Assembly (NCBI GenBank): GCA_947500445.1
Contig: CANMSB010000003.1
Coordinates: 248,001-312,000, forward strand
Origin: an uncultured Flavobacteriaceae bacterium
Lineage (GTDB): Bacteria > Bacteroidota > Bacteroidia > Flavobacteriales > Flavobacteriaceae
Direction of reading: 5' to 3'
DNA length: 64,000 nt
Shown: positions 1 to 64,000 of the stretch, piece after piece
How the letters are laid out: each line of letters begins with the position of its first letter
How positions within the stretch are numbered: position 1 is the stretch's first letter
The notes under the pieces: generated by a model
What the model saw: only the letters and a program-made list of their open reading frames with translations
Told to the model about the DNA's origin: nothing
Databases searched by the model: none
Made by a program: the position numbers and the translations under genes

Positions 1-1
1 T

Positions 2-3000
2 TTGCCGGAAAAAGTATACCGTACCGGAGATTTGACCAAGGCTACTGCGCAAGGGGAAGTCGCCTTTTTGGGCAGGGCTGACAATCAGGTCAAAATCAAT
101 GGATACCGCATCGAAGCGGGTGAAGTGGAGGCGGCCATTCGCAACCTTGCTAGTGTGGAGGATGCAGTAGTGCTGCTACAATCACACGGTAAGCAGGCCT
201 CTCTGGCTGCATGGGTGCAGTCCAGACAGCCCATCACTACCATGACCATCAGGGACGGGTTGGCCAAGCAGTTGCCCTCCTATATGATTCCTGCTGCAAT
301 CACCGTACTTGAGGCAATGCCACTAACCGCCAACGGCAAGGTAGATCGAAAGGCACTAGCCGCAACCTCAATGGATGCAAGGCCAGAGGAAAGTTATGTA
401 GCACCCGTTACGCCTACAGAATCGTTGTTGGCAGGGCTATGGTCGGACGTGCTGGGAAAAGAAAGTGTGGGTGCTGAAGACAATTTCTTCCACATTGGCG
501 GCAACTCGCTGTCGGCTACCCGGATAGCGGAGCGCTACTACCAGCGTAGCGGTATGCGTTTGCCCATTAGGGACCTATTTACTTACCCCGTGTTGCGGGA
601 ACTAGCCGCCAAATTGGACGAAATGGATACCGAAGGAGCATTTATCCCGATAGCACAGGTCCCGGCAGCGACGTTGTACCCGGTGTCGCATGCACAAAAG
701 AGGCTTTGGCTATTGGACAAGCTTGAGGAGCAGGCCAAGCAGGCTTACCTCATTCCATGGGGCGTATACCTGACTGGCGAGTTAGATACCGACGCACTCA
801 AAGACGCTTGGTATTGCTTAGGGCAAAAGCACGAAAGCCTGCGTACCGTGTTTGAAGAAAAAGAAGGAGCGCCATGGCAACGGGTGTTGCCTGAGCAAGA
901 TTTTCCAGCGCTGGAGTACTTCAATGCACACCACGAAGGCCTCGAAGCGGGTGCTATAGAGCAGCAAGCAACTGCCTATGTTAATACCCCTTTTAATTTG
1001 GAAGGGGCCCCATTATGCCGTGCGGCCTTATTCGGGTTGGGCGATAAACGATGGCTATTGTGCATAGCATTACACCATATAATTGCCGATGGCTGGTCGG
1101 TACAAGTGCTGCGGCAAGACTTGGTACAGGCTTACGCGGCATGCATTGAAGGGAAGCAATGGGACGGGGTAGATAGCCTTCCTATACAATACAAAGACTA
1201 TACGGCCTGGCAGCAAGCACAACTGTCGGGTGAAGCGCTGGCAGGTCATCGCCAATTTTGGTACACGATGCATGCCGGTAACCAAACGGTGATGCAACTA
1301 CCTGTTGACAAGCCCCGCCCAGCAATAAAAACCTACCAGGGACGCATACATAAACATGTACTGGACGCCTCCGCCACAAAATTGCTCAGGTCATTGGCAA
1401 GCGAAAAGGAGTCTAGCATGTTTATGGTAGTGTTGTCTGCCGTATATGTGCTACTCAGCAAGTACACCGGGCAAGACGATATGGTAGTGGGTACGCCTAT
1501 CGCCGGCAGACAACACCCATGGCTGGAAGATCAGATAGGCTTCTATGCCAATACACTGGCGCTGCGCTACCAAATAAATCACAACGACAGCTTTGAGCAA
1601 GTCTTGGACAAGGTCAGAAACTTAATGGTAGAGGCCTATACCCATCAGGTATACCCTTTTGATGCCCTGGTGGAGGAACTAAGTCTGGAAAGGGATTTGA
1701 GCCGCTCGCCAATGTTTGATGTGCTCGTACTTTACAACGACTTTGAAAAAAGACACAACTCAGGCTTGTCCGGTGTTGATACCACACCATGGAACCTGGA
1801 AACAGGGCAGGCAAAATACGACCTTACCTTTGCCTTTGCAGAAGAAGGCGAGGGACTAGTGATCGCATTGGAGTACAACGATGCGTTGTTTAACAAAACC
1901 ACCATGATGCGAATGGTCGAAGTATTGGCCAGTTTACTTCAGAAAATACCGCTTGACACCGCCCAGTCCATTGGTAAACTTAACCTCATAGGCGAGCAGG
2001 AAGTCAATAAACTAATCAACGGCCTCAATCCGCCTGCAATGCCTTATGATGCGGCACGTCCCATGTATGGGCATACCGAGCAAATGGCCGAAAGTGCACT
2101 TGCCAAAACAGCCTTTATGGCTGGGAAGGAATCGATTACCTATGGTGAGTTGAATGAGCAGGCTAACCAATTGGCGCACTACCTTATGACAAACTATAAG
2201 GTGGGCAGAGGCCATAATGTGGCCGTGCTGTGTAGCCGGTCTATTGATATGCCCATCGCACTGTTGGCAGTATTGAAGAGTGGGGCAGCCTATGTGCCCA
2301 TAGACCTGGCCTATCCTGACGAACGTGCAAAGTTTATGTTTCAGGACGCAGGCGCAACCTGTGTACTGACCAACCTGGAAGGCAGTAACCTGCCTGAATG
2401 GGTAAGAGAAGAAACAAAAGTTTGCCAGATGGCGGATAATAGGCTCTGGCTGGATGAACCAACTCAAAACCCGCAAGTGTTATGCGAGCCTGAAGATACC
2501 GCCTACATCATATATACCTCCGGTTCTACCGGCCAACCCAAAGGAGTGGAGATCATGCACCGCAACGTAGCAGCCTTTACAGATTGGGCACTGGTGGAAT
2601 TTGAGCATTGCCCGGATGAAACGGTACTTGCGGTTACTTCTTATTGCTTCGACCTTTCTATCTTTGAAATCTTTGTGTCGATAAGCCGTGGCAGGCCGGT
2701 AAGGCTGCTGGAGAATGCGCTGGAATTGCCTACATGGGTAGAGAAAACACAGCGATCGCTTATTAACACTGTACCGTCAGCGATCAGTCATTTATTGGAT
2801 AGCGGAGCCTCGCTCGACAAAGTGGCGGCAATCAACATGGCAGGCGAGCCGATCCCGCTTCAAATCAAGCAGGCCCTGTCGCGGCACCCAATCCAGACGC
2901 GCAATCTATATGGGCCTTCCGAGGACACCACTTACAGCACGTGCTACCTTTTTTCGAGCGAGCATCAAAACATACCGATTGGCAAACCCATCGCAAACAC

Positions 3001-5179
3001 TAAAGCCTACTTATGCGATGAAAGAGGCCAATTAGTACCCCGTGGTGCGGTAGGAGAGTTATGGTTGGGAGGCGCAGGTGTGGCCAAAGGCTATCGAGGC
3101 AGGACTGTGCTCAACAAAGCAGTCTTCATGCCTGACCCTTTTGGGGGGCAGGGCAGGGTATACTGTACCGGCGACCTCGCCCGCTGGATGCCTGATGGCA
3201 ACCTGGAATTTCTGGGCAGAAAAGACCAGCAGGTGAAGATCAGGGGGTTCCGCATAGAGATGGGCGAGATAGAAACCAACCTGATGACCATCGAAAATAT
3301 CAAAGAGGCACTCATCACGGTATCCGAAAACCCATCTGGAGACAAAGCTTTAGTCGCGTACTTGGAAGGAGCAGGTATGCCAACGCCCGAAGTGATCAAA
3401 AAACACCTGGCACATAAGCTACCCGCTTTCATGATTCCCGATGCGTTGGTCCAATTGGAGCAATTCCCCCGCAACCAAAACGGCAAGATCGATCGAGCCC
3501 GGTTGCCAAAGCCTACTGCTTCGGCGATGGGCAGGGAATATGAGGCACCCGTAACCGACACCGAGAAGATGCTGGCATCCCTTTGGGAAGTAATATTGGG
3601 AATACCCAAAGTGGGGAGGCTTAATCACTTTTTCGAGGCTGGTGGACACTCCATGAAAGCCAGCGAACTATTGGCAAAACTCCATAACCAGACAGGGGTA
3701 AGCCTCCCATTGCAAGAGGTATTTTTACACCCGGTACTACAAGATATGGCTGCTACGATCGATGCTGCCAGGCCACACGCCCACGAAGCATTTCCCAAAG
3801 CCCCAAAGAACATCCACTACCCTGTGTCGCATGGACAAAAAAGGCTTTGGTTGCAATGGCACCAAGGCGATGGACAGGCAGCGTACAACCTGTTTGGAGC
3901 CTATCGTATCAAAGGGGCTTTGCAGCCCGAGTGCTTGGGCAAGGCCGTCAAAGCTATGGAGGCGAGGCATGAATCCTTACGCACACGATTTGTAGCAATA
4001 GACGGTGAGCCTAGACAGGAAATATTACCTTCTGGCAATCAACAGAACATTTTCGTATATCATGCGGACTTTGAAGAAGGGGACTTACACAAACTAGCTT
4101 CATTGCCATTTGATTTGCAGGCAGGGTCGTTGTGGCAGGTAAACCTTTGGCAATCCAACGAAGACGGTTTTACACTATCCTTCAGCATACACCACATTAT
4201 CAGCGATGGCTGGTCACTCAATGTGTTCATCAAGGAACTGTGGCAGGCCTATCATGCTATAGCGGGGGGTGCGGAGCCTTTCCCTGCACCTTTAGCAATA
4301 CAATATTCGGATTACAGCCATTGGCAGTCGAAAAAAATGCGGGATAAGCAAGGCGAGCAGGAAAAACAATACTGGTTGAGCCGCTTCGAAGGCTGGAAGC
4401 CACCCAAATCTTTGCCCACAGACTTTCCACATCCCGATAAGCGGTCTTTTCAAGGACAATTGCTAAAACTATCGGTGGATGATGAAATCTATCAAAAGCT
4501 GCAGCAACAAGCCCAGGCAGCAGGTGCCAGTATGTTTATGACAATGCTGAGCAGCATCTACACATGGTACCTCGGCCTCATAGGTAACAACGACCTGGTG
4601 CTTGGCATACCAGTCGATGGTAGGGAGCACCCTGCCTTGGAAGGACTTATAGGATTCTTCGTAAATACCCTCCCGTTACGGCAGCAGATTGATAGCCATA
4701 CTACCTTTAGACAACTGATGCAAGCGGTGAAGCAAAACGTGTTGGAGGCTCATACGCACCAGGGGTATCCATTTGACTTGTTGGCACAAGACTTAGGTGC
4801 TACCAAAACCCATAACGGGCGCACCCCGCTGTTCGACGTGTTTGTCGAATACCAAAAGCTTACGGGATCAGCGGGCGTTGGTGCGTCTGGCGAAACATTG
4901 CAAGTTGAGCCATTGCCACAAGCAGAGGGCTTCAGCAAGTTCGATCTCATCTTTAAGGTAATAGAAACTGACGAAGGGCTTACCATAGGCCTGCAATTCA
5001 GTACCGAGGTGTTTCAAGCCTCCACCATCGCTTTGTATTTGGAACAATGGGACCAACTGCTACATGCGGTAGCTGATAGCCCTGACCAAAAGCTAGGCGA
5101 TGTCATCATAGATACCGCAGTGCCGCCTACTGGCATGCAAGCCATAGAAAATGAGTCTGTAGAGTTTGACCTTGATTAA
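2..5179 (+). CDS. NRPS subunit, 5'-truncated: (A)-PCP-C-A-PCP-C
   Basis: Non-ribosomal peptide synthetase whose 5' end lies left of the window; the first visible codon, TTG, lies inside an adenylation domain and is not a start. Domains by residue of the visible part: end of an A domain (1-120, with the YRTGDL and KINGYRIE cores), PCP (S169 in GGNSL), C (about 220-650, HHIIADG at 358), A (about 680-1170, YTSGSTGQPKG), PCP (S1217 in GGHSM) and a complete C (about 1270-1690, HHIISDG). The full A domain gives the hand-read code DLFNNALTYK, which I recall as reported for Ala or Gly. The protein ends on a C domain, so its acceptor amino acid must be on the next protein, which begins 9 bp downstream with a partial C domain and an A domain. 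Product family is certain; substrate is inferred. Confidence 0.95.
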   Translation: MPEKVYRTGDLTKATAQGEVAFLGRADNQVKINGYRIEAGEVEAAIRNLASVEDAVVLLQSHGKQASLAAWVQSRQPITTMTIRDGLAKQLPSYMIPAAITVLEAMPLTANGKVDRKALAATSMDARPEESYVAPVTPTESLLAGLWSDVLGKESVGAEDNFFHIGGNSLSATRIAERYYQRSGMRLPIRDLFTYPVLRELAAKLDEMDTEGAFIPIAQVPAATLYPVSHAQKRLWLLDKLEEQAKQAYLIPWGVYLTGELDTDALKDAWYCLGQKHESLRTVFEEKEGAPWQRVLPEQDFPALEYFNAHHEGLEAGAIEQQATAYVNTPFNLEGAPLCRAALFGLGDKRWLLCIALHHIIADGWSVQVLRQDLVQAYAACIEGKQWDGVDSLPIQYKDYTAWQQAQLSGEALAGHRQFWYTMHAGNQTVMQLPVDKPRPAIKTYQGRIHKHVLDASATKLLRSLASEKESSMFMVVLSAVYVLLSKYTGQDDMVVGTPIAGRQHPWLEDQIGFYANTLALRYQINHNDSFEQVLDKVRNLMVEAYTHQVYPFDALVEELSLERDLSRSPMFDVLVLYNDFEKRHNSGLSGVDTTPWNLETGQAKYDLTFAFAEEGEGLVIALEYNDALFNKTTMMRMVEVLASLLQKIPLDTAQSIGKLNLIGEQEVNKLINGLNPPAMPYDAARPMYGHTEQMAESALAKTAFMAGKESITYGELNEQANQLAHYLMTNYKVGRGHNVAVLCSRSIDMPIALLAVLKSGAAYVPIDLAYPDERAKFMFQDAGATCVLTNLEGSNLPEWVREETKVCQMADNRLWLDEPTQNPQVLCEPEDTAYIIYTSGSTGQPKGVEIMHRNVAAFTDWALVEFEHCPDETVLAVTSYCFDLSIFEIFVSISRGRPVRLLENALELPTWVEKTQRSLINTVPSAISHLLDSGASLDKVAAINMAGEPIPLQIKQALSRHPIQTRNLYGPSEDTTYSTCYLFSSEHQNIPIGKPIANTKAYLCDERGQLVPRGAVGELWLGGAGVAKGYRGRTVLNKAVFMPDPFGGQGRVYCTGDLARWMPDGNLEFLGRKDQQVKIRGFRIEMGEIETNLMTIENIKEALITVSENPSGDKALVAYLEGAGMPTPEVIKKHLAHKLPAFMIPDALVQLEQFPRNQNGKIDRARLPKPTASAMGREYEAPVTDTEKMLASLWEVILGIPKVGRLNHFFEAGGHSMKASELLAKLHNQTGVSLPLQEVFLHPVLQDMAATIDAARPHAHEAFPKAPKNIHYPVSHGQKRLWLQWHQGDGQAAYNLFGAYRIKGALQPECLGKAVKAMEARHESLRTRFVAIDGEPRQEILPSGNQQNIFVYHADFEEGDLHKLASLPFDLQAGSLWQVNLWQSNEDGFTLSFSIHHIISDGWSLNVFIKELWQAYHAIAGGAEPFPAPLAIQYSDYSHWQSKKMRDKQGEQEKQYWLSRFEGWKPPKSLPTDFPHPDKRSFQGQLLKLSVDDEIYQKLQQQAQAAGASMFMTMLSSIYTWYLGLIGNNDLVLGIPVDGREHPALEGLIGFFVNTLPLRQQIDSHTTFRQLMQAVKQNVLEAHTHQGYPFDLLAQDLGATKTHNGRTPLFDVFVEYQKLTGSAGVGASGETLQVEPLPQAEGFSKFDLIFKVIETDEGLTIGLQFSTEVFQASTIALYLEQWDQLLHAVADSPDQKLGDVIIDTAVPPTGMQAIENESVEFDLD

Positions 5180-5188
5180 TAAACTGCT

Positions 5189-8100
5189 ATGAATACCACA
5201 AGCCAAAACACACGCATTGCCTACAAAGCAGCCAACGATTATTGGATGTCTAAGCTCCAGGATATCACCATACCAACCTATTCGTTGGGCATAGGTGATA
5301 AGGAGGGGAGTGACAGGCTTGCCGGCCAAGTGCCAGCCACTACCAAAGCACTGGTGAGCCATGTAGCAAAAGGGCGTGACTTGGCTTCCTCCATGGTATA
5401 CCTTACGGTATTCAGGGCATTGCGCTATCATTACTTCCGGGATGTAGACGGGGTCACTTGCTTACCGCCTCAAAAGGGCAAAGAAGAGCAGCAACCTGTG
5501 TATTTACTGCTTTCGGTCAATAGCGACACTACATTGCGGCATATACTCAAAGCTTGCAGTGAAGGTTGGAAAGCTGCCTACCAACATGCAGCGTACGAGC
5601 GTGAGGAGTTAGCGGCATTGTTGGCAAGCCGTGGTTTCAGCTTGGAGGGAATAGGGCAAGTAGCCTACTTCGACGAGCGGTTGCACCAGCAGCATGACAT
5701 GAGCGCTTCGGCTTTAGGGCTATCATTGTTGGGTGAGGAGGGAGCCGTATTCGAGTGGGTATATGATGCCGTCAAGTTCCCCGAAGTATACATGCAGCAG
5801 TGGGCTGGGCATTATCTCAAGGCACTGGCCTGTTTCAAGGAATGGCTCGACCTACCCATTGTAGACTGGCCGTTGTTGTCTGAAGAAGAAAAACTCCAAC
5901 AGCTCAATGTGTGGAACCGTACTGGGGTTGATTACCCTGATAAAGCCACGTTACACGGATTGTTTGAAGAGCAAGTCAAAAGCAATGGGAGCAGAACCGC
6001 CGTAGCCGATGACAGGCAGTCACTTACCTATCAAGCCCTGGACCATGCAGCCAATCAATTGGCCAGTCACTTGCGCGAGGCTTATGGGGTGGGGCGCAAC
6101 GATCGTGTAGCAGTCATGCTGGATCGTGGTGTACCGCTGTGGGTAGCCTTACTGGCTGTATTAAAGACTGGCGCAGCATACGTACCCATTGGTACAAGCT
6201 TTCCAGACTCCAGAGTCGAATTCATCCTGCAAGATGTTACGCCAAAGGCGATGATTGCCACTAGTTCCGAGGTGTTTTCTGATACTGAGATTCCCACCTT
6301 GTATATGGACTCGGACGAATGGGAGCATCAAGGCGGAGAAAACCAACTCGAACCGGTCAGCCCTGATGCTACAGCATGCATTATATATACCTCCGGCTCC
6401 ACGGGCACCCCCAAAGGCGTGGCAGTAGCGCACCGGGGTGTGGTAAACAGGATCGCTTGGCAATGGCAAGCCCTGGGGTATGGACAAAACGACGTAGTGT
6501 TACAAAAGACTACTCCTACGTTTGACGTGTCTGTGTGGGAATTGTTCATGCCACTCGCCTTTGGGGCAAGAGCTGTGGCTTGCGAAACGGTCACCGCCCA
6601 CGACCCTCAGTTGCTGTGCGAGGCCATCGAGCGGCATCACGTCACCAACCTCCATTTTGTGCCATCTATGTTTCAGGCTTTTTTGGAAAACCTTGACACG
6701 GAACAGTTAAGCCAAACCAAAACACTCCGAAGCATCGTGACCAGTGGCGAGGCACTCAAAGCAGATACGGTAGATAAGCATTATGATAAGTTTCCCAGTG
6801 TACCGTTGCACAACTTGTATGGCCCCACAGAGGCTTCTATAGACGTATCGTGGCACCAAGCCCAGCCGGGGCAATCGGTAGTGCCCATTGGCAAACCGAT
6901 ACAAAATATCAAGCTTCACATATGCGATGAAAACGGGCGGTTGTTGCCTGCCGGGGCTGTTGGGGAGATCAATATTGCCGGTATCGGGCTGGCGCATGGC
7001 TATGTGAACCAGCCCAAGCTTACAGCAGATAAGTTTGTGGCTGGGGCTTTACCCTTACGGGAAACAACCTACCGCACTGGCGACTTGGGGCGGTGGCTGC
7101 CCAATGGAGAAATCGCTTACATGGGCAGGACAGACCACCAAGTCAAGCTGCGTGGATTCCGCATAGAGTTGGGCGAGATAGAAAGCGTACTGCTACGTCA
7201 CCAGGCAGTCAATGCATGCGCGGTATTATTGAAGGCTAGCCCGGACAGGCTGGTAGCATTCCTTGTAGGTGCTGGCCAAGGGCAGGAGGAAAATCTCCAT
7301 GCCCATATGGAGGCAAATTTGCCAGCGTATATGGTAGTGCACCAATTGGTGCATATAGCAGAGATGCCCCTGACCCCTTCTGGCAAGGCAGACCGGAAAG
7401 CATTGGCATGTTTGGAGGAAGGCGGAGGCATGGTCGGGCAATATACACCCCCTCAGTCAGATGAGGAAAAGCTGCTCGTAGAGGTATGGCAAGCGGTATT
7501 GCAAAAAGAGCAAGTGGGCATTACGGATAACTTCTTTCACTTAGGCGGTGATTCGATCGTAGCGATACAAGTAGTGAGTCGGTTGGCTGCGGCAGGTTAC
7601 CAGTTGCAAGTAAAGCAACTGCTCAAAGACCCCTATATCGACCGGTTGGCGCAGATCATGGAGCGGCGGCAAAACATGGCCTCACAAGCATTGGTGACGG
7701 GCCGGTCACGGTTAGCACCCATGCAGTGGCACCTGGTGGTGCACAATGGTGTTCATATGCATCATTTTAACCAAGTGATGTCCCTCGCGGTGGATAGCTT
7801 GCCTACAATAGACCGGTTAAGGCAGCTATTCGCGCAGTTGGCACAGCACCACGATATGCTCCGGTTTACCTACCATGTGGAAGACAACTACCCCTATGGG
7901 TATATCCACGACGGGCAGGCCATACCAGAAGTTTTGGAGGCAAGCCTACAGAGCGAGGCTGACGAGCAAAAGGACCTGGAGCAGTTGGTGACCGAGGCAC
8001 AGGCTTCGTTCAACTTGCAATCAGGCCCGTTGTTAAAAGCAATCGCTGTGCGGTCTACAACGCAAGACTACCTTTTGTTGATCGCCCACCATCTGATTAT

Positions 8101-11100
8101 CGATGGGGTGTCGTGGCGTATCCTATTAGAAGACCTGCATACGCTTTGGCAAATGCCCGAAGCAACGGACTTAAAGGATGGAGTGCTCCCCAACAAGTCT
8201 TTTTCGTACCGTGATTGGGTGGAAAAACTGTACGAAGAAGCAGGGCAAGCAACGTTTGAGGAAGTGGCGCGAGAATACTGGCCTGTAGCAAAGGAAAAAG
8301 ACATGCCAGCGTTGCCGGGACAGGCAATGGCAGCACCAGACCTTGTCCGAGACGCAGCGTACTGTCATGTCTTGTTTGACCAAGACATGACCGAGGCATT
8401 GCGTGGCCCGCTCAATAAGCCGTTCAACACCGATTTGCAAGACTTCCTATTGGCGGCGGTAAGCGATGTGCTTGCAGTGTGGGTGGGAGCCCAAAGCCTG
8501 CCGATTATGCTCGAAGGGCACGGTAGGGAAACCTGGGGTAGTTTTGCCGAGGTTGATTTGAGCCGTACCGTCGGGTGGTTTACCAGTATTTATCCAGTAT
8601 ACCTCACCCGACAAACAGGCCTGCAAGACCAACTTATCCATGTAAAGGAGTGCCTGCGGCGTGTACCGTTTCAAGGCATGGGCTATGGTATGGAGCGATA
8701 CCTGGGCGAAGCAGCCACCCCTGAAGCAGTGCGTTACCCAGTATCTTTCAATTACTTGGGTAGTTTTGACGGGGTCACCCAACCTACCGGAGCATTTAAG
8801 CTTGTCGATGTGCCAGTAGGGCCTATCCAAGCACCAGACGGCCCCCGACAGTTTGCATTGGAAGTATCAGCGGTGGTAGTAGAAGGGCGACTAAGGTTAG
8901 CGTTGGCCTACAACAGGCTATACCATACGCAGCAGGATATGGAACAGCTTTTGGACCAGATCAAAGGTTCGTTGGAAGCTTTGGCCAATATGGCAGCAAG
9001 TCAACAGCGACGTATCTATACACCCACAGATTTTCGCTACAAAGCACTCACCTTGCAACAAGCCAGCGAGCTTGGAGAAACTGAAGCATTGGAGGAGGTT
9101 ATGCCACTAAGCCCTATGCAGGAAGGTATCCTGTTTCATGCCTTGATGGCACCCGACAGTGCGGCATACTTTGAGCAAGTGAGCATGACACTACAGGGAA
9201 AACTGGACATAGCCCGCCTCACCGTATGCTTCCAAATGTTAGGTGAGCGGCATTCGGTACTCAAAGCACGTATATGGGGACAAGCAAGTGGCACCACCCT
9301 GCAAATCATCCCAGCGCAACGGCCCTTGCCAGTGATTCAAGAAGACTTTCGTGACGAAGGGAATCAGCAAGCAGCCATAGAAGCCTGGAAACAAACTGAC
9401 CGCCAACAAGGCTTTGATTTGTATAGCGAGCCACTTACCCGACTGGGTATCCTCAAGATAGCCGAGGATACGCACGAGATTGTCTGGAGCCACCACCATA
9501 TAATCATGGACGGCTGGTGCCTGGGTATTGTGCTGGGCGACTTGTTTGCACTCTATGGGCAGCAGGGTACGCCGAGTTTGGGCAATTTGTCGCCCGTAGC
9601 ACCTTATGCAGCCTACATCGATTGGCTGGATACCGTAGACCGAAAGGCGGCGGAAGCGTATTGGAATGCCTACCTCAATGGTTTTGGGGAAGCCAGCACC
9701 TTGAGCATGCACAAAGAGACCGGTGCAAACGGACAAGGTAGCCAGCGTTTGCGGTTGGGCAAAGTAGTAAGCACGGCACTCAAAGCCTCGGCACAAAAGC
9801 AAGAAGTAACCCTGAACACCACCATCCAGGCATTGTGGGGGGTACTATTGCACAAGCTTGTGCGGCAAACGGACGTATTGTTTGGGGGCGTAGTGTCAGG
9901 CCGCCCTGCCGAACTGCCCGGTGTGGAGCAAATGGTAGGGCTTTTTATCAATACTCTGCCTGTAAGGCTGCAGATTGGCCAGGAAGACACGGTGTGGGGA
10001 GTAGCAGCCCGGCTACAAGGCGATGCCATCGAGGCTACCCCATATCATCATTTTCCACTGGCTGATATTCAAGCCATGCGTGGGGCTAAGCAAGTCCTGT
10101 TCGACCATATTATGGTGTTTGATAACTACCCAGTAGCCGATCAGCTTCAGCAAATTAGCCAACAGGCAGATCAACTACCCGAAGTGGTGGGCATGGGACT
10201 GGTAGAAGCAACACATTATGGACTTACTGTAATCGTAGTGCCCGGAGAGGATATTGAGGTGCGGTTTGAGTATGACAAAGCTACCTATACCGATGCCCAA
10301 ATGGCACAAGTAAGTAGCTGCTTCGAGCGTTTGGCACAGCAAGCCATCGAAACATCCGATACCCCCATCGCATCCCTCAGGCTGTTAAGCGACAGTCAAC
10401 GAAAAGCCTTGCTGGCACATAACCCAAAGCCTGTCAGCTATCCCGATGGAGAAAATGTACCGGTACTCCTCGAAGCTTGTGCTAGTCAAAACCCCGACAA
10501 GCTGGCATTGGTATGCGCAGAGGATCGCTACACCTATCAGGCGCTTGAGGCACTGACCAATCAAGTGGCAAACTATCTGCTGGCCAGCTATGATATTGGT
10601 CCCGACGTTTGCGTAGGCGTGATGTTGCATCGTTCCGCGTGGAGTGTCATCGCGATGAATGCCGTACTCAAAACAGGGGCTTGCTATTTGCCGATAGACC
10701 CGACCCTGCCTGCCGAGCGTATCGATTACATTGTAAATGACGCAAAGCCCGTGGTCATCTTTACCCAGGCAGCGTGTGAAGCAGCGCTGCCACATGAATG
10801 GCAAAACCGGTTGTGCATGGTGGAGGGCCATGAGTGGCAAGACTTCGCTGATCAAAGCCCGGACATTAAAATTGAGGCAGATAGCCTTTCTTACATTATC
10901 TACACCTCTGGCTCTACAGGCACCCCCAAGGGCGTTGCACAAACCCATCGTACTGTTCATAATCTGATTCGCTGGGACATAGATCACTCAGGCATAGCGG
11001 GTGGCTTGCGGCAGTTACAATACAGCGCATTTGGTTTTGATTCCAGTTTGCACGATGCCTGGTTTGTGCTCAGCAATGGCGGTACCTTATACGTAGCAAC

Positions 11101-14100
11101 TGATGAACTACGTACCGATTTTGAAGCACTGTCCACCTATGTAGTGCAAGAAGGGATTGAAGTATTTTCCGTACCGTTTTCGGCATTGGATGCCTTCTTC
11201 TCAATTTATGGTGACAGTGGTTTGTCGGGCCACCAGCTCAAACATTTGATTAGCACCGGGGAGCAATTGTTGGTAAACACACCGCTGAAGCAGTTTTTGG
11301 AAGCCAACCCTGCGGTGTGCTTGCACAACTTTTACGGTCCTAGCGAGACGCATGTGGTCACGGCCGCCAAGCTGTCCGCGGCTATGGGCAACATAACCGA
11401 GCGACCGACCATAGGCTACCCACTCACTAATGCACGCCTATACGTACTTGACGAGCAGTACCACCTGATGCCCGAAGGTGTGCCCGGGCAAATCTTTATT
11501 GCTGGCGAGTACTTGGCTAAAGGCTACCTTGGCAAGATGGCATTGACTTCACAGCGGTTTGTGGACGATCCGTTTTACCCTGGTGAAAAGATGTACGCGA
11601 GTGGAGACCTTGGCCGTTGGCTTCCTGACAGACAAATTGAATACCTTGGCCGCATAGATGATCAGGTGAAAATCCGAGGTTTCCGGGTAGAGCCGGGTGA
11701 AGTTGAAGCGCAAGTCTTGAGGCTGCCGGGTATACAAAAAGCCATGGTCGTTGCCAGTGAGCAAGCAGGAGAACAAACCTTGTTGGCATTTGTAGTGACA
11801 GGGGAAAAGTTTGACGAAACAAAAGCCAAGCAGCAACTAGCAACGGTTTTGCCAGTGTACATGGTTCCTGCAAACATGCAGCAGATCGAAACCTTTCCAC
11901 TTACGCCCAATGGCAAGGTAGACAAGCGTGCTTTGGTGAGTACCATGGCGACGATGGTAACCAGAAAAGGCTATGAACCACCAGTGGGTAGGTTCGAAGA
12001 GGCTTTACAAGCAGTATGGCAAGATGTATTGGCATGTGAGCAAATAGGGGTAACTGACGACTTCTTTGATTTAGGCGGGCACTCCATCAAAGCCATCAAG
12101 CTGGGCAACCTGGTACAGGCCAGGCTACAGCAGCAGCTTACCGTCAGGCAAGTGTTTGAGCACCCGACCATCCGTGTACAGGCGTCCTTGTTAGAAAAGG
12201 AGGGAGTGGATAGCCTGCCACCAATCAAGAGCCTTGCCGGAGCTGCTGACTACCCACTTTCACCTGGGCAGGAGCGTTTGTGGGTATTGTGGCAACTAGG
12301 CACCGATATGGCCGCTTATAATATGCCGGGGATATTTGAGTTGTCAGCGTTGCCCGACGAGGGGATGTTGCGACAAGCGCTCGCCAGCGTTATCAAGCAG
12401 AATCATAGCCTGCGTACTGTGTTCGTTGAGCAAGACGGTGAACCGCGCCAGGCAATCATAGAGCCGGGCGAAGCGTGGTGGCAACAAGTGTGGGAAGAAG
12501 TAGAATTGTCTGGGGAATCCTTGGATAGTGAGGCGACCCATCAGTTGGTACTAGAGAGGGCCCAGAGGGCTTTTGACATGGAAAACGGTCCATTGCTGCG
12601 GGTCTCTCTCGTGAAGCAACCTCAGTCAGGCAAGGCGCTCTTACTGCTGGTCATGTCACATATGATATCCGACGGGTGGTCAATGCAAGTATTATTGACA
12701 ACATGGCTGACCGCTTACGGGCGATTGGCCCAAGGCGAGTCGGTAGCCCTCCCTGCACTGGAAATACAGTACCCGGATTTTGCGGTTTGGCAGCGCGATC
12801 TGCTGGCGTCTGGTACAGGTGATAAGGAAAAGGCCTACTGGCTAAGCCAAATGGCCGGGCCACTCCCGATGATGAACTTGCCCACCGACCGCCCAAGGCC
12901 GAATATCAAGACTTACGAAGGGGCGGTTTACAAGGCAGTGATCCATGACAGTGCTGTCGCAGGCTTGCGGCATTTGGTCAAAGAGGAAGGGGGAAGCCTA
13001 TATATGGGCTTACTCGCGGCATTGTCCGCCTTCTTTTATCGGTATACTGGTGGGCAACGCGATATGGTAATTGGCTCGCCCATGGCGGGTAGGCAACATC
13101 CTTTGTTGAAAGACCAAATAGGGTTGTTTCTCAATACGTTGCCACTACGGGTGCAGCCCGATGGTACACAAGGGTTCGGGGCATTGCTGTCCCAGGCCAA
13201 AACAGTAGCACTTGGTGCGCTCGACAATCAAAACCTACCCTTTCAAGAGTTGGTTGAACACCTCAACGTTCGGCGAGACCTGAGCCGGGAGCCGTTGTTC
13301 GACGTGCTATTAGTGCTGCAAAACATGGTAGACATGACAGCGGGTACCACTACGGCGGGCGGTCTTGAAGTAAAGCCGTATAACCAGGACATAGGGCTGA
13401 GCAAATACGACTTGAGCTTCAACTTTGCCGAAACTACCGTAGGACTGGCCTTGACGCTGGAGTACAATACAGATCTTTTCGATCCCGAAACCGTCCATGC
13501 GATGTGCGAACGGTTTGAACGGCTTTTGCTGGGGATGACACAGCAGCCGGAGTCCCCTATTGCCCAGGTACCATGGCTGGACGAGGCAGAGGAACGATAC
13601 TTGATAGATACACTGGCAGGCAAAGCGGTTGCTTACGACCAGGGTACCCTACATAGCTTAATCTCGGAGCAAGCAGTCCTGACCGCCGACGCTCCGGCAA
13701 TAGGATGTCGGGGCAAGTGGCTTACCTATGGGGAATTGGAAAGGCTGGCCAACCAGGTAGCGCGTTACCTGACCGATGAAATGGGTGTGCAACCAGGTGA
13801 TAAGGTCGGTATACTGTGTCACCGGGATGAAAAAATGGTAGCCTTGCTGTTAGGGGTTCTAAAGACAGGGGCGGCTTATGTCGCCATTGATCCTGCCTAC
13901 CCTGCGACTCGAATCACTTTTATGACCGAAGATGCAGGCCTTACTTTGTTAGTTGCGGAACAGGCAGCGATATCGGGAGGCATTCCGGCTGAACTGACTG
14001 TATTGTCTTTGCAAACACTGTTGGAGGGGGCTACTACCCAAACTACGGATAGCCTGCCAGAAAAGGCTAGTCCCGAAGGCCTGGCCTATATGATCTATAC

Positions 14101-15412
14101 CAGTGGGTCCACCGGACAGCCCAAAGGCGTACAGATAGAGCATTGTCAGGTGACCGCCTTTATGCATTGGTGTCGACAAGAATTTGCCCAATCAGATTAT
14201 CAATTGGCCCTAGCTGTGACTTCCTACTGTTTCGACCTTTCCGTCTTCGAATTGTTCTTTCCGCTCACCGTAGGTAAACCAGTACAGGTGCTAGGTTCAG
14301 GGGTTGAGATTATAGAAGTGCTGCAAACTGCAACCGAACCACTGCTGGTCAACACGGTACCATCGGTAGTGGGTGAGCTCATTGCCGCAGGGGCTGACCT
14401 GTCGCCTATCGCCGTGCTCAATATGGCAGGAGAACCAATCCCATTCCACTTTAAGGAGCATTTTGACCTTGGGCAAATGGAAGTACGCAACCTCTATGGT
14501 CCCAGCGAAGATACTACCTACAGCACCTGCTACCGCTTTGTGCAAACAGACGATGTGATTCCCATCGGCTACCCAATTGCCAATACTTACTGTTACCTGA
14601 TGGATGAAAACGGGCAGCTTACACCTCCTGGGGTGGCAGGAGAGCTATGCCTGTCAGGTGCGGGAGTGGCACGAGGCTACCATGGCCGCCCGACACTGAC
14701 CAGGGAACGTTTTGGCGAAGATCTCTTCCGCCCGGGCAACCGCCTGTACAAGACGGGGGATCTTTGTAAATGGAGGGCTGACGGGCAGCTGGAATACCTC
14801 GGCAGGATCGACAATCAGGTAAAAGTAAGAGGCTTTAGGATCGAGCCGGGGGAGATCGAAAAGGCACTGGCCGCTCACGATGGTATTGGCGAAGCTTTGG
14901 TGGCCGTGTGGGATAGCCCTGATCAAGGCCCCAAGCTGGTAGCTTATGTACAAGCCACAGACGAGGAGTTGGTGGAAGCTGCACAGCAGCGCATCAAACA
15001 ACAACTGCCCGTATACATGCACCCCGACTATGTGGTGATATTGGAAGTGTTTCCCAGAAATACCAACGGCAAAACCGACCGGACAGCCCTACCAGCACCA
15101 CAAGCCAAGGTGGCGCAAGAAGTAACTGCCGCTACCAATGAAGAAGAGGCGCGTGTGATGGCTTGCTGGAAAGCTGTACTCGGGGCCGATGAACTAGGCA
15201 TACACCACAATTTCTTTGAAGCTGGTGGTAATTCGCTCAAGGCAATAAGACTGTTCAAAGCCCTTGACAGCGAATTCCCCAACACCTTTAAAGTCACAGA
15301 CCTGTTTAGCAGGGCGACCATCGCCAGTCAGGCAGCATTTGCCCGAGGGCAAGGCACAAATGGTAAGGAAGGCGAAGGCCCTTCGGAAGAATTGATTGAA
15401 TTAACTTACTAA
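5189..15412 (+). CDS. NRPS subunit: halfC-A-PCP-E-C-A-PCP-C-A-PCP
   Basis: Three-module NRPS of 3407 aa, starting at an ATG 9 bp after the previous stop. Residues 1-235 match only the C-terminal lobe of a condensation domain, with no HHxxxDG. Then A1 (255-745), PCP (S789 in GGDSI), epimerization domain (815-1260; HHLIIDG and EGHGRE motifs intact), a C domain of the kind that accepts a D-residue (1300-1730; HHIIMDG), A2 (1755-2245), PCP (S2299), C (2345-2770; motif SHMISDG, keeping the second, catalytic His), A3 (2800-3290) and PCP (S3349). Hand-read codes: A1 DVWHVSLID-K, close to Ser, so D-Ser after epimerization; A2 DSHFITFVV-K, no match I know; A3 DLFNNALTY-K, Ala or Gly. No terminal release domain: the chain passes to the KS of the next gene, 39 bp downstream. 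Confidence 0.96.
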   Translation: MNTTSQNTRIAYKAANDYWMSKLQDITIPTYSLGIGDKEGSDRLAGQVPATTKALVSHVAKGRDLASSMVYLTVFRALRYHYFRDVDGVTCLPPQKGKEEQQPVYLLLSVNSDTTLRHILKACSEGWKAAYQHAAYEREELAALLASRGFSLEGIGQVAYFDERLHQQHDMSASALGLSLLGEEGAVFEWVYDAVKFPEVYMQQWAGHYLKALACFKEWLDLPIVDWPLLSEEEKLQQLNVWNRTGVDYPDKATLHGLFEEQVKSNGSRTAVADDRQSLTYQALDHAANQLASHLREAYGVGRNDRVAVMLDRGVPLWVALLAVLKTGAAYVPIGTSFPDSRVEFILQDVTPKAMIATSSEVFSDTEIPTLYMDSDEWEHQGGENQLEPVSPDATACIIYTSGSTGTPKGVAVAHRGVVNRIAWQWQALGYGQNDVVLQKTTPTFDVSVWELFMPLAFGARAVACETVTAHDPQLLCEAIERHHVTNLHFVPSMFQAFLENLDTEQLSQTKTLRSIVTSGEALKADTVDKHYDKFPSVPLHNLYGPTEASIDVSWHQAQPGQSVVPIGKPIQNIKLHICDENGRLLPAGAVGEINIAGIGLAHGYVNQPKLTADKFVAGALPLRETTYRTGDLGRWLPNGEIAYMGRTDHQVKLRGFRIELGEIESVLLRHQAVNACAVLLKASPDRLVAFLVGAGQGQEENLHAHMEANLPAYMVVHQLVHIAEMPLTPSGKADRKALACLEEGGGMVGQYTPPQSDEEKLLVEVWQAVLQKEQVGITDNFFHLGGDSIVAIQVVSRLAAAGYQLQVKQLLKDPYIDRLAQIMERRQNMASQALVTGRSRLAPMQWHLVVHNGVHMHHFNQVMSLAVDSLPTIDRLRQLFAQLAQHHDMLRFTYHVEDNYPYGYIHDGQAIPEVLEASLQSEADEQKDLEQLVTEAQASFNLQSGPLLKAIAVRSTTQDYLLLIAHHLIIDGVSWRILLEDLHTLWQMPEATDLKDGVLPNKSFSYRDWVEKLYEEAGQATFEEVAREYWPVAKEKDMPALPGQAMAAPDLVRDAAYCHVLFDQDMTEALRGPLNKPFNTDLQDFLLAAVSDVLAVWVGAQSLPIMLEGHGRETWGSFAEVDLSRTVGWFTSIYPVYLTRQTGLQDQLIHVKECLRRVPFQGMGYGMERYLGEAATPEAVRYPVSFNYLGSFDGVTQPTGAFKLVDVPVGPIQAPDGPRQFALEVSAVVVEGRLRLALAYNRLYHTQQDMEQLLDQIKGSLEALANMAASQQRRIYTPTDFRYKALTLQQASELGETEALEEVMPLSPMQEGILFHALMAPDSAAYFEQVSMTLQGKLDIARLTVCFQMLGERHSVLKARIWGQASGTTLQIIPAQRPLPVIQEDFRDEGNQQAAIEAWKQTDRQQGFDLYSEPLTRLGILKIAEDTHEIVWSHHHIIMDGWCLGIVLGDLFALYGQQGTPSLGNLSPVAPYAAYIDWLDTVDRKAAEAYWNAYLNGFGEASTLSMHKETGANGQGSQRLRLGKVVSTALKASAQKQEVTLNTTIQALWGVLLHKLVRQTDVLFGGVVSGRPAELPGVEQMVGLFINTLPVRLQIGQEDTVWGVAARLQGDAIEATPYHHFPLADIQAMRGAKQVLFDHIMVFDNYPVADQLQQISQQADQLPEVVGMGLVEATHYGLTVIVVPGEDIEVRFEYDKATYTDAQMAQVSSCFERLAQQAIETSDTPIASLRLLSDSQRKALLAHNPKPVSYPDGENVPVLLEACASQNPDKLALVCAEDRYTYQALEALTNQVANYLLASYDIGPDVCVGVMLHRSAWSVIAMNAVLKTGACYLPIDPTLPAERIDYIVNDAKPVVIFTQAACEAALPHEWQNRLCMVEGHEWQDFADQSPDIKIEADSLSYIIYTSGSTGTPKGVAQTHRTVHNLIRWDIDHSGIAGGLRQLQYSAFGFDSSLHDAWFVLSNGGTLYVATDELRTDFEALSTYVVQEGIEVFSVPFSALDAFFSIYGDSGLSGHQLKHLISTGEQLLVNTPLKQFLEANPAVCLHNFYGPSETHVVTAAKLSAAMGNITERPTIGYPLTNARLYVLDEQYHLMPEGVPGQIFIAGEYLAKGYLGKMALTSQRFVDDPFYPGEKMYASGDLGRWLPDRQIEYLGRIDDQVKIRGFRVEPGEVEAQVLRLPGIQKAMVVASEQAGEQTLLAFVVTGEKFDETKAKQQLATVLPVYMVPANMQQIETFPLTPNGKVDKRALVSTMATMVTRKGYEPPVGRFEEALQAVWQDVLACEQIGVTDDFFDLGGHSIKAIKLGNLVQARLQQQLTVRQVFEHPTIRVQASLLEKEGVDSLPPIKSLAGAADYPLSPGQERLWVLWQLGTDMAAYNMPGIFELSALPDEGMLRQALASVIKQNHSLRTVFVEQDGEPRQAIIEPGEAWWQQVWEEVELSGESLDSEATHQLVLERAQRAFDMENGPLLRVSLVKQPQSGKALLLLVMSHMISDGWSMQVLLTTWLTAYGRLAQGESVALPALEIQYPDFAVWQRDLLASGTGDKEKAYWLSQMAGPLPMMNLPTDRPRPNIKTYEGAVYKAVIHDSAVAGLRHLVKEEGGSLYMGLLAALSAFFYRYTGGQRDMVIGSPMAGRQHPLLKDQIGLFLNTLPLRVQPDGTQGFGALLSQAKTVALGALDNQNLPFQELVEHLNVRRDLSREPLFDVLLVLQNMVDMTAGTTTAGGLEVKPYNQDIGLSKYDLSFNFAETTVGLALTLEYNTDLFDPETVHAMCERFERLLLGMTQQPESPIAQVPWLDEAEERYLIDTLAGKAVAYDQGTLHSLISEQAVLTADAPAIGCRGKWLTYGELERLANQVARYLTDEMGVQPGDKVGILCHRDEKMVALLLGVLKTGAAYVAIDPAYPATRITFMTEDAGLTLLVAEQAAISGGIPAELTVLSLQTLLEGATTQTTDSLPEKASPEGLAYMIYTSGSTGQPKGVQIEHCQVTAFMHWCRQEFAQSDYQLALAVTSYCFDLSVFELFFPLTVGKPVQVLGSGVEIIEVLQTATEPLLVNTVPSVVGELIAAGADLSPIAVLNMAGEPIPFHFKEHFDLGQMEVRNLYGPSEDTTYSTCYRFVQTDDVIPIGYPIANTYCYLMDENGQLTPPGVAGELCLSGAGVARGYHGRPTLTRERFGEDLFRPGNRLYKTGDLCKWRADGQLEYLGRIDNQVKVRGFRIEPGEIEKALAAHDGIGEALVAVWDSPDQGPKLVAYVQATDEELVEAAQQRIKQQLPVYMHPDYVVILEVFPRNTNGKTDRTALPAPQAKVAQEVTAATNEEEARVMACWKAVLGADELGIHHNFFEAGGNSLKAIRLFKALDSEFPNTFKVTDLFSRATIASQAAFARGQGTNGKEGEGPSEELIELTY

Positions 15413-15451
15413 GCCAATAGGGCTTCAATAGTAAAAAACAAATTAGCCAAC

Positions 15452-18400
15452 ATGAAAATTAACAAACGGGACATAGCGATTATCGGTATTGGGGGCAAGT
15501 ATCCCCAGGCAGACAGCCTTTCCGGTTTTTTGGAATTGTTGCGCATAGGGCAAGACCTGGTGCGCCCTCTGAGTGCTGAAAGGATATCGCAAACCGCTAT
15601 ACCCTTTGGCAAAGACTACCAAATCATGGGCTTTTTGGAAGGCATAGACCAATTTGATGCACCCTTCTTTGGTATGGCAGAAGGCGAAGCGATACACATG
15701 GACCCACGGCAGCGTTTGTTACTGGCAGCAGCTTACCATGCTTTTGAGTCGGCAGGGCAGGGACTCAATGCTGTGCAGGGTAGCGATACTGGGGTATTCC
15801 TGGCCGATGCCAAACTGGACTACTATCAACATGCAGAAGCTTACGATCCGGCATTGGTCACGGGCAATAACAATGCCGCCATGGCTGGCAGGATAGCCCG
15901 TTTCTTCAACTTGCGCGGTACGGCCGAGGTAGTAGACACTGCCTGTTCTTCGGCGCTGACCGCCCTACACCATGCCTGCAATTCCCTGCTGCTTGGTGAT
16001 GTCGGCCAGGCATTGGTAGGCGGTGCGAGCCTGATGTTGTTTCCGCCTGAAAAATCGAGAAATACAGGCATGGGCATAGAGTCGCCTACCGGCAAAGCAA
16101 GGGCTTTTTCCGCAGAAGCGGATGGCACGAGCAACGGTGAGTTGGTCGCATGTTTGTTACTAAAACCATTGGATTCCGCACTGGAAGCCAATGACCCGGT
16201 GTATGCGATTATCAAAAGTGCGGCAGTGAATCAGGATGCGGCACTTTCGGCAAGCTTTACCGCTCCCGACAGTATAGCACAGTCCGAGGTAATCCTCAAA
16301 GCCTGGCAAAAAGCAGGCATTGACCCTGCTACGATCAATTATATAGAAGCCCATGGTACCGGTACCAAACTGGGCGACCCAATCGAAATCGATGGCATCG
16401 ACCAGGCGTTTGAAGCAGGAGGCGTACCAAAAGGCCATACCTGTGCAGTGTCGTCGGTGAAGTCAAACCTGGGCCATACGGACAGTACAGCGGGGCTGGC
16501 AGGCCTGATCAAGGCCGTGTTGTCACTACATACCAAGGAACTGATGCCCTCTTTGCATGTAACGGCGTTGAATCCTTTTATAGATTTTGAAAAGTCGGTG
16601 ACTTCTGTCAATACAAGCCTCAAGCCTTGGCCTTTGCCCGATAATGCTACCTTGCGACGATGTGGCGTAAGCTCGTTTGGACTGACGGGTACCAATACGC
16701 ATGTGGTTTTGCAGGAAGCACCCGAAGCCGTGACGGACGAAATTGCCACTCCCCAATTGGTCTTACTTAGTGCCCATCACCCTGAGTCGTTAAAGCAGCA
16801 AGCCGAAGACTTGCTAGAATATATAGCACAGCACCCAGATACGCACCTGACTCCTTTAGCAGCTACTTTACAACGACGAGGCCAGTTTCCATATCGATGG
16901 TGCACCGTAGCCGATAGTGTAGCGACGCTTCAAAAGGCCTTGGCAGAAGTTGCCGATACAGCCGTAGCCCCTAGTGAGGGCATGGCCAAATACTTCATCT
17001 TATTTCCCGGTACAGGGAACGTAAACCAACAATTAGCAGGGCAGTTATGTGATCAAGACGAGGTTTTTGCACAATACTGGCAGCAAGCGGCTATGCACTT
17101 CAAGCGTGAGCCTGGCGAAGGAACCGTATTATTGGCTTATCAATATGCCCTCTACCACAGCCTAAAAGAAAAAGGCGTACACAGCCGCTACTTGATCGGC
17201 GACGGGGTAGGCAAGCTGGTCATTGCCGTACTGCAAGGCAAACAAACCTTGGTAGAGGCCATGGCGGATACCGAAAGTGCTGTGCCGGGTACACTTGCGC
17301 AAATCCAACTGCGCATGGAAAAAATGTTGCAAGCCGAAGCCACCGCCGATACGCTTGGGCTGATCGCGCTTAGCCCTAATAGCAACATGGCCGAAGGGCT
17401 TAGCCCTATGCTGCCCGGTTTTCCCAAAGCACGGCTTCATGCCCCGGAAATAGGCGAAGGCATGCTGGCACAACTGCTCGCAGGGCTGTTTATGGAAGGT
17501 GTAGGGATTGCCCCAATGACCAAAGCCCCACTATTGAAGCTATTGCCTCCATATCCATTTCAGAGCAAGCGACTTTGGCTGAAGCCACCTACGTCAAGGC
17601 CTGAAACGGATTGGCTGTACGATGTGGTTTGGGAATCAACCGCTATCGACCCACAAGGACTTGCTTCAGAGCTTGTGATGATTACCCTGGAAGAAGTGCT
17701 GCCCGAATGGGTAGACACGCTCCATCAACAAGGGGTAAACGTAACGCACGTACAGCTAGGACAGACTGCCTATACTTGTGACGATTGGCGACGTTATAGG
17801 CTACGTCAGGCACATATGGCAGACTGGGAAAAGATGCTGGCACATTGGCAGCGACAGGAAATCACCCCGGTGCAGGTGTTGGTCGTGGCTCCGGATCGTA
17901 TAGCCCCGGTAGAGGCACTGCAAAGTATGATGCATATCGTCCAGGGCTTGGAGGCATGGATGACTGAAGGCACCCCCAGCCTATGTTTGGTAACGAAGCA
18001 AGGACATGCCTTAAGCGCCGGTGAACAGCCCAACCCTACCCATGCGGCCATGCAAGGGGTGTTCAACAGCTTGTCACAAGAGTACCTTGCATTGGAAACC
18101 CGCTGTATAGACTTAGCGGCATCCGTCGCGCTTGAGACTTTTGTGCAGGTATTGGCTACGCCTACTGCACAAACGCAAACAGCCATTAGGGGGAGCGAAG
18201 CCTTTGTACCGACTTTGGTTCATCGCGAACAGATTGAAAACAACGAAGTGTCTATAGCAGTAGGAGGACACTACCTGATCACAGGCGGTACGGGCGGCAT
18301 CGGGATGTTGATCGGTGAGGCTTTGGCTGCACAAGGTATAGCCCATATTACCCTATTAGGCCGTAAAAAACTGGATACTCATAAGCCTTGGGCTACATTG

Positions 18401-21400
18401 GCAGCTGACCAGGGAGAATTTCAGGAATATTACGACACTTTTGCAAAATGGGAACAACAAGGCAGCCAAGTGTCTTATTACCGTGCGCCGCTCGGTGACC
18501 ATGAGGCGGTGAGTAAGGCAATAGCCAACGCCAAAGAAAAAGCAGGTGTTGTAACAGGGGTATTTCATACTGCAGGTGCCCCCGGCAAAAAATACTTGCG
18601 CAATCATTCCGAAACGTCTTTCATGGAGGCATTAGAACCCAAAATACAAGGTACAATCCATTTGCATCAAGTACTTCAGGCGCACCGGCCTGACTTCTAC
18701 TTGCTCTTTTCGTCACAAAATGCCTGGTTGGGACACGAGCGAGGTACCAACTATGGCGCAGCCAATGCCTGGATGGACGCCTATGCGAATGCTCAAAGCC
18801 AAGTGGGGGAACCCTTCGTTGCGGTCAATTGGCCTGGATGGCATCAGACAGGCATGCTGGCCCGCACGTTGGTGCCTGGCCATCAGGAAAGTTACCAAGA
18901 GAGCTTACTGGGAAATCAGGAAGGACTTCGACTTATATTCAAGCTCATTGGACAAACAAAACCCAACACCGTAGTCTCTAAAATTGCACCAGCACAGATG
19001 CCCCCTAACCCATTTTGGCATATGCCTGATAACAGGGACTTAATGGGAGCAGCCGATACAGAAAATGCTTCAATAGGCCGATACGAAGACAACCCTGCCT
19101 GGACAGCGACACAAAACACCGTAGCCGCATGTTGGTACGAAGTATTGCGGTCTGAGGACATGGCATTGACTGATGACTTTTTCGAGCTGGGAGGCCACTC
19201 GCTTAGTGGCATGCAGGTTGCCAACAAGATACAGGAACGGCTGAAAGTACCAATAGACTTTGACGAAGTGTTTGCATACCCTACCCTCGGCGAGTTGGCA
19301 CAACGGGTAGAAGGGTTGCTGTCGGGCAATAGCGAAGCGGTGGAGGTCATATCTCCAACACCTGAACGCCCATTTTACCCCATGTCGCACGCCCAAAAGC
19401 GGCTTTGGCTGCTCGATCAGATGGAGCCAGGTATGATCGCCTACAATATACCGGGGGCGTTTAAAGTTTATGGAACGCTAGACGTATCAAGGCTCGCCAA
19501 GGCTTTTGAAGCAGTAGTGGACAGGCACGAAAGCCTCCGTACTACCTTTGGCATGGAAGCCGGGGAGCCAGTACAATACATACATGCTCCTGGTCACATC
19601 GGTTTTGCAGTGCTAATACATGACCTGCGCAATGAACCAGACAAAGAGGCACAGAGCATGGCCATGGCCAACAAGGAAGCCGCTACGCCTTTTGATTTGG
19701 AAAAAGGACCTTTGTTGCGCGTGTCATTGCTGCAGTTGGACGATACCACGTACGTGTTGTTGTTTACCATGCACCACATTGTGTCCGACCTGTGGTCGCT
19801 CAACATATTATTTGAAGAAACGATCAATCATTATCGAGGGGCCTCATTGTCTCCCTTGAGCATACAATACAAAGACTACGCAGCGTGGCAAAACGGATTG
19901 TTGGGAGCCAATGGCGACTCGGCTGCGCAAACTTATTGGGAGGGACAATTTGCCAGCCTGCCAGAGCCGCTGGCCTTAGCCACCGACCGGCCCCGGCCCC
20001 ACATAATGACTTATGATGGTACTACCTTGCAACGTATGATACCGAAGCAAGCACTGGACAACCTCAACACGTTGGCCAGACGGGAAAACACCAGTTTGTT
20101 CATTCTGCTCACAGCGATGGCCAAGACCCTACTCCATCGGTATACCTTACAAGAAGATATTGTAGTGGGCACTCCGGTGCTTGGTAGAGACAACCCTGCA
20201 CTGGAGCCTTTGATAGGGTATTTTGCCAATACACTGGCTTTACGTACTACCGTTGACAGTGGGCAGCCATTCAGCGAATTTTTGGCACAGGTTAAAGCAG
20301 TGTGTATGGATGCTTACCAACACCAAGCCTATCCCTTTGACAAGCTGGTAGACGGGCTGGGCCTCCAACGTGATATGAGCCGTTCACCCTTGTTTGATGT
20401 AGTAGTCGTGTTGCAAAACCAGCAGAACAGTACTGTGCCGCAAGGGGAGGGAGGTTTTCAAATGGAAGCCTACCATACCGAGCGTGTCATTAGCAAATTT
20501 GACATCACCTTTAACTTTACAGAACAAAAAGAGGGGCTCAAACTAAACCTCGAATACAATACCGGGCTTTTCGACAGCCAGCGCATGGAGCGTATGGTAG
20601 GGCATCTGGTATGCCTTATCGAGGGTATCCTGCACAATCCAAGCCAGCCGTTGTCTGCATTGCCCATGGCTTCAGAGGAAGAACAGCAAACATTGTTGGC
20701 CTTACATGATCGGACCCATATGGAGTGGAATCAGGGCGATACGATTGTGAGCCTGTTTGTACAAGCGGTCGAGTCACATAGTGATTGTGTCGCACTTACA
20801 TACCAGGGTGAGGAGTTGACCTATCAAGCATTGGACGAGCTTTCCAACCAGATGGCACACGCTATACAGGCTGTCAATGGCCCTTTGGATAACGATACAC
20901 TGGTGGCGATTATGTACGAACGCTCGGCTGATATGGTCGCTGCGATTCTGGCGGTGCTCAAGTGCGGAGCAGCTTACTTGCCACTCGACCCATCGCTGCC
21001 CGCTTCACGGGTTAGCTATATATTGAACGATGCGCGACCGGTACTTGTGGTTGTGGCCGGTGAGGCCACGGCAGCACCTTTTGATTTGGGCGATACTACC
21101 TTACTTTGCCTAAGCCAGGAAAATCTGACGCCTCACCCTGCTACGCATTTAACCACTGCCCCAATGCCGGAAGACGTAGCATATGTGATCTACACCTCCG
21201 GATCCACGGGCCAGCCCAAAGGGGTGATGGTAGAGCACCGTCAGGTAACCCGCTTGCTGTACTGTGAAGGCTTCGATTTTGACTTTGGCCCGACGGATAC
21301 CTGGGTGCTATTCCATTCCATCAGTTTCGACTTTTCGGTATGGGAGCTTTGGGGAGCTTTACTATATGGGGGCAAACTACTCGTATTGCCACAGGACACA

Positions 21401-24400
21401 GCCCGTAGCCCACAGGCCTTGCTGGATGAACTGGTACAGCAGCAAGTGACAGTGCTCAACCAGGTGCCTACCATGTTTGGGCAATTGTGGGGGGCGATTG
21501 CCGAGGCGTCTTCATTGCCATCGTTAGCATTGCGATACGTCATATTTGGTGGCGAGGCACTACAGCCCACTATGTTGGAAGGTTTCTATACACGGTATCC
21601 AAACACACGGCTGGTTAATATGTACGGCATCACCGAGACGACGGTGCATGTGACTTATAAAGAGATTGGGAAAGAGGAGATAGCCCAGGGCTTGTCAAAC
21701 ATCGGCAGGGCGCTGCCTACCTTGGGCTTGTACTTACTAGGTACTAACGGTCAGCTCGCCCCAAGAGGTACCGTCGGTGAGTTGGCCGTAGCAGGGGCAG
21801 GCGTAGCCCGTGGCTACCTCAACCGCCCTAAGCTTACAGCCCAACGCTTTATCGCAAGCCCACACCATGAAGGACAAAAGCTATACCTGAGCGGCGACTT
21901 AGGCGTATTGAACGAAGAAGGAGAATTGGTATATGTTGGCAGAAAAGACCGACAAGTAAAAGTACGTGGCTACCGCATAGAATTGGGTGAGGTCACCAGT
22001 GCCTTGTTGGGGCTACCTGGTGTGAGCAACGCAGCAGTGACCGTACGTACCGATACCACTGGCGACAAAGTGCTGGTAGGATATATAGTAAGTGGCGAAT
22101 CCTTATCGACGGAACGCTTGCGGGAAGGGCTGTCCGAAGTATTGCCCACTTACATGGTACCATCACGATTTTTACAAATAGACCGCTTGCCTTACACCAC
22201 CAATGGTAAACTCGATACGGCAGCCTTGCCAATGCCCGAAAGTGACCGGGATGTTGATTGTAGTGGCTTTGTGGGTGCGCGCAATGCTACTGAGGAAAAG
22301 CTGGTAAGCATATGGGAGGAGCATTTGGGGCAGCAAGGTATCGGTATACATGATAACTTTTTTGCCCTGGGAGGAGACTCTATAAAGGCGGTACGGGTCA
22401 GCACGGCCGTCAACAAAGTATTGGATACCCGTATGCAAGTACGCTACCTGTTCGAAAACCCAGACATAGCCAGGTTGGCACAGGTTTTGGAGACTGCTGG
22501 TAACGAAGGGCCTGATATCGAAGCACAACTCATCGAAGGGTTGCGCAGGATGGATACCCTAAAGCAAGCCATATTGGCGACGGAAAATCAAACAGCCATA
22601 TTGCCGGAAGGCATAGAAGACATTTACCCCTTATCGGCCATCGAAAGTGGTATGGTATACGCATCCATGTTGCGTGAGGAAGAACCTGTATATTATGACC
22701 AGTTTCTCATGCAGTTTGAGATGGAATCGACGGAGCGTTTTCATGAGGCACTGAGCATGGTGGTCAGCCGTCATGAAAACCTACGCGCCCGTTTTTACAT
22801 GAGCCGCTTTGAGGAATCGGTCAAGGCTATAGCCCCTGTAAGCGATTTGCCATGCAAGTCAGAAGACCTTGAGGGAATGACAGTAGCGGCACAAGAGCAG
22901 CATATCAAGGCATATATGCTGCAAGACCAACAACGTCGCCTGGATTTTGATGGCTGCTTGTTATGGCAAATGCAACTATTTCACTTAGGCAATCAGCAAT
23001 ACTTCTGTGTATGGTCGGTACACCACGCTATACTCGATGGGTGGAGTGTGTCGCGGTTTATGGAAGAGATGACCCATTTGTTAGGTGCACCCGGAGGCTT
23101 TGCCAAGGCGCAACTGCCCTCGATGCCGCACGATTATAAATCCTATACGGCGGTACAAATGGTACGCCAGGAAGCTGCCGAAAGCCTGGATTTTTGGAAA
23201 ACCTATCTGACAGGTTACACACGTTGCAAACTCCCCTTTAACTATTCAGGCAAGAAAAAAAGGGATACGGGCGGCATGAAAGCACAGTGGCTGTTTGGTG
23301 ATGAACAATTGAGTGACGATTTGGCTAAGTTGTCGCAAACCCATGGTATATCGACCAAAAATGTCTGTTTTGCCGCTTACCTCTATCTGATGCGTCTGAT
23401 ATGTGCCGAGCAGGACTTGGTCACAGGCCTGGTATCGCACGACCGCCCTGAGTTGGAGGGTAGTGAGCTCATATTGGGGTGCTTCTTGCACACGGTGCCA
23501 TTTCGTATGACTGTAGGGTCGCGACAATCGCCCTTGGCACTTATGAAAGCTGTAGAAACCCAAGCTGCCAAGATTAAGCCACACGAACTGCACCTGGCAA
23601 CCTTAGCTGCGGCTGTGGGGGAAAAAACCACTGTGGGCAACCCTATATTTGATTGCCTTTTTAACTTTACCGACTTTGAACCACTCACAGAAAACACTCA
23701 TCAGGAGCAAGCTGCTACCCAGCAGTTTGAAGACGAACTCTTGCAGCGCGGTGCCGAAATGACCAATACCTTGTTTGATCTGGAAGTAGATAACACAGGG
23801 CAGTTGATGGCGCGAGTGAAGTATACCCCTGCTTATTTTGACGATGAGGAGATGGCTTATGCCCTGCGTTTGTACCTGCGGGTATTGTCACATTTTGTAC
23901 GCAATGCCGAGCAAGAGGCCACCCCATCGGCTTTGTTGACCCAGGAAGAAATAGCAGAAACCTTATACACCTTCAATGATACAATAACACCCTATGACAC
24001 CGGACAAACCATGCATGGCTTGTTTGAAGCACAAGCGGTACGTACGCCAGAGGCCATCGCCATCAGACAGCATGGGCAAACGGTGTCTTACTCAGATTTG
24101 AACCAACAAGCCAACCAAATAGCACACCGTTTGATTGAGCTGGGGGTAACTCCCGGGCAAAACGTGGCCTTGATTTGTGGTAGGCATGCAGGCATGGTAG
24201 CCTCGTTATTGGGTATACTCAAAGCCGGGGCGGCTTATGTACCTGTAGACCCTGAATACCCCGAAGACAGGCAGCGGTACATCATCGGAAATTCCAAGGT
24301 TGCTGCGGTGATCACCGATCAAAACGACCGCCAGGATACTACCGGACTACCCTGTTTACAACTGGGTAATGTAGCGATTCAGGAAGCGCCCGGTAGTAAC

Positions 24401-27208
24401 CCCGAAGTATCCATCAGTGGCGATGCGCTGGCTTACACGATCTATACCAGTGGCTCCACGGGCCGCCCCAAAGGCGTGATGATCAACCACCACAGTGCGG
24501 TAAACCTGATCAATTGGGTGAACAAAACTTACCAAGTAGGTACTGCCGACCGGTTGTTGTTTATTACTTCCATGTGCTTTGATTTGTCGGTTTACGACAT
24601 CTTTGGTACGCTTGCAGTAGGGGCGGGCATCGTCATCGCTACGCCAGAAGAAGTGCGCGACTTCCCTACGCTCAAAAAGATGATGGTACAAGAACGGATT
24701 ACCTTCTGGGATTCGGTGCCTACTACGATGAATTACCTGATTACCGAATTGGAAAACGATCCGGATACGTATACCCAGTCTGAGTTGCGTGTGGTGTTTA
24801 TGAGCGGCGACTGGATTCCGGTGAACCTTCCCGACAGGGTTAAGGCATTCTATCCTGGTGCGGCGGTAGTGAGCTTGGGCGGTGCCACAGAGGGTACCGT
24901 ATGGTCCAACTACTTTCCGCTTCTGGAAACAGACCCTGCCTGGCCGAGTATACCCTATGGCCGTCCTATCGACAATAATTTCTTTTATATACTGGACGAG
25001 GAGCGGCAACCTTTGCCTAAGGGAGTAGTGGGTGAACTCTACATTGGTGGCGCAGGCGTGGCTGTGGGCTATGCCAATGACTCCGAAAAGACGGATGCAG
25101 CATTTGTGGCAGACCCTTTTAGCCAAACACTCGGTGGCCGCATGTACCGTACCGGCGATCTGGGCAGGATGCGCCACGATATGCAAATGGAGTTTATCGG
25201 GCGCAAAGACCACCAGGTAAAGATACGTGGCTATCGGGTAGAACTGGGCGAGATCGAAAACCAACTATACAAACACCCAGCTATCAAAGAGGCTGTGGTG
25301 GCGGCACTACACGACGAAGCAGGTCAAAACTATCTGGTCGCCTATGTGGTGTCGTCCGAATCATTAAACCCAAATGACATAAGTGCCTATCTGGCAGAAG
25401 CATTGCCTGATTATATGATCCCGCGACAGTATGTGGCTTTGTCGGCGCTGCCACTCAATAGTAATGGGAAAGTAGACCGTAAGGCATTGCCGAAGCCCGA
25501 CCAATTGCCCCCTAGGGAAACAAGTATGATCGAAGCCACCACCGAGCATGAGGTAAAGGTGTCGGAGATATGGAAGGATATTCTTAAGGTTGATGTATTG
25601 GATATTCATACCAATTTGTTTGAGCTAGGGGCGCACTCCCTGAGTGTGGGGAGTTTTGTCAACAGGCTTGAGCGGGCTGAGGGGCTACGACTACCCATTC
25701 GCGATGTATTTGCCTACCCCACCGTAGAGGAGTTGGCAGGGTTGGTCGCCTCGATGGACGAAAGCGACCATGTGGGAGGTAATGAGATTGCTAAGGTGGC
25801 GGATGCCGAAGACTATCCCTTGTCAAGGGCACAGTACCGTTTGTGGTTGCTTGACCAGCGCGTAGAAGGATTGCTGGCTTACAATATGCCTGGAGCCTAT
25901 ATATTCGAAGGCCCGCTCGACATAGCGGCATTTACTGAGGCCATGGCGGGGTTAGTACAAAGGCACGAAGCATTGCGCACCAATTTTGTACAAGTAGCCG
26001 GGGCACCGCGCCAAAAAGTACATGCTACTGATCAAGTTACTTTTACTTTGACAACAGCCAGCCCCAAAGCTGGGGAACAGGAAGCAAAAGCCATCGCGCG
26101 GTTAGTAAAGCAAGAGGCGATCACACCCTTTGACCTGGCCAACGACTCGCTCATCAGAGCTACTTTGATGTCCTTGCAGGGCGAACGCACTTTGTTTTTG
26201 CTCACACTGCATCATATTGTAGCTGATGGAGCTTCTATGCAAGTATTACTAAGTGATTTACAGGCACTATACACAACTGCCCGGACGGGAAGTGCCGCTA
26301 CATTGCCTACACTGCGTATCCAATACCGCGACTATGCCGCATGGCAAGAAGGCGTGGTCGGACAGTCGCAGGCAGCTATGGCGCAATATTGGAAAAAAGC
26401 CTTGCAAGGTGCCCCTCCAAGGGTACCACTTCGAGGCGATAGGGCACCCAGTGAGGTGGGTCAGTCCTATCAAGGTGGTGTACATGCATTCCGGTTAGGT
26501 CCGGAGTTTAGCCAATGGGTAGAGGGTTTGCGCAAGGATACAGGAGCTACGCCTTTTGCCGTATTGATGGCCATCAACTACCTGTGGCTATACAAGGAAA
26601 CGGGTAGTGCAGACCTCACCATCGGTACGCCGGTGAGTGGCAGGGAACACGCCGACCTGGAACACTTGATTGGTTTCTTTGTCAACATGCTTCCGCTCAG
26701 GGTAAACGCAGACACTGAGACCGGGCTGCTACCCCTCATCTCACAAGTGAAAGATACGTCGATAGCAGCGTTTGCCAATCAGCGATATCCTTTTGACCAG
26801 TTAGTAGAAGATTTGGGAATACCTGCCGGGCAGGCCAATCCGATATTTAACGTAACGAGCACCATCGAAGTGTTTGACGAGGTGTTTGAAGAACAGCCTG
26901 AAACTACACAAGGGGGAATAGGGGTGTTTGGTAATGACCTTCGGGTGGAAGCGCTCAACGTAGAAACCCAGGCCAGCAAGTACAGCCTGGCCATCGAATG
27001 GAAGCTAGCTCCGGGGCAGGCGGCCGTCAACTTAATCTACAGTACTGGCGTTTTTGAGCACGATACCATCTTATTAATGTACGAACGTTTCAAGCGGTTG
27101 CTTACGGCGCTTTATGAACAACCCGATACCCGTCTGGATGCGCTGCCCTATCAACTGGAGGAGGCACAGGAAGAAACGGCGGACGACGAACTTGGTTTTA
27201 ACTTATAA
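15452..27208 (+). CDS. Hybrid PKS-NRPS: KS-AT(vestigial)-KR-ACP-C-A-PCP-C-A-PCP-C
   Basis: 3918-aa hybrid synthase. KS (1-430) has a complete triad: C165 (DTACSSA), H301 (EAHGTG), H342 (GHTDSTAG). Residues about 440-710 resemble a shortened acyltransferase, but GHSxG has become GDGVGK (G585 where Ser should be), so it cannot load malonate. KR (about 940-1130) has TGGTGGIG and Y1101 and looks active. ACP S1250. C1 (1300-1730) reads HHIVSDL, with Gly replaced by Leu. A1 code DFWNIGMVH-K is the classic Thr code. PCP S2310 (GGDSI). C2 (2370-2800; HHAILDG) is a divergent C domain. A2 code DLYDFSLVW-K is unassigned, faintly Cys- or Gly-like. PCP S3396 sits in an unusual GAHSL. The terminal C (3450-3880; HHIVADG) has no following A domain; that lies on the next protein. 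Role: two-carbon extension and ketoreduction of the incoming aminoacyl chain, then two residues. Confidence 0.96.
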   Translation: MKINKRDIAIIGIGGKYPQADSLSGFLELLRIGQDLVRPLSAERISQTAIPFGKDYQIMGFLEGIDQFDAPFFGMAEGEAIHMDPRQRLLLAAAYHAFESAGQGLNAVQGSDTGVFLADAKLDYYQHAEAYDPALVTGNNNAAMAGRIARFFNLRGTAEVVDTACSSALTALHHACNSLLLGDVGQALVGGASLMLFPPEKSRNTGMGIESPTGKARAFSAEADGTSNGELVACLLLKPLDSALEANDPVYAIIKSAAVNQDAALSASFTAPDSIAQSEVILKAWQKAGIDPATINYIEAHGTGTKLGDPIEIDGIDQAFEAGGVPKGHTCAVSSVKSNLGHTDSTAGLAGLIKAVLSLHTKELMPSLHVTALNPFIDFEKSVTSVNTSLKPWPLPDNATLRRCGVSSFGLTGTNTHVVLQEAPEAVTDEIATPQLVLLSAHHPESLKQQAEDLLEYIAQHPDTHLTPLAATLQRRGQFPYRWCTVADSVATLQKALAEVADTAVAPSEGMAKYFILFPGTGNVNQQLAGQLCDQDEVFAQYWQQAAMHFKREPGEGTVLLAYQYALYHSLKEKGVHSRYLIGDGVGKLVIAVLQGKQTLVEAMADTESAVPGTLAQIQLRMEKMLQAEATADTLGLIALSPNSNMAEGLSPMLPGFPKARLHAPEIGEGMLAQLLAGLFMEGVGIAPMTKAPLLKLLPPYPFQSKRLWLKPPTSRPETDWLYDVVWESTAIDPQGLASELVMITLEEVLPEWVDTLHQQGVNVTHVQLGQTAYTCDDWRRYRLRQAHMADWEKMLAHWQRQEITPVQVLVVAPDRIAPVEALQSMMHIVQGLEAWMTEGTPSLCLVTKQGHALSAGEQPNPTHAAMQGVFNSLSQEYLALETRCIDLAASVALETFVQVLATPTAQTQTAIRGSEAFVPTLVHREQIENNEVSIAVGGHYLITGGTGGIGMLIGEALAAQGIAHITLLGRKKLDTHKPWATLAADQGEFQEYYDTFAKWEQQGSQVSYYRAPLGDHEAVSKAIANAKEKAGVVTGVFHTAGAPGKKYLRNHSETSFMEALEPKIQGTIHLHQVLQAHRPDFYLLFSSQNAWLGHERGTNYGAANAWMDAYANAQSQVGEPFVAVNWPGWHQTGMLARTLVPGHQESYQESLLGNQEGLRLIFKLIGQTKPNTVVSKIAPAQMPPNPFWHMPDNRDLMGAADTENASIGRYEDNPAWTATQNTVAACWYEVLRSEDMALTDDFFELGGHSLSGMQVANKIQERLKVPIDFDEVFAYPTLGELAQRVEGLLSGNSEAVEVISPTPERPFYPMSHAQKRLWLLDQMEPGMIAYNIPGAFKVYGTLDVSRLAKAFEAVVDRHESLRTTFGMEAGEPVQYIHAPGHIGFAVLIHDLRNEPDKEAQSMAMANKEAATPFDLEKGPLLRVSLLQLDDTTYVLLFTMHHIVSDLWSLNILFEETINHYRGASLSPLSIQYKDYAAWQNGLLGANGDSAAQTYWEGQFASLPEPLALATDRPRPHIMTYDGTTLQRMIPKQALDNLNTLARRENTSLFILLTAMAKTLLHRYTLQEDIVVGTPVLGRDNPALEPLIGYFANTLALRTTVDSGQPFSEFLAQVKAVCMDAYQHQAYPFDKLVDGLGLQRDMSRSPLFDVVVVLQNQQNSTVPQGEGGFQMEAYHTERVISKFDITFNFTEQKEGLKLNLEYNTGLFDSQRMERMVGHLVCLIEGILHNPSQPLSALPMASEEEQQTLLALHDRTHMEWNQGDTIVSLFVQAVESHSDCVALTYQGEELTYQALDELSNQMAHAIQAVNGPLDNDTLVAIMYERSADMVAAILAVLKCGAAYLPLDPSLPASRVSYILNDARPVLVVVAGEATAAPFDLGDTTLLCLSQENLTPHPATHLTTAPMPEDVAYVIYTSGSTGQPKGVMVEHRQVTRLLYCEGFDFDFGPTDTWVLFHSISFDFSVWELWGALLYGGKLLVLPQDTARSPQALLDELVQQQVTVLNQVPTMFGQLWGAIAEASSLPSLALRYVIFGGEALQPTMLEGFYTRYPNTRLVNMYGITETTVHVTYKEIGKEEIAQGLSNIGRALPTLGLYLLGTNGQLAPRGTVGELAVAGAGVARGYLNRPKLTAQRFIASPHHEGQKLYLSGDLGVLNEEGELVYVGRKDRQVKVRGYRIELGEVTSALLGLPGVSNAAVTVRTDTTGDKVLVGYIVSGESLSTERLREGLSEVLPTYMVPSRFLQIDRLPYTTNGKLDTAALPMPESDRDVDCSGFVGARNATEEKLVSIWEEHLGQQGIGIHDNFFALGGDSIKAVRVSTAVNKVLDTRMQVRYLFENPDIARLAQVLETAGNEGPDIEAQLIEGLRRMDTLKQAILATENQTAILPEGIEDIYPLSAIESGMVYASMLREEEPVYYDQFLMQFEMESTERFHEALSMVVSRHENLRARFYMSRFEESVKAIAPVSDLPCKSEDLEGMTVAAQEQHIKAYMLQDQQRRLDFDGCLLWQMQLFHLGNQQYFCVWSVHHAILDGWSVSRFMEEMTHLLGAPGGFAKAQLPSMPHDYKSYTAVQMVRQEAAESLDFWKTYLTGYTRCKLPFNYSGKKKRDTGGMKAQWLFGDEQLSDDLAKLSQTHGISTKNVCFAAYLYLMRLICAEQDLVTGLVSHDRPELEGSELILGCFLHTVPFRMTVGSRQSPLALMKAVETQAAKIKPHELHLATLAAAVGEKTTVGNPIFDCLFNFTDFEPLTENTHQEQAATQQFEDELLQRGAEMTNTLFDLEVDNTGQLMARVKYTPAYFDDEEMAYALRLYLRVLSHFVRNAEQEATPSALLTQEEIAETLYTFNDTITPYDTGQTMHGLFEAQAVRTPEAIAIRQHGQTVSYSDLNQQANQIAHRLIELGVTPGQNVALICGRHAGMVASLLGILKAGAAYVPVDPEYPEDRQRYIIGNSKVAAVITDQNDRQDTTGLPCLQLGNVAIQEAPGSNPEVSISGDALAYTIYTSGSTGRPKGVMINHHSAVNLINWVNKTYQVGTADRLLFITSMCFDLSVYDIFGTLAVGAGIVIATPEEVRDFPTLKKMMVQERITFWDSVPTTMNYLITELENDPDTYTQSELRVVFMSGDWIPVNLPDRVKAFYPGAAVVSLGGATEGTVWSNYFPLLETDPAWPSIPYGRPIDNNFFYILDEERQPLPKGVVGELYIGGAGVAVGYANDSEKTDAAFVADPFSQTLGGRMYRTGDLGRMRHDMQMEFIGRKDHQVKIRGYRVELGEIENQLYKHPAIKEAVVAALHDEAGQNYLVAYVVSSESLNPNDISAYLAEALPDYMIPRQYVALSALPLNSNGKVDRKALPKPDQLPPRETSMIEATTEHEVKVSEIWKDILKVDVLDIHTNLFELGAHSLSVGSFVNRLERAEGLRLPIRDVFAYPTVEELAGLVASMDESDHVGGNEIAKVADAEDYPLSRAQYRLWLLDQRVEGLLAYNMPGAYIFEGPLDIAAFTEAMAGLVQRHEALRTNFVQVAGAPRQKVHATDQVTFTLTTASPKAGEQEAKAIARLVKQEAITPFDLANDSLIRATLMSLQGERTLFLLTLHHIVADGASMQVLLSDLQALYTTARTGSAATLPTLRIQYRDYAAWQEGVVGQSQAAMAQYWKKALQGAPPRVPLRGDRAPSEVGQSYQGGVHAFRLGPEFSQWVEGLRKDTGATPFAVLMAINYLWLYKETGSADLTIGTPVSGREHADLEHLIGFFVNMLPLRVNADTETGLLPLISQVKDTSIAAFANQRYPFDQLVEDLGIPAGQANPIFNVTSTIEVFDEVFEEQPETTQGGIGVFGNDLRVEALNVETQASKYSLAIEWKLAPGQAAVNLIYSTGVFEHDTILLMYERFKRLLTALYEQPDTRLDALPYQLEEAQEETADDELGFNL

Positions 27209-27209
27209 T

Positions 27210-30200
27210 ATGAATGCTGGAATGACCACGAACAACACCAATGTACAAGAAAAGGCCAGTCAGCAGTACTGGTCGGAACAGCTGAAGGGGCTTACGCATG
27301 TGCCGTTGCTATCATCAGCTTATACCAGCGACCCTACAAGCATCACGGTACCGTTGCCTGCCAAAGCACAAGACTTGGTGGAAGCGAAGTCGAACGGTAC
27401 CGCGTTGAGTCAATGTTTCTTGCTTATGAGTGGATTGGCGGCATTGCAGTGGCATTATACCCGACATGAGGATGGCGTAGTCGCCATGGCTACAGACAAT
27501 GATGCCGAGCGCACGGCTCCGTGGCGTTTCTTTAGGCAACAAGTTTCGGGCGATATGCCTTTTCGAAAAATAATAGGGCAGACATCCGGGCAATGGACCA
27601 AGGCAAAACCCTATTGCGTAGCTGACCCACACCGCTTTGCCAGCAGGTATATGGATTTGGGGCTGGGTGAGGGCCAGGCATTGATACATCTTGGCTTGTA
27701 TGTAGGAGGCGAAGCGCTGCTGCCCAATGCAAGGGAAGGTTTTGACTTGATGTTTTGCTTAGTGGATGGTGCGGAGGGCGTTCGGCTAATATTGACTAGC
27801 CGAGTAGGCTATCTTGAATCCTTGCTACGGCGATTGGCAGGTCATTTCTTTTATTTATTGTGTCAGTTATTGGAGTCCGTTGACCAGTCTTTGAGTCAGT
27901 TGGATATCCTTTCGCAAACGGAAAAAGCAGCTTTGCTTGACAGGCATGACCGTGTAGGGTTGCAATATGACCGGGATGCGACGATTATAAGCCTCTTTCA
28001 GGCAGCAGCGGCGACATACGGTAGCCATGTAGCGCTTCATTTTGAAGGAACCGAAATGAGCTATGCCGAATTGGATGCACGATCGAACCAATTGGCTCAT
28101 GCATTGCAGGCACATGAAGCGGTGGCATCCGGTGCGAAGATAGGGGTGCATATGACGCGGTCGGGCGATTTGGTGATCGCTATATTGGGGGTACTGAAGG
28201 CTGGGTGTGCCTATGTACCACTCGACCCGTCACTGCCTGTGGCCAGGCTGGCTTATATGGTGGGTGATGCCTGTCCTACTTGTATCATCGCTGACATTGT
28301 GGACGCTGCTAAAGAAAAATCTGTGAGTGACATACCGGTATTGCGATGGGATACATTGGACTATGAGGTATTTCCAAGCGCTCCGATGCCTGAAAGCCCC
28401 CAACCCGATGACTTGGCATACATTATATATACTTCTGGCTCTACTGGACAGCCCAAGGGCGTGATGGTAGGGCACCGGCAGGTGGCACGGTTATTATTTT
28501 GCGAAAGCTTTGACTTTGATTTTGGTCCATCAGATACCTGGACGCTGTTTCATGGCACCCACTTTGACTTTTCGGTATGGGAACTGTGGGGCGCTTTGTT
28601 GCGTGGCGGCAAGCTGGTTGTGTTGCCACACGAAACGGCGATTGATCCGGAAGCATTGCTCACGGTACTCATGGAGCAACAGGTAACAGTGCTCAACCAG
28701 GTGCCTACCATGTTTGCACAGTTGTGGGAAACACTGGCTGCCCGGCAAAACAGCCCTGACCTGGCATTGCGCTATGTGATATTTGGCGGCGAAGCTTTGC
28801 AGCCTGCCACGCTTGCAGGCTTCAAAAAGGCTTACCCTGCTACACGATTGGTGAATATGTATGGAATCACCGAAACCACCGTACATGTAACTTATAAAGA
28901 GATTGAAGCGAAGGAGATATCCGAAGGGCTTTCTAATATCGGGCGTGTGTTGCCCACGCTACGTATATGTTTGCTGGCCTCAGACGGTGCGTTGACACCT
29001 CAGGGTGCGGTAGGAGAGATCGCGGTGGGGGGTGCAGGGGTAGCACTGGGCTACCTGGACCGCCCTGAACTTACTGCCGAGCGATTTATAGAGGATCCTC
29101 ATCAGCCAGGTAGCCGACTCTATTTGAGCGGTGACCTGGGGGTGATGAACGAACAAGGCGACCTGTTGTATGTAGGGCGCAAAGACCAACAGGTGAAAGT
29201 ACGCGGCTATCGGATAGAGCCAGGGGAGATTGCCCATACTTTGATGGTACAAGCCGAGGTGACAGGCGCTGCGGTCACTGTTTGCGATTATACCGATGGG
29301 GATAAAATGCTGGTAGCTTATGTGACGGGCAAGGATTCACTACCAATAGCCCAGTTGCGCGAAGGGCTTTCCGATGTGTTGCCACAATACATGGTGCCCG
29401 CTCACATCGTACAAGTCGAAGCGCTGCCTTACACTACCAATGGCAAGTTGGATATGAACGCCTTGCCAGCGCCGACGGCTGCTTCGGTATTGGGTGGAGA
29501 CCAGTATGTAGCCCCTCGCGATGAAGTAGAGCAAGCCCTTGTAGCGGCTTATGAAGAAGTACTGGGCATTAAACCAGTTGGAATCCACGATAACTTTTTT
29601 GACATAGGCGGGCACTCGCTGAAAGGCACACGCCTAATCACACGTATCTACCAACATTTTCAAAAGCAGCTGCCCTTACGTAAATTATTTCAAAACCCTA
29701 CCGTAGCAGCCCTGGCCGAAGCACTAAAAGCCGTGCAGGTAGAGGAAGTAGGCCAGGATGAAATACCACCAGCAGGAGAGCACCCGCATTTTCCGTTGTC
29801 ACCCGCACAACGGCGCATGTGGTTATTGGACAAGATCGAAGAAGACAGTATTGCATATAACTTATCGGGCGTATACACGCTCGACGGTAGCCTGAATACA
29901 GATGCATTTTATGATGCTTTTCGCTATTTGGTAGACCGGCACGAGATTTTGCGCACAGTGTTTGAAACAGTAGGAGGAAAGCCAGTGCAAAGGGTCATCC
30001 CTGCCAAGATGTTTGAGTTTGAGATACCCGTACGCGCCCTGGAGGGGCAGTCAGACGCTGAAAACCAAATAGCAGCACGTGCCCGCCAAGAAATGACCAT
30101 ACCGTTTGACTTGGAACAAGGTCCATTGTTCAGGGCTGCGCTCATACGCCATAGTAGCCAACAGTATCTGTTGTTTTTCAGCATTCACCACATCATAGCC

Positions 30201-33011
30201 GATGGTTGGAGTATGCAGTTGCTCATCAAATCGCTGTTTGAGGTTTACAATGCCTTTCTTAGTGACACAAGTCCTCAAGAAAGCCCCTTGTCCATACAAT
30301 ACAAGGACTACGCCAGCTGGGTACACAACCAGATGGCAGGCAAAGGCTTTGCCAAAAGCCAAAGTTATTGGCACCAGCAACTAAGTGGAGCACTACCGGT
30401 GTTGGCCTTGCCTACAGACCATGCGCGCCCGGTAGTCAAAAGCTATAAAGGGGCGACCTATCATTTACAATTGGGACCGTCGTTGAGCAAGGCACTGTAC
30501 AATGTAGCACAACAACACGGTGTCAGCCTCTACATGGCTTTATTGTCCGTATCCTATGCGCTTTTTCATCGATATACCACACAAGAAGATATTATAGTGG
30601 GTAGCCCGGTAGCAGGAAGACAGCATACCGCGCTGGAAAATCAACTAGGCATGTTTGTCAATACACTTGTTTTAAGACAACACCTCAATGGGGCACTATC
30701 GTTTGCTGAGCTGCTGGCTGCTGTCAAGGATACGGTGCTCGAAGCACTGGACCATCAGGCGTACCCTTTTGAGCAACTGGTAGATGAAATACCCCTGCCT
30801 AAGGAGCCAAGCCGTTCGCCCTTTTTTGATGTGATGGTTATCTTACAAAACACCCAACAAGGTGGTCAGCCAATCCCCGCTATGGATGGACTGGCTGTGT
30901 CGCACTACCCCGCCGAGGCAGTGGTGAGCAAGTTTGACCTTACCTGGAGCTTTGAAGAGGCAGATGCCGATGTGCAAGCACCGATACACCTGACCATTGA
31001 GTATGACACCGCCTTGTATCATAAAAGTACGATCGAGGGGATGGCAGCGCATTGGCAGCGAATGGCAGAAGCAATGACGGCTCACCCTGCTGTGCCAATT
31101 GGCCATACGGAATACCTCACAGGGGAAGAAAAAGATAAGTTACTGAGTCAACTTGCGGGCGATAGACAATCGACTGAAAGTCAAACCGCCTTGACAAACC
31201 TCATAGAGACACAAGCCGCAAAAACACCTAATGCAATCGCGCTGAGAGACGAGGAAATGCAATTGTCCTACGCACAGGCCAATCGGTTGGCAAACCAGTA
31301 TGCAACGTATCTGCGGCAATCGCATGGTGCCAAGCCTGGTACCCGATTGGCACTGCTGGTACGGCGTGATGCCATGATGCCCGTATACTTGCTTGCGATA
31401 TTGAAAACAGGTGCTGCTTATGTGCCGATTGACGCAGCGTACCCTGCCGAGCGGATCAAGTACATGCTGACCGATGCGGAACCCCTACTGTTGATTGCAG
31501 ATCAGGAATTGCATCAAGCCAATAAGGAGGCCGTAGATGGTAATGTACCCACCTTGATGACAGACAGCCTGACTACCAACACTGCTAACTTACCACCAGC
31601 AAACCTTGAAGCAACGTATAGCCTGGGCGATGTAGCTTATTTCATTTATACATCAGGTTCTACAGGCAAGCCCAAGGGGGTGATGATTACGCACTGCAAC
31701 GTAGCCGCTTTTATGGATTGGTGTGCCAACGAGTTTGGCAATACGCACTATGATACAATGTTGGCGGTCACGTCTTATTGCTTTGACCTTTCGGTTTTTG
31801 AAATGTTTTATCCACTCGTTTCAGGAAAACAAGTGCGTATACTCCCTTCGGCATTGGAGTTAGGCAAGGTGATGGGCGAGGAACAAAGGGCGTTTATTAA
31901 CACGGTACCTTCTGTAGTGGAAAGCCTGCTCAATGTAAAGGCTGACTGGCAAGGAGTGTCCGCCCTGAACATGGCGGGTGAGTTGGTGCCCAATTATTTC
32001 AAAACAAGCCTGAACTATCACGATATGGAGGTGCGGAATCTTTATGGCCCCTCCGAAGACACTACGTATAGCAGTTGCTACCGCTTTACCGATGACGGTC
32101 ACGATATCGTGCCAGCAGGCCGCCCGGTTGATAACACCCACTTTTACCTATTGGACGGAGCGGGCCAGTTGGTACCTGAAGGAATGGCCGGCGAACTTTG
32201 CATCACCGGTGCAGGGGTCGCCAATGGGTATTGGAAACGTGAGACACTTACCGCCGAAAGGTTTGTCAACCATCCACTTTGTCCAGAAAACAAGCTCTAC
32301 AAGACTGGTGACCTGGCGCGTTGGTTGCCCGATGGAAACTTGCAAATTATTGGCAGAAAAGACACACAGGTGAAGCTAAGGGGATACCGCATAGAAATGG
32401 GTGAAGTAGAAAGTGCGCTTGAGTCATTGGAAGGGGTGAGTCGTGCGGTAGCTTGTTTGAGACAAATAAAGGAGCGTGAACCTGAATTGGTAGCTTACTT
32501 GGTAGCTGACCAAGAGGCGGATGACTCTGGTGGCAGTGGGACTGTGCCGGAAGTTTCGTGGGCTGCGACACTGTTACAAACGTTGCCTGCCTATATGGTC
32601 CCTACAAGTTTTGCTTGGTTGCCATCCCTACCACTCAATGCCAACGGTAAGGTAGACCGCAAGGTATTGGAGGCGATGACCGACACGGTGCCGATGCTAG
32701 GCGAAGTGGCGGAATATGTGGCCCCGCGCGATGGTTTGGAAACTAAGTTAGCCGGATGTTTTGGACAAATACTTGGACGTGACAAGGTAGGCATCAACGA
32801 CCACTTCTTTGCCATTGGAGGCAATTCACTCAAAGTAGTGGAACTGGTTACGCTCTTGGGCGATGAATATGGTGGGGCACTAAAAGTAATGGATTTGTTT
32901 AGCCAGGACACGGTGGCAGGCTTGGCAGTGCTTTTGCGCAGCCGCATAGGAGACGATCAGGCGCCGGAGCTTGTATATAATAACGATGAATTTGATGAAT
33001 TTGACCTATAA
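27210..33011 (+). CDS. NRPS subunit: halfC-A-PCP-C-A-PCP
   Basis: Two-module NRPS of 1933 aa. I chose the ATG at 27210, one base after the previous stop, because the frame upstream lies inside the preceding gene and the residues there look nothing like an NRPS. Residues 1-235 again match only the C-terminal lobe of a condensation domain, complementing the C domain that ends the preceding protein. Then A1 (255-745), PCP (S803 in GGHSL), C (850-1280; HHIIADG), A2 (1320-1810) and PCP (S1873 in GGNSL). Hand-read codes: A1 DFWNIGMVH-K (Thr), A2 DLFNNALTY-K (Ala or Gly). A1 is strikingly similar to the first A domain of the preceding gene, which points to module duplication. No release domain; the final PCP should feed the KS encoded at 34589. 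Confidence 0.95.
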   Translation: MNAGMTTNNTNVQEKASQQYWSEQLKGLTHVPLLSSAYTSDPTSITVPLPAKAQDLVEAKSNGTALSQCFLLMSGLAALQWHYTRHEDGVVAMATDNDAERTAPWRFFRQQVSGDMPFRKIIGQTSGQWTKAKPYCVADPHRFASRYMDLGLGEGQALIHLGLYVGGEALLPNAREGFDLMFCLVDGAEGVRLILTSRVGYLESLLRRLAGHFFYLLCQLLESVDQSLSQLDILSQTEKAALLDRHDRVGLQYDRDATIISLFQAAAATYGSHVALHFEGTEMSYAELDARSNQLAHALQAHEAVASGAKIGVHMTRSGDLVIAILGVLKAGCAYVPLDPSLPVARLAYMVGDACPTCIIADIVDAAKEKSVSDIPVLRWDTLDYEVFPSAPMPESPQPDDLAYIIYTSGSTGQPKGVMVGHRQVARLLFCESFDFDFGPSDTWTLFHGTHFDFSVWELWGALLRGGKLVVLPHETAIDPEALLTVLMEQQVTVLNQVPTMFAQLWETLAARQNSPDLALRYVIFGGEALQPATLAGFKKAYPATRLVNMYGITETTVHVTYKEIEAKEISEGLSNIGRVLPTLRICLLASDGALTPQGAVGEIAVGGAGVALGYLDRPELTAERFIEDPHQPGSRLYLSGDLGVMNEQGDLLYVGRKDQQVKVRGYRIEPGEIAHTLMVQAEVTGAAVTVCDYTDGDKMLVAYVTGKDSLPIAQLREGLSDVLPQYMVPAHIVQVEALPYTTNGKLDMNALPAPTAASVLGGDQYVAPRDEVEQALVAAYEEVLGIKPVGIHDNFFDIGGHSLKGTRLITRIYQHFQKQLPLRKLFQNPTVAALAEALKAVQVEEVGQDEIPPAGEHPHFPLSPAQRRMWLLDKIEEDSIAYNLSGVYTLDGSLNTDAFYDAFRYLVDRHEILRTVFETVGGKPVQRVIPAKMFEFEIPVRALEGQSDAENQIAARARQEMTIPFDLEQGPLFRAALIRHSSQQYLLFFSIHHIIADGWSMQLLIKSLFEVYNAFLSDTSPQESPLSIQYKDYASWVHNQMAGKGFAKSQSYWHQQLSGALPVLALPTDHARPVVKSYKGATYHLQLGPSLSKALYNVAQQHGVSLYMALLSVSYALFHRYTTQEDIIVGSPVAGRQHTALENQLGMFVNTLVLRQHLNGALSFAELLAAVKDTVLEALDHQAYPFEQLVDEIPLPKEPSRSPFFDVMVILQNTQQGGQPIPAMDGLAVSHYPAEAVVSKFDLTWSFEEADADVQAPIHLTIEYDTALYHKSTIEGMAAHWQRMAEAMTAHPAVPIGHTEYLTGEEKDKLLSQLAGDRQSTESQTALTNLIETQAAKTPNAIALRDEEMQLSYAQANRLANQYATYLRQSHGAKPGTRLALLVRRDAMMPVYLLAILKTGAAYVPIDAAYPAERIKYMLTDAEPLLLIADQELHQANKEAVDGNVPTLMTDSLTTNTANLPPANLEATYSLGDVAYFIYTSGSTGKPKGVMITHCNVAAFMDWCANEFGNTHYDTMLAVTSYCFDLSVFEMFYPLVSGKQVRILPSALELGKVMGEEQRAFINTVPSVVESLLNVKADWQGVSALNMAGELVPNYFKTSLNYHDMEVRNLYGPSEDTTYSSCYRFTDDGHDIVPAGRPVDNTHFYLLDGAGQLVPEGMAGELCITGAGVANGYWKRETLTAERFVNHPLCPENKLYKTGDLARWLPDGNLQIIGRKDTQVKLRGYRIEMGEVESALESLEGVSRAVACLRQIKEREPELVAYLVADQEADDSGGSGTVPEVSWAATLLQTLPAYMVPTSFAWLPSLPLNANGKVDRKVLEAMTDTVPMLGEVAEYVAPRDGLETKLAGCFGQILGRDKVGINDHFFAIGGNSLKVVELVTLLGDEYGGALKVMDLFSQDTVAGLAVLLRSRIGDDQAPELVYNNDEFDEFDL

Positions 33012-34251
33012 TGAAACACAGCCTGCTCAAGAGGCATGGCTATTTCCCGGTGGTGGCTGTCAGTATGTGGGCATGGGCAAGGCACTCTATGACAATTTTG
33101 CCATGGCCCGGGAAGCCTTTGAAGAGGCGGAAGACTTGCTAAAGCTCCATCTGGCCAAGACATGTTTTGAAGGCCCGCTGGATACCTTGAGTAGCATGGA
33201 ATATGCGCAGCCTGCGATATTCGTAGTGAGCCTGGCCAGTTACCGGGTATATACGCAGGAGTTGGGCAAGGTGCCGGGTATACTGGCAGGACATAGCCTG
33301 GGAGAGTATACGGCACTGTGTGCAGCCGGGGTCTTTTCATTGACAGACGCATTGCAGCTTGTGGGGATACGTGGGGAGCTACTCAAAGCAGCAGGCATTG
33401 ATGCAGATGGCACCATGATGGCTGTCAATAAACTGCCTGTGGCACAAGTAGAGGCGATGGTGAAAGTACGCCAGGCAGCAGGAGACCAGATATACATGGC
33501 TGTGTACAACGCCCCGTTTCAAGTCGTGGTGTCGGGGCAACGGCAGCATTTGGAAAACCTCGGGAGCCTTTTGGAGGCTGAAGGAGGGCATATTAATATG
33601 TTGCCCATCAATACTCCGTCGCACTGTCCATTGATGCAAACGGCAGCCGACCATATGAGGAACGCCCTGGAAGATTATACCCCAAGTGTCATGAAGGTGC
33701 CCGTGGTGGCGAACCTTACTGGCGAACCTTATCAAGGTGTTGAGTCGGTCATTGATACTTTAACAACGCATATGATAGCGCCGGTACGATGGGAGCAGTC
33801 GATGCGGTACATGCAGGCACAGGGGTACCAAACTTATACCGATGTAGGCCCTCGTCAGGTGTTGGAGAAAATGACCGAGCATATACTGACCGGCGCTACC
33901 GCATACAGTCTTGATAATAACGTGGACGTGGACATGCTATATGCTACAGCAGGCAAAACCCGCCCGAACTTGTACGCTCTCATGCGCGCATTTGAGGTGA
34001 TGGCGATCAGCACCCCTGATTTTGGTGACGATACTGAAGGGTATGCTAAGCGTGTAGGGGTACCATTCGAGCGGTTACAAGCGAAGGCGCGGGCTGCTAC
34101 TCCTGAAAGTACAGACGATCATATGGTGATGGATGCTTACCAGACATTGACTGAAGTATGGGACGGAAAAGCTGTGCCGACTGCCAACCGTACGGCTTTG
34201 ATGGATCATTATTTAGTGAAGACGGGTACGCAAGGGCGGTTCGGGTTTTGA
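32986..34251 (+). CDS. Discrete malonyl-CoA acyltransferase acting in trans
   Basis: Free-standing acyltransferase, about 421 aa, expected to transfer malonyl-CoA to the ACPs of the two PKS modules that lack a working AT. It has the nucleophile elbow GHSLGE (S104), the N-terminal FPGGG..YVGMG oxyanion region and the distal His (H213, TPSHCPLM). A small hydrophobic residue after the Ser favours malonyl over methylmalonyl. It overlaps the end of the preceding gene by about 26 bp, suggesting translational coupling; an ATG at 32995 and a TTG at 32971 are alternative starts in the same frame. The last 60 or so residues extend past the usual AT core and match nothing I recognise. Its place inside the operon, between the two AT-deficient PKS genes, supports the trans-loading role. 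Confidence 0.9.
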   Translation: MNLMNLTYNETQPAQEAWLFPGGGCQYVGMGKALYDNFAMAREAFEEAEDLLKLHLAKTCFEGPLDTLSSMEYAQPAIFVVSLASYRVYTQELGKVPGILAGHSLGEYTALCAAGVFSLTDALQLVGIRGELLKAAGIDADGTMMAVNKLPVAQVEAMVKVRQAAGDQIYMAVYNAPFQVVVSGQRQHLENLGSLLEAEGGHINMLPINTPSHCPLMQTAADHMRNALEDYTPSVMKVPVVANLTGEPYQGVESVIDTLTTHMIAPVRWEQSMRYMQAQGYQTYTDVGPRQVLEKMTEHILTGATAYSLDNNVDVDMLYATAGKTRPNLYALMRAFEVMAISTPDFGDDTEGYAKRVGVPFERLQAKARAATPESTDDHMVMDAYQTLTEVWDGKAVPTANRTALMDHYLVKTGTQGRFGF

Positions 34252-34305
34252 TTTGAGTTGTTGGTTTTCTGTCTGGGTGGATCTGCTACGGGAGGCACGA
34301 GCATG

Positions 34306-34323
34306 TCCTGATGGTCATCAGGA
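34306..34323. terminator. Small hairpin after the AT gene
   Basis: Perfect 7-bp arms (TCCTGAT / ATCAGGA) around a 4-nt loop, 54 bp after the AT stop. No T-run follows, so it is a weak terminator candidate or a transcript-end stabiliser. Confidence 0.3.
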
Positions 34324-34507
34324 TCTAACTTGTGCCAGCCTGTGTATAATCAGCGTGTTGCAGCCTTGGTTCTATGGCAAAGTCTTAGGTGGAGCTTCTT
34401 AGCTGTCAGACTAATGAATTGCTAAAATGGCGCTTGTTGACAGATGAGTGGTATGCAAGTTGTAAACTGGCGATTCAGGTCAGTTTTTCAATCAAATATG
34501 GCTAATT

Positions 34508-34542
34508 CTGGCTTAAGTTTAGCGCAGCGTAACTTAAGCCAG
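34508..34542. promoter_or_regulatory. 12-bp perfect inverted repeat upstream of the terminal synthase gene
   Basis: Arms CTGGCTTAAGTT (34508-34519) and AACTTAAGCCAG (34531-34542) are perfect complements around an 11-nt spacer, ending 46 bp before the start at 34589. No T-run follows, which argues for a protein-binding operator or a 5'-leader hairpin rather than an intrinsic terminator of the AT gene; the choice is inference. Confidence 0.45.
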
Positions 34543-34588
34543 CGAAGGAATATTAAGGGTTTATTTAAAACAATCAATTGCCTAAATT

Positions 34589-37500
34589 ATGATGAATATC
34601 AAGGACACTGACATAGCGATTATTGGGATGGCGGGGCGGTTTCCGGAAGCTGCTGATATTACGGCTTACGTGGAAAACCTCCGGGGAGGGTGTAATAGCG
34701 TACGTGAAATTTCTATCGATCGTAAGCGGGACACTGCACTGATGCCGCACTTAGACTATCAGGTGATTGGCTTTTTAGAGGATATTGACAAGTTTGACCA
34801 TCATTACTTTGGCATATCGATGGGGGAGGCGCGCTATATGGACCCGCACCAAAGGCTCTTGCTAGAAGTAGCACATGAGGCTATTGAGCATGCTGGCTAT
34901 GCGCTAGAGGCACTTTCGGGTACCGATACTGCGGTGTTTGTAGGCAGTACCAAGCAGGTTTACGGCCAGTTGAGCGACGAGCCGCACCCGATGTTGATCA
35001 CGGGTACCAGCAATCCTACTACTGCGGGGCGAGTATCCCGGTTTTTCAATTTTTGCGGTACTGCGGCGATGGTGGATACAGCTTGCTCTTCCTCCTTACT
35101 GGCCTTGCACCTAGCCTGCAACGAACTGCGCCAACAAGATGCGTCGCTGGCCTTGGCTTGTGGGGTCAACTTATTGCTTTTCCCTGCTACCAAAGGTGTG
35201 GTGAGCGAAGTAGATATCATGTCGCCCGATGGGCTGGCCAAAACCTTTGATGAATCTGCAAACGGCACTGCTGCAGGTGAGGCGGTAGGGGTGGTGTTGC
35301 TCAAACCATTGGCGAAAGCCCTGGAAGATGGCGACACGGTGTATACGGTAGTCAAGGGTTCGGCAGCTAACCAAGATGCCCAGCGTTCGAGTAGCCTCAC
35401 TGCGCCTAGTGCCGATGCGCAAGCCGAGGTTATTCAGAAAGCCTGGCGCAAAGCAGGGCTGGAAGGCCAATTGCCAGGATATATAGAGGCGCACGGCACC
35501 GGTACCAAACTAGGCGACCCCATAGAAGTGGAGGGCATCAGCCGGGCTTTTGGCACATTGACGGACAAGAAACAGTTTTGTGCCATATCGGCAGTCAAGA
35601 CCAACATTGGGCATACAGATTCTGCCGCTGGCATTAGCGGATTGATCAAGGCAGTGCTATCACTCTATCATAAAGAGCTGTTCCCAAGCTTGCATTTGTC
35701 TTCACCCAACCCATTTATCGATTTTATCAATTCAGCGGTCTATGTCAATACGGTTTTGCAACATTGGGACGTGCCTGAGGGGCAAACCAGGTTGGCAGGT
35801 GTCAATTCATTTGGTATATCAGGCACTAATTGTCATGTAGTGCTGCAAGAAGCACCTGAAACCCAAAAAGCAGACGAAGATACACGGGCTTTGCCTGTTG
35901 GGCCAATACTACTCTCTGCCAATACAGAGGCACAACTTGTGCTCCAGGCAACACGCTTGGCCGATTGGCTGGAAGGCAACCCCCACACTGAGATGTCAGC
36001 AATTGCCGCTACGTTGTCGGCAGGCCGTACACACTATACTTCCCGTGGTGTGTTGGTAGCACAACATATTCCGGAGTTGGTCGCCCAACTCCGGGATTTT
36101 GTGCCTGATAATCAAACCAAGACCGTTACCGGACGGTGGGTGGTATTTTCTGGGGACTGGCAGCCGGGCGATGCATTGATAAAACAGGCATTGCATTTCC
36201 CTGCTTTCCGAGTGGCTTGGGAGGCTTGCCAGGCAACAGGCAGCAAGCTGGAAGATGCCGTGCAACGAGGCTTTGCATTTCGCTACAGCTACTATAAGCT
36301 GCTCGACCAGCTTGGGTTGGGCAGCAAAAAAATCATGGGGACGGGTGTCGGAAAATTGGTTACAGCAGTACTACAAGGCAAAAAAGGGTTAAAAGAGGCA
36401 TTGGATGACGCGAAGGGGTTTGCTTACACGCCTGATAAGGCGTTGCCTAAAAAGCTAAAAGCCTTTATCGATACCAAACTTGCTGCAGGCGAAGAAGTGG
36501 TAGAGGCAGGCGGCGCGGGTGAGATTTCCCATACCCTTCAGTTGCTCGATGCACAGCTTCCGGTACATGCATTAGACAATGATAGTTTTGCACCGATGAT
36601 GGCATGGCTGGGTGCTTGCTATAAGCAAGGGGCGGTCATTCATTGGGAGGCATTGTATAGTTTCAAAAATTACCAACGCATAGGCTTGCCCGGTTATCCT
36701 TTTGAGCGTACCCACTGTTGGGTTAAAGGAGCGGACAGCCTGCAACGGAGTGGCCCTGAGGAGTGGTTTTACAAACCTGGCTGGTTAGAAGGTACTGCGA
36801 TGCCGGAGGGCGAAATACCACAAAATATGGCCTGGCTGTTGTTGGGAGAGCATGATGAGGCTACCGATATGCTTCATGCACGGTTGCAGGATGCAGGCAA
36901 TGAAGTAGTACGGGTGATGCATGGCACTGCTTTTGAAAAACCAACAGGCCATGGGGTGAGTTATCAATTGGATATGGCCAGTGAAACGCAAGTGCGTAAG
37001 CTCTACGGTGCCCTGCGGCAACAGGCAGTAGAGATCGGTGGCATTGCGATGGTAGAGATGGCTCCTGTGGATGGTACAGGTACCATGGAAAGCATTGAGC
37101 AGCAACAAAATCAACTGCTGTTGGCCCGTCAGGCATTGGCAAACGTATTTTACGACCGTTTTGCTACCCCGGGGTTTGTACTATGGCAATTATCTAGTCA
37201 GTCGGAGGCGGTGTTGGAAAATGAGCTAGCTTCCCCCTTTAAACATGCACAGGGTGTATGGTTAAGGGCTATGCAAAGTGATTTTCCTCAATTGCAGGTC
37301 ACGGGTATAGATGTTCAGGAGGGTTGCCCAATCCATGAGGCGGTAGGTTACCTGGTCAATGAAGCTGCTGCTGATCCATTGCACCGTTTTGTAGCTTACA
37401 GGGCAGGACGGCGGTATGTGCCACGGCTCGATGCATTGCCCATGTCCAAAACGGAGGATCCATTGCCATTGGGTAAACCAGAAGGTACTTACCTGGTTAC

Positions 37501-40500
37501 TGGTGGTGCCGGAGGTATTGGCCTGGCGGTATGTGAGCAATTGGCGCGTGATGGAGCAGGCAAACTGGTCATTTTAGGACGGTCTGCATTGCCTGAGCAG
37601 GCATCATGGCGGGGGCTTGCCGATCAAAACCAAAAGTTTGCCCGGTTGGTAGCGTTGTGCGATCAGGTCAGTGAGGTGTCGTATCATGCTGTAGACATGG
37701 GCGATTCGGAAGGGTTGCAAGCTGTATTGAAAGACTTAGATGGCGTAAATGGCGTGATCCACGCCGCTGGAGTACTTGGCCAACAACGCCCGGCTAACAA
37801 ATGTACCGGTCAAGGGTTTAAAAACACACTCGCTCCCAAAGTAACCGGCAGTGTTGTTTTAGGGCAATGGGCGAAGAAGCAACCTATGGATTTTTTCATC
37901 CTGTTCTCATCGCTCAATGCGATCGTGCCGCAAGCCAATACGGCAGATTACGCAATGGCCAATGCATTTGAAGATGCTTATGCCGCTACCTTGCGTACCG
38001 AAGGGCTACCTGCTATGGCGATCAACTGGGGTGTCTGGGGCGAAACAGGCATGGGCAAAAGGGTAGCGGTGGAATCTTACGAAAACAGGATGGCACCATT
38101 GCGCGCATGGAAAACCGAAGAGGGCATTCAGGCTTTGTGTATGGCCGTGCATAACCAGGGGGCGCAGGTACTGATTGGCGATATAAGCCTGGAACAGTTT
38201 GCGCAAAACCCATTTTTTGCTGTAAACGAGGGAGCAGCAGGGTTTGCCCATAAACATGCTCACGGAAAGCAATCACCCAATTATCATATTGACTCAGCTG
38301 CTAGTGCACAGGAAAAAGCATTGCTTAAGATATGGTACGACTTGTTGAAATCGCCCAGTATTGGCCTGAGAGATAACTTCTTTAACCTGGGTGGGCACTC
38401 ACTGTTGGCAGGCAGGCTGATCAACAGGGTGAAGAAAAAGTGGAAAGTGGCCTTGGCCTTCAAAGATGTTTTGGAGAACCCCACCGTAGGCCAAATGGCG
38501 ACTTTGATAGACAAGAAGGCACAGACAGGAGATACTGAAAGCAAGGTTGTACAAATACCATTGGTACCAGAAGCTGCCAGTTATCCACTTTCACATGCGC
38601 AAAACCGATTGTGGGTATTGAGTCAGTTCGATGAGGCTTCGGGCGTTGCCTATCATATCCCGTGGGCCTATGTGTTACATGGCGAATTGGACAAGGCAGC
38701 ATTCGAAAAGGCGATAAGGTACGTAGCTGCACGACATGATGCTCTGCGTACTTCCATTGTGCTGTTAGAGGGGGAACCAAGACAGGTGATTGCAAGCATA
38801 GATGACTTTACTCCCAACCTATCATGGGACCAACTGGAAGGTGCCGATACCGGTAGCCAGGAAGTGTTGGCGTTGACCAGGCAAGAAGCAGCGACAATAT
38901 TCGACTTGCAATCAGGGCCGCTCTGGCGTTGCCGTATGACAACGTTGGGGCCACAGCGTTGCCTGATGACCCTAACCTTACACCACATTATTAGTGATGG
39001 CTGGTCACTCAACATCATGGCACGTGAGCTAACGCAGGCTTATAACGATTTTAAAGCTGGCAATACCCCCAAAACACCATCCCTACGTTTGCAATACAAA
39101 GACGTAGCAGCCTGGCAAAACCTACAATTGGACGGTGCTAGCGTGAAAAACCACCAGCAGTATTGGCTCAAACAACTCTCCGGGCCAGTGGCACCACTCA
39201 ATCTCCCCACTGATAAGCCTCGCCCGGCGGTGAAGTCTTATGAAGGTAGCAAAGTGACCTTTGATTGGGGCGGTGTGGTGAGTGACCAGCTCAAATCTCT
39301 CAGCCAGCAAGGACAGGCCAGCTTGTTTATGGCACTGCATGCGCTTGTCAAATTGTTGCTATATAAATATAGCAACCAGCAAGACCTCATCGTGGGTACG
39401 CCAGTGGCAGGCAGAGAGCACCCTGAACTTGAATCGCAATTAGGCTTATACCTTAATACACTGGCGTTGCGCAGCCAGTTAGCACCAGAACGATCTTTTA
39501 ACGAATGGATGTCGCAGGTGAAATCCGAAACACTGGAAGCGCTTACACACCAATCGTACCCGTTTGACAAGTTGGTAGACGATTTGCGCCTGAAGCGTGA
39601 TACAAGCCGGTCGCCATTGTTTGATGTGATGATGCAAGTGCTCAATACCGAGGCAGCTGGCGACACGGCCAGTTTGCAGATGGACGGTTTGACCGCCGAA
39701 CCTGTGGAAGACCAGCATGAAGCGAGCCAGTTTGACCTATCATTTATCTTCAACGATACACCCAGAGGCCTATTGCTGGTCATTGAATACAATACAGCCT
39801 TGTTTCGCCCGGAGCGTGTAACCAGGATGGCGCATCACCTGGAAGCCCTTGCGTTGGCAGTTACCGCGAATCCTGAAAAGCCTTTGAAATCGATTTCGAT
39901 GTTGTCTGAGCAGGAGGCGGCAATCATTAAAACGTTTAGCACAGGTGTACCAGTTGAGTCTACTATTACACATAGTTTGGTTGATAGGCTGACCAGTCAG
40001 GTTGCCAAAGACCCAGACCAAGTTGCACTGGTTGATGGGGTATCAAGCCTCACTTTGAGTGAGTTTGATGCACAAAGCACCCGTATTGCCCAACATATTC
40101 TGGCGATGGGATTACCAGCCCCATTGCGGATTGCCCTGGTGTGTGGGCGTTCGCGGTGGCTGCCATTAGGCGTGTGGGGTATTTTGAAAGCGGGTGCGGC
40201 TTATGTGCCCGTGAGTGCAGACTATCCCGACGCACGAAAACAACAAATGCTATCGGATGCAGGCATTGGCTTGATCTTAACCGATGGCCCGCGCTCCATG
40301 GAGGGTTTTGGTTTGCCAGTAGCCCATATAGAGGATTGGGTATCCACAGCTGCCCCTGATATAGAGGCGATGCCCCAAACTACTGCTGAGACGGTGGCTT
40401 ATGCCCTCTATACGAGTGGCACTACCGGCCTGCCTAAGTCAAGCCTCACATGCCATGGTTCTGTATTGAATTTGGCAAACTGGCTTGATGGGTTGTTCTA

Positions 40501-43009
40501 CAAGAATTTTCAAGGTACGCCACGGGCACTGCTGACAGCGGCCTATACTTTTGATGCTTCGGTGCAGCAGTTGTTTGCGCCATTGTTGTATGGTGGTACG
40601 CTGGTAATGATTGATGAGGCAACACGGCGTGACCCGGTGGCCTACACTGAGGCACTTTGTGACTTTGGTGCTGATATCATCGACATTACGCCTGCTTATC
40701 TACGTCTGGTGCTTGACCATTGCCTTGAAGCAGGCCTACGGCCTCCGGTAAAGATGGTGCTGGTAGGGGGTGAGGCATTGACTGATGGCCTGATAGCAGA
40801 TTTTCGCAAAGTAATGCCCAAAGACAGCCGTTTAGTCAACGTATATGGCGTGACCGAAGCTACTGTCAATAGTACCTTTGAAGAAGTGGGCGATCGCCGT
40901 GCCCATTCCCACAGTATAGGTAAGCCACTGCCGGGTACCGAAGTGTGGCTACTGGATACCAACGGCTTGCCAGTACCGATTGGCGTACCGGGCGAGCTAT
41001 GTGTGGCGGGGCGTGGGGTGGCGCTGGGCTATCTGAACCGCCCGCAACTACAGCAGCAACGATTTACCTCCCATCCTGCCCTGACCAAAGGCCTGGTATA
41101 CCACACTGGCGATATGGGGTATTGGCTGGAAACGGGTGAGCTGGTATTCATCGGGCGTAGTGACCATCAGGTAAAGCTACGGGGCTACCGTATAGAGCTG
41201 GACGAGGTGGCTACGGCACTTGGTACTTTACCGGAAGTGCGCGAAGCAACCGTAACCACATGGGGCGAGGGTGAAGCTATGCAATTGGTGGCATGGGTTG
41301 CTGGTAACAAAGCCTTGGAAAGTGCTGCTTTGCAAACCAAACTGCGCGAAAAACTCCCTGCTTACATGGTGCCTGAGCGCTGGCGCTTGCTTGATGTATT
41401 GCCCAAAAACCAATCAGGAAAAATAGACCGTGCTGCATTGCAAAATACACCACTCACTAATGAGGATGAGAAGCAACCGGATAGGCCACCAGCAACCCAG
41501 GAAGAAAAGGCACTGGTAGAAGCATGCGAAGCAGTACTTGGAACAAGTGGCCTGGGCGTGGAATCTGATTTCTTTGAGTTGGGAGGCAACTCGCTCAAAG
41601 CCATTAGGCTGGTGAACAAACTCAGGGGCATATACATGCTGCATATCAACGATGTGTTTGCTTACCCAAAACTATCTGATATGTCACAACGTCTACGGGC
41701 AGTCGCGCAAGACCGGGTAGCCACGCTGGGCATGTTGTTGGAAAAAGAAAGTCTAGATGCCCAGCCTGAGATCACCGAAGAAGAGATGGCGCGTTTTGAA
41801 GATTACTTTGAAACAGCCATTCAGACATACGATAGCCAGTATCAGGAGGAGCTATCAGGGGTTGATCTGCAAGCAACAGCAGCCTATCAACATATCTTAC
41901 TCACGGGTGCTACAGGATATTTAGGAGCCTATTTGCTCAGAGGGCTGTTGAATAATCACACCACCAAAGTGTCAGTGTTGGTGCGTGGTGAAAGCCCGGC
42001 GAAGGCCTTTGGGCGGCTAAAGGATAAAATGACTTACTACTTTGGCAATGATTGGGTCAATAGTCAACTAGATAGCGTACAAGTATTGGCAGGTGATGTA
42101 GCCTCCGAAAAACTAGGCCTTGATGAAGCAACCTACGTGCAGTTGGCTAGTGCTGTAGATTGTATTATCAATTCGGCGGCCAACGTACGGCATTATGGCA
42201 CACACGCCGATTTTGAATCGGTCAATGTAGATGGACCCCGCAGGCTTTTGGCGTTTTGCAGAGAAGGCAGGCAAAAAAGTATGCACCATATTTCTACCAT
42301 GAGTGTAGCTGGTGGCAAGGTGCCCAGCAAGCCTTACATGTTGTATACCGAGTATGACCGCGACGTAGGGCAAGAGGCAGGCAATTTTTATGTACGTTCC
42401 AAACTTGCCGCTGAAAAGATGTTGGCCAATGAACCAGAAGTGACCTTTTATCGGGTAGGATCGGTGATGTTTGATTCCAGTACGGGCCGGTTTCAGGAAA
42501 ATATGGCAGACAATGCCTTCTATCATTCTTTGAGACACTTTATAGATATGGGGCATGTTCCGGCTATCGGCCTGATGATGGAATTTTCTTATGTAGACAA
42601 GGTAGCAGAGGCTGTATTGCGATTGTTTGATAAGCAATCGTTGCATGGTATGACCCACCATCTTTACAACCCTGAAACACCCGACACCGCGCAGTTTGTA
42701 ACATTCTTGTCAAATTGCGGATATGAGATAACACTCAATAGTCTGCCCGATTTTCTTCGCTTTCTGTTGGACCACCACGAAAAATATCAAGAGGTGATCG
42801 ATGAGTTGTTGTTTAGGTATCAGGAGTTTATCCAGGCAGATCAGCCCTTTACCTATTTCAGGTTAGCATCAGGCCGTACGCTTACTTTATTGAAACAACT
42901 TGGCTTTGACTGGCCCCCACTAGCACAACAACATATTGATATGATGGTAAAACATTGCCAGGACCGAGGGTATTTTCCGGTAAGCTTACCATACCAGCGT
43001 GAATATTGA
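34589..43009 (+). CDS. Terminal hybrid PKS-NRPS: KS-AT(vestigial)-KR-ACP-C-A-PCP-R
   Basis: 2806-aa final synthase of the first cluster. KS triad C166 (DTACSSS), H302 (EAHGTG), H342 (GHTDSAAG). Its AT region (about 440-720) is vestigial: GTGVGK replaces GHSxG (G586 for Ser), as in the other PKS gene. KR has TGGAGGIG near 970 and Y1121, and looks active. ACP S1271; C (1320-1750; HHIISDG); A (1775-2270) with code DAQDLGVVN-K, one residue from the Gln code DAQDLGVVDK; PCP S2335. The C-terminus (about 2415-2800) is a thioester reductase of the short-chain dehydrogenase type: GATGYLG near 2440 and a YxxxK pair, Y2601 and K2605. It should release the peptide with NAD(P)H as an aldehyde or alcohol instead of by a thioesterase. 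Start is ATG 34589, or the next codon, also ATG. Confidence 0.96.
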   Translation: MMNIKDTDIAIIGMAGRFPEAADITAYVENLRGGCNSVREISIDRKRDTALMPHLDYQVIGFLEDIDKFDHHYFGISMGEARYMDPHQRLLLEVAHEAIEHAGYALEALSGTDTAVFVGSTKQVYGQLSDEPHPMLITGTSNPTTAGRVSRFFNFCGTAAMVDTACSSSLLALHLACNELRQQDASLALACGVNLLLFPATKGVVSEVDIMSPDGLAKTFDESANGTAAGEAVGVVLLKPLAKALEDGDTVYTVVKGSAANQDAQRSSSLTAPSADAQAEVIQKAWRKAGLEGQLPGYIEAHGTGTKLGDPIEVEGISRAFGTLTDKKQFCAISAVKTNIGHTDSAAGISGLIKAVLSLYHKELFPSLHLSSPNPFIDFINSAVYVNTVLQHWDVPEGQTRLAGVNSFGISGTNCHVVLQEAPETQKADEDTRALPVGPILLSANTEAQLVLQATRLADWLEGNPHTEMSAIAATLSAGRTHYTSRGVLVAQHIPELVAQLRDFVPDNQTKTVTGRWVVFSGDWQPGDALIKQALHFPAFRVAWEACQATGSKLEDAVQRGFAFRYSYYKLLDQLGLGSKKIMGTGVGKLVTAVLQGKKGLKEALDDAKGFAYTPDKALPKKLKAFIDTKLAAGEEVVEAGGAGEISHTLQLLDAQLPVHALDNDSFAPMMAWLGACYKQGAVIHWEALYSFKNYQRIGLPGYPFERTHCWVKGADSLQRSGPEEWFYKPGWLEGTAMPEGEIPQNMAWLLLGEHDEATDMLHARLQDAGNEVVRVMHGTAFEKPTGHGVSYQLDMASETQVRKLYGALRQQAVEIGGIAMVEMAPVDGTGTMESIEQQQNQLLLARQALANVFYDRFATPGFVLWQLSSQSEAVLENELASPFKHAQGVWLRAMQSDFPQLQVTGIDVQEGCPIHEAVGYLVNEAAADPLHRFVAYRAGRRYVPRLDALPMSKTEDPLPLGKPEGTYLVTGGAGGIGLAVCEQLARDGAGKLVILGRSALPEQASWRGLADQNQKFARLVALCDQVSEVSYHAVDMGDSEGLQAVLKDLDGVNGVIHAAGVLGQQRPANKCTGQGFKNTLAPKVTGSVVLGQWAKKQPMDFFILFSSLNAIVPQANTADYAMANAFEDAYAATLRTEGLPAMAINWGVWGETGMGKRVAVESYENRMAPLRAWKTEEGIQALCMAVHNQGAQVLIGDISLEQFAQNPFFAVNEGAAGFAHKHAHGKQSPNYHIDSAASAQEKALLKIWYDLLKSPSIGLRDNFFNLGGHSLLAGRLINRVKKKWKVALAFKDVLENPTVGQMATLIDKKAQTGDTESKVVQIPLVPEAASYPLSHAQNRLWVLSQFDEASGVAYHIPWAYVLHGELDKAAFEKAIRYVAARHDALRTSIVLLEGEPRQVIASIDDFTPNLSWDQLEGADTGSQEVLALTRQEAATIFDLQSGPLWRCRMTTLGPQRCLMTLTLHHIISDGWSLNIMARELTQAYNDFKAGNTPKTPSLRLQYKDVAAWQNLQLDGASVKNHQQYWLKQLSGPVAPLNLPTDKPRPAVKSYEGSKVTFDWGGVVSDQLKSLSQQGQASLFMALHALVKLLLYKYSNQQDLIVGTPVAGREHPELESQLGLYLNTLALRSQLAPERSFNEWMSQVKSETLEALTHQSYPFDKLVDDLRLKRDTSRSPLFDVMMQVLNTEAAGDTASLQMDGLTAEPVEDQHEASQFDLSFIFNDTPRGLLLVIEYNTALFRPERVTRMAHHLEALALAVTANPEKPLKSISMLSEQEAAIIKTFSTGVPVESTITHSLVDRLTSQVAKDPDQVALVDGVSSLTLSEFDAQSTRIAQHILAMGLPAPLRIALVCGRSRWLPLGVWGILKAGAAYVPVSADYPDARKQQMLSDAGIGLILTDGPRSMEGFGLPVAHIEDWVSTAAPDIEAMPQTTAETVAYALYTSGTTGLPKSSLTCHGSVLNLANWLDGLFYKNFQGTPRALLTAAYTFDASVQQLFAPLLYGGTLVMIDEATRRDPVAYTEALCDFGADIIDITPAYLRLVLDHCLEAGLRPPVKMVLVGGEALTDGLIADFRKVMPKDSRLVNVYGVTEATVNSTFEEVGDRRAHSHSIGKPLPGTEVWLLDTNGLPVPIGVPGELCVAGRGVALGYLNRPQLQQQRFTSHPALTKGLVYHTGDMGYWLETGELVFIGRSDHQVKLRGYRIELDEVATALGTLPEVREATVTTWGEGEAMQLVAWVAGNKALESAALQTKLREKLPAYMVPERWRLLDVLPKNQSGKIDRAALQNTPLTNEDEKQPDRPPATQEEKALVEACEAVLGTSGLGVESDFFELGGNSLKAIRLVNKLRGIYMLHINDVFAYPKLSDMSQRLRAVAQDRVATLGMLLEKESLDAQPEITEEEMARFEDYFETAIQTYDSQYQEELSGVDLQATAAYQHILLTGATGYLGAYLLRGLLNNHTTKVSVLVRGESPAKAFGRLKDKMTYYFGNDWVNSQLDSVQVLAGDVASEKLGLDEATYVQLASAVDCIINSAANVRHYGTHADFESVNVDGPRRLLAFCREGRQKSMHHISTMSVAGGKVPSKPYMLYTEYDRDVGQEAGNFYVRSKLAAEKMLANEPEVTFYRVGSVMFDSSTGRFQENMADNAFYHSLRHFIDMGHVPAIGLMMEFSYVDKVAEAVLRLFDKQSLHGMTHHLYNPETPDTAQFVTFLSNCGYEITLNSLPDFLRFLLDHHEKYQEVIDELLFRYQEFIQADQPFTYFRLASGRTLTLLKQLGFDWPPLAQQHIDMMVKHCQDRGYFPVSLPYQREY

Positions 43010-43132
43010 GCCTGTTTGAGCCTAAGTTCAAAGCGTCATCATTCTGCAAAAAATCACTAAATAACTTAGTCTGATAGCAATTAAGTAAACTTTGTACCCC
43101 CATATTAACAGTGAATTGCCTGCTACCAAAAA

Positions 43133-43203
43133 GGCCCGAGGTTACAACTTATTGACGGGCAGAGAACCCTTCTAAAGACAGACGCTACCGGGCCATCTCT
43201 TTT
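43133..43203 (+). terminator. Possible terminator or structured RNA after the reductase-ending gene
   Basis: GGCCCG (43133-43138) can pair with CGGGCC (43189-43194), followed by a T-rich tract, 124 bp after the synthase stop. The same left arm can instead pair with CGGGC at 43156-43160, giving two mutually exclusive stems. The outer loop is long for an intrinsic terminator. No known riboswitch motif recognised. Confidence 0.3.
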
Positions 43204-43277
43204 TCAATCGACTGTCTTTTGACTTTAGATATTATGGATGAATTTTTTACGTAATGTATTAAGCCACTAGCGTTGCG

Positions 43278-43679
43278 TCATAAGTCAAACATTTTCAATT
43301 GGTTATAATCACGTTCTTTGAAATTTTGTAGATTGGTTTTGTCAAATAGCTGGTTTATAAGCTCTTTGTCAAATATGTTGACGCTCAAAACCTGTAGGAT
43401 TTCGTAGATCGAGCGTTCGATCTCCAGCTCCTTTTTTAGGATCATGATGGTCACGTATACCGAGATGGCTAGCCAGATCTGGGTCTTTACGGCGTTTACG
43501 CTCGTTCCCCAAAAGTATTTGATCTTCAGGTGCTGTTTTATCCACTTGTAGAAGGTCTCGACGAACCATCGATGCCTTTAGAGCATGGCCACTTCCATGG
43601 CCCCCAGCTCAAAGTTGTTGGTCAAAAAGACCAGTGTCCTTTCCGTTTCGCGGTCATAGTACTTTACGCTGAAGCCTTC
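43278..43679 (-). pseudogene. C-terminal remnant of an IS4-type transposase
   Basis: Read on the minus strand, this encodes the last 130 or so residues of an IS4-type DDE transposase: FLTNNFEL, then FVETFYKWIKQHLKIKYFWG (the YREK-type region holding the catalytic Glu), then KTQIWLAISVYV, ending at a TGA (43278-43280). An in-frame TAA at 43578-43580 falls where the family usually has Tyr before an Arg/Lys-rich run. The 5' part is missing and is replaced by a short repeat array at 43671-43715. No start codon or intact catalytic core, so this is an inactive scar next to the biosynthetic cluster. Confidence 0.8.
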
Positions 43680-43715
43680 AAAAACAGGGAAGCCTTCATT
43701 TTTAGGGAAGGCTAC
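43671..43715. repeat. Spaced palindromic repeat array, copy A
   Basis: On the minus strand three 9-mers (GTAGCCTTC, GAAGGCTTC, GAAGGCTTC) are separated by 9-nt spacers (CCTAAAAAT, CCTGTTTTT), an 18-bp period. It abuts the IS4-type remnant and shares its last 9-mer with it. The 17-bp core GTAGCCTTCCCTAAAAA recurs at 46385 (opposite orientation) and 46801. The 273 bp from here to the histidine kinase gene hold nothing I recognise. Confidence 0.65.
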
Positions 43716-43988
43716 AAATCGATGGACAGAGGCCGTTCACGGTATATCAACAGAAAAAGAAAAAAGCGTAATGATGCCAATGAAAAACAGAGTTTTCAAC
43801 AAAACAAGGGAGTTGTCAGTCTCCCCCGGACCCCCTCTTTTCAACATCATTATCACATTTATTTTTGAAAAAAAACTGTCCTAGAGATGGGGGTAATTAT
43901 AATCCACCTGATCTCTTCCCAAGATTAGGTATTGGCCATAACAAGAGCATCGGGACTATTTGACTTCCTCTCATTCTCAAAAAGTATG

Positions 43989-45011
43989 TTACCTATAACT
44001 TATCTTTGATAGCATAGAATAGTTAGGAAGGATAAGTGAAAAAGTTGATCCTACATTTATTTCACTTTCTACTTTAAGTTCCGCATCAATTTTGGCAGCA
44101 AAGTCTTTACACATTAATAGGCCTATTCCCGTTCCGTCTTTCATAGGACTACTTTGATACTGATAGGTTTTTTCAGTAAAAATTTTCAGCTTAGCGTCAG
44201 AATCCATTCCCTTCCCATAATCTGTAATCGAAATGATAATGTTTGAATCTTCTAAAAAACAAGCAACTTTGATTATACCCTCAGGGTAACTGAATTTTAT
44301 TGCATTAAATAATAAATTCCTGATAATTAAACTTGTAATCTCCTTGTCGATATAAATATCGTTTTTGATCAAGCATGAGATTCTAAAACTGATATTCTTT
44401 TGACGTGCAAAAGATCTTACCGCAGATAAATTTTCTGCTATTAAATCGATAATATTTAATAGAGACAGTTTGCTTTCTATGTTATTTTTTTTTTCCAATG
44501 CCCAATGCAGGAGACAGTTTAGCAAATGATTAATTGAATTTATATCATGTTCAATATCCGTCAAATATGTCGAGTTGAGTTTCGATTTTTTTTTAGACCC
44601 ATCTGTTGATATCATCATAGACAAGGCATTCAATGGACTTTTAAGATCGTGGGCGATAACATATAAAAATTCGTCTTTTGTCGAATTACTTAGTAGCAAC
44701 ATTTGTTTTTCTTTCTCAAGAATATTCAGATTGTTTTGTGAGACTTGAAGTTTGTAAAAAATCCTTTTTAATTTTATTAAAATTACGATTAAGGATAGAC
44801 TAATAATAAAAACAAGAACCGAGGGGATTAAGAAGAGGTTATTTTTAAAACTATAAGTTGTCTCAGATTTTTGGGTCTTATTTGGTATATAATAAGGATT
44901 GATTTTATTACCCATCGTAAGTGGTTTCGAACTTATGAATAGAGATGGGTTGTCAAGGATTGAAAAAAAATAAAAGAGTGATATAATAATTATTTTGTAG
45001 GAGAGCTGCAT
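43989..45011 (-). CDS. Membrane-anchored sensor histidine kinase
   Basis: 340-aa histidine kinase. An N-terminal hydrophobic segment (about 5-28) and a second membrane helix (about 58-82) flank only some 30 residues outside the membrane, too short for a standard ligand-binding sensor domain. A short coiled-coil linker leads to the HisKA domain with phospho-acceptor H121 (IAHDLKSPLNAL) and a HATPase_c domain with the N-box (RNLLFNAIKFS, N236), DYGKG (264-268) and GTGIGL. It should autophosphorylate and signal to the response regulator encoded 42 bp upstream in the same minus-strand operon. The missing sensor region suggests sensing within the membrane or through a partner. It may regulate the flanking clusters, which is inference from position only. 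Confidence 0.88.
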   Translation of the reverse strand: MQLSYKIIIISLFYFFSILDNPSLFISSKPLTMGNKINPYYIPNKTQKSETTYSFKNNLFLIPSVLVFIISLSLIVILIKLKRIFYKLQVSQNNLNILEKEKQMLLLSNSTKDEFLYVIAHDLKSPLNALSMMISTDGSKKKSKLNSTYLTDIEHDINSINHLLNCLLHWALEKKNNIESKLSLLNIIDLIAENLSAVRSFARQKNISFRISCLIKNDIYIDKEITSLIIRNLLFNAIKFSYPEGIIKVACFLEDSNIIISITDYGKGMDSDAKLKIFTEKTYQYQSSPMKDGTGIGLLMCKDFAAKIDAELKVESEINVGSTFSLILPNYSMLSKISYR

Positions 45012-45053
45012 ATGAGGGAATAGATATTTTTAATAGGCGGCAGTAAGCTTGTT

Positions 45054-45734
45054 TTACGCGAATATGTTTCTATTTTTGATTGCGAATATGGTCAAACTAT
45101 TTTGCCCTGAAATTTTCATTTTACGACAAATTGAATACCTAACATTTTCCACAGTTTTAGGGCTTTTGAAAAGAAGACCGGCAATCTCCTTAGTGGTTTT
45201 TTGTTCTGAAATTAATTTTAAAATCTTAGCCTCTTTATTAGTGAGTTTTGAAAGAATGGCTCCTTTTCGATGATTGGAGATGCCAAAATTTTCTATCCTG
45301 TGGAAGACGCTTTTACAAGCTTTACTTATGTATTGTTTTCCATTTTGAATATGCTGCAGGCAAACCATGGTCTCTCTCCAAAGCCCCTCCTTTAATAAAA
45401 GGCCATCAATTTTTAATGCCACGGCCTTGTTATAATCACTTTCTGAAAGGTAATTACAGTAAATCACAAATTTTGTTGGATAGTTTAGTTTTCTAAATTT
45501 CCTTATCACATCGAGACCACTTAAGTTTGGCATTTCGAGGTCGGTAATTACAATATCTGGCTTGAGTGTCTTTATTTTATTTACGGAATCAAGTCCATCT
45601 TTTGCTTCGCCGATTACTTGATAGTCCGCTGACGAATCGAATATTGATTTTAGCCCAGATCTTATGATGACGTGATCGTCAATTAAAAAAAGCGTTGGAA
45701 CTTTATCTGTTTTTGATTTTTTCTTAGTTAACAT
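45054..45734 (-). CDS. NarL/LuxR-type response regulator
   Basis: 226-aa two-domain regulator. The receiver domain (about 13-130) has the acidic pair D19-D20, phospho-acceptor D65 (DIVITDLEMPN) and the conserved Lys in LLLKEG. The C-terminal helix-turn-helix (about 165-226) has the LuxR-family pattern LTNKEAKILKLISEQKTTKE and SPKTVENVRYSICRK, typical of DNA binding after phosphorylation. It is first in an operon with the histidine kinase gene. The two genes are AT-rich, unlike the NRPS genes to the left. Candidate targets are the dyads at 50314 and 34508, but nothing in the sequence proves this. Confidence 0.9.
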   Translation of the reverse strand: MLTKKKSKTDKVPTLFLIDDHVIIRSGLKSIFDSSADYQVIGEAKDGLDSVNKIKTLKPDIVITDLEMPNLSGLDVIRKFRKLNYPTKFVIYCNYLSESDYNKAVALKIDGLLLKEGLWRETMVCLQHIQNGKQYISKACKSVFHRIENFGISNHRKGAILSKLTNKEAKILKLISEQKTTKEIAGLLFKSPKTVENVRYSICRKMKISGQNSLTIFAIKNRNIFA

Positions 45735-46384
45735 AAAATTTTGTTTGATTTCAAACCCTATTTTAAATACGCGATTTATTTAAATATTTTTCAGTAGATT
45801 AGAATCTTTTAATTGAATTGCATAAGAATCAAATTGGAATGTACTTTCGACCGTTCGCCGTTATGTCGCTTGTTTTTTAAAGGAAATAAACGCTTCATGA
45901 TATCTCCACTGTGGTTATTAGACATGTTTTTAAATTTAGAGCATAGTATACCTTGCAAGGTTAATAACCTCAAAAAACACTTTTGGTTTAAGCTTATATT
46001 ATTGAAGTGGGCGAAAACATCCAATATTATAATAGCAAATTGCGATACAGGTTATTTCTTATAAAATAAGTAAAGTATTTGATGTATTGAAATAAGAAAA
46101 TGCTCTGTAATAACGAAATTTCTCATACCTTATTTACGAACAAATTGACGATAATAGATGTTATTATTTTTACTAATTATGATGCTTTATTGTCATTTCA
46201 TAATTTGAAAGAGATGGGTTTATTTAGGGAAATTTGGACAATACCATTAAAAAAAATAATTTATTTTTAAAAACATGACAATTTTTTTTTTGCAACGGTT
46301 TCAGGTTGTTCCAAGATGAATAATGGTCACCCTCTAAAAATTCAGGAACAACTGAGAAATTGGATTTGACCTCCTCCTGTTAAT
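45735..46384. other. AT-rich intergenic region upstream of the two-component operon
   Basis: About 650 bp with no convincing gene. It should contain the promoter of the response regulator operon; a 12-bp palindrome ACCTTGCAAGGT lies at 45950-45961, 216 bp upstream of that start. An imperfect inverted repeat (GTTGTTCC at 46305-46312, GGAACAAC at 46345-46352) near the right end may be another mobile-element scar. Small frames here lack any recognisable protein features. Confidence 0.4.
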
Positions 46385-46423
46385 GTAGCCTTCCCTAAAA
46401 ACGAAGGCTACAAAAGGGTAAGC
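46385..46423. repeat. Spaced palindromic repeat array, copy B, left part
   Basis: GTAGCCTTC, spacer CCTAAAAAC, GAAGGCTAC, then AAAAGGGTAAGC, after which the IS21-like element begins. Taking out the element and one target duplication rejoins the array with its right part at 47189-47216, giving further units AAGCCTTC and AAGTCTTC at about 17-bp spacing. The core matches copy A in inverted orientation. Confidence 0.65.
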
Positions 46424-46600
46424 TGGCTAATTCGGTTCGATTTGTGCCACCTGTTTCGGAGTCATTGTGCCAGTCGTTTCGGTTCGAACCTTGCCAATAA
46501 TCTAGGTTCGACTTGTGCCGGTTGATTTTGGGACACGGATAAAACGGTTGGTTTTGTGCCACTTTGAGAGATCGAGTAACCTTATCGCCTAAAAAGCGAT

Positions 46601-46807
46601 ATGGCCAACACACTTGATCCAATGGACCTGAAACAGATCATCACCTTGCATTTGGACGGTTACAGCAACCGTAAAATAGGGATTGCCCTTAGTATCTCCC
46701 GCAACACGGTAAATACCTACATGCGCCTTTTCAAGGGGAGCGGTTATACCTTTAAAGAGCTTTTGTGCTTCGACAATAAGCGCCTAGAGGTACTTTTCAC
46801 TTTTTAG
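46601..46807 (+). pseudogene. istA: istA-like IS21 transposase, N-terminal fragment
   Basis: Starts at ATG 46601 and encodes an N-terminal DNA-binding region typical of IS21 IstA: LKQIITLHLDGYSNRKIG followed by LSISRNTVNTYMRLFKGSGY. Homology ends after about 64 residues, where the frame runs into the 17-bp repeat core and a stop at 46805-46807. The DDE catalytic domain and the istB ATPase are gone. Confidence 0.78.
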
Positions 46808-46817
46808 GGAAGGCTAC
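46801..46817. repeat. 17-bp repeat core, copy C, at the IS21/IS66 junction
   Basis: Minus-strand GTAGCCTTCCCTAAAAA, identical to the cores at 43699-43715 (same orientation) and 46385-46401 (opposite). It lies exactly between the istA fragment and the IS66 fragment, suggesting that recombination between repeat copies built the junction. Confidence 0.65.
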
Positions 46818-47054
46818 AAGGTTTGGGAGTAGTGTATTCCTCGGCCGGTTCTCGTCCTTGGACGGGGGAATGGAACTGTTGCGGCTGTTCTTGGGATTTT
46901 CATACTTGGACAGCCGTTCGCGTAATGATGCGTTTTCCCTGCTCAATAGAAGGTTGTCACTTTCGAGCACTTCTATACGATGCTCAAGCTGTTGCAAACC
47001 AACTAATAGTTCCGATATGGCCTTGGAATTGTCGATAAACACAAGATCCGACAA
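46801..47054 (-). pseudogene. IS66-family transposase (TnpC) N-terminal fragment
   Basis: The minus strand encodes about 79 residues matching the N-terminal region of IS66 TnpC: a leucine-rich coiled coil (LLVGLQQLEHRIEVLESDN, then LRERLSKY) and the hallmark PKNSRNSSIPPSKDENRPR. Homology stops at the repeat core at 46801-46817 and the frame closes soon after, so the whole catalytic domain is missing. It is embedded in the IS21-like element in opposite orientation to the istA fragment. Confidence 0.8.
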
Positions 47055-47188
47055 TACTAGATAAGATCCAAATTATTCGGTACTTTTATTTGAACTGATT
47101 AGTTACCTAATTTTAACTATTATTGGAACATCTCTCAAAGTGGCACCATTTGACCGAAATGGGTGGCACCATCACTCCGATATAGCCA

Positions 47189-47216
47189 GGTAAGCCTTCA
47201 AAATGGGTAAGTCTTC
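47189..47216. repeat. Spaced palindromic repeat array, copy B, right part
   Basis: Continues the array interrupted by the IS21-like element: the target duplicate GGTAAGC runs into AAGCCTTC, then spacer AAAATGGGT, then AAGTCTTC. It ends 2 bp before the stop codon of the hydroxylase gene, so it may also form 3'-end hairpins in that transcript. Confidence 0.55.
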
Positions 47217-47218
47217 AA

Positions 47219-48811
47219 TTAGTATTCTATTGTTTTTTCCCCAAATAAGCGTTCACCTACTATTCCTAGTTCCTTACATTTATCAATAAGTTTATTTGAT
47301 TCTATAATAGGCTTAGATTCATCTGTATACTTAATTGAACTAATAAACTCTAACCAAGGCTCAAGTCCCATTGCATATACAAATACGTTTTTAGGTTTAA
47401 ATATTTCTATTAAGCTATTTCCTTGATTAAAATCAGAACCTGCTAATCTACGTGACTGATCTTGTTCTCTTGGCAAGGGTTCTGACAATAATGGGCCATA
47501 TAACCATGATAAGGGTGCTCCGTCACACTCCATCCCTAAGAAAAGAACATCAATGTCGCCAACTATACGTTGTATTCTTTCATAAAGCTTAGGCTCTATG
47601 TTTCGAGAGTCTGCAACAAATATGACTCTAAATTTGTTATGAAGGGATACATGAAAACATAGTTTGCTTCTGACATCCAAATCCGAATGCTCTCCTAAAA
47701 AAGGTAAACCGGTAATTACACATTTTTCTAAATTAATGGTTTGCATATCGTCAAGCTCAATGATATTATTAAAACCAATATTTTCAAACAACAATCTTAA
47801 AGATGGATCTTGTAAATTTCCTTTCCCACTGCTAGGGACTACTATAGTCTTGATTGAATGACGTAATTGTAATAATGTTTCTAACAAAACATGGTCTTGA
47901 TGATTATGCGTAATCAAAACATAATCTATCTCCTCTGGAAGATCACTTATTGTATATCTATTAACATCTGAATCATAGCCGTCATAACTAATTACTGGAT
48001 CTACTAGAATTGAAATTTCCTTTGTTTCAACTAAAACGCAAGCATGCCCAAAATATCGTGTCCGAATACCATCTCCCAAATAAGGCTGATATTTTTTTGG
48101 GGGCTCTTCCGTAAAGAAAGTGCTAAAAAGTTCTTCCTGATGGGGTTTAATATCTAGTATTTTTTTTATTTCTTTATAATCTCCCGCTTGACGTTTCATT
48201 TTAAATAAATCATCAATTACACTTTTCCTAAAAGGAATATCCAAATGGATCAAATTATCATCGTCTAATCTAGGCGTACTAAGGCAAAAAGATCTGGAAG
48301 TGTCTGACTCTACCAATTGAAGAGAAATAGATTGTGCAGTTTCATCATAAAACTCACTCCTAAATAATAAAGATTCAAAAAATCTATAATTTGGTTGATT
48401 GTTTAAATCATAATATAATTCTACCAAGCCTTTTAATATATTAGGTACTTTTTGATATAAAGAATCCAATGAAAAACCTTTAGCCTCTTTTTTAAGTAAA
48501 GTATTTAAATCACTAATTGCATCGTATAAAGCTAACATGTTTGCTCTCTTACTTAACGTATTATCATATAATTCTTTAATTTCTTCAACTCTACCTCCAG
48601 CATAATCGATGAAAGGTCCTCCTAACATTTTTGGGTTCTTTACCGCAGCTGCATGAATTTTTGGGTTTTTAATATAAGACTCCATAATCTTCAAATGTCT
48701 TTCTTTAATATTCATTGCTGATGTAGCCGGTGATACAATATGCGACCAAGCGTACCATCTATCTGCCAAAGCTTCTAAGGCTACATTTAATTTTAAATAC
48801 ATTTTATCCAT
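47219..48811 (-). CDS. CmlA-like diiron beta-hydroxylase (MBL fold) acting on NRPS-bound amino acid
   Basis: 530-aa protein with a family-specific N-terminal domain (about 1-240) and a C-terminal metallo-beta-lactamase fold. The closest family I recall is CmlA of chloramphenicol biosynthesis (about 532 aa), an O2-dependent diiron enzyme that beta-hydroxylates a carrier-bound amino acid. The metal motif THNHQDH gives H302, H304, D306, H307, with E374 (LPFLGEH) and D401 (FVADSRN). These lie 2-3 residues from the CmlA ligands I remember (H305, H307, D309, H310, E377, D403). I find no His for the remembered H480; the matching stretch reads VYAMG. Co-directional with the aminotransferase gene 45 bp upstream. 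It would add a beta-OH to one amino acid of a flanking NRPS product; which line it serves is unknown. A hydrolytic MBL protein is less likely given length and ligand spacing. Confidence 0.8.
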   Translation of the reverse strand: MDKMYLKLNVALEALADRWYAWSHIVSPATSAMNIKERHLKIMESYIKNPKIHAAAVKNPKMLGGPFIDYAGGRVEEIKELYDNTLSKRANMLALYDAISDLNTLLKKEAKGFSLDSLYQKVPNILKGLVELYYDLNNQPNYRFFESLLFRSEFYDETAQSISLQLVESDTSRSFCLSTPRLDDDNLIHLDIPFRKSVIDDLFKMKRQAGDYKEIKKILDIKPHQEELFSTFFTEEPPKKYQPYLGDGIRTRYFGHACVLVETKEISILVDPVISYDGYDSDVNRYTISDLPEEIDYVLITHNHQDHVLLETLLQLRHSIKTIVVPSSGKGNLQDPSLRLLFENIGFNNIIELDDMQTINLEKCVITGLPFLGEHSDLDVRSKLCFHVSLHNKFRVIFVADSRNIEPKLYERIQRIVGDIDVLFLGMECDGAPLSWLYGPLLSEPLPREQDQSRRLAGSDFNQGNSLIEIFKPKNVFVYAMGLEPWLEFISSIKYTDESKPIIESNKLIDKCKELGIVGERLFGEKTIEY

Positions 48812-48856
48812 AATAGTTAAACTAAATTGTTATTTTAATTTTTTTATCGACTTTAC

Positions 48857-50227
48857 TCAATAGACTTTAAGTTCTTCAAATTGCCACATAGACTCCTCAG
48901 TAGACAACCTCATTATTCCTTTGGCTCTATCTGTAATTTTGTGGGTAGTAATTAAGAGTGGAATTATGTGCATAACATTGTAATAAAGGCCACGAACTTC
49001 GAACAAAAGTCCTCGTTGAAAACATGACGCCCTTATCGTCTTAAGAAACTGTGAGTAGGGACGCTTCGAAAACTTATCAAGAACAAATTCAACCCCAATC
49101 ATCATTCCACGGGCTCGAACATCACCGATGAAAGGAGGCTGATCCTTTAGTTTCTCCAATTTTTCAAAAAGGTAACTGCTAATATCAGAAATATGCTTTA
49201 TAATATTGTACTTTTCTATAAAACTAAAAGCACCTCTGGCGACTACAATACTTACTTGATTTCCCCTAAATGTATCGATATGGGCTCCAGATGTCCACGC
49301 CTCAATATCTTTTCTATATATTAACCCTGATAATGGAAATCCGATACCACCAAACTCTTCTGAAAAAGTAATAATGTTTGGAATTGCCTCGGTATTCATA
49401 AATTCTAAGAAAGAAGCAGCTCTTAAAAAATCACTTTGAATCTCATCGAAAATCACTACAATTTTTTTAGGGTATACTTCCTTTGGTAACATATTTCGAC
49501 CTTCTCCTTGTAATGGTTCAATAATTATAGCGGCCGGGGTTTTTATTCCTGAATGTAAATTTTCCTGAAGCCGTTCAAAGTGTTTCACACAATCAATATC
49601 AAATGAATTAGCCTCTTTATCAAAAGGACAACGATAACAATAACCATAAGGAACAAAATGTACATCAGGAATCAATAAGGTTATTCTACCCATAAATGCA
49701 GTGTCAGAGCTCACGGCATGAGCCCCCGACGTCATACCATAATAACCACCTGAAAAGGCTAAAACTCCACTCCTGCCAATTTTAATTTTTGCTAATTTTA
49801 TGACTGTTTCAACAGCATCGGAGCCAGTTGGTCCTCCAAAAACAATTTTATATTGAGACTGTATTTCATTTGGCAAGTGTGCCAAAATTTCTACTATTAA
49901 GTTCACCTTATTATCGGTAGGGAAACCTAGGGCATGTATTAATTCTTTATGTTGAGATGAAACGTACTCAAACACATGTTGTTCATTACAATGACCTACA
50001 TTGAGCACGTCACAACCACTAAAAGAGTCTATAAAATGATTACCGTCAACATCTTTTATAATACTCCCTTTTGGGCGTTTTATTGAAATGGGCATATTTT
50101 TTAGGTAAGAAAAAATGCGGCCTTCTATTTTCTGCTGAAAAGAAAGCAAAATTATTGATTTACACCCTAGAACTTGAGGGGTACTGATGTTTGCTTGTTC
50201 CGATAAATGAAATTTACTTAAGTTCAT
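48857..50227 (-). CDS. Class-III aminotransferase homologue lacking the PLP lysine
   Basis: 456-aa protein of the PLP fold-type I, class-III aminotransferase family, most like diaminobutyrate/NRPS-associated aminotransferases (GPTGSDAVETVIKLAK, the CYRCPF insert at 197-202, IIIEPLQGEG, FDEIQ with D261). The usual SKxxGG motif reads SEEFGG, so the lysine that forms the Schiff base is E290. Nearby signatures are also altered: the usual HG of the YHGMT motif is YG (G161-Y162-Y163-G164), the FGRTG segment is FLRAA, and about ten residues before FDEIQ seem deleted. The frame is otherwise intact, so it is either a retained non-catalytic homologue or an enzyme recently inactivated. First gene of a minus-strand pair with the hydroxylase; a strong dyad lies about 90 bp upstream of its start. 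Confidence 0.82.
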   Translation of the reverse strand: MNLSKFHLSEQANISTPQVLGCKSIILLSFQQKIEGRIFSYLKNMPISIKRPKGSIIKDVDGNHFIDSFSGCDVLNVGHCNEQHVFEYVSSQHKELIHALGFPTDNKVNLIVEILAHLPNEIQSQYKIVFGGPTGSDAVETVIKLAKIKIGRSGVLAFSGGYYGMTSGAHAVSSDTAFMGRITLLIPDVHFVPYGYCYRCPFDKEANSFDIDCVKHFERLQENLHSGIKTPAAIIIEPLQGEGRNMLPKEVYPKKIVVIFDEIQSDFLRAASFLEFMNTEAIPNIITFSEEFGGIGFPLSGLIYRKDIEAWTSGAHIDTFRGNQVSIVVARGAFSFIEKYNIIKHISDISSYLFEKLEKLKDQPPFIGDVRARGMMIGVEFVLDKFSKRPYSQFLKTIRASCFQRGLLFEVRGLYYNVMHIIPLLITTHKITDRAKGIMRLSTEESMWQFEELKVY

Positions 50228-50313
50228 ATCTCATTTTTTAATAACAATGCCAAAAAAGAATGTTCTGTATTGAACATCTTAAATTTCTAAAATTGTGATT
50301 AAAAATATATGGC

Positions 50314-50336
50314 AATTACACTCTTTGAGTGTAATT
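50314..50336. promoter_or_regulatory. 10-bp perfect dyad upstream of the aminotransferase/hydroxylase operon
   Basis: AATTACACTC (50314-50323) and GAGTGTAATT (50327-50336) are perfect complements with a 3-nt centre, 87 bp upstream of the aminotransferase start. The compact symmetry is typical of a dimeric regulator's operator. The NarL-type regulator at 45054 is a candidate, as inference. Confidence 0.5.
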
Positions 50337-50606
50337 AATCGTTTATAATAATATAAGGTTAGCAAAACAATACATATGGGTGATAACCCTCTTTATGTTG
50401 GTATTTAAAGACATCTAAAAAAAGCGATGGTAAAACTTTCCGGTTTAACGGGAGGAAGTCACTAGTAAGTTTTTAAAAACACCTCTTCTCTGCTAAAACC
50501 CACAAAGCTCTTTTCAAGTTCGGAGCATGAAGGAAAATTTCACGTAACGTCAAACTCATTATTATAGGGGTAATTTTAATCGGACTGTAAGCAGAAACAC
50601 TTTGTA

Positions 50607-50637
50607 ATAAAAAAGCCTTGTCAATTTAGTGACAAGG
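50607..50637 (-). terminator. Orphan intrinsic terminator on the minus strand
   Basis: On the minus strand, CCTTGTCA and TGACAAGG form an 8-bp stem with a 6-nt loop, followed by a run of T. No minus-strand gene lies to its right before 51375, so it may terminate antisense transcription or be left over from a lost gene. Confidence 0.5.
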
Positions 50638-51375
50638 TTCTGACAAATTTGTGAACTCAGTAAGATAAAGTTCGAACTTTTTGAATGAAAACATTCTATT
50701 AACTATCTCTTTATAAATAAGTTATATGTCGAGAGTCAATAAGCCGATGTGGTGATTCTGGTTTTTGATTAATTTTATAAGCAGACCATTATTTTTATCA
50801 ATTTCCTTGCTTTTAGATGGAAAAATATTCCCCCTCTACCTATTCTTGGAAAATTTCTCCATACCCTGATCAATTATACCTATTTATATTTTTAGAGGTA
50901 TCTACAAAGAAAGGAGCCTAATTACTAGATGAATTTCCTGTGATTAAGAAATGGTTTCAAATTCAAAGGCATCTTCTGCGAAAGAAATAAAAATTGAGTG
51001 TTAACACCTATGGTTGATGGCCCCATATGTATATATTTTTAAATGGTTAGTAACATCATAGGGTTTTGAGCCTGATTTGAGACCGATAAGATTTTTAATA
51101 ATATTACTTGATAGGACTACCCATTTAGTTCTCAAGGCGCTGATTTTTGGGTATAATTTTGATGAACGAAAATTCGGTGATTCTATGAAATCTTCAGGTA
51201 TTGTTATCGCTAGGACGATATATAAATTAGACTCCGATACTTACATGGGCAGCCCTGTTATTTGATGTAGAAATTCCGTTTCTCTCGCTAACTATTGTAT
51301 CAAATCCGATGTGATTTTGCGAACATGAGAGATTTATCTCCTTGGGATATTATAATCTAATGCTAAAATTATTAC

Positions 51376-54300
51376 ATGTCAAAGCAAAGCCAGTTTCAAA
51401 CATATTCGAAAACGTTAGTATCGGTATTGGATAGTCATTTAACCCGAAGACCTGACCAAGTTTTGTACAGGTTTTTGCGGAACGGGGAGGAAGAAAGTGA
51501 TTCCAGGACATATTTACAGTTATATGACAGGTCTAGAGTTATTGCCTTTCATATATTGGAAAACGCTGTCCCTGGCGATAGAGTATTGCTTTTGTATCCT
51601 TCGGGACTAGAGTTCGTAGATGCTTTTTTCGGTTGCTTGTTGGCCGGGGTCATCGCAGTTCCCGTATTTCCCCCAAGTGGAAAAAGAAGACTTGAAAGAT
51701 TGGAGAAAATAGTTTTAGACTGTGACGCTAAATTGATATTGACTACATCTGTTTTACATACCAAGACCAAAGATTGGTTCAATAATGAGGCGTTTTCCGA
51801 GGTAGCATGGCTTTCTTCAGATAAATTGGAGGCCATAGCGGATAAAACTTTTCCCGTTATCACTCCCGATACGATTGCTTTTTTACAATATACTTCTGGT
51901 TCTACCGGAGACCCGAAGGGTGTTGTTATAAAGCATTCCAATCTAATCCATAACAGTAAATTAATTCAAAAGTCATTTGGGCATACCCTAAAATCAAAAG
52001 TTGTGGGTTGGCTTCCTATCTATCACGATATGGGACTCATAGGAAATATGCTCCAGCCATTTTTTGTAGGTTTTGAATGTATCTTAATGCCTCCTATCGC
52101 CTTTATTCAAAAGCCAATTCGTTGGTTGCGGGCCATATCGATATACGGTGCCACTACTAGCGGCGGGCCAAACTTTGCATATGATTTATGTGTTGGCCAA
52201 ATTAAGGAGGAGGATTTAAAAGGACTCGACCTTAGTTCCTTGGAAGTGGCTTTTAATGGGTCCGAGCCCATACGGCCACGTACGGTACATGGATTTTCCG
52301 AACGTTTTGCACCATATGGTTTCCGTAAATCGGCAATGTTTCCTTGTTACGGTATGGCGGAGACAACTTTGATCGTAAGCGGGAACAGGTTTAATACACC
52401 TCCCACAGAACTTACGATAGATAGGGAGGATTTTCTTTTGGGCCGGGCAACAACTACCGATTCGACCGATCTCGATACTGACCATATGTCCTTTATCGGC
52501 AACGGACCTGTATTGGACGGTCTGAAGGTAAAGATCGTGCATCCACAAACCCATACCGTATGTAAAAAAGGGGTTGAGGGAGAGATATGGGTCAGCGGTC
52601 CGAGTGTTACCAAGGGGTATTGGAACAACAAAGACCTTTCCGAAGAGGTTTTTTCTGCGTATACCAAGTATGCAAACACAAAAGTCAATAAAAACCATGG
52701 GCCCTATTTGCGAACAGGTGATATGGGTTTTTTACACAATAGAGAACTTTTTATTTCAGGACGTTTAAAAGAAATGTTCATCATCAACGGTGCAAATTAT
52801 TATCCACAGGATATCGAGCGTACCGTACAGGTGTCACACCACGATTTACAAGAAAATGCAGGAGCGGTCTTCAGTGTTGATTACAATGGTGAGCCCAGGT
52901 TAGTCGTAGTTCAGGAGATAAAAAGAACCAGTTTGCGCACTTTCAAATCAAATGCACTTATCCCTTTAATATGTAAAGCTATAATGGAAGCGCACGAACT
53001 GGCTGTTCATAGCATTGTATTGGTTAGTCCTGGTCGTATTCCTAAAACTTCAAGCGGTAAAATAAAGCGGGTACTATGTAAAAGGAACTATGAAGAAAAC
53101 TCTTTAACGGGACCACTTCATACATGGAAGGTAGGGGATACATTGGATGTCGACGACTCGGACAAACCGAAAGATGAAATCGAATTTGATAAAAATGACC
53201 TTTCGGTCTGGATACGGAACAAAATAGCGGTCAAACTGTGTATGCCCCTTGATAAAATAGCGTATAACACACCGTTTTCGGGTTTGGGCGTTAGCTCTAT
53301 TCATGCTGTCCAGTTGGCTGGAGAGCTGGGCGATTACCTAGGTAGGGAGGTTTCCCCGACTTCGCTCTTTGATTATCCGGATATTATCAGTTTGTCGACT
53401 TACCTATTGGGAGAAGAAAAAAGTGTAATGCCAAACCGTGGCGAACCTCAAAATAATAATGGACCGATAGCCGTTATCAGTATGGCCTGCCGTTTTCCCG
53501 GGGCGAATACCCCTGAAGAGTTTTGGGATAATCTGATAAATGGAATCGACTCAATATCCGAAGTGCCCAGCACGCGTTGGGATATCGATGATTTTTATAG
53601 CGAGGTACCCGATATCAATAAAATGAATTCTCGTTTTGGAGGGTTCCTCTCCGATTTGGACAAGTTTGACGCCGATTTTTTTAACATTTCAGACCGTGAA
53701 GCCAAGTACATGGACCCCCAACAACGCTTGCTGCTTGAACTCAGTCATGAGTTGTTGGAGCGTGGGGGGTACAGGCCCTCTAGTTTGAGAGGGGGCAATA
53801 TCGGTATATTTCTGGGCATTAGTCAAAGCAATTATAGCGATCTTCTTAAATTATCTAATCAAAATGTCTATTCGGGTATTGGTGGAGCGCTGAGTATCGC
53901 TGCCAACCGCTTGTCGTTTTATTATGACTTTAAAGGACCAAGTATCGCCATAGACACTGCGTGTTCCTCCTCATTGGTGAGTTTACATATGGCCGTACAG
54001 AGTATTCGCAATGGAGAAAGCGATATGGCGTTGGCCGGTGGGGTGAATGCTATCCTTACGCCTCAAGCTTCTATTGCGTTCTCTCAAGCGGGAATGTTAT
54101 CTGTTGATGGAAAATGTAAAACCTTTGACAATGATGCCAATGGTTATGTAAGAAGTGAAGGCTGCGGACTTGTCCTATTAAAACCTTTGGACAAGGCCAT
54201 GGAAGATGGAGATACAGTTCTTGGTGTCATCAAAGGTTCGGCCGTAAACCAAGACGGTTATAGCAATGGTATTACGGCGCCTAATGGGATTTCGCAACAG

Positions 54301-57300
54301 ATGGTAATAAAGGAAGCCCTAAACGCATCACGAATGTCCCCTGAAAAGATAAGTTATGTGGAGGCCCATGGCACGGGTACTCCTTTAGGGGACCCTATTG
54401 AAATTAACGCATTACAAAATGCATATCGAACGGGGAATACCCGATCTTCGACACTGATGGTGGGATCGGTAAAGGCGAATATTGGCCATTTAGAGTCTGC
54501 GGCAGGGATTGCCGGCTTCATTAAAGTGTTGCTTTGTATGAAATACGGGCAAATTCCAAATCAGCTACATCTAAAAGAGCTCAACCATCATATCTTATGG
54601 GATACGATTAATATCAAAATTCCAACAGCACCCACTCCATGGCCGACCGGGAACGGTCGATCTCGGACAGCAGGTATCAGTTCTTTTGGATTTGGAGGGG
54701 TAAATGCCCATATAATCTTAGAAAGCCAAGTAGTTGGTTCAGTCCCTAAAACCGAACAGGGTACAATAAAATCAAGATTCAATCTGCTTCCGTTCTCGGC
54801 CAAAAATCAATGGTCGTTAAAAAATCAGTTAAAGGCCTATGAGCGTTTTGTCGTTCAAAATCCCGCATTGGGCATTGCCGATCTCGCATATAACCTGGCC
54901 ACAACTCGAGAGCATTATCAATATAGGGAAGTACTGCTCTTGGAGGACAACGCCGATATGAAAGATGAGTTGATCAATGCCGCTGCCAATATAAAGCAGG
55001 ATACAACTCGCCAAAAAATTATAAAGGCAGCATTCATGTTCACGGGCCAGGGTTCTCAATATACAGGAATGGGAGCAGTACTTTATCGATCCAATTACGA
55101 GTTTAAAAAGGTAGTCGATGAATGTGTGTTCCTTTTTAGACCATTATTAAAGTATAACCTCCTTGAAGTAATTTTTGATGGCAGCGAATCGAATATTAAA
55201 CATGTCCATCAAACAGAATATACGCAACCGGCCATTTTCACGATTGAATATGCCCTTGCCAAATTGTGGTTGAGTTGGGGTATTCGCCCCACGGCCTTAA
55301 TCGGCCATAGTATCGGGGAAATCACGGCGGCTTGTGTTAGCGGGGTGTTATCGCTTTCCGATGCGATCAAATTGGTTGCATTAAGAGGAGCTTTAATGCA
55401 ACAACTTCCAGAAGGAGGTACAATGGTTTCTTTACAATGTGATTCTAATACTGCAATCAAAGCACTGGAGGGATATGAAAAATCTGTAGCTATTGCGGCA
55501 ATCAATGCTCCTCACCAAACAATAATCTCAGGAGATAAAAATCATGTCAAGGCAATATGTGACAATTTGAACTTGCAAAACATCAAACATAAATATTTGC
55601 AGGTATCACATGCATTTCACTCTCCTTTAATGAACCCCATATTAGATGAATTCAGGCAGCATGTCGAAAAGATATCTTTTAATTCCCCTCGGTTTCCGAT
55701 TATAAGTAACCTCACGGGCGAATTGGCCGGGAGTGCCATTTCCACGCCCGATTATTGGGTAAACCATATTGGGGGCACAGTTTTATTTGACAAAGGGATG
55801 GATTCACTGATGGACATGGGCATCAATATGTTCATTGAAGTGGGTCCCCAACCTGTACTCAGTAGTATGGTAGGGGCATATGCAGGTAACAAAGAAGGGA
55901 TTTCATGGTTGATTTCATTGCGAAAGGGGTTTAACGATTCTAAAACGATTTTTGATAACTTGGGCAAATATTTTACTGCTGGAGGAGAGATCGACTGGGA
56001 AGGTTTTTACAAAGGTGTCAATGGCACTAAAATCGATCTGCCCACTTATCGGTTTCAAAGGAAAAAGCACTGGCTTCCCATAGACAATCTTGGCCCACGT
56101 AGCGAAAAAGATACCGGTCATCCGATTTTGGGCCCACAGTTGGTTACGGCAGGCGGCGATAGGATATTTGAATCGCACATGGATCCCGATGTGATCCATT
56201 ATCTAAAGGATTATAAAGTTTTTGAAAAAACGGTAGCTCCGAGCGCTTTTTTTATAGAATCGGTACTAGAGGCGGTTACTTATATCGAGCCCAATGATTA
56301 CCAAATTGAAGAACTGGATGTTCTACAACCAATGGTGTTCGATAAAAACGGCAGAATACTTCAGTTGATCATACACCCGGAGGAACAGGACGGACTGAAC
56401 TTTTCTATTTACAGTCGCGATAGTCTTCTGGCAGAAGGGGAGTGGCTTAGACATGTAAGCGGTAAATTGACCATAGCACGATCGGTTCCAGCCGATGTAA
56501 TTGATCTAGAATCAACAGTCCAACAGGCACAAGTTCTTGATATTGACACATTCTACAAGAGTTTGTTTGCCATTGGATTGGACTATGGGCCATCATTCAG
56601 GGGTATTAAAAATGCTTATAAAACCAGAGATTCGGTTATAGCATACGTTAGCTTGGGCGAGGATGTAATCTCTTCAAAGTTCGATACTTATAAAATTCAT
56701 CCCGTTTTACTCGAAAGTACGTTACCAATAGCGGGCCTACTATTTGATTTCAAAGGGTCGAACGACCTCTATTCGCCCGCCTCTTTTGAAGGTCTGTCCA
56801 TACGACAAACCGGATCAAGGGAAGCCTGGGTCATTGTAAAACAAGTTGATCAGAGTACTATAAACGAGAATACCTTTAGCGCGTCCGTTGAAATCAGGGA
56901 TGCCTCCGGCCATATTGTTTGTTCCATTCTCAAGGTCACTTTCAAAAAAGTTGAAATATCGGAGATCATCAAACGATCCGATGATATTAGGGCAGACTGG
57001 TTATACGAGACCAACTGGAAGGTCCTGGAAGGAGTTGACAAGGAAGGCGCCGGCACAATCGGAGGGCATACGGTAATAATAAACCCCCAAGACGAAAAAT
57101 TCAATAGCACCATTGATAGAAGGGACATCAATAAAAATAATTGGATGTCCGAACTAACAAAATGGGAAGATCTTATCCAATATCGGCATTTAGGCGATGT
57201 TGTCAACCTGGTAGTCCTTTGGCCCGAGGTTTGGGACAGTTCTATTACCGTCAATGGTCAAGCAAAAAAGAATGCGGAACAAGGATTGATCCAGTTACAG

Positions 57301-60300
57301 GGTCTTTTACAACTTCTTTCAAATAATAAACTACCCAAGTTTAAAAGATTGTGGTGGGTTACCAAATCGGTTTTTGCAAATAACTCGGCACAAAATCAAG
57401 ATATAGGTTTAAGTATGGCCCCAATATGGGGCTTGGGAAAAGTGTTTGTTCAGGAGCATCCAAATTTATTTTTGGGCCTTTTGGATATTGATAAGGCCGA
57501 TGCCCCACTTGATCATATGGCATCAATTTTTAATGGCACCTATGGAGATGAAAACCAACTGAAACTACACGATGGATCTGTTAGGGCACTTCGTTTGAAT
57601 GCTATTGGGGCAAAGTCGGACATGTCCAATATGGTACAACTATCGCAAAAGGCGACCGTTCTCATTACGGGTGGTTTGGGAAGCCTTGGTCTCGAAGTCG
57701 CGCAGTGGTTGGTCCAAAACTCAAAAATAGGACATATCCTTTTACTTGGAAGAAGCGGACCATCCGATGAAACCGTTCAAAAAATAAAACAACTTGGCGG
57801 ACATGATACCCTATTGAACGTAAAAAACGTGGATGTTACTGACCGAAATCGACTAAAAGAGGTTATATCGGGCATCCCTAAAGAATATCCACTTAAAGGG
57901 GTCTTCCATTTGGCCGGTGTATTGGCAGATGGTACAATAGCTGGTCAGACCAAGGATCTGTTCAATAAGGCAATCTCTCCAAAGGTTGACGGAGCTTGGT
58001 TCTTGCATGAACTAACCAAGGACCTGCCCCTTGAGTGCTTCGTACTTTTTTCATCCATATCCTCAATTTTCGGCTCTGCCGGGCAAAGTAACTATGCGGC
58101 CGGCAATGCATTCTTGGACGGGCTCGCAAGGTACAGATATAACAATGGGCTATCGGTACAAAATATTAACTGGGGGCCATGGGAGGGTTCCGGTTTGGCC
58201 GAAGTCCATAAAAAAAACAGGGAGCGAATGGAATCGTCCGGAATGATGTACCTGCCCGTTGCCAATTGTCTTACCATCATAGATGCCGCTATACATAGAA
58301 ATTCACCACAAACTATAGTGGCTTCGTTGAATAAGAATAAACTGAGAACCGCGCTAGAGAATATCTGGGGTTCGGTTCCCCCTTTCTACCGAGAGGTCTT
58401 ACTCGATCAACATACCTCTTCAAGGGCAACGGTCCCTAAGGTCGATCAGCTAAAATCCAAGTTATGGTCGTTACCCATTTCCGGAAGGCCAAAGTACTTA
58501 CGAGCCGAAATGCAAAAAGTGATAGCAAAAATATTGGATGTGTCCGACCCATCCCACGTTCCTATGGACGAACCTTTAATGGAGTTGGGTATAGACTCGT
58601 TAATGGCCGTTGAAATACGAAATAGATTGTCGAACATGGTCGGTCGGCCGTTAAACGTCACATTATTTTTTGACTATCCGACTATTGAGCTTTGCGCAGA
58701 TCATTTGTTGGACAATGTCTTTGATTTCGATCAAATCCAGATAGGGACGGACAAATCAAGACTATCAAGCGTTGATGGCCCTTCGACCACAAAAAACGAA
58801 GCTATCGCAATAATCGGCATGTCAGGTAAATTTCCCGGGGCGAATAGCATAGAAGAATATTGGGAAAATCTAAAAGTGGGCAAGGATAGTATTACGGAAG
58901 TTCCTCCCCATAGATGGGATATAGACAAATTTTATAATGAAGAAGCTGATAATAACCGCATGAATACCCGTTGGGGAGGATTTATCGGGGATGTCGATAA
59001 ATTTGATGCTTCGTTCTTCAGGATTTCTTCTAGAGAGGCAAAAAGAATGGACCCCCAACAACGTATTTTATTGGAATTGAGCCATACCTTACTAGAAAGT
59101 TCGGGCTATGCCCCTTCGTCCTTGAAAGGCACCAAAACGGGTGTTTATATTGGAATAATGCAAAACGATTACATAAATCTTTCAAAAGATTTTCCTAAGG
59201 ACATTTATTCTGGAACCGGGGCAGCGCTAAGTATTGCGGCCAATAGACTATCATATTATTATGATTTTAAAGGGCCGAGCATGTCTATTGATACGGCTTG
59301 CTCCTCTTCTCTTGCCAGTATCCATCTGGCGGTCCAGAGTATCCGCAGCGGGGAATCCAACATGGCCATAGCGGGAGGGATCAACCTCATACTGACCCCA
59401 GATGCAACAATAGCATTATCTCAAGCGAATATGATGTCCGTAGATGGAAGTTGTAAGGTTTTTGATGATGCTGCAAACGGTTATGTTAGAAGTGAAGGTT
59501 GTGGTTTGGTACTTCTTAAGCCTTTGTCCAAAGCAATGGCCGATCAAGATAACGTTTTAGCAGTAGTCAAAGGGTCGGCAATGAACCAAGATGGTAGTAG
59601 TAACGGATTAACGGCACCAAACGGATTGGCGCAACAAGATTTGATTCGATCTGCTTTGAGCGTTGCGAACCTAGAACCCCGTGACATCGAATATGTAGAA
59701 GCACACGGAACAGGTACGGCATTAGGAGATCCGATCGAAGTTGAAGCGCTAGATGCAGTTTATGGAACTAATAGACCATTGGACAAGCCCTTGGTCATCG
59801 GCTCGGTAAAGGCAAATATTGGCCACCTTGAAACCGCTGCAGGAATTGCCGGTCTTATAAAAACGATACTGTGTATGAATCACGGTCAAATACCGGAACA
59901 GATTCATTATAATACGCCTAATACTCATATTGATTGGAAAAAACACAATGTAAGGATACCTGGCAAGTTGCTTGATTGGAATTCAAAACAAGGAGATTCG
60001 AAAAAAGCCGCAGTAAGCGCTTTTGGAATTGGAGGAGCAAATGTCCACATAGTTTTAGAGAAAATCCAAACAGTGCAAAATAGGCCAAGAACCACTGGTA
60101 TAGCTCCTTTACAACCCCAAATAGTAACCTTATCGGCTCAAGGGGTTTTTGCGTTACGGTCCCAAGCCACAAATTTACTTAACTACCTAGCGGCAAACCC
60201 AAGGATAACCTTACAGGATTTAGCCTATAGTGCAGCAACCACTAGAGACCACTATGAAAATCGAATAGGTATTATTTGTAAGGATAAAGAAGAATTGATA

Positions 60301-63300
60301 ACTACCCTTAAAACAGCCTCAATCACTTCGGTTACCCGTCAAAAGAAAATTTTAAAAACCGCTTTTATATTCACGGGCCAGGGGTCTCAATACATCGGCA
60401 TGGGACGTTCCCTATACCAAAGTGAGCCTGTTTTTAAAGAAGCCCTAGATAGATGTGCACAATTATTAGAAGTGCATCTAGATAAAGATTTGCTGGCTAT
60501 CTTATTTGCGGAAGAAGGAAGTAAACAATCACACCTTATAGATCAAACGAGATATACGCAACCAGCATTATTTGCTTTGGGCTATGCTTTATACAAGTTA
60601 TGGGAATATTGGGGAGTAACCCCTTCCGTTGTATTAGGGCATAGTATAGGAGAACTTACAGCAGCTTGCGTTGCTGGAGTTTTTTCTTTGGAAGATGGGC
60701 TAAAGTTAGCCGCGGCCAGAGGGCGTTTGATGCAAGAGCTATCCCAAGAGGGAACGATGGTATCTTTACAATGCAATGCTGCCAAAGCTATTGAGCTGAT
60801 ACAAGGGTATGAAGATAAGATAGCTATCGCAGCGATCAATACACCTACCCAAACGGTGGTCTCTGGAGATAAAAAAGCTATTGAAGGCTTATGTGCATTA
60901 CTTTCATCAACATCGATCAAGCATAAAAAATTACAAGTTTCCCATGCTTTTCATTCTCCGTTGATGAAACCTATGGTATCGGATTTTAGAAAAGTTGCTG
61001 AAACGCTTACCTATCATGTGCCGATCTATCCATTAATGAGTACCGTATCGGGAGCACTTGCCGAAGGAAGAATGAGCACTCCGGACTATTGGACAACTCA
61101 TATCATTGCGCCTGTTGACTTTTTAAAAGGGATGTTATCATTAGAAGAACAAGGCACTACTGTCTATCTGGAGATAGGCCCTAGTCCGGTGCTGATTGCT
61201 ATGGGAGGTCAGTGTGTTCGTGAAGATAGAAAAGCAATCTGGTTAGCTTCTTTAAAAAAGGATGAAATAGCTGGTGTAGAAATATTAACGTCTTTAAGGG
61301 CGTGGTATACCGCTGGAGGCTATGTAAACTGGCAATCGTTTTATTCCCATCAAGACGGTACAAAGATAGCGCTTCCCGTTTATGCTTTTGATCCGAAAAG
61401 ATTTTGGGTAGAAGAAGGGCAGCATAAGACCCAAAGAGACTATTTCAATTCAACGCCACCAAAAGAAAATCAAAAAAAAATGTCATCAACAACTTTTGAA
61501 ACTATAGAAAAGCGTTTAAAAGAAATTGTTTCTTCTGCGCTCCATATCAATGTTTTGGAGATATCGTCGACAACTCCTTTATTGAACTTAGGAGCTGACT
61601 CCCTTATTTTAATGGAGGTGACCAAGAAAGTAGAAAAGGAATATAAAATCATACTTCCTATCCGTAGGATATTTGAAGATCTCAGCAATTTAGGGGCTAT
61701 AGCGACCTATATCATAGAACAAAGTGAAGAGCAAGAACAATCTACCCTCCCATTACCCAATAGCAATAATGGTATTGTACCTAATGATCCAATAACGGAA
61801 GGAAAAGAAAAAGTGGGTAATCAGAAAGTAATAAACCCTGACGATAGTACATTAAAACTCATTTTGAATCAGTTTTCAGAACAAAATAGAACTATATCAG
61901 AACAAAATAGAATATTATCCAACTATTTGGAACGGACAACGGACAGCGCGCCAACACCTGACGATATAGGTCATAAAAAAAGAAATGCAGTAGATATGGG
62001 TGCCGCAAATACAGCGGATACCACTACTCAATTAATTTCAAAACCCGATGAGAAGGTATTGCCCTTCTACGCCCAAAAGGCGATGTATTTTAAAGAATTG
62101 CCCGTAGCGCAAGATTTTTCGTTGCTTATAGAAAACTATACCGAAAAGACGGTAGCGTCAAAATCATATACGACAACATATCAAAAAGTATTAGCAGATT
62201 CAGGGTCGGCCTTTCGATTTAACATGGCTACCAAAGAAATGGTATACCCGATAGTATGTGACCATGCTTCTGGAGCCCATTTCACAGATATTGATGGAAA
62301 TACCTATATCGATATTATCATGGGGTATGGGTCATGTTTATTTGGTCATCGCCCCGATTTTATCGTTGAAGCTGCTAAGAATCAATTGGACAAGAGTTTT
62401 ACCGTTGGCCCATTAGCTGATTTATGCGGGGAAGTAGCGACATTGGTTGCTGAATTAACGGGAATGGAGCGTGTTTGTTTTGCAAATACGGGAAGTGAAG
62501 CTGTTTCTTTTGCCATGCGTTTGGCCAGATCGGTAACAGGCAAACAAAAACTAGTCGTTTTTTCAGGGGCTTACCATGGTCATGTTGATACCGTTTTAGG
62601 GATGCAAGGGGATAAGGGGCCAGTACCTATGGTTTCAGGAATTACACAAAGTATGGTTCAAGATTTAATTGTCTTGAATTATTCCGATGATGATATTCCA
62701 GAACAGATACGGGCAAATGCAACTGATTTGGCAGGTATTATGATCGAACCTGTTCGTAGTAGATATCCAGATGTTCAGCCCAAAGCATTAATACAGAAGC
62801 TTAAAAAATTAAGTCAAGAATTAAACATTCCATTGATTTTCGATGAGATGATTACCGGTTTTAGAATTATGCCGGGAGGAGCTCAGGAATATTTTGGTGT
62901 TAAAGCAGATATCGTTACCTACGGTAAAGTTTTGGGAGGAGGAATGCCCATAGGTGTTATTGCAGGTACTAGTACATATTTAGATGCAATAGATGGTGGG
63001 ACCTGGAATTATGGAGATGATTCTTATCCAAAAACATCAAGAACTTTTGTAGCTGGTACGTTTACACGGCATCCTTTAACAATGGCCACTTCAAAAGCGG
63101 TTTTAGTGCAAATAAAAAAAATAGGAAGAGTAGCTTTTGAGCGGTTAAATCAACGTACTCAAGATTTAGTGACACGCTTGAACGCCTATTTTAAGCAAGA
63201 AGCCATACCAGTGGAAATGGTTTGTTTCGGTTCACTGTTTGCATTTAAGAACAAGAATATTGCCGATATCATTGCTTTTCATTTGGTAGAAGAGAAAGTG

Positions 63301-64000
63301 TATACTTTATCATCGAACAACTATTTCTTATCCTTTGCCCATACATCGGATGATATCGAGAGACTATACGGGGCTTTTTGTAAAAGTTTAACTCAAATTT
63401 ATAAACCGGAGCATCAGGTAATTGTACAGGGAGCATCAAAAAATAATGTGTGCCCGACCACCTTGGCACAAAAGCAACTATTTCTACTGGACCAAATAGA
63501 TACGGAGCGATCTTTGGCCTATATGTTGTCTTTCAGTATGAAAATGGAAGGTAACCTAGACATGACTTGGCTATACGCTTCCTTAAATCAAGTTTTGGAT
63601 AGGCATTGGATATTAAAAAGCCGGTTTTCCGAAGATGGGGAAAATTTGATATACGATGGTTCGATCACGGTTCCTATACGGGAAATCGATTTGTCCTTGG
63701 ATAATGAGAATACACGGCATGATAACTATCTCTCAATTGTCAATGATGACCTGAATACCCCTTTTGTTTTTATCGATGGGCCACTTATTAGATCAAGGCT
63801 GATAAAACTTGGCGAGGCCAGATATGTTTTACAAATATCCGTACACCATAGTATCGCCGACGGGTGGTCGTGCGCTCTTTTAGTGAGGGAGATCATAGAA
63901 AACTACAATGTGCTTGCAAAAGGCGGGAATACCGTTAAAGAACCTATAGTACAATTTCCGCAATACCAAAATTGGTTGGCAACCAATAAACAAGAAAAAA
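51376..64000 (+). CDS. Lipopeptide-starter PKS-NRPS, 3'-truncated: FAAL-ACP-KS-AT-DH(dead)-KR-ACP-KS-AT-ACP-AMT-C
   Basis: One open frame of 4208 codons running off the window. An in-frame TAA at 51364 makes ATG 51376 the first possible start. Domains: fatty acyl-AMP ligase (1-590; YTSGSTGDPKG near 172, YHDMGL); ACP (GVSSI near 637); KS (C863, H998, H1038); AT (S1312; HAFH ending H1415, malonyl type); DH-like (from H1582) with catalytic His replaced by Y1613 and catalytic Asp by E1780; KR (TGGLGSLG 2098-2105, Y2240); ACP (S2408); KS (C2642); AT (S3090; HAFH ending H3193); ACP (S3409); a coiled-coil linker with an ISEQNR repeat; PLP aminotransferase (about 3600-4000; K3851 in TYGKVLGGG); and a C domain (HHSIADG, H4157) cut by the window end. 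The order mirrors MycA/iturin synthases with one extra reducing module. Predicted role: load a fatty acid, extend twice, aminate C-3 and condense the beta-amino acyl chain with an amino acid. Confidence 0.93.
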   Translation, partial: MSKQSQFQTYSKTLVSVLDSHLTRRPDQVLYRFLRNGEEESDSRTYLQLYDRSRVIAFHILENAVPGDRVLLLYPSGLEFVDAFFGCLLAGVIAVPVFPPSGKRRLERLEKIVLDCDAKLILTTSVLHTKTKDWFNNEAFSEVAWLSSDKLEAIADKTFPVITPDTIAFLQYTSGSTGDPKGVVIKHSNLIHNSKLIQKSFGHTLKSKVVGWLPIYHDMGLIGNMLQPFFVGFECILMPPIAFIQKPIRWLRAISIYGATTSGGPNFAYDLCVGQIKEEDLKGLDLSSLEVAFNGSEPIRPRTVHGFSERFAPYGFRKSAMFPCYGMAETTLIVSGNRFNTPPTELTIDREDFLLGRATTTDSTDLDTDHMSFIGNGPVLDGLKVKIVHPQTHTVCKKGVEGEIWVSGPSVTKGYWNNKDLSEEVFSAYTKYANTKVNKNHGPYLRTGDMGFLHNRELFISGRLKEMFIINGANYYPQDIERTVQVSHHDLQENAGAVFSVDYNGEPRLVVVQEIKRTSLRTFKSNALIPLICKAIMEAHELAVHSIVLVSPGRIPKTSSGKIKRVLCKRNYEENSLTGPLHTWKVGDTLDVDDSDKPKDEIEFDKNDLSVWIRNKIAVKLCMPLDKIAYNTPFSGLGVSSIHAVQLAGELGDYLGREVSPTSLFDYPDIISLSTYLLGEEKSVMPNRGEPQNNNGPIAVISMACRFPGANTPEEFWDNLINGIDSISEVPSTRWDIDDFYSEVPDINKMNSRFGGFLSDLDKFDADFFNISDREAKYMDPQQRLLLELSHELLERGGYRPSSLRGGNIGIFLGISQSNYSDLLKLSNQNVYSGIGGALSIAANRLSFYYDFKGPSIAIDTACSSSLVSLHMAVQSIRNGESDMALAGGVNAILTPQASIAFSQAGMLSVDGKCKTFDNDANGYVRSEGCGLVLLKPLDKAMEDGDTVLGVIKGSAVNQDGYSNGITAPNGISQQMVIKEALNASRMSPEKISYVEAHGTGTPLGDPIEINALQNAYRTGNTRSSTLMVGSVKANIGHLESAAGIAGFIKVLLCMKYGQIPNQLHLKELNHHILWDTINIKIPTAPTPWPTGNGRSRTAGISSFGFGGVNAHIILESQVVGSVPKTEQGTIKSRFNLLPFSAKNQWSLKNQLKAYERFVVQNPALGIADLAYNLATTREHYQYREVLLLEDNADMKDELINAAANIKQDTTRQKIIKAAFMFTGQGSQYTGMGAVLYRSNYEFKKVVDECVFLFRPLLKYNLLEVIFDGSESNIKHVHQTEYTQPAIFTIEYALAKLWLSWGIRPTALIGHSIGEITAACVSGVLSLSDAIKLVALRGALMQQLPEGGTMVSLQCDSNTAIKALEGYEKSVAIAAINAPHQTIISGDKNHVKAICDNLNLQNIKHKYLQVSHAFHSPLMNPILDEFRQHVEKISFNSPRFPIISNLTGELAGSAISTPDYWVNHIGGTVLFDKGMDSLMDMGINMFIEVGPQPVLSSMVGAYAGNKEGISWLISLRKGFNDSKTIFDNLGKYFTAGGEIDWEGFYKGVNGTKIDLPTYRFQRKKHWLPIDNLGPRSEKDTGHPILGPQLVTAGGDRIFESHMDPDVIHYLKDYKVFEKTVAPSAFFIESVLEAVTYIEPNDYQIEELDVLQPMVFDKNGRILQLIIHPEEQDGLNFSIYSRDSLLAEGEWLRHVSGKLTIARSVPADVIDLESTVQQAQVLDIDTFYKSLFAIGLDYGPSFRGIKNAYKTRDSVIAYVSLGEDVISSKFDTYKIHPVLLESTLPIAGLLFDFKGSNDLYSPASFEGLSIRQTGSREAWVIVKQVDQSTINENTFSASVEIRDASGHIVCSILKVTFKKVEISEIIKRSDDIRADWLYETNWKVLEGVDKEGAGTIGGHTVIINPQDEKFNSTIDRRDINKNNWMSELTKWEDLIQYRHLGDVVNLVVLWPEVWDSSITVNGQAKKNAEQGLIQLQGLLQLLSNNKLPKFKRLWWVTKSVFANNSAQNQDIGLSMAPIWGLGKVFVQEHPNLFLGLLDIDKADAPLDHMASIFNGTYGDENQLKLHDGSVRALRLNAIGAKSDMSNMVQLSQKATVLITGGLGSLGLEVAQWLVQNSKIGHILLLGRSGPSDETVQKIKQLGGHDTLLNVKNVDVTDRNRLKEVISGIPKEYPLKGVFHLAGVLADGTIAGQTKDLFNKAISPKVDGAWFLHELTKDLPLECFVLFSSISSIFGSAGQSNYAAGNAFLDGLARYRYNNGLSVQNINWGPWEGSGLAEVHKKNRERMESSGMMYLPVANCLTIIDAAIHRNSPQTIVASLNKNKLRTALENIWGSVPPFYREVLLDQHTSSRATVPKVDQLKSKLWSLPISGRPKYLRAEMQKVIAKILDVSDPSHVPMDEPLMELGIDSLMAVEIRNRLSNMVGRPLNVTLFFDYPTIELCADHLLDNVFDFDQIQIGTDKSRLSSVDGPSTTKNEAIAIIGMSGKFPGANSIEEYWENLKVGKDSITEVPPHRWDIDKFYNEEADNNRMNTRWGGFIGDVDKFDASFFRISSREAKRMDPQQRILLELSHTLLESSGYAPSSLKGTKTGVYIGIMQNDYINLSKDFPKDIYSGTGAALSIAANRLSYYYDFKGPSMSIDTACSSSLASIHLAVQSIRSGESNMAIAGGINLILTPDATIALSQANMMSVDGSCKVFDDAANGYVRSEGCGLVLLKPLSKAMADQDNVLAVVKGSAMNQDGSSNGLTAPNGLAQQDLIRSALSVANLEPRDIEYVEAHGTGTALGDPIEVEALDAVYGTNRPLDKPLVIGSVKANIGHLETAAGIAGLIKTILCMNHGQIPEQIHYNTPNTHIDWKKHNVRIPGKLLDWNSKQGDSKKAAVSAFGIGGANVHIVLEKIQTVQNRPRTTGIAPLQPQIVTLSAQGVFALRSQATNLLNYLAANPRITLQDLAYSAATTRDHYENRIGIICKDKEELITTLKTASITSVTRQKKILKTAFIFTGQGSQYIGMGRSLYQSEPVFKEALDRCAQLLEVHLDKDLLAILFAEEGSKQSHLIDQTRYTQPALFALGYALYKLWEYWGVTPSVVLGHSIGELTAACVAGVFSLEDGLKLAAARGRLMQELSQEGTMVSLQCNAAKAIELIQGYEDKIAIAAINTPTQTVVSGDKKAIEGLCALLSSTSIKHKKLQVSHAFHSPLMKPMVSDFRKVAETLTYHVPIYPLMSTVSGALAEGRMSTPDYWTTHIIAPVDFLKGMLSLEEQGTTVYLEIGPSPVLIAMGGQCVREDRKAIWLASLKKDEIAGVEILTSLRAWYTAGGYVNWQSFYSHQDGTKIALPVYAFDPKRFWVEEGQHKTQRDYFNSTPPKENQKKMSSTTFETIEKRLKEIVSSALHINVLEISSTTPLLNLGADSLILMEVTKKVEKEYKIILPIRRIFEDLSNLGAIATYIIEQSEEQEQSTLPLPNSNNGIVPNDPITEGKEKVGNQKVINPDDSTLKLILNQFSEQNRTISEQNRILSNYLERTTDSAPTPDDIGHKKRNAVDMGAANTADTTTQLISKPDEKVLPFYAQKAMYFKELPVAQDFSLLIENYTEKTVASKSYTTTYQKVLADSGSAFRFNMATKEMVYPIVCDHASGAHFTDIDGNTYIDIIMGYGSCLFGHRPDFIVEAAKNQLDKSFTVGPLADLCGEVATLVAELTGMERVCFANTGSEAVSFAMRLARSVTGKQKLVVFSGAYHGHVDTVLGMQGDKGPVPMVSGITQSMVQDLIVLNYSDDDIPEQIRANATDLAGIMIEPVRSRYPDVQPKALIQKLKKLSQELNIPLIFDEMITGFRIMPGGAQEYFGVKADIVTYGKVLGGGMPIGVIAGTSTYLDAIDGGTWNYGDDSYPKTSRTFVAGTFTRHPLTMATSKAVLVQIKKIGRVAFERLNQRTQDLVTRLNAYFKQEAIPVEMVCFGSLFAFKNKNIADIIAFHLVEEKVYTLSSNNYFLSFAHTSDDIERLYGAFCKSLTQIYKPEHQVIVQGASKNNVCPTTLAQKQLFLLDQIDTERSLAYMLSFSMKMEGNLDMTWLYASLNQVLDRHWILKSRFSEDGENLIYDGSITVPIREIDLSLDNENTRHDNYLSIVNDDLNTPFVFIDGPLIRSRLIKLGEARYVLQISVHHSIADGWSCALLVREIIENYNVLAKGGNTVKEPIVQFPQYQNWLATNKQEK

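Follow-up and report, generated by a model that had tools for sequence, protein, structure and literature searches.

A Probable Trans-AT-Fed Lipopeptide Assembly Line with Two Predicted 4-Amino-3-Hydroxypentanoyl Units and a Terminal Thioester Reductase in an Uncultured Flavobacteriaceae Bacterium

The window analyzed here, that is, the whole stretch of 64,000 nucleotides at C3:248001-312000 of the 5.2-Mb host genome, contains the tail of a lipopeptide assembly line for 15 amino acids that is started by a fatty-acyl-AMP ligase (FAAL). On the strength of its domain order, motifs and adenylation codes, we consider it likely that this line has two modules fed in trans by a discrete AT, builds two 4-amino-3-hydroxypentanoyl units into a lipopeptide, adds a Gln-type residue and releases the chain by reduction.

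In the mechanism that we propose, the acyl chain loaded by the FAAL would be extended along 15 NRPS and 4 PKS modules, and at two points it would be tethered to a PCP through an alanyl thioester, the Ala being selected by an A domain with the code DLFNNALTYK. The KS that comes next would accept this thioester and condense it with malonate supplied in trans by the discrete AT, after which the KR would reduce the beta-ketone to give a 4-amino-3-hydroxypentanoyl unit. Thr, Cys and Thr would be inserted between the two hydroxy units and a Gln-type residue after the second, before the R domain frees the chain as an aldehyde or alcohol. An aldehyde at Gln could cyclize onto the side-chain amide, giving a cyclic hemiaminal with a ring of six, and a second reduction would yield glutaminol. 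The predicted tail reads ...D-Ser-X-[Ala-CH(OH)CH2CO]-Thr-Cys-Thr-[Ala-CH(OH)CH2CO]-Gln-H/ol.

Organization of the Gene Run

The genes of the line are co-directional; those upstream of the window start at C3:212287, 35.7 kb before it, and the run stops at position 43009, where the G+C content drops from about 0.51 to 0.34 (table 1). Following the 4781-aa protein, the open frames at 5189-15412, 15452-27208, 27114-33011, 32971-34251 and 34589-43009 are all free of stops and on the + strand; 39 bases separate the first two (15412/15452), the next pairs overlap by 95 bases (27208/27114) and 41 bases (33011/32971), and 337 bases precede the last frame. A chance artefact, a frameshift or a pseudogene was considered and is ruled out, because the long frames are open and the motifs of the KS, KR, carrier and R domains are retained.

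By Pfam, the proteins starting at 15452 and 34589 both open with KS, KR and carrier domains, and the latter closes with C, A, carrier and NAD_binding_4 (thioester reductase) domains. An amino-acid-activating module lies directly upstream of the KS at both junctions, as judged from gene order and domains. The initial annotation had described two KS-KR-ACP modules, each directly following a module with the code DLFNNALTYK, and a line that closes with a Gln-type module and a thioester reductase; gene order, Pfam domains and codes confirm the first description, and the code DAQDLGVVNK, the NAD_binding_4 domain and the R motifs confirm the second.

Table 1. Features of the assembly line in the window (positions of the window; amino acid types are those that we assign to the codes; dAT, vestigial AT)
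Feature	Position	Strand	Remarks
NRPS, 3' part of 4781-aa protein	1-5179	+	Starts at C3:238834, 9.2 kb before the window; TubC_N docking, C-A-PCP modules (Ile-, Thr-, Asn- and Ala-type codes), closing C domain
Third DLFNNALTYK A domain, on the 4781-aa NRPS	~2070-3780	+	Next domain is a C domain rather than a KS
3407-aa NRPS	5189-15412	+	A(Ser code)-PCP-E-C-A(DSHSITFVVK)-PCP-C-A(DLFNNALTYK)-PCP; E versus C by motif
Final module of 3407-aa NRPS, C-A(DLFNNALTYK)-PCP	12248-15240	+	A domain at ~13650-15180; predicted Ala (or Gly) source of the first statine-like unit
3918-aa PKS-NRPS	15452-27208	+	KS-dAT-KR-ACP-C-A(Thr code)-PCP-C-A(Cys code)-PCP-C
First statine-type PKS module	15467-19309	+	KS, vestigial AT, KR, carrier domain
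KS Cys motif, first statine-type module	15932-15955	+	
Altered GHSxGE motif of vestigial AT, first statine-type module	17198-17221	+	GDGVGKLV
1965-aa NRPS	27114-33011	+	N-terminal C-domain-like stub, A(Thr code)-PCP-C-A(DLFNNALTYK)-PCP
Final module of 1965-aa NRPS, C-A(DLFNNALTYK)-PCP	29787-32830	+	A domain at ~31200-32750; predicted Ala (or Gly) source of the second statine-like unit
Discrete FabD-like acyltransferase	32971-34251	+	GHSLG, NTPSHC; C-terminal extension of ~110 aa
2806-aa PKS-NRPS	34589-43009	+	KS-dAT-KR-ACP-C-A(DAQDLGVVNK, Gln-type)-PCP-R
Second statine-type PKS module	34607-38509	+	KS, vestigial AT, KR, carrier domain
Altered GHSxGE motif of vestigial AT, second statine-type module	36338-36361	+	GTGVGKLV
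Terminal thioester reductase domain	41891-42973	+	TGATGYLG, YVRSK

Upstream Start and Length of the Line

The first genes of the line lie 33-36 kb before the window and encode a tryptophan-halogenase-family protein (Trp_halogenase), a PhyH oxygenase and the FAAL loader, a protein with the order FAAL-ACP-KS-AT-DH-MT-KR-ACP in which the last ACP is recognized by motif only. Ahead of its first KS, the loader has AMP-binding, DIP2-like AMP and PP-binding domains, that is, a fatty-acyl-AMP ligase with its carrier at the very start of the line. It is followed by C-A(Gly code)-PCP, KS-AT-KR-DH-ACP, TubC_N-C-A-PCP-C-A-PCP and then TubC_N with four C-A-PCP modules and a C domain. Together with the genes in the window, the co-directional run comprises 15 amino-acid (NRPS) modules and 4 PKS modules. 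This upstream part holds a third junction from NRPS to PKS, in which a Gly code is followed by KS-AT-KR-DH and which could produce an unsaturated gamma-amino acid. The initial annotation had mentioned neither this junction nor the upstream start, nor the AT remnants and the discrete AT.

With its FAAL start and this number of modules, the line probably makes a long lipopeptide with an N-acyl group rather than a short, pepstatin-like aldehyde. Within the line, the Ser module is followed by a domain with the motif HHLIIDGVSW, which we take as the mark of an E-type domain, and several C domains have a GMLF/GMFF-like C1 motif, presumably typical of C domains that follow D-residues.

The same assembly may well produce a membrane-active lipopeptide antibiotic in which the hydroxy-gamma-amino units are backbone spacers, a possibility to which we give nearly an even chance. 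The predicted molecule, a long N-acyl peptide with mixed L and D residues and a reduced C-terminus, is comparable in outline to linear gramicidin and the peptaibols. The FAAL start with its 15 A domains, the E-type domain together with the C domains bearing the GMLF/GMFF-like motif, and the thioester reductase at the end are all consistent with such an activity, even if an unreduced aldehyde would be an unusual end for a peptide of this kind. Moreover, the authors describing the chitinimine pathway, which is compared with our line below, liken it to the pathway of the zeamines, which are broad-spectrum antibiotics (PMC13291983).

Adenylation Codes and the Identity of the Extended Residue

For each of the 15 A domains, the ten residues that govern specificity were read against a GrsA ruler, which is 100% identical to residues 234-526 of PDB 1amu_A. 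In line order, the codes are DILQLGMIWK, DGFFLGVTFK, DPAPFGAICK, DGFFLGVTFK and DFWNIGMVHK (modules 1-5); DLTKIGEVGK, DLFNNALTYK, DVWHVSLIDK, DSHSITFVVK and DLFNNALTYK (modules 6-10); and DFWNIGMVHK, DLYDFSLVWK, DFWNIGMVHK, DLFNNALTYK and DAQDLGVVNK (modules 11-15). We take DILQLGMIWK to be the classical Gly type and assign DGFFLGVTFK to Ile, DFWNIGMVHK to Thr, DLTKIGEVGK to Asn, DVWHVSLIDK to Ser, DLYDFSLVWK to Cys and DAQDLGVVNK to Gln, while DPAPFGAICK and DSHSITFVVK are left without an assigned amino acid.

Three A domains among the 15 carry the code DLFNNALTYK; two lie directly before a KS and the third before a C domain. These three domains share 43-47% mutual identity and are therefore no recent copies of each other. 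When the 3 KS junctions are placed at random after the 15 A modules, at least two of them follow DLFNNALTYK in 37 of 455 ways (8%); taken alone, the pairing of this code with a KS is only mildly non-random, and the claim rests on the anatomy of the modules. We take DLFNNALTYK to be a code for Ala (or Gly), as it is presumably listed for both amino acids; a literature search for DLFNNALTYK, DLFNNAL or the spaced letters gave no match, and since the string was not found in print this assignment stays provisional.

Should the code activate Gly, the two units would be gamma-amino-beta-hydroxybutyrate (GABOB) without a statine-like side chain. This outcome agrees with the initial annotation, which itself had called Ala or Gly, with the listing of the code for both residues, and with microsclerodermin, in which GABOB reportedly derives from Gly plus a PKS module. 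However, the line already has a code of the classical Gly type, DILQLGMIWK, in its first NRPS module, and this is clearly distinct from DLFNNALTYK. For this reason Ala is weakly favoured as the predicted substrate of DLFNNALTYK, and we regard GABOB units as unlikely. An Ala-derived unit has a methyl group where statine has an isobutyl group.

Reductive Release and the Question of Protease Inhibition

The R domain that closes the line has the motifs TGATGYLG and YxxxK (as YVRSK). It aligns over the full length of TIGR01746, scoring 199 bits, below the NCBIfam cut-off of 213, and lies above the cut-off in Pfam. By sequence, its closest solved relatives are 8v1x, in which the chain is named type I polyketide synthase, and MxaA (4u7w), the R domain of AusA being also among the solved homologues. 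AusA and MxaA are R-terminated NRPS systems with a terminal thioester reductase as here, whereas the chain they carry is different. From sequence, the C-terminus may be an aldehyde or an alcohol. The reductive release anticipated by the initial annotation agrees with the intact R motifs, while the imine that it also envisaged is unlikely to form as a macrocycle with the N-terminus, because the N-terminal nitrogen should be acylated. We do not file the line among the synthetases of small peptide aldehydes either: it has their terminal reductase, but its co-directional gene run, which encodes 15 A domains together with 4 PKS modules, does not fit a short chain of few residues.

This bears on the proposal that the product is a pepstatin-like or peptide-aldehyde protease inhibitor, in which the hydroxy units would mimic the transition state and a C-terminal glutaminal would be the warhead. 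Two predicted 3-hydroxy-4-amino units ahead of an R domain would suit such a function, but statine needs its isobutyl side chain to act on pepsin-type enzymes. The statine-bearing thalassospiramides are described as inhibitors of calpain, although their activity is tied to the C-terminal macrocycle in the same account (PMC5577590). Against this proposal, the inhibitory aldehydes made by NRPS are termed small peptide aldehydes in the literature on them (PMC10548850), in contrast with the 15-residue line found here, and pepstatin itself is presented as the product of a KR-free route with the F420H2-dependent PepI (PMC12081711). We therefore judge a pepstatin-type inhibitor improbable, and give better odds to a lipopeptide that acts on membranes or in some other way. 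The protease-inhibitor function put forward by the initial annotation is consequently not supported, for the region is the tail of a 15-amino-acid, FAAL-started line and the route to pepstatin is different; what stands of that proposal, as a prediction, is the pair of Ala-derived gamma-amino-beta-hydroxy units and the reductive end, which remain the straightforward reading of the domains and catalytic motifs present, but not as parts of a compact product resembling pepstatin.

Two KS-KR Modules with Remnant Acyltransferases

Both statine-type modules possess the Cys/His/His residues of the KS, the Ser/Tyr/Asn/Lys residues of the KR and the Ser of the carrier domain. The two modules are only 37% identical to each other, and the retention of KS, KR and carrier motifs in both copies at such a distance argues for long selection. 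Their AT region, in contrast with these domains, is reduced to a remnant of about 300 aa, in which GHSxGE is replaced by GxGVGKLV and the Arg and His motifs of AT are lost. The GHSxGE motif is intact in the two upstream PKS modules of the line, in a neighbouring cluster and in the discrete AT. The latter scores 261.0 bits against the fabD model, with a cut-off of 260.9, and its gene starts within the last 41 bases of the NRPS gene ahead of it, with the second KS-KR gene coming next.

Since only AT remnants remain, leaving no functional cis AT in either module, and a discrete AT is encoded in the cluster between them, both KS-KR modules are probably of trans-AT type, and the discrete AT is by its position the candidate loader of the two. 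Matches to this protein at 1e-40 occur in 362 of 395 genomes of the phylum; among the matches listed, those in other genomes have 31-41% identity, mostly in frames of about 300 aa, and for these reasons they probably represent housekeeping FabD. That the modules are instead starved or skipped, with plain Ala at those places and the discrete AT serving another purpose, would be consistent with the absence of a working AT in either module, but it is very improbable given an AT gene that lies inside the run, between an NRPS gene that it overlaps and the second KS-KR gene, and catalytic motifs kept in both copies despite their divergence.

In a tree of 8 sequences, the KS domains of the two modules group with that of an AT-degenerate module in a Bacteroidales MAG (locus L027), with support values of 100/99. 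The L027 module has the same kind of AT remnant (ATGIGKII), two carrier domains and no KR. The structure predicted for the AT remnant by AlphaFold, from an alignment of 3 sequences, has a mean pLDDT of only 49.9. As to stereochemistry, neither KR shows the Trp that we take as the A-type fingerprint or the LDD that we take as the B-type fingerprint, and the configuration of the hydroxyl groups cannot be called for this reason. Two C domains deviate from the HHxxxDG motif, the one after the first unit having HHIVSDL and that of the Ala module before the first KS having SHMISDG; both retain the second His and the Asp.

Comparison with Known Systems

The bleomycin pathway is said to contain an Ala-PKS-Thr segment in which Ala is extended by a KR-bearing PKS module before Thr is added, as at the first junction here; it reportedly differs in the C-methylation of the unit, in a cis-AT and in yielding a glycopeptide. 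The closest published parallel is the chitinimine synthetase (ChtnA-C) of Chitinimonas koreensis, a lipid-primed hybrid line with Gln in its product. Its peptide contains Leu-Gln-4-amino-3-hydroxypentanoic acid and thus the very unit that we predict, which its authors propose to arise from an L-Ala module and the KR-bearing PKS module behind it (PMC13291983). That pathway, as presented there, differs from ours in having one unit instead of two, Gln before the unit instead of after the second, a lipid from a PUFA synthase, and a proposed macrolactamization by TE instead of a reductase; the biosynthesis section describes no discrete trans-AT, whereas here a discrete AT is encoded in the cluster (PMC13291983).

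The thalassospiramide and didemnin pathways also form statine-type residues by pairs of NRPS and KR-bearing PKS modules and appear to use trans ATs, which the authors propose to come from primary metabolism; in addition to this origin of the AT, which here lies in the cluster, they differ in the amino acids used and in the TE given in the scheme legends (PMC5577590). Pepstatin shares with our prediction two statine units in a linear N-acyl peptide, and a related cluster subtype is reported to have a trans-AT PKS; yet its units derive from Leu and are made by discrete iterative NRPS and PKS proteins lacking KR, the ketones being reduced by PepI only after release, while here both statine-type modules contain a KR (PMC12081711). 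By analogy, therefore, the line is of the kind seen in the chitinimine, thalassospiramide and didemnin pairs, unlike the pepstatin pathway. The same 2025 paper calls the KR route to statine units not experimentally verified (PMC12081711).

Distribution among Relatives

When the last protein of the run was compared with 60 relatives (own genome included), none of the matches listed in other genomes spanned the region from KS to R; these matches covered parts only, with 23-46% identity. In plasmids, tblastn with the same protein gave NRPS-PKS matches below 34% among the 20 listed. A query extending from the remnant AT to the ACP matched 91 of 395 phylum genomes at 1e-3, own included, the best other match by E-value having 28% identity over KR and carrier only, and 9 of 397 family genomes at 1e-25, again with the own genome.

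We compared 11 loci from 11 other genomes, namely 7 of the 8 other family matches (G029 was left out), 3 further phylum matches and 1 from the set of 60 relatives; only 4 of the other genomes in the 91-genome list were thus covered, G175 being counted among the 7 family matches. The GxGxGK mark of the remnant was absent from frames of at least 600 aa in all 11 loci, L027 being the locus that has it. In 5 of the 11 (L050, L053, L067, L068 and L069), the stretch between a KS and the KR after it lacks an AT motif, and rarity of AT-less KS-KR modules among relatives, which we had entertained, is dropped on this account. Judging from their motifs, such modules exist in relatives, even after an NRPS module. 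In L050 (genome G323, contig C9), for example, a KS-KR without AT motif immediately follows the PCP of an NRPS module, and the same contig encodes an AT-like protein, as here; its AT is wholly gone instead of leaving a remnant, a DH-like stretch lies between KS and KR (by eye), the KS is preceded by the Thr-like code DLWNIGMIH, and the end is thioesterase-like (by eye) and not a reductase.

The form with an AT remnant and a KR, doubled and ahead of a reductase, was not found again in the relatives compared. A contig scan, with two short peptide patterns only, gave two loci and is thus a weak test of rarity; of the two, L027 covers the query end to end without a KR, with 35% identity in the best segment. 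The genome samples were even draws, and rarity is not proven for this reason. Literature searches gave no match for peptide glutaminals among nonribosomal peptides and no published equivalent of the predicted lipopeptide scaffold.

Evolutionary and Functional Implications

The types of components found in this line are known, and it is their combination that may be new. More tentatively, and with clear doubt on our part, the two modules could represent a distinct lineage of AT-degenerate KS, perhaps restricted to Bacteroidota and served by an AT of its own cluster, which makes statine-type units within an otherwise cis-AT line; the product would be a new scaffold, namely a lipo-pentadecapeptide in which PKS modules extend three of the amino acids, that of the Gly module with KR-DH and two that become 4-amino-3-hydroxypentanoates, and with a C-terminal glutaminal closing to 5-amino-6-hydroxypiperidin-2-one.

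The presence of two copies of the KR route in one line, together with a separate AT, makes this route to statine units testable in vitro using excised modules. If our reading of the line is true, trans-AT and cis-AT modules would share one chain.

Possibly Related Modules and a Possible Subunit Docking Device of the First Line

Modules that share features with the two AT-degenerate KS-KR modules of the first line occur in other genomes. The L027 locus of a Bacteroidales MAG encodes a KS-dAT-ACP-ACP-C module that has the same AT remnant and lacks a KR, while the AT motif of one PKS at this locus is likewise altered, to GSHIG; by eye, one gene there also looks carbamoyltransferase-like. In the genome G323, the L050 locus (G323:C9:5001-25000) combines an NRPS with a KS-KR module devoid of any AT motif, and the module preceding it carries the Thr-like code DLWNIGMIH. 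This system, from another family, is possibly a relative in logic of the first-line modules.

Both first-line proteins that start with an A domain have an N-terminal stub. The two stubs share 25% identity (6e-17), and the downstream one is similar to two C domains over their C-terminal half, with a best E-value of 1.5e-10. The protein preceding each of them ends in a complete C domain followed by a short acidic tail, and together these elements possibly form a subunit docking device.

Features of the two lines, their surroundings and related loci
Feature	Position	Strand	Remark
Tryptophan-halogenase-family protein + PhyH oxygenase	C3:212287-214843		~33-36 kb upstream of the window
N-terminal stubs	5189-5960 and 27114-27990		~260-290 aa each
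Histidine kinase + LuxR-type response regulator	43989-45734	-	between first and second lines
Short frames	~46600-47054		weak HTH/transposase-type + DUF6444 matches
CmlA-type diiron beta-hydroxylase	47219-48811	-	CmlA_N, 310 bits
Class III aminotransferase	48857-50227	-	separate gene
Second hybrid line	51376-64000, continuing to contig end C3:312864		by-eye reading of translation; KS + AT motifs
L027 PKS, AT-remnant module and carbamoyltransferase-like gene	L027:1620-14212		Bacteroidales MAG
AT-like protein	G323:C9:35670-36557		same contig as L050

Possible Tailoring Genes and the Second Hybrid Line

The genes for the halogenase-family protein and the PhyH oxygenase directly precede the FAAL gene of the first line, and the modules with the two unassigned A codes, DPAPFGAICK and DSHSITFVVK, could be those whose residues these enzymes modify.

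The regulator pair, of G+C 0.30-0.34, is adjoined by the short frames. The second line (G+C ~0.42) is truncated by the contig end. Read by eye, its translation shows a FAAL and KS-AT modules, together with a class III aminotransferase that lies in-line and a C domain; in outline, this resembles mycosubtilin/iturin synthetase. Next to it lie the genes for the CmlA-type beta-hydroxylase and the separate class III aminotransferase, which are perhaps its tailoring enzymes.
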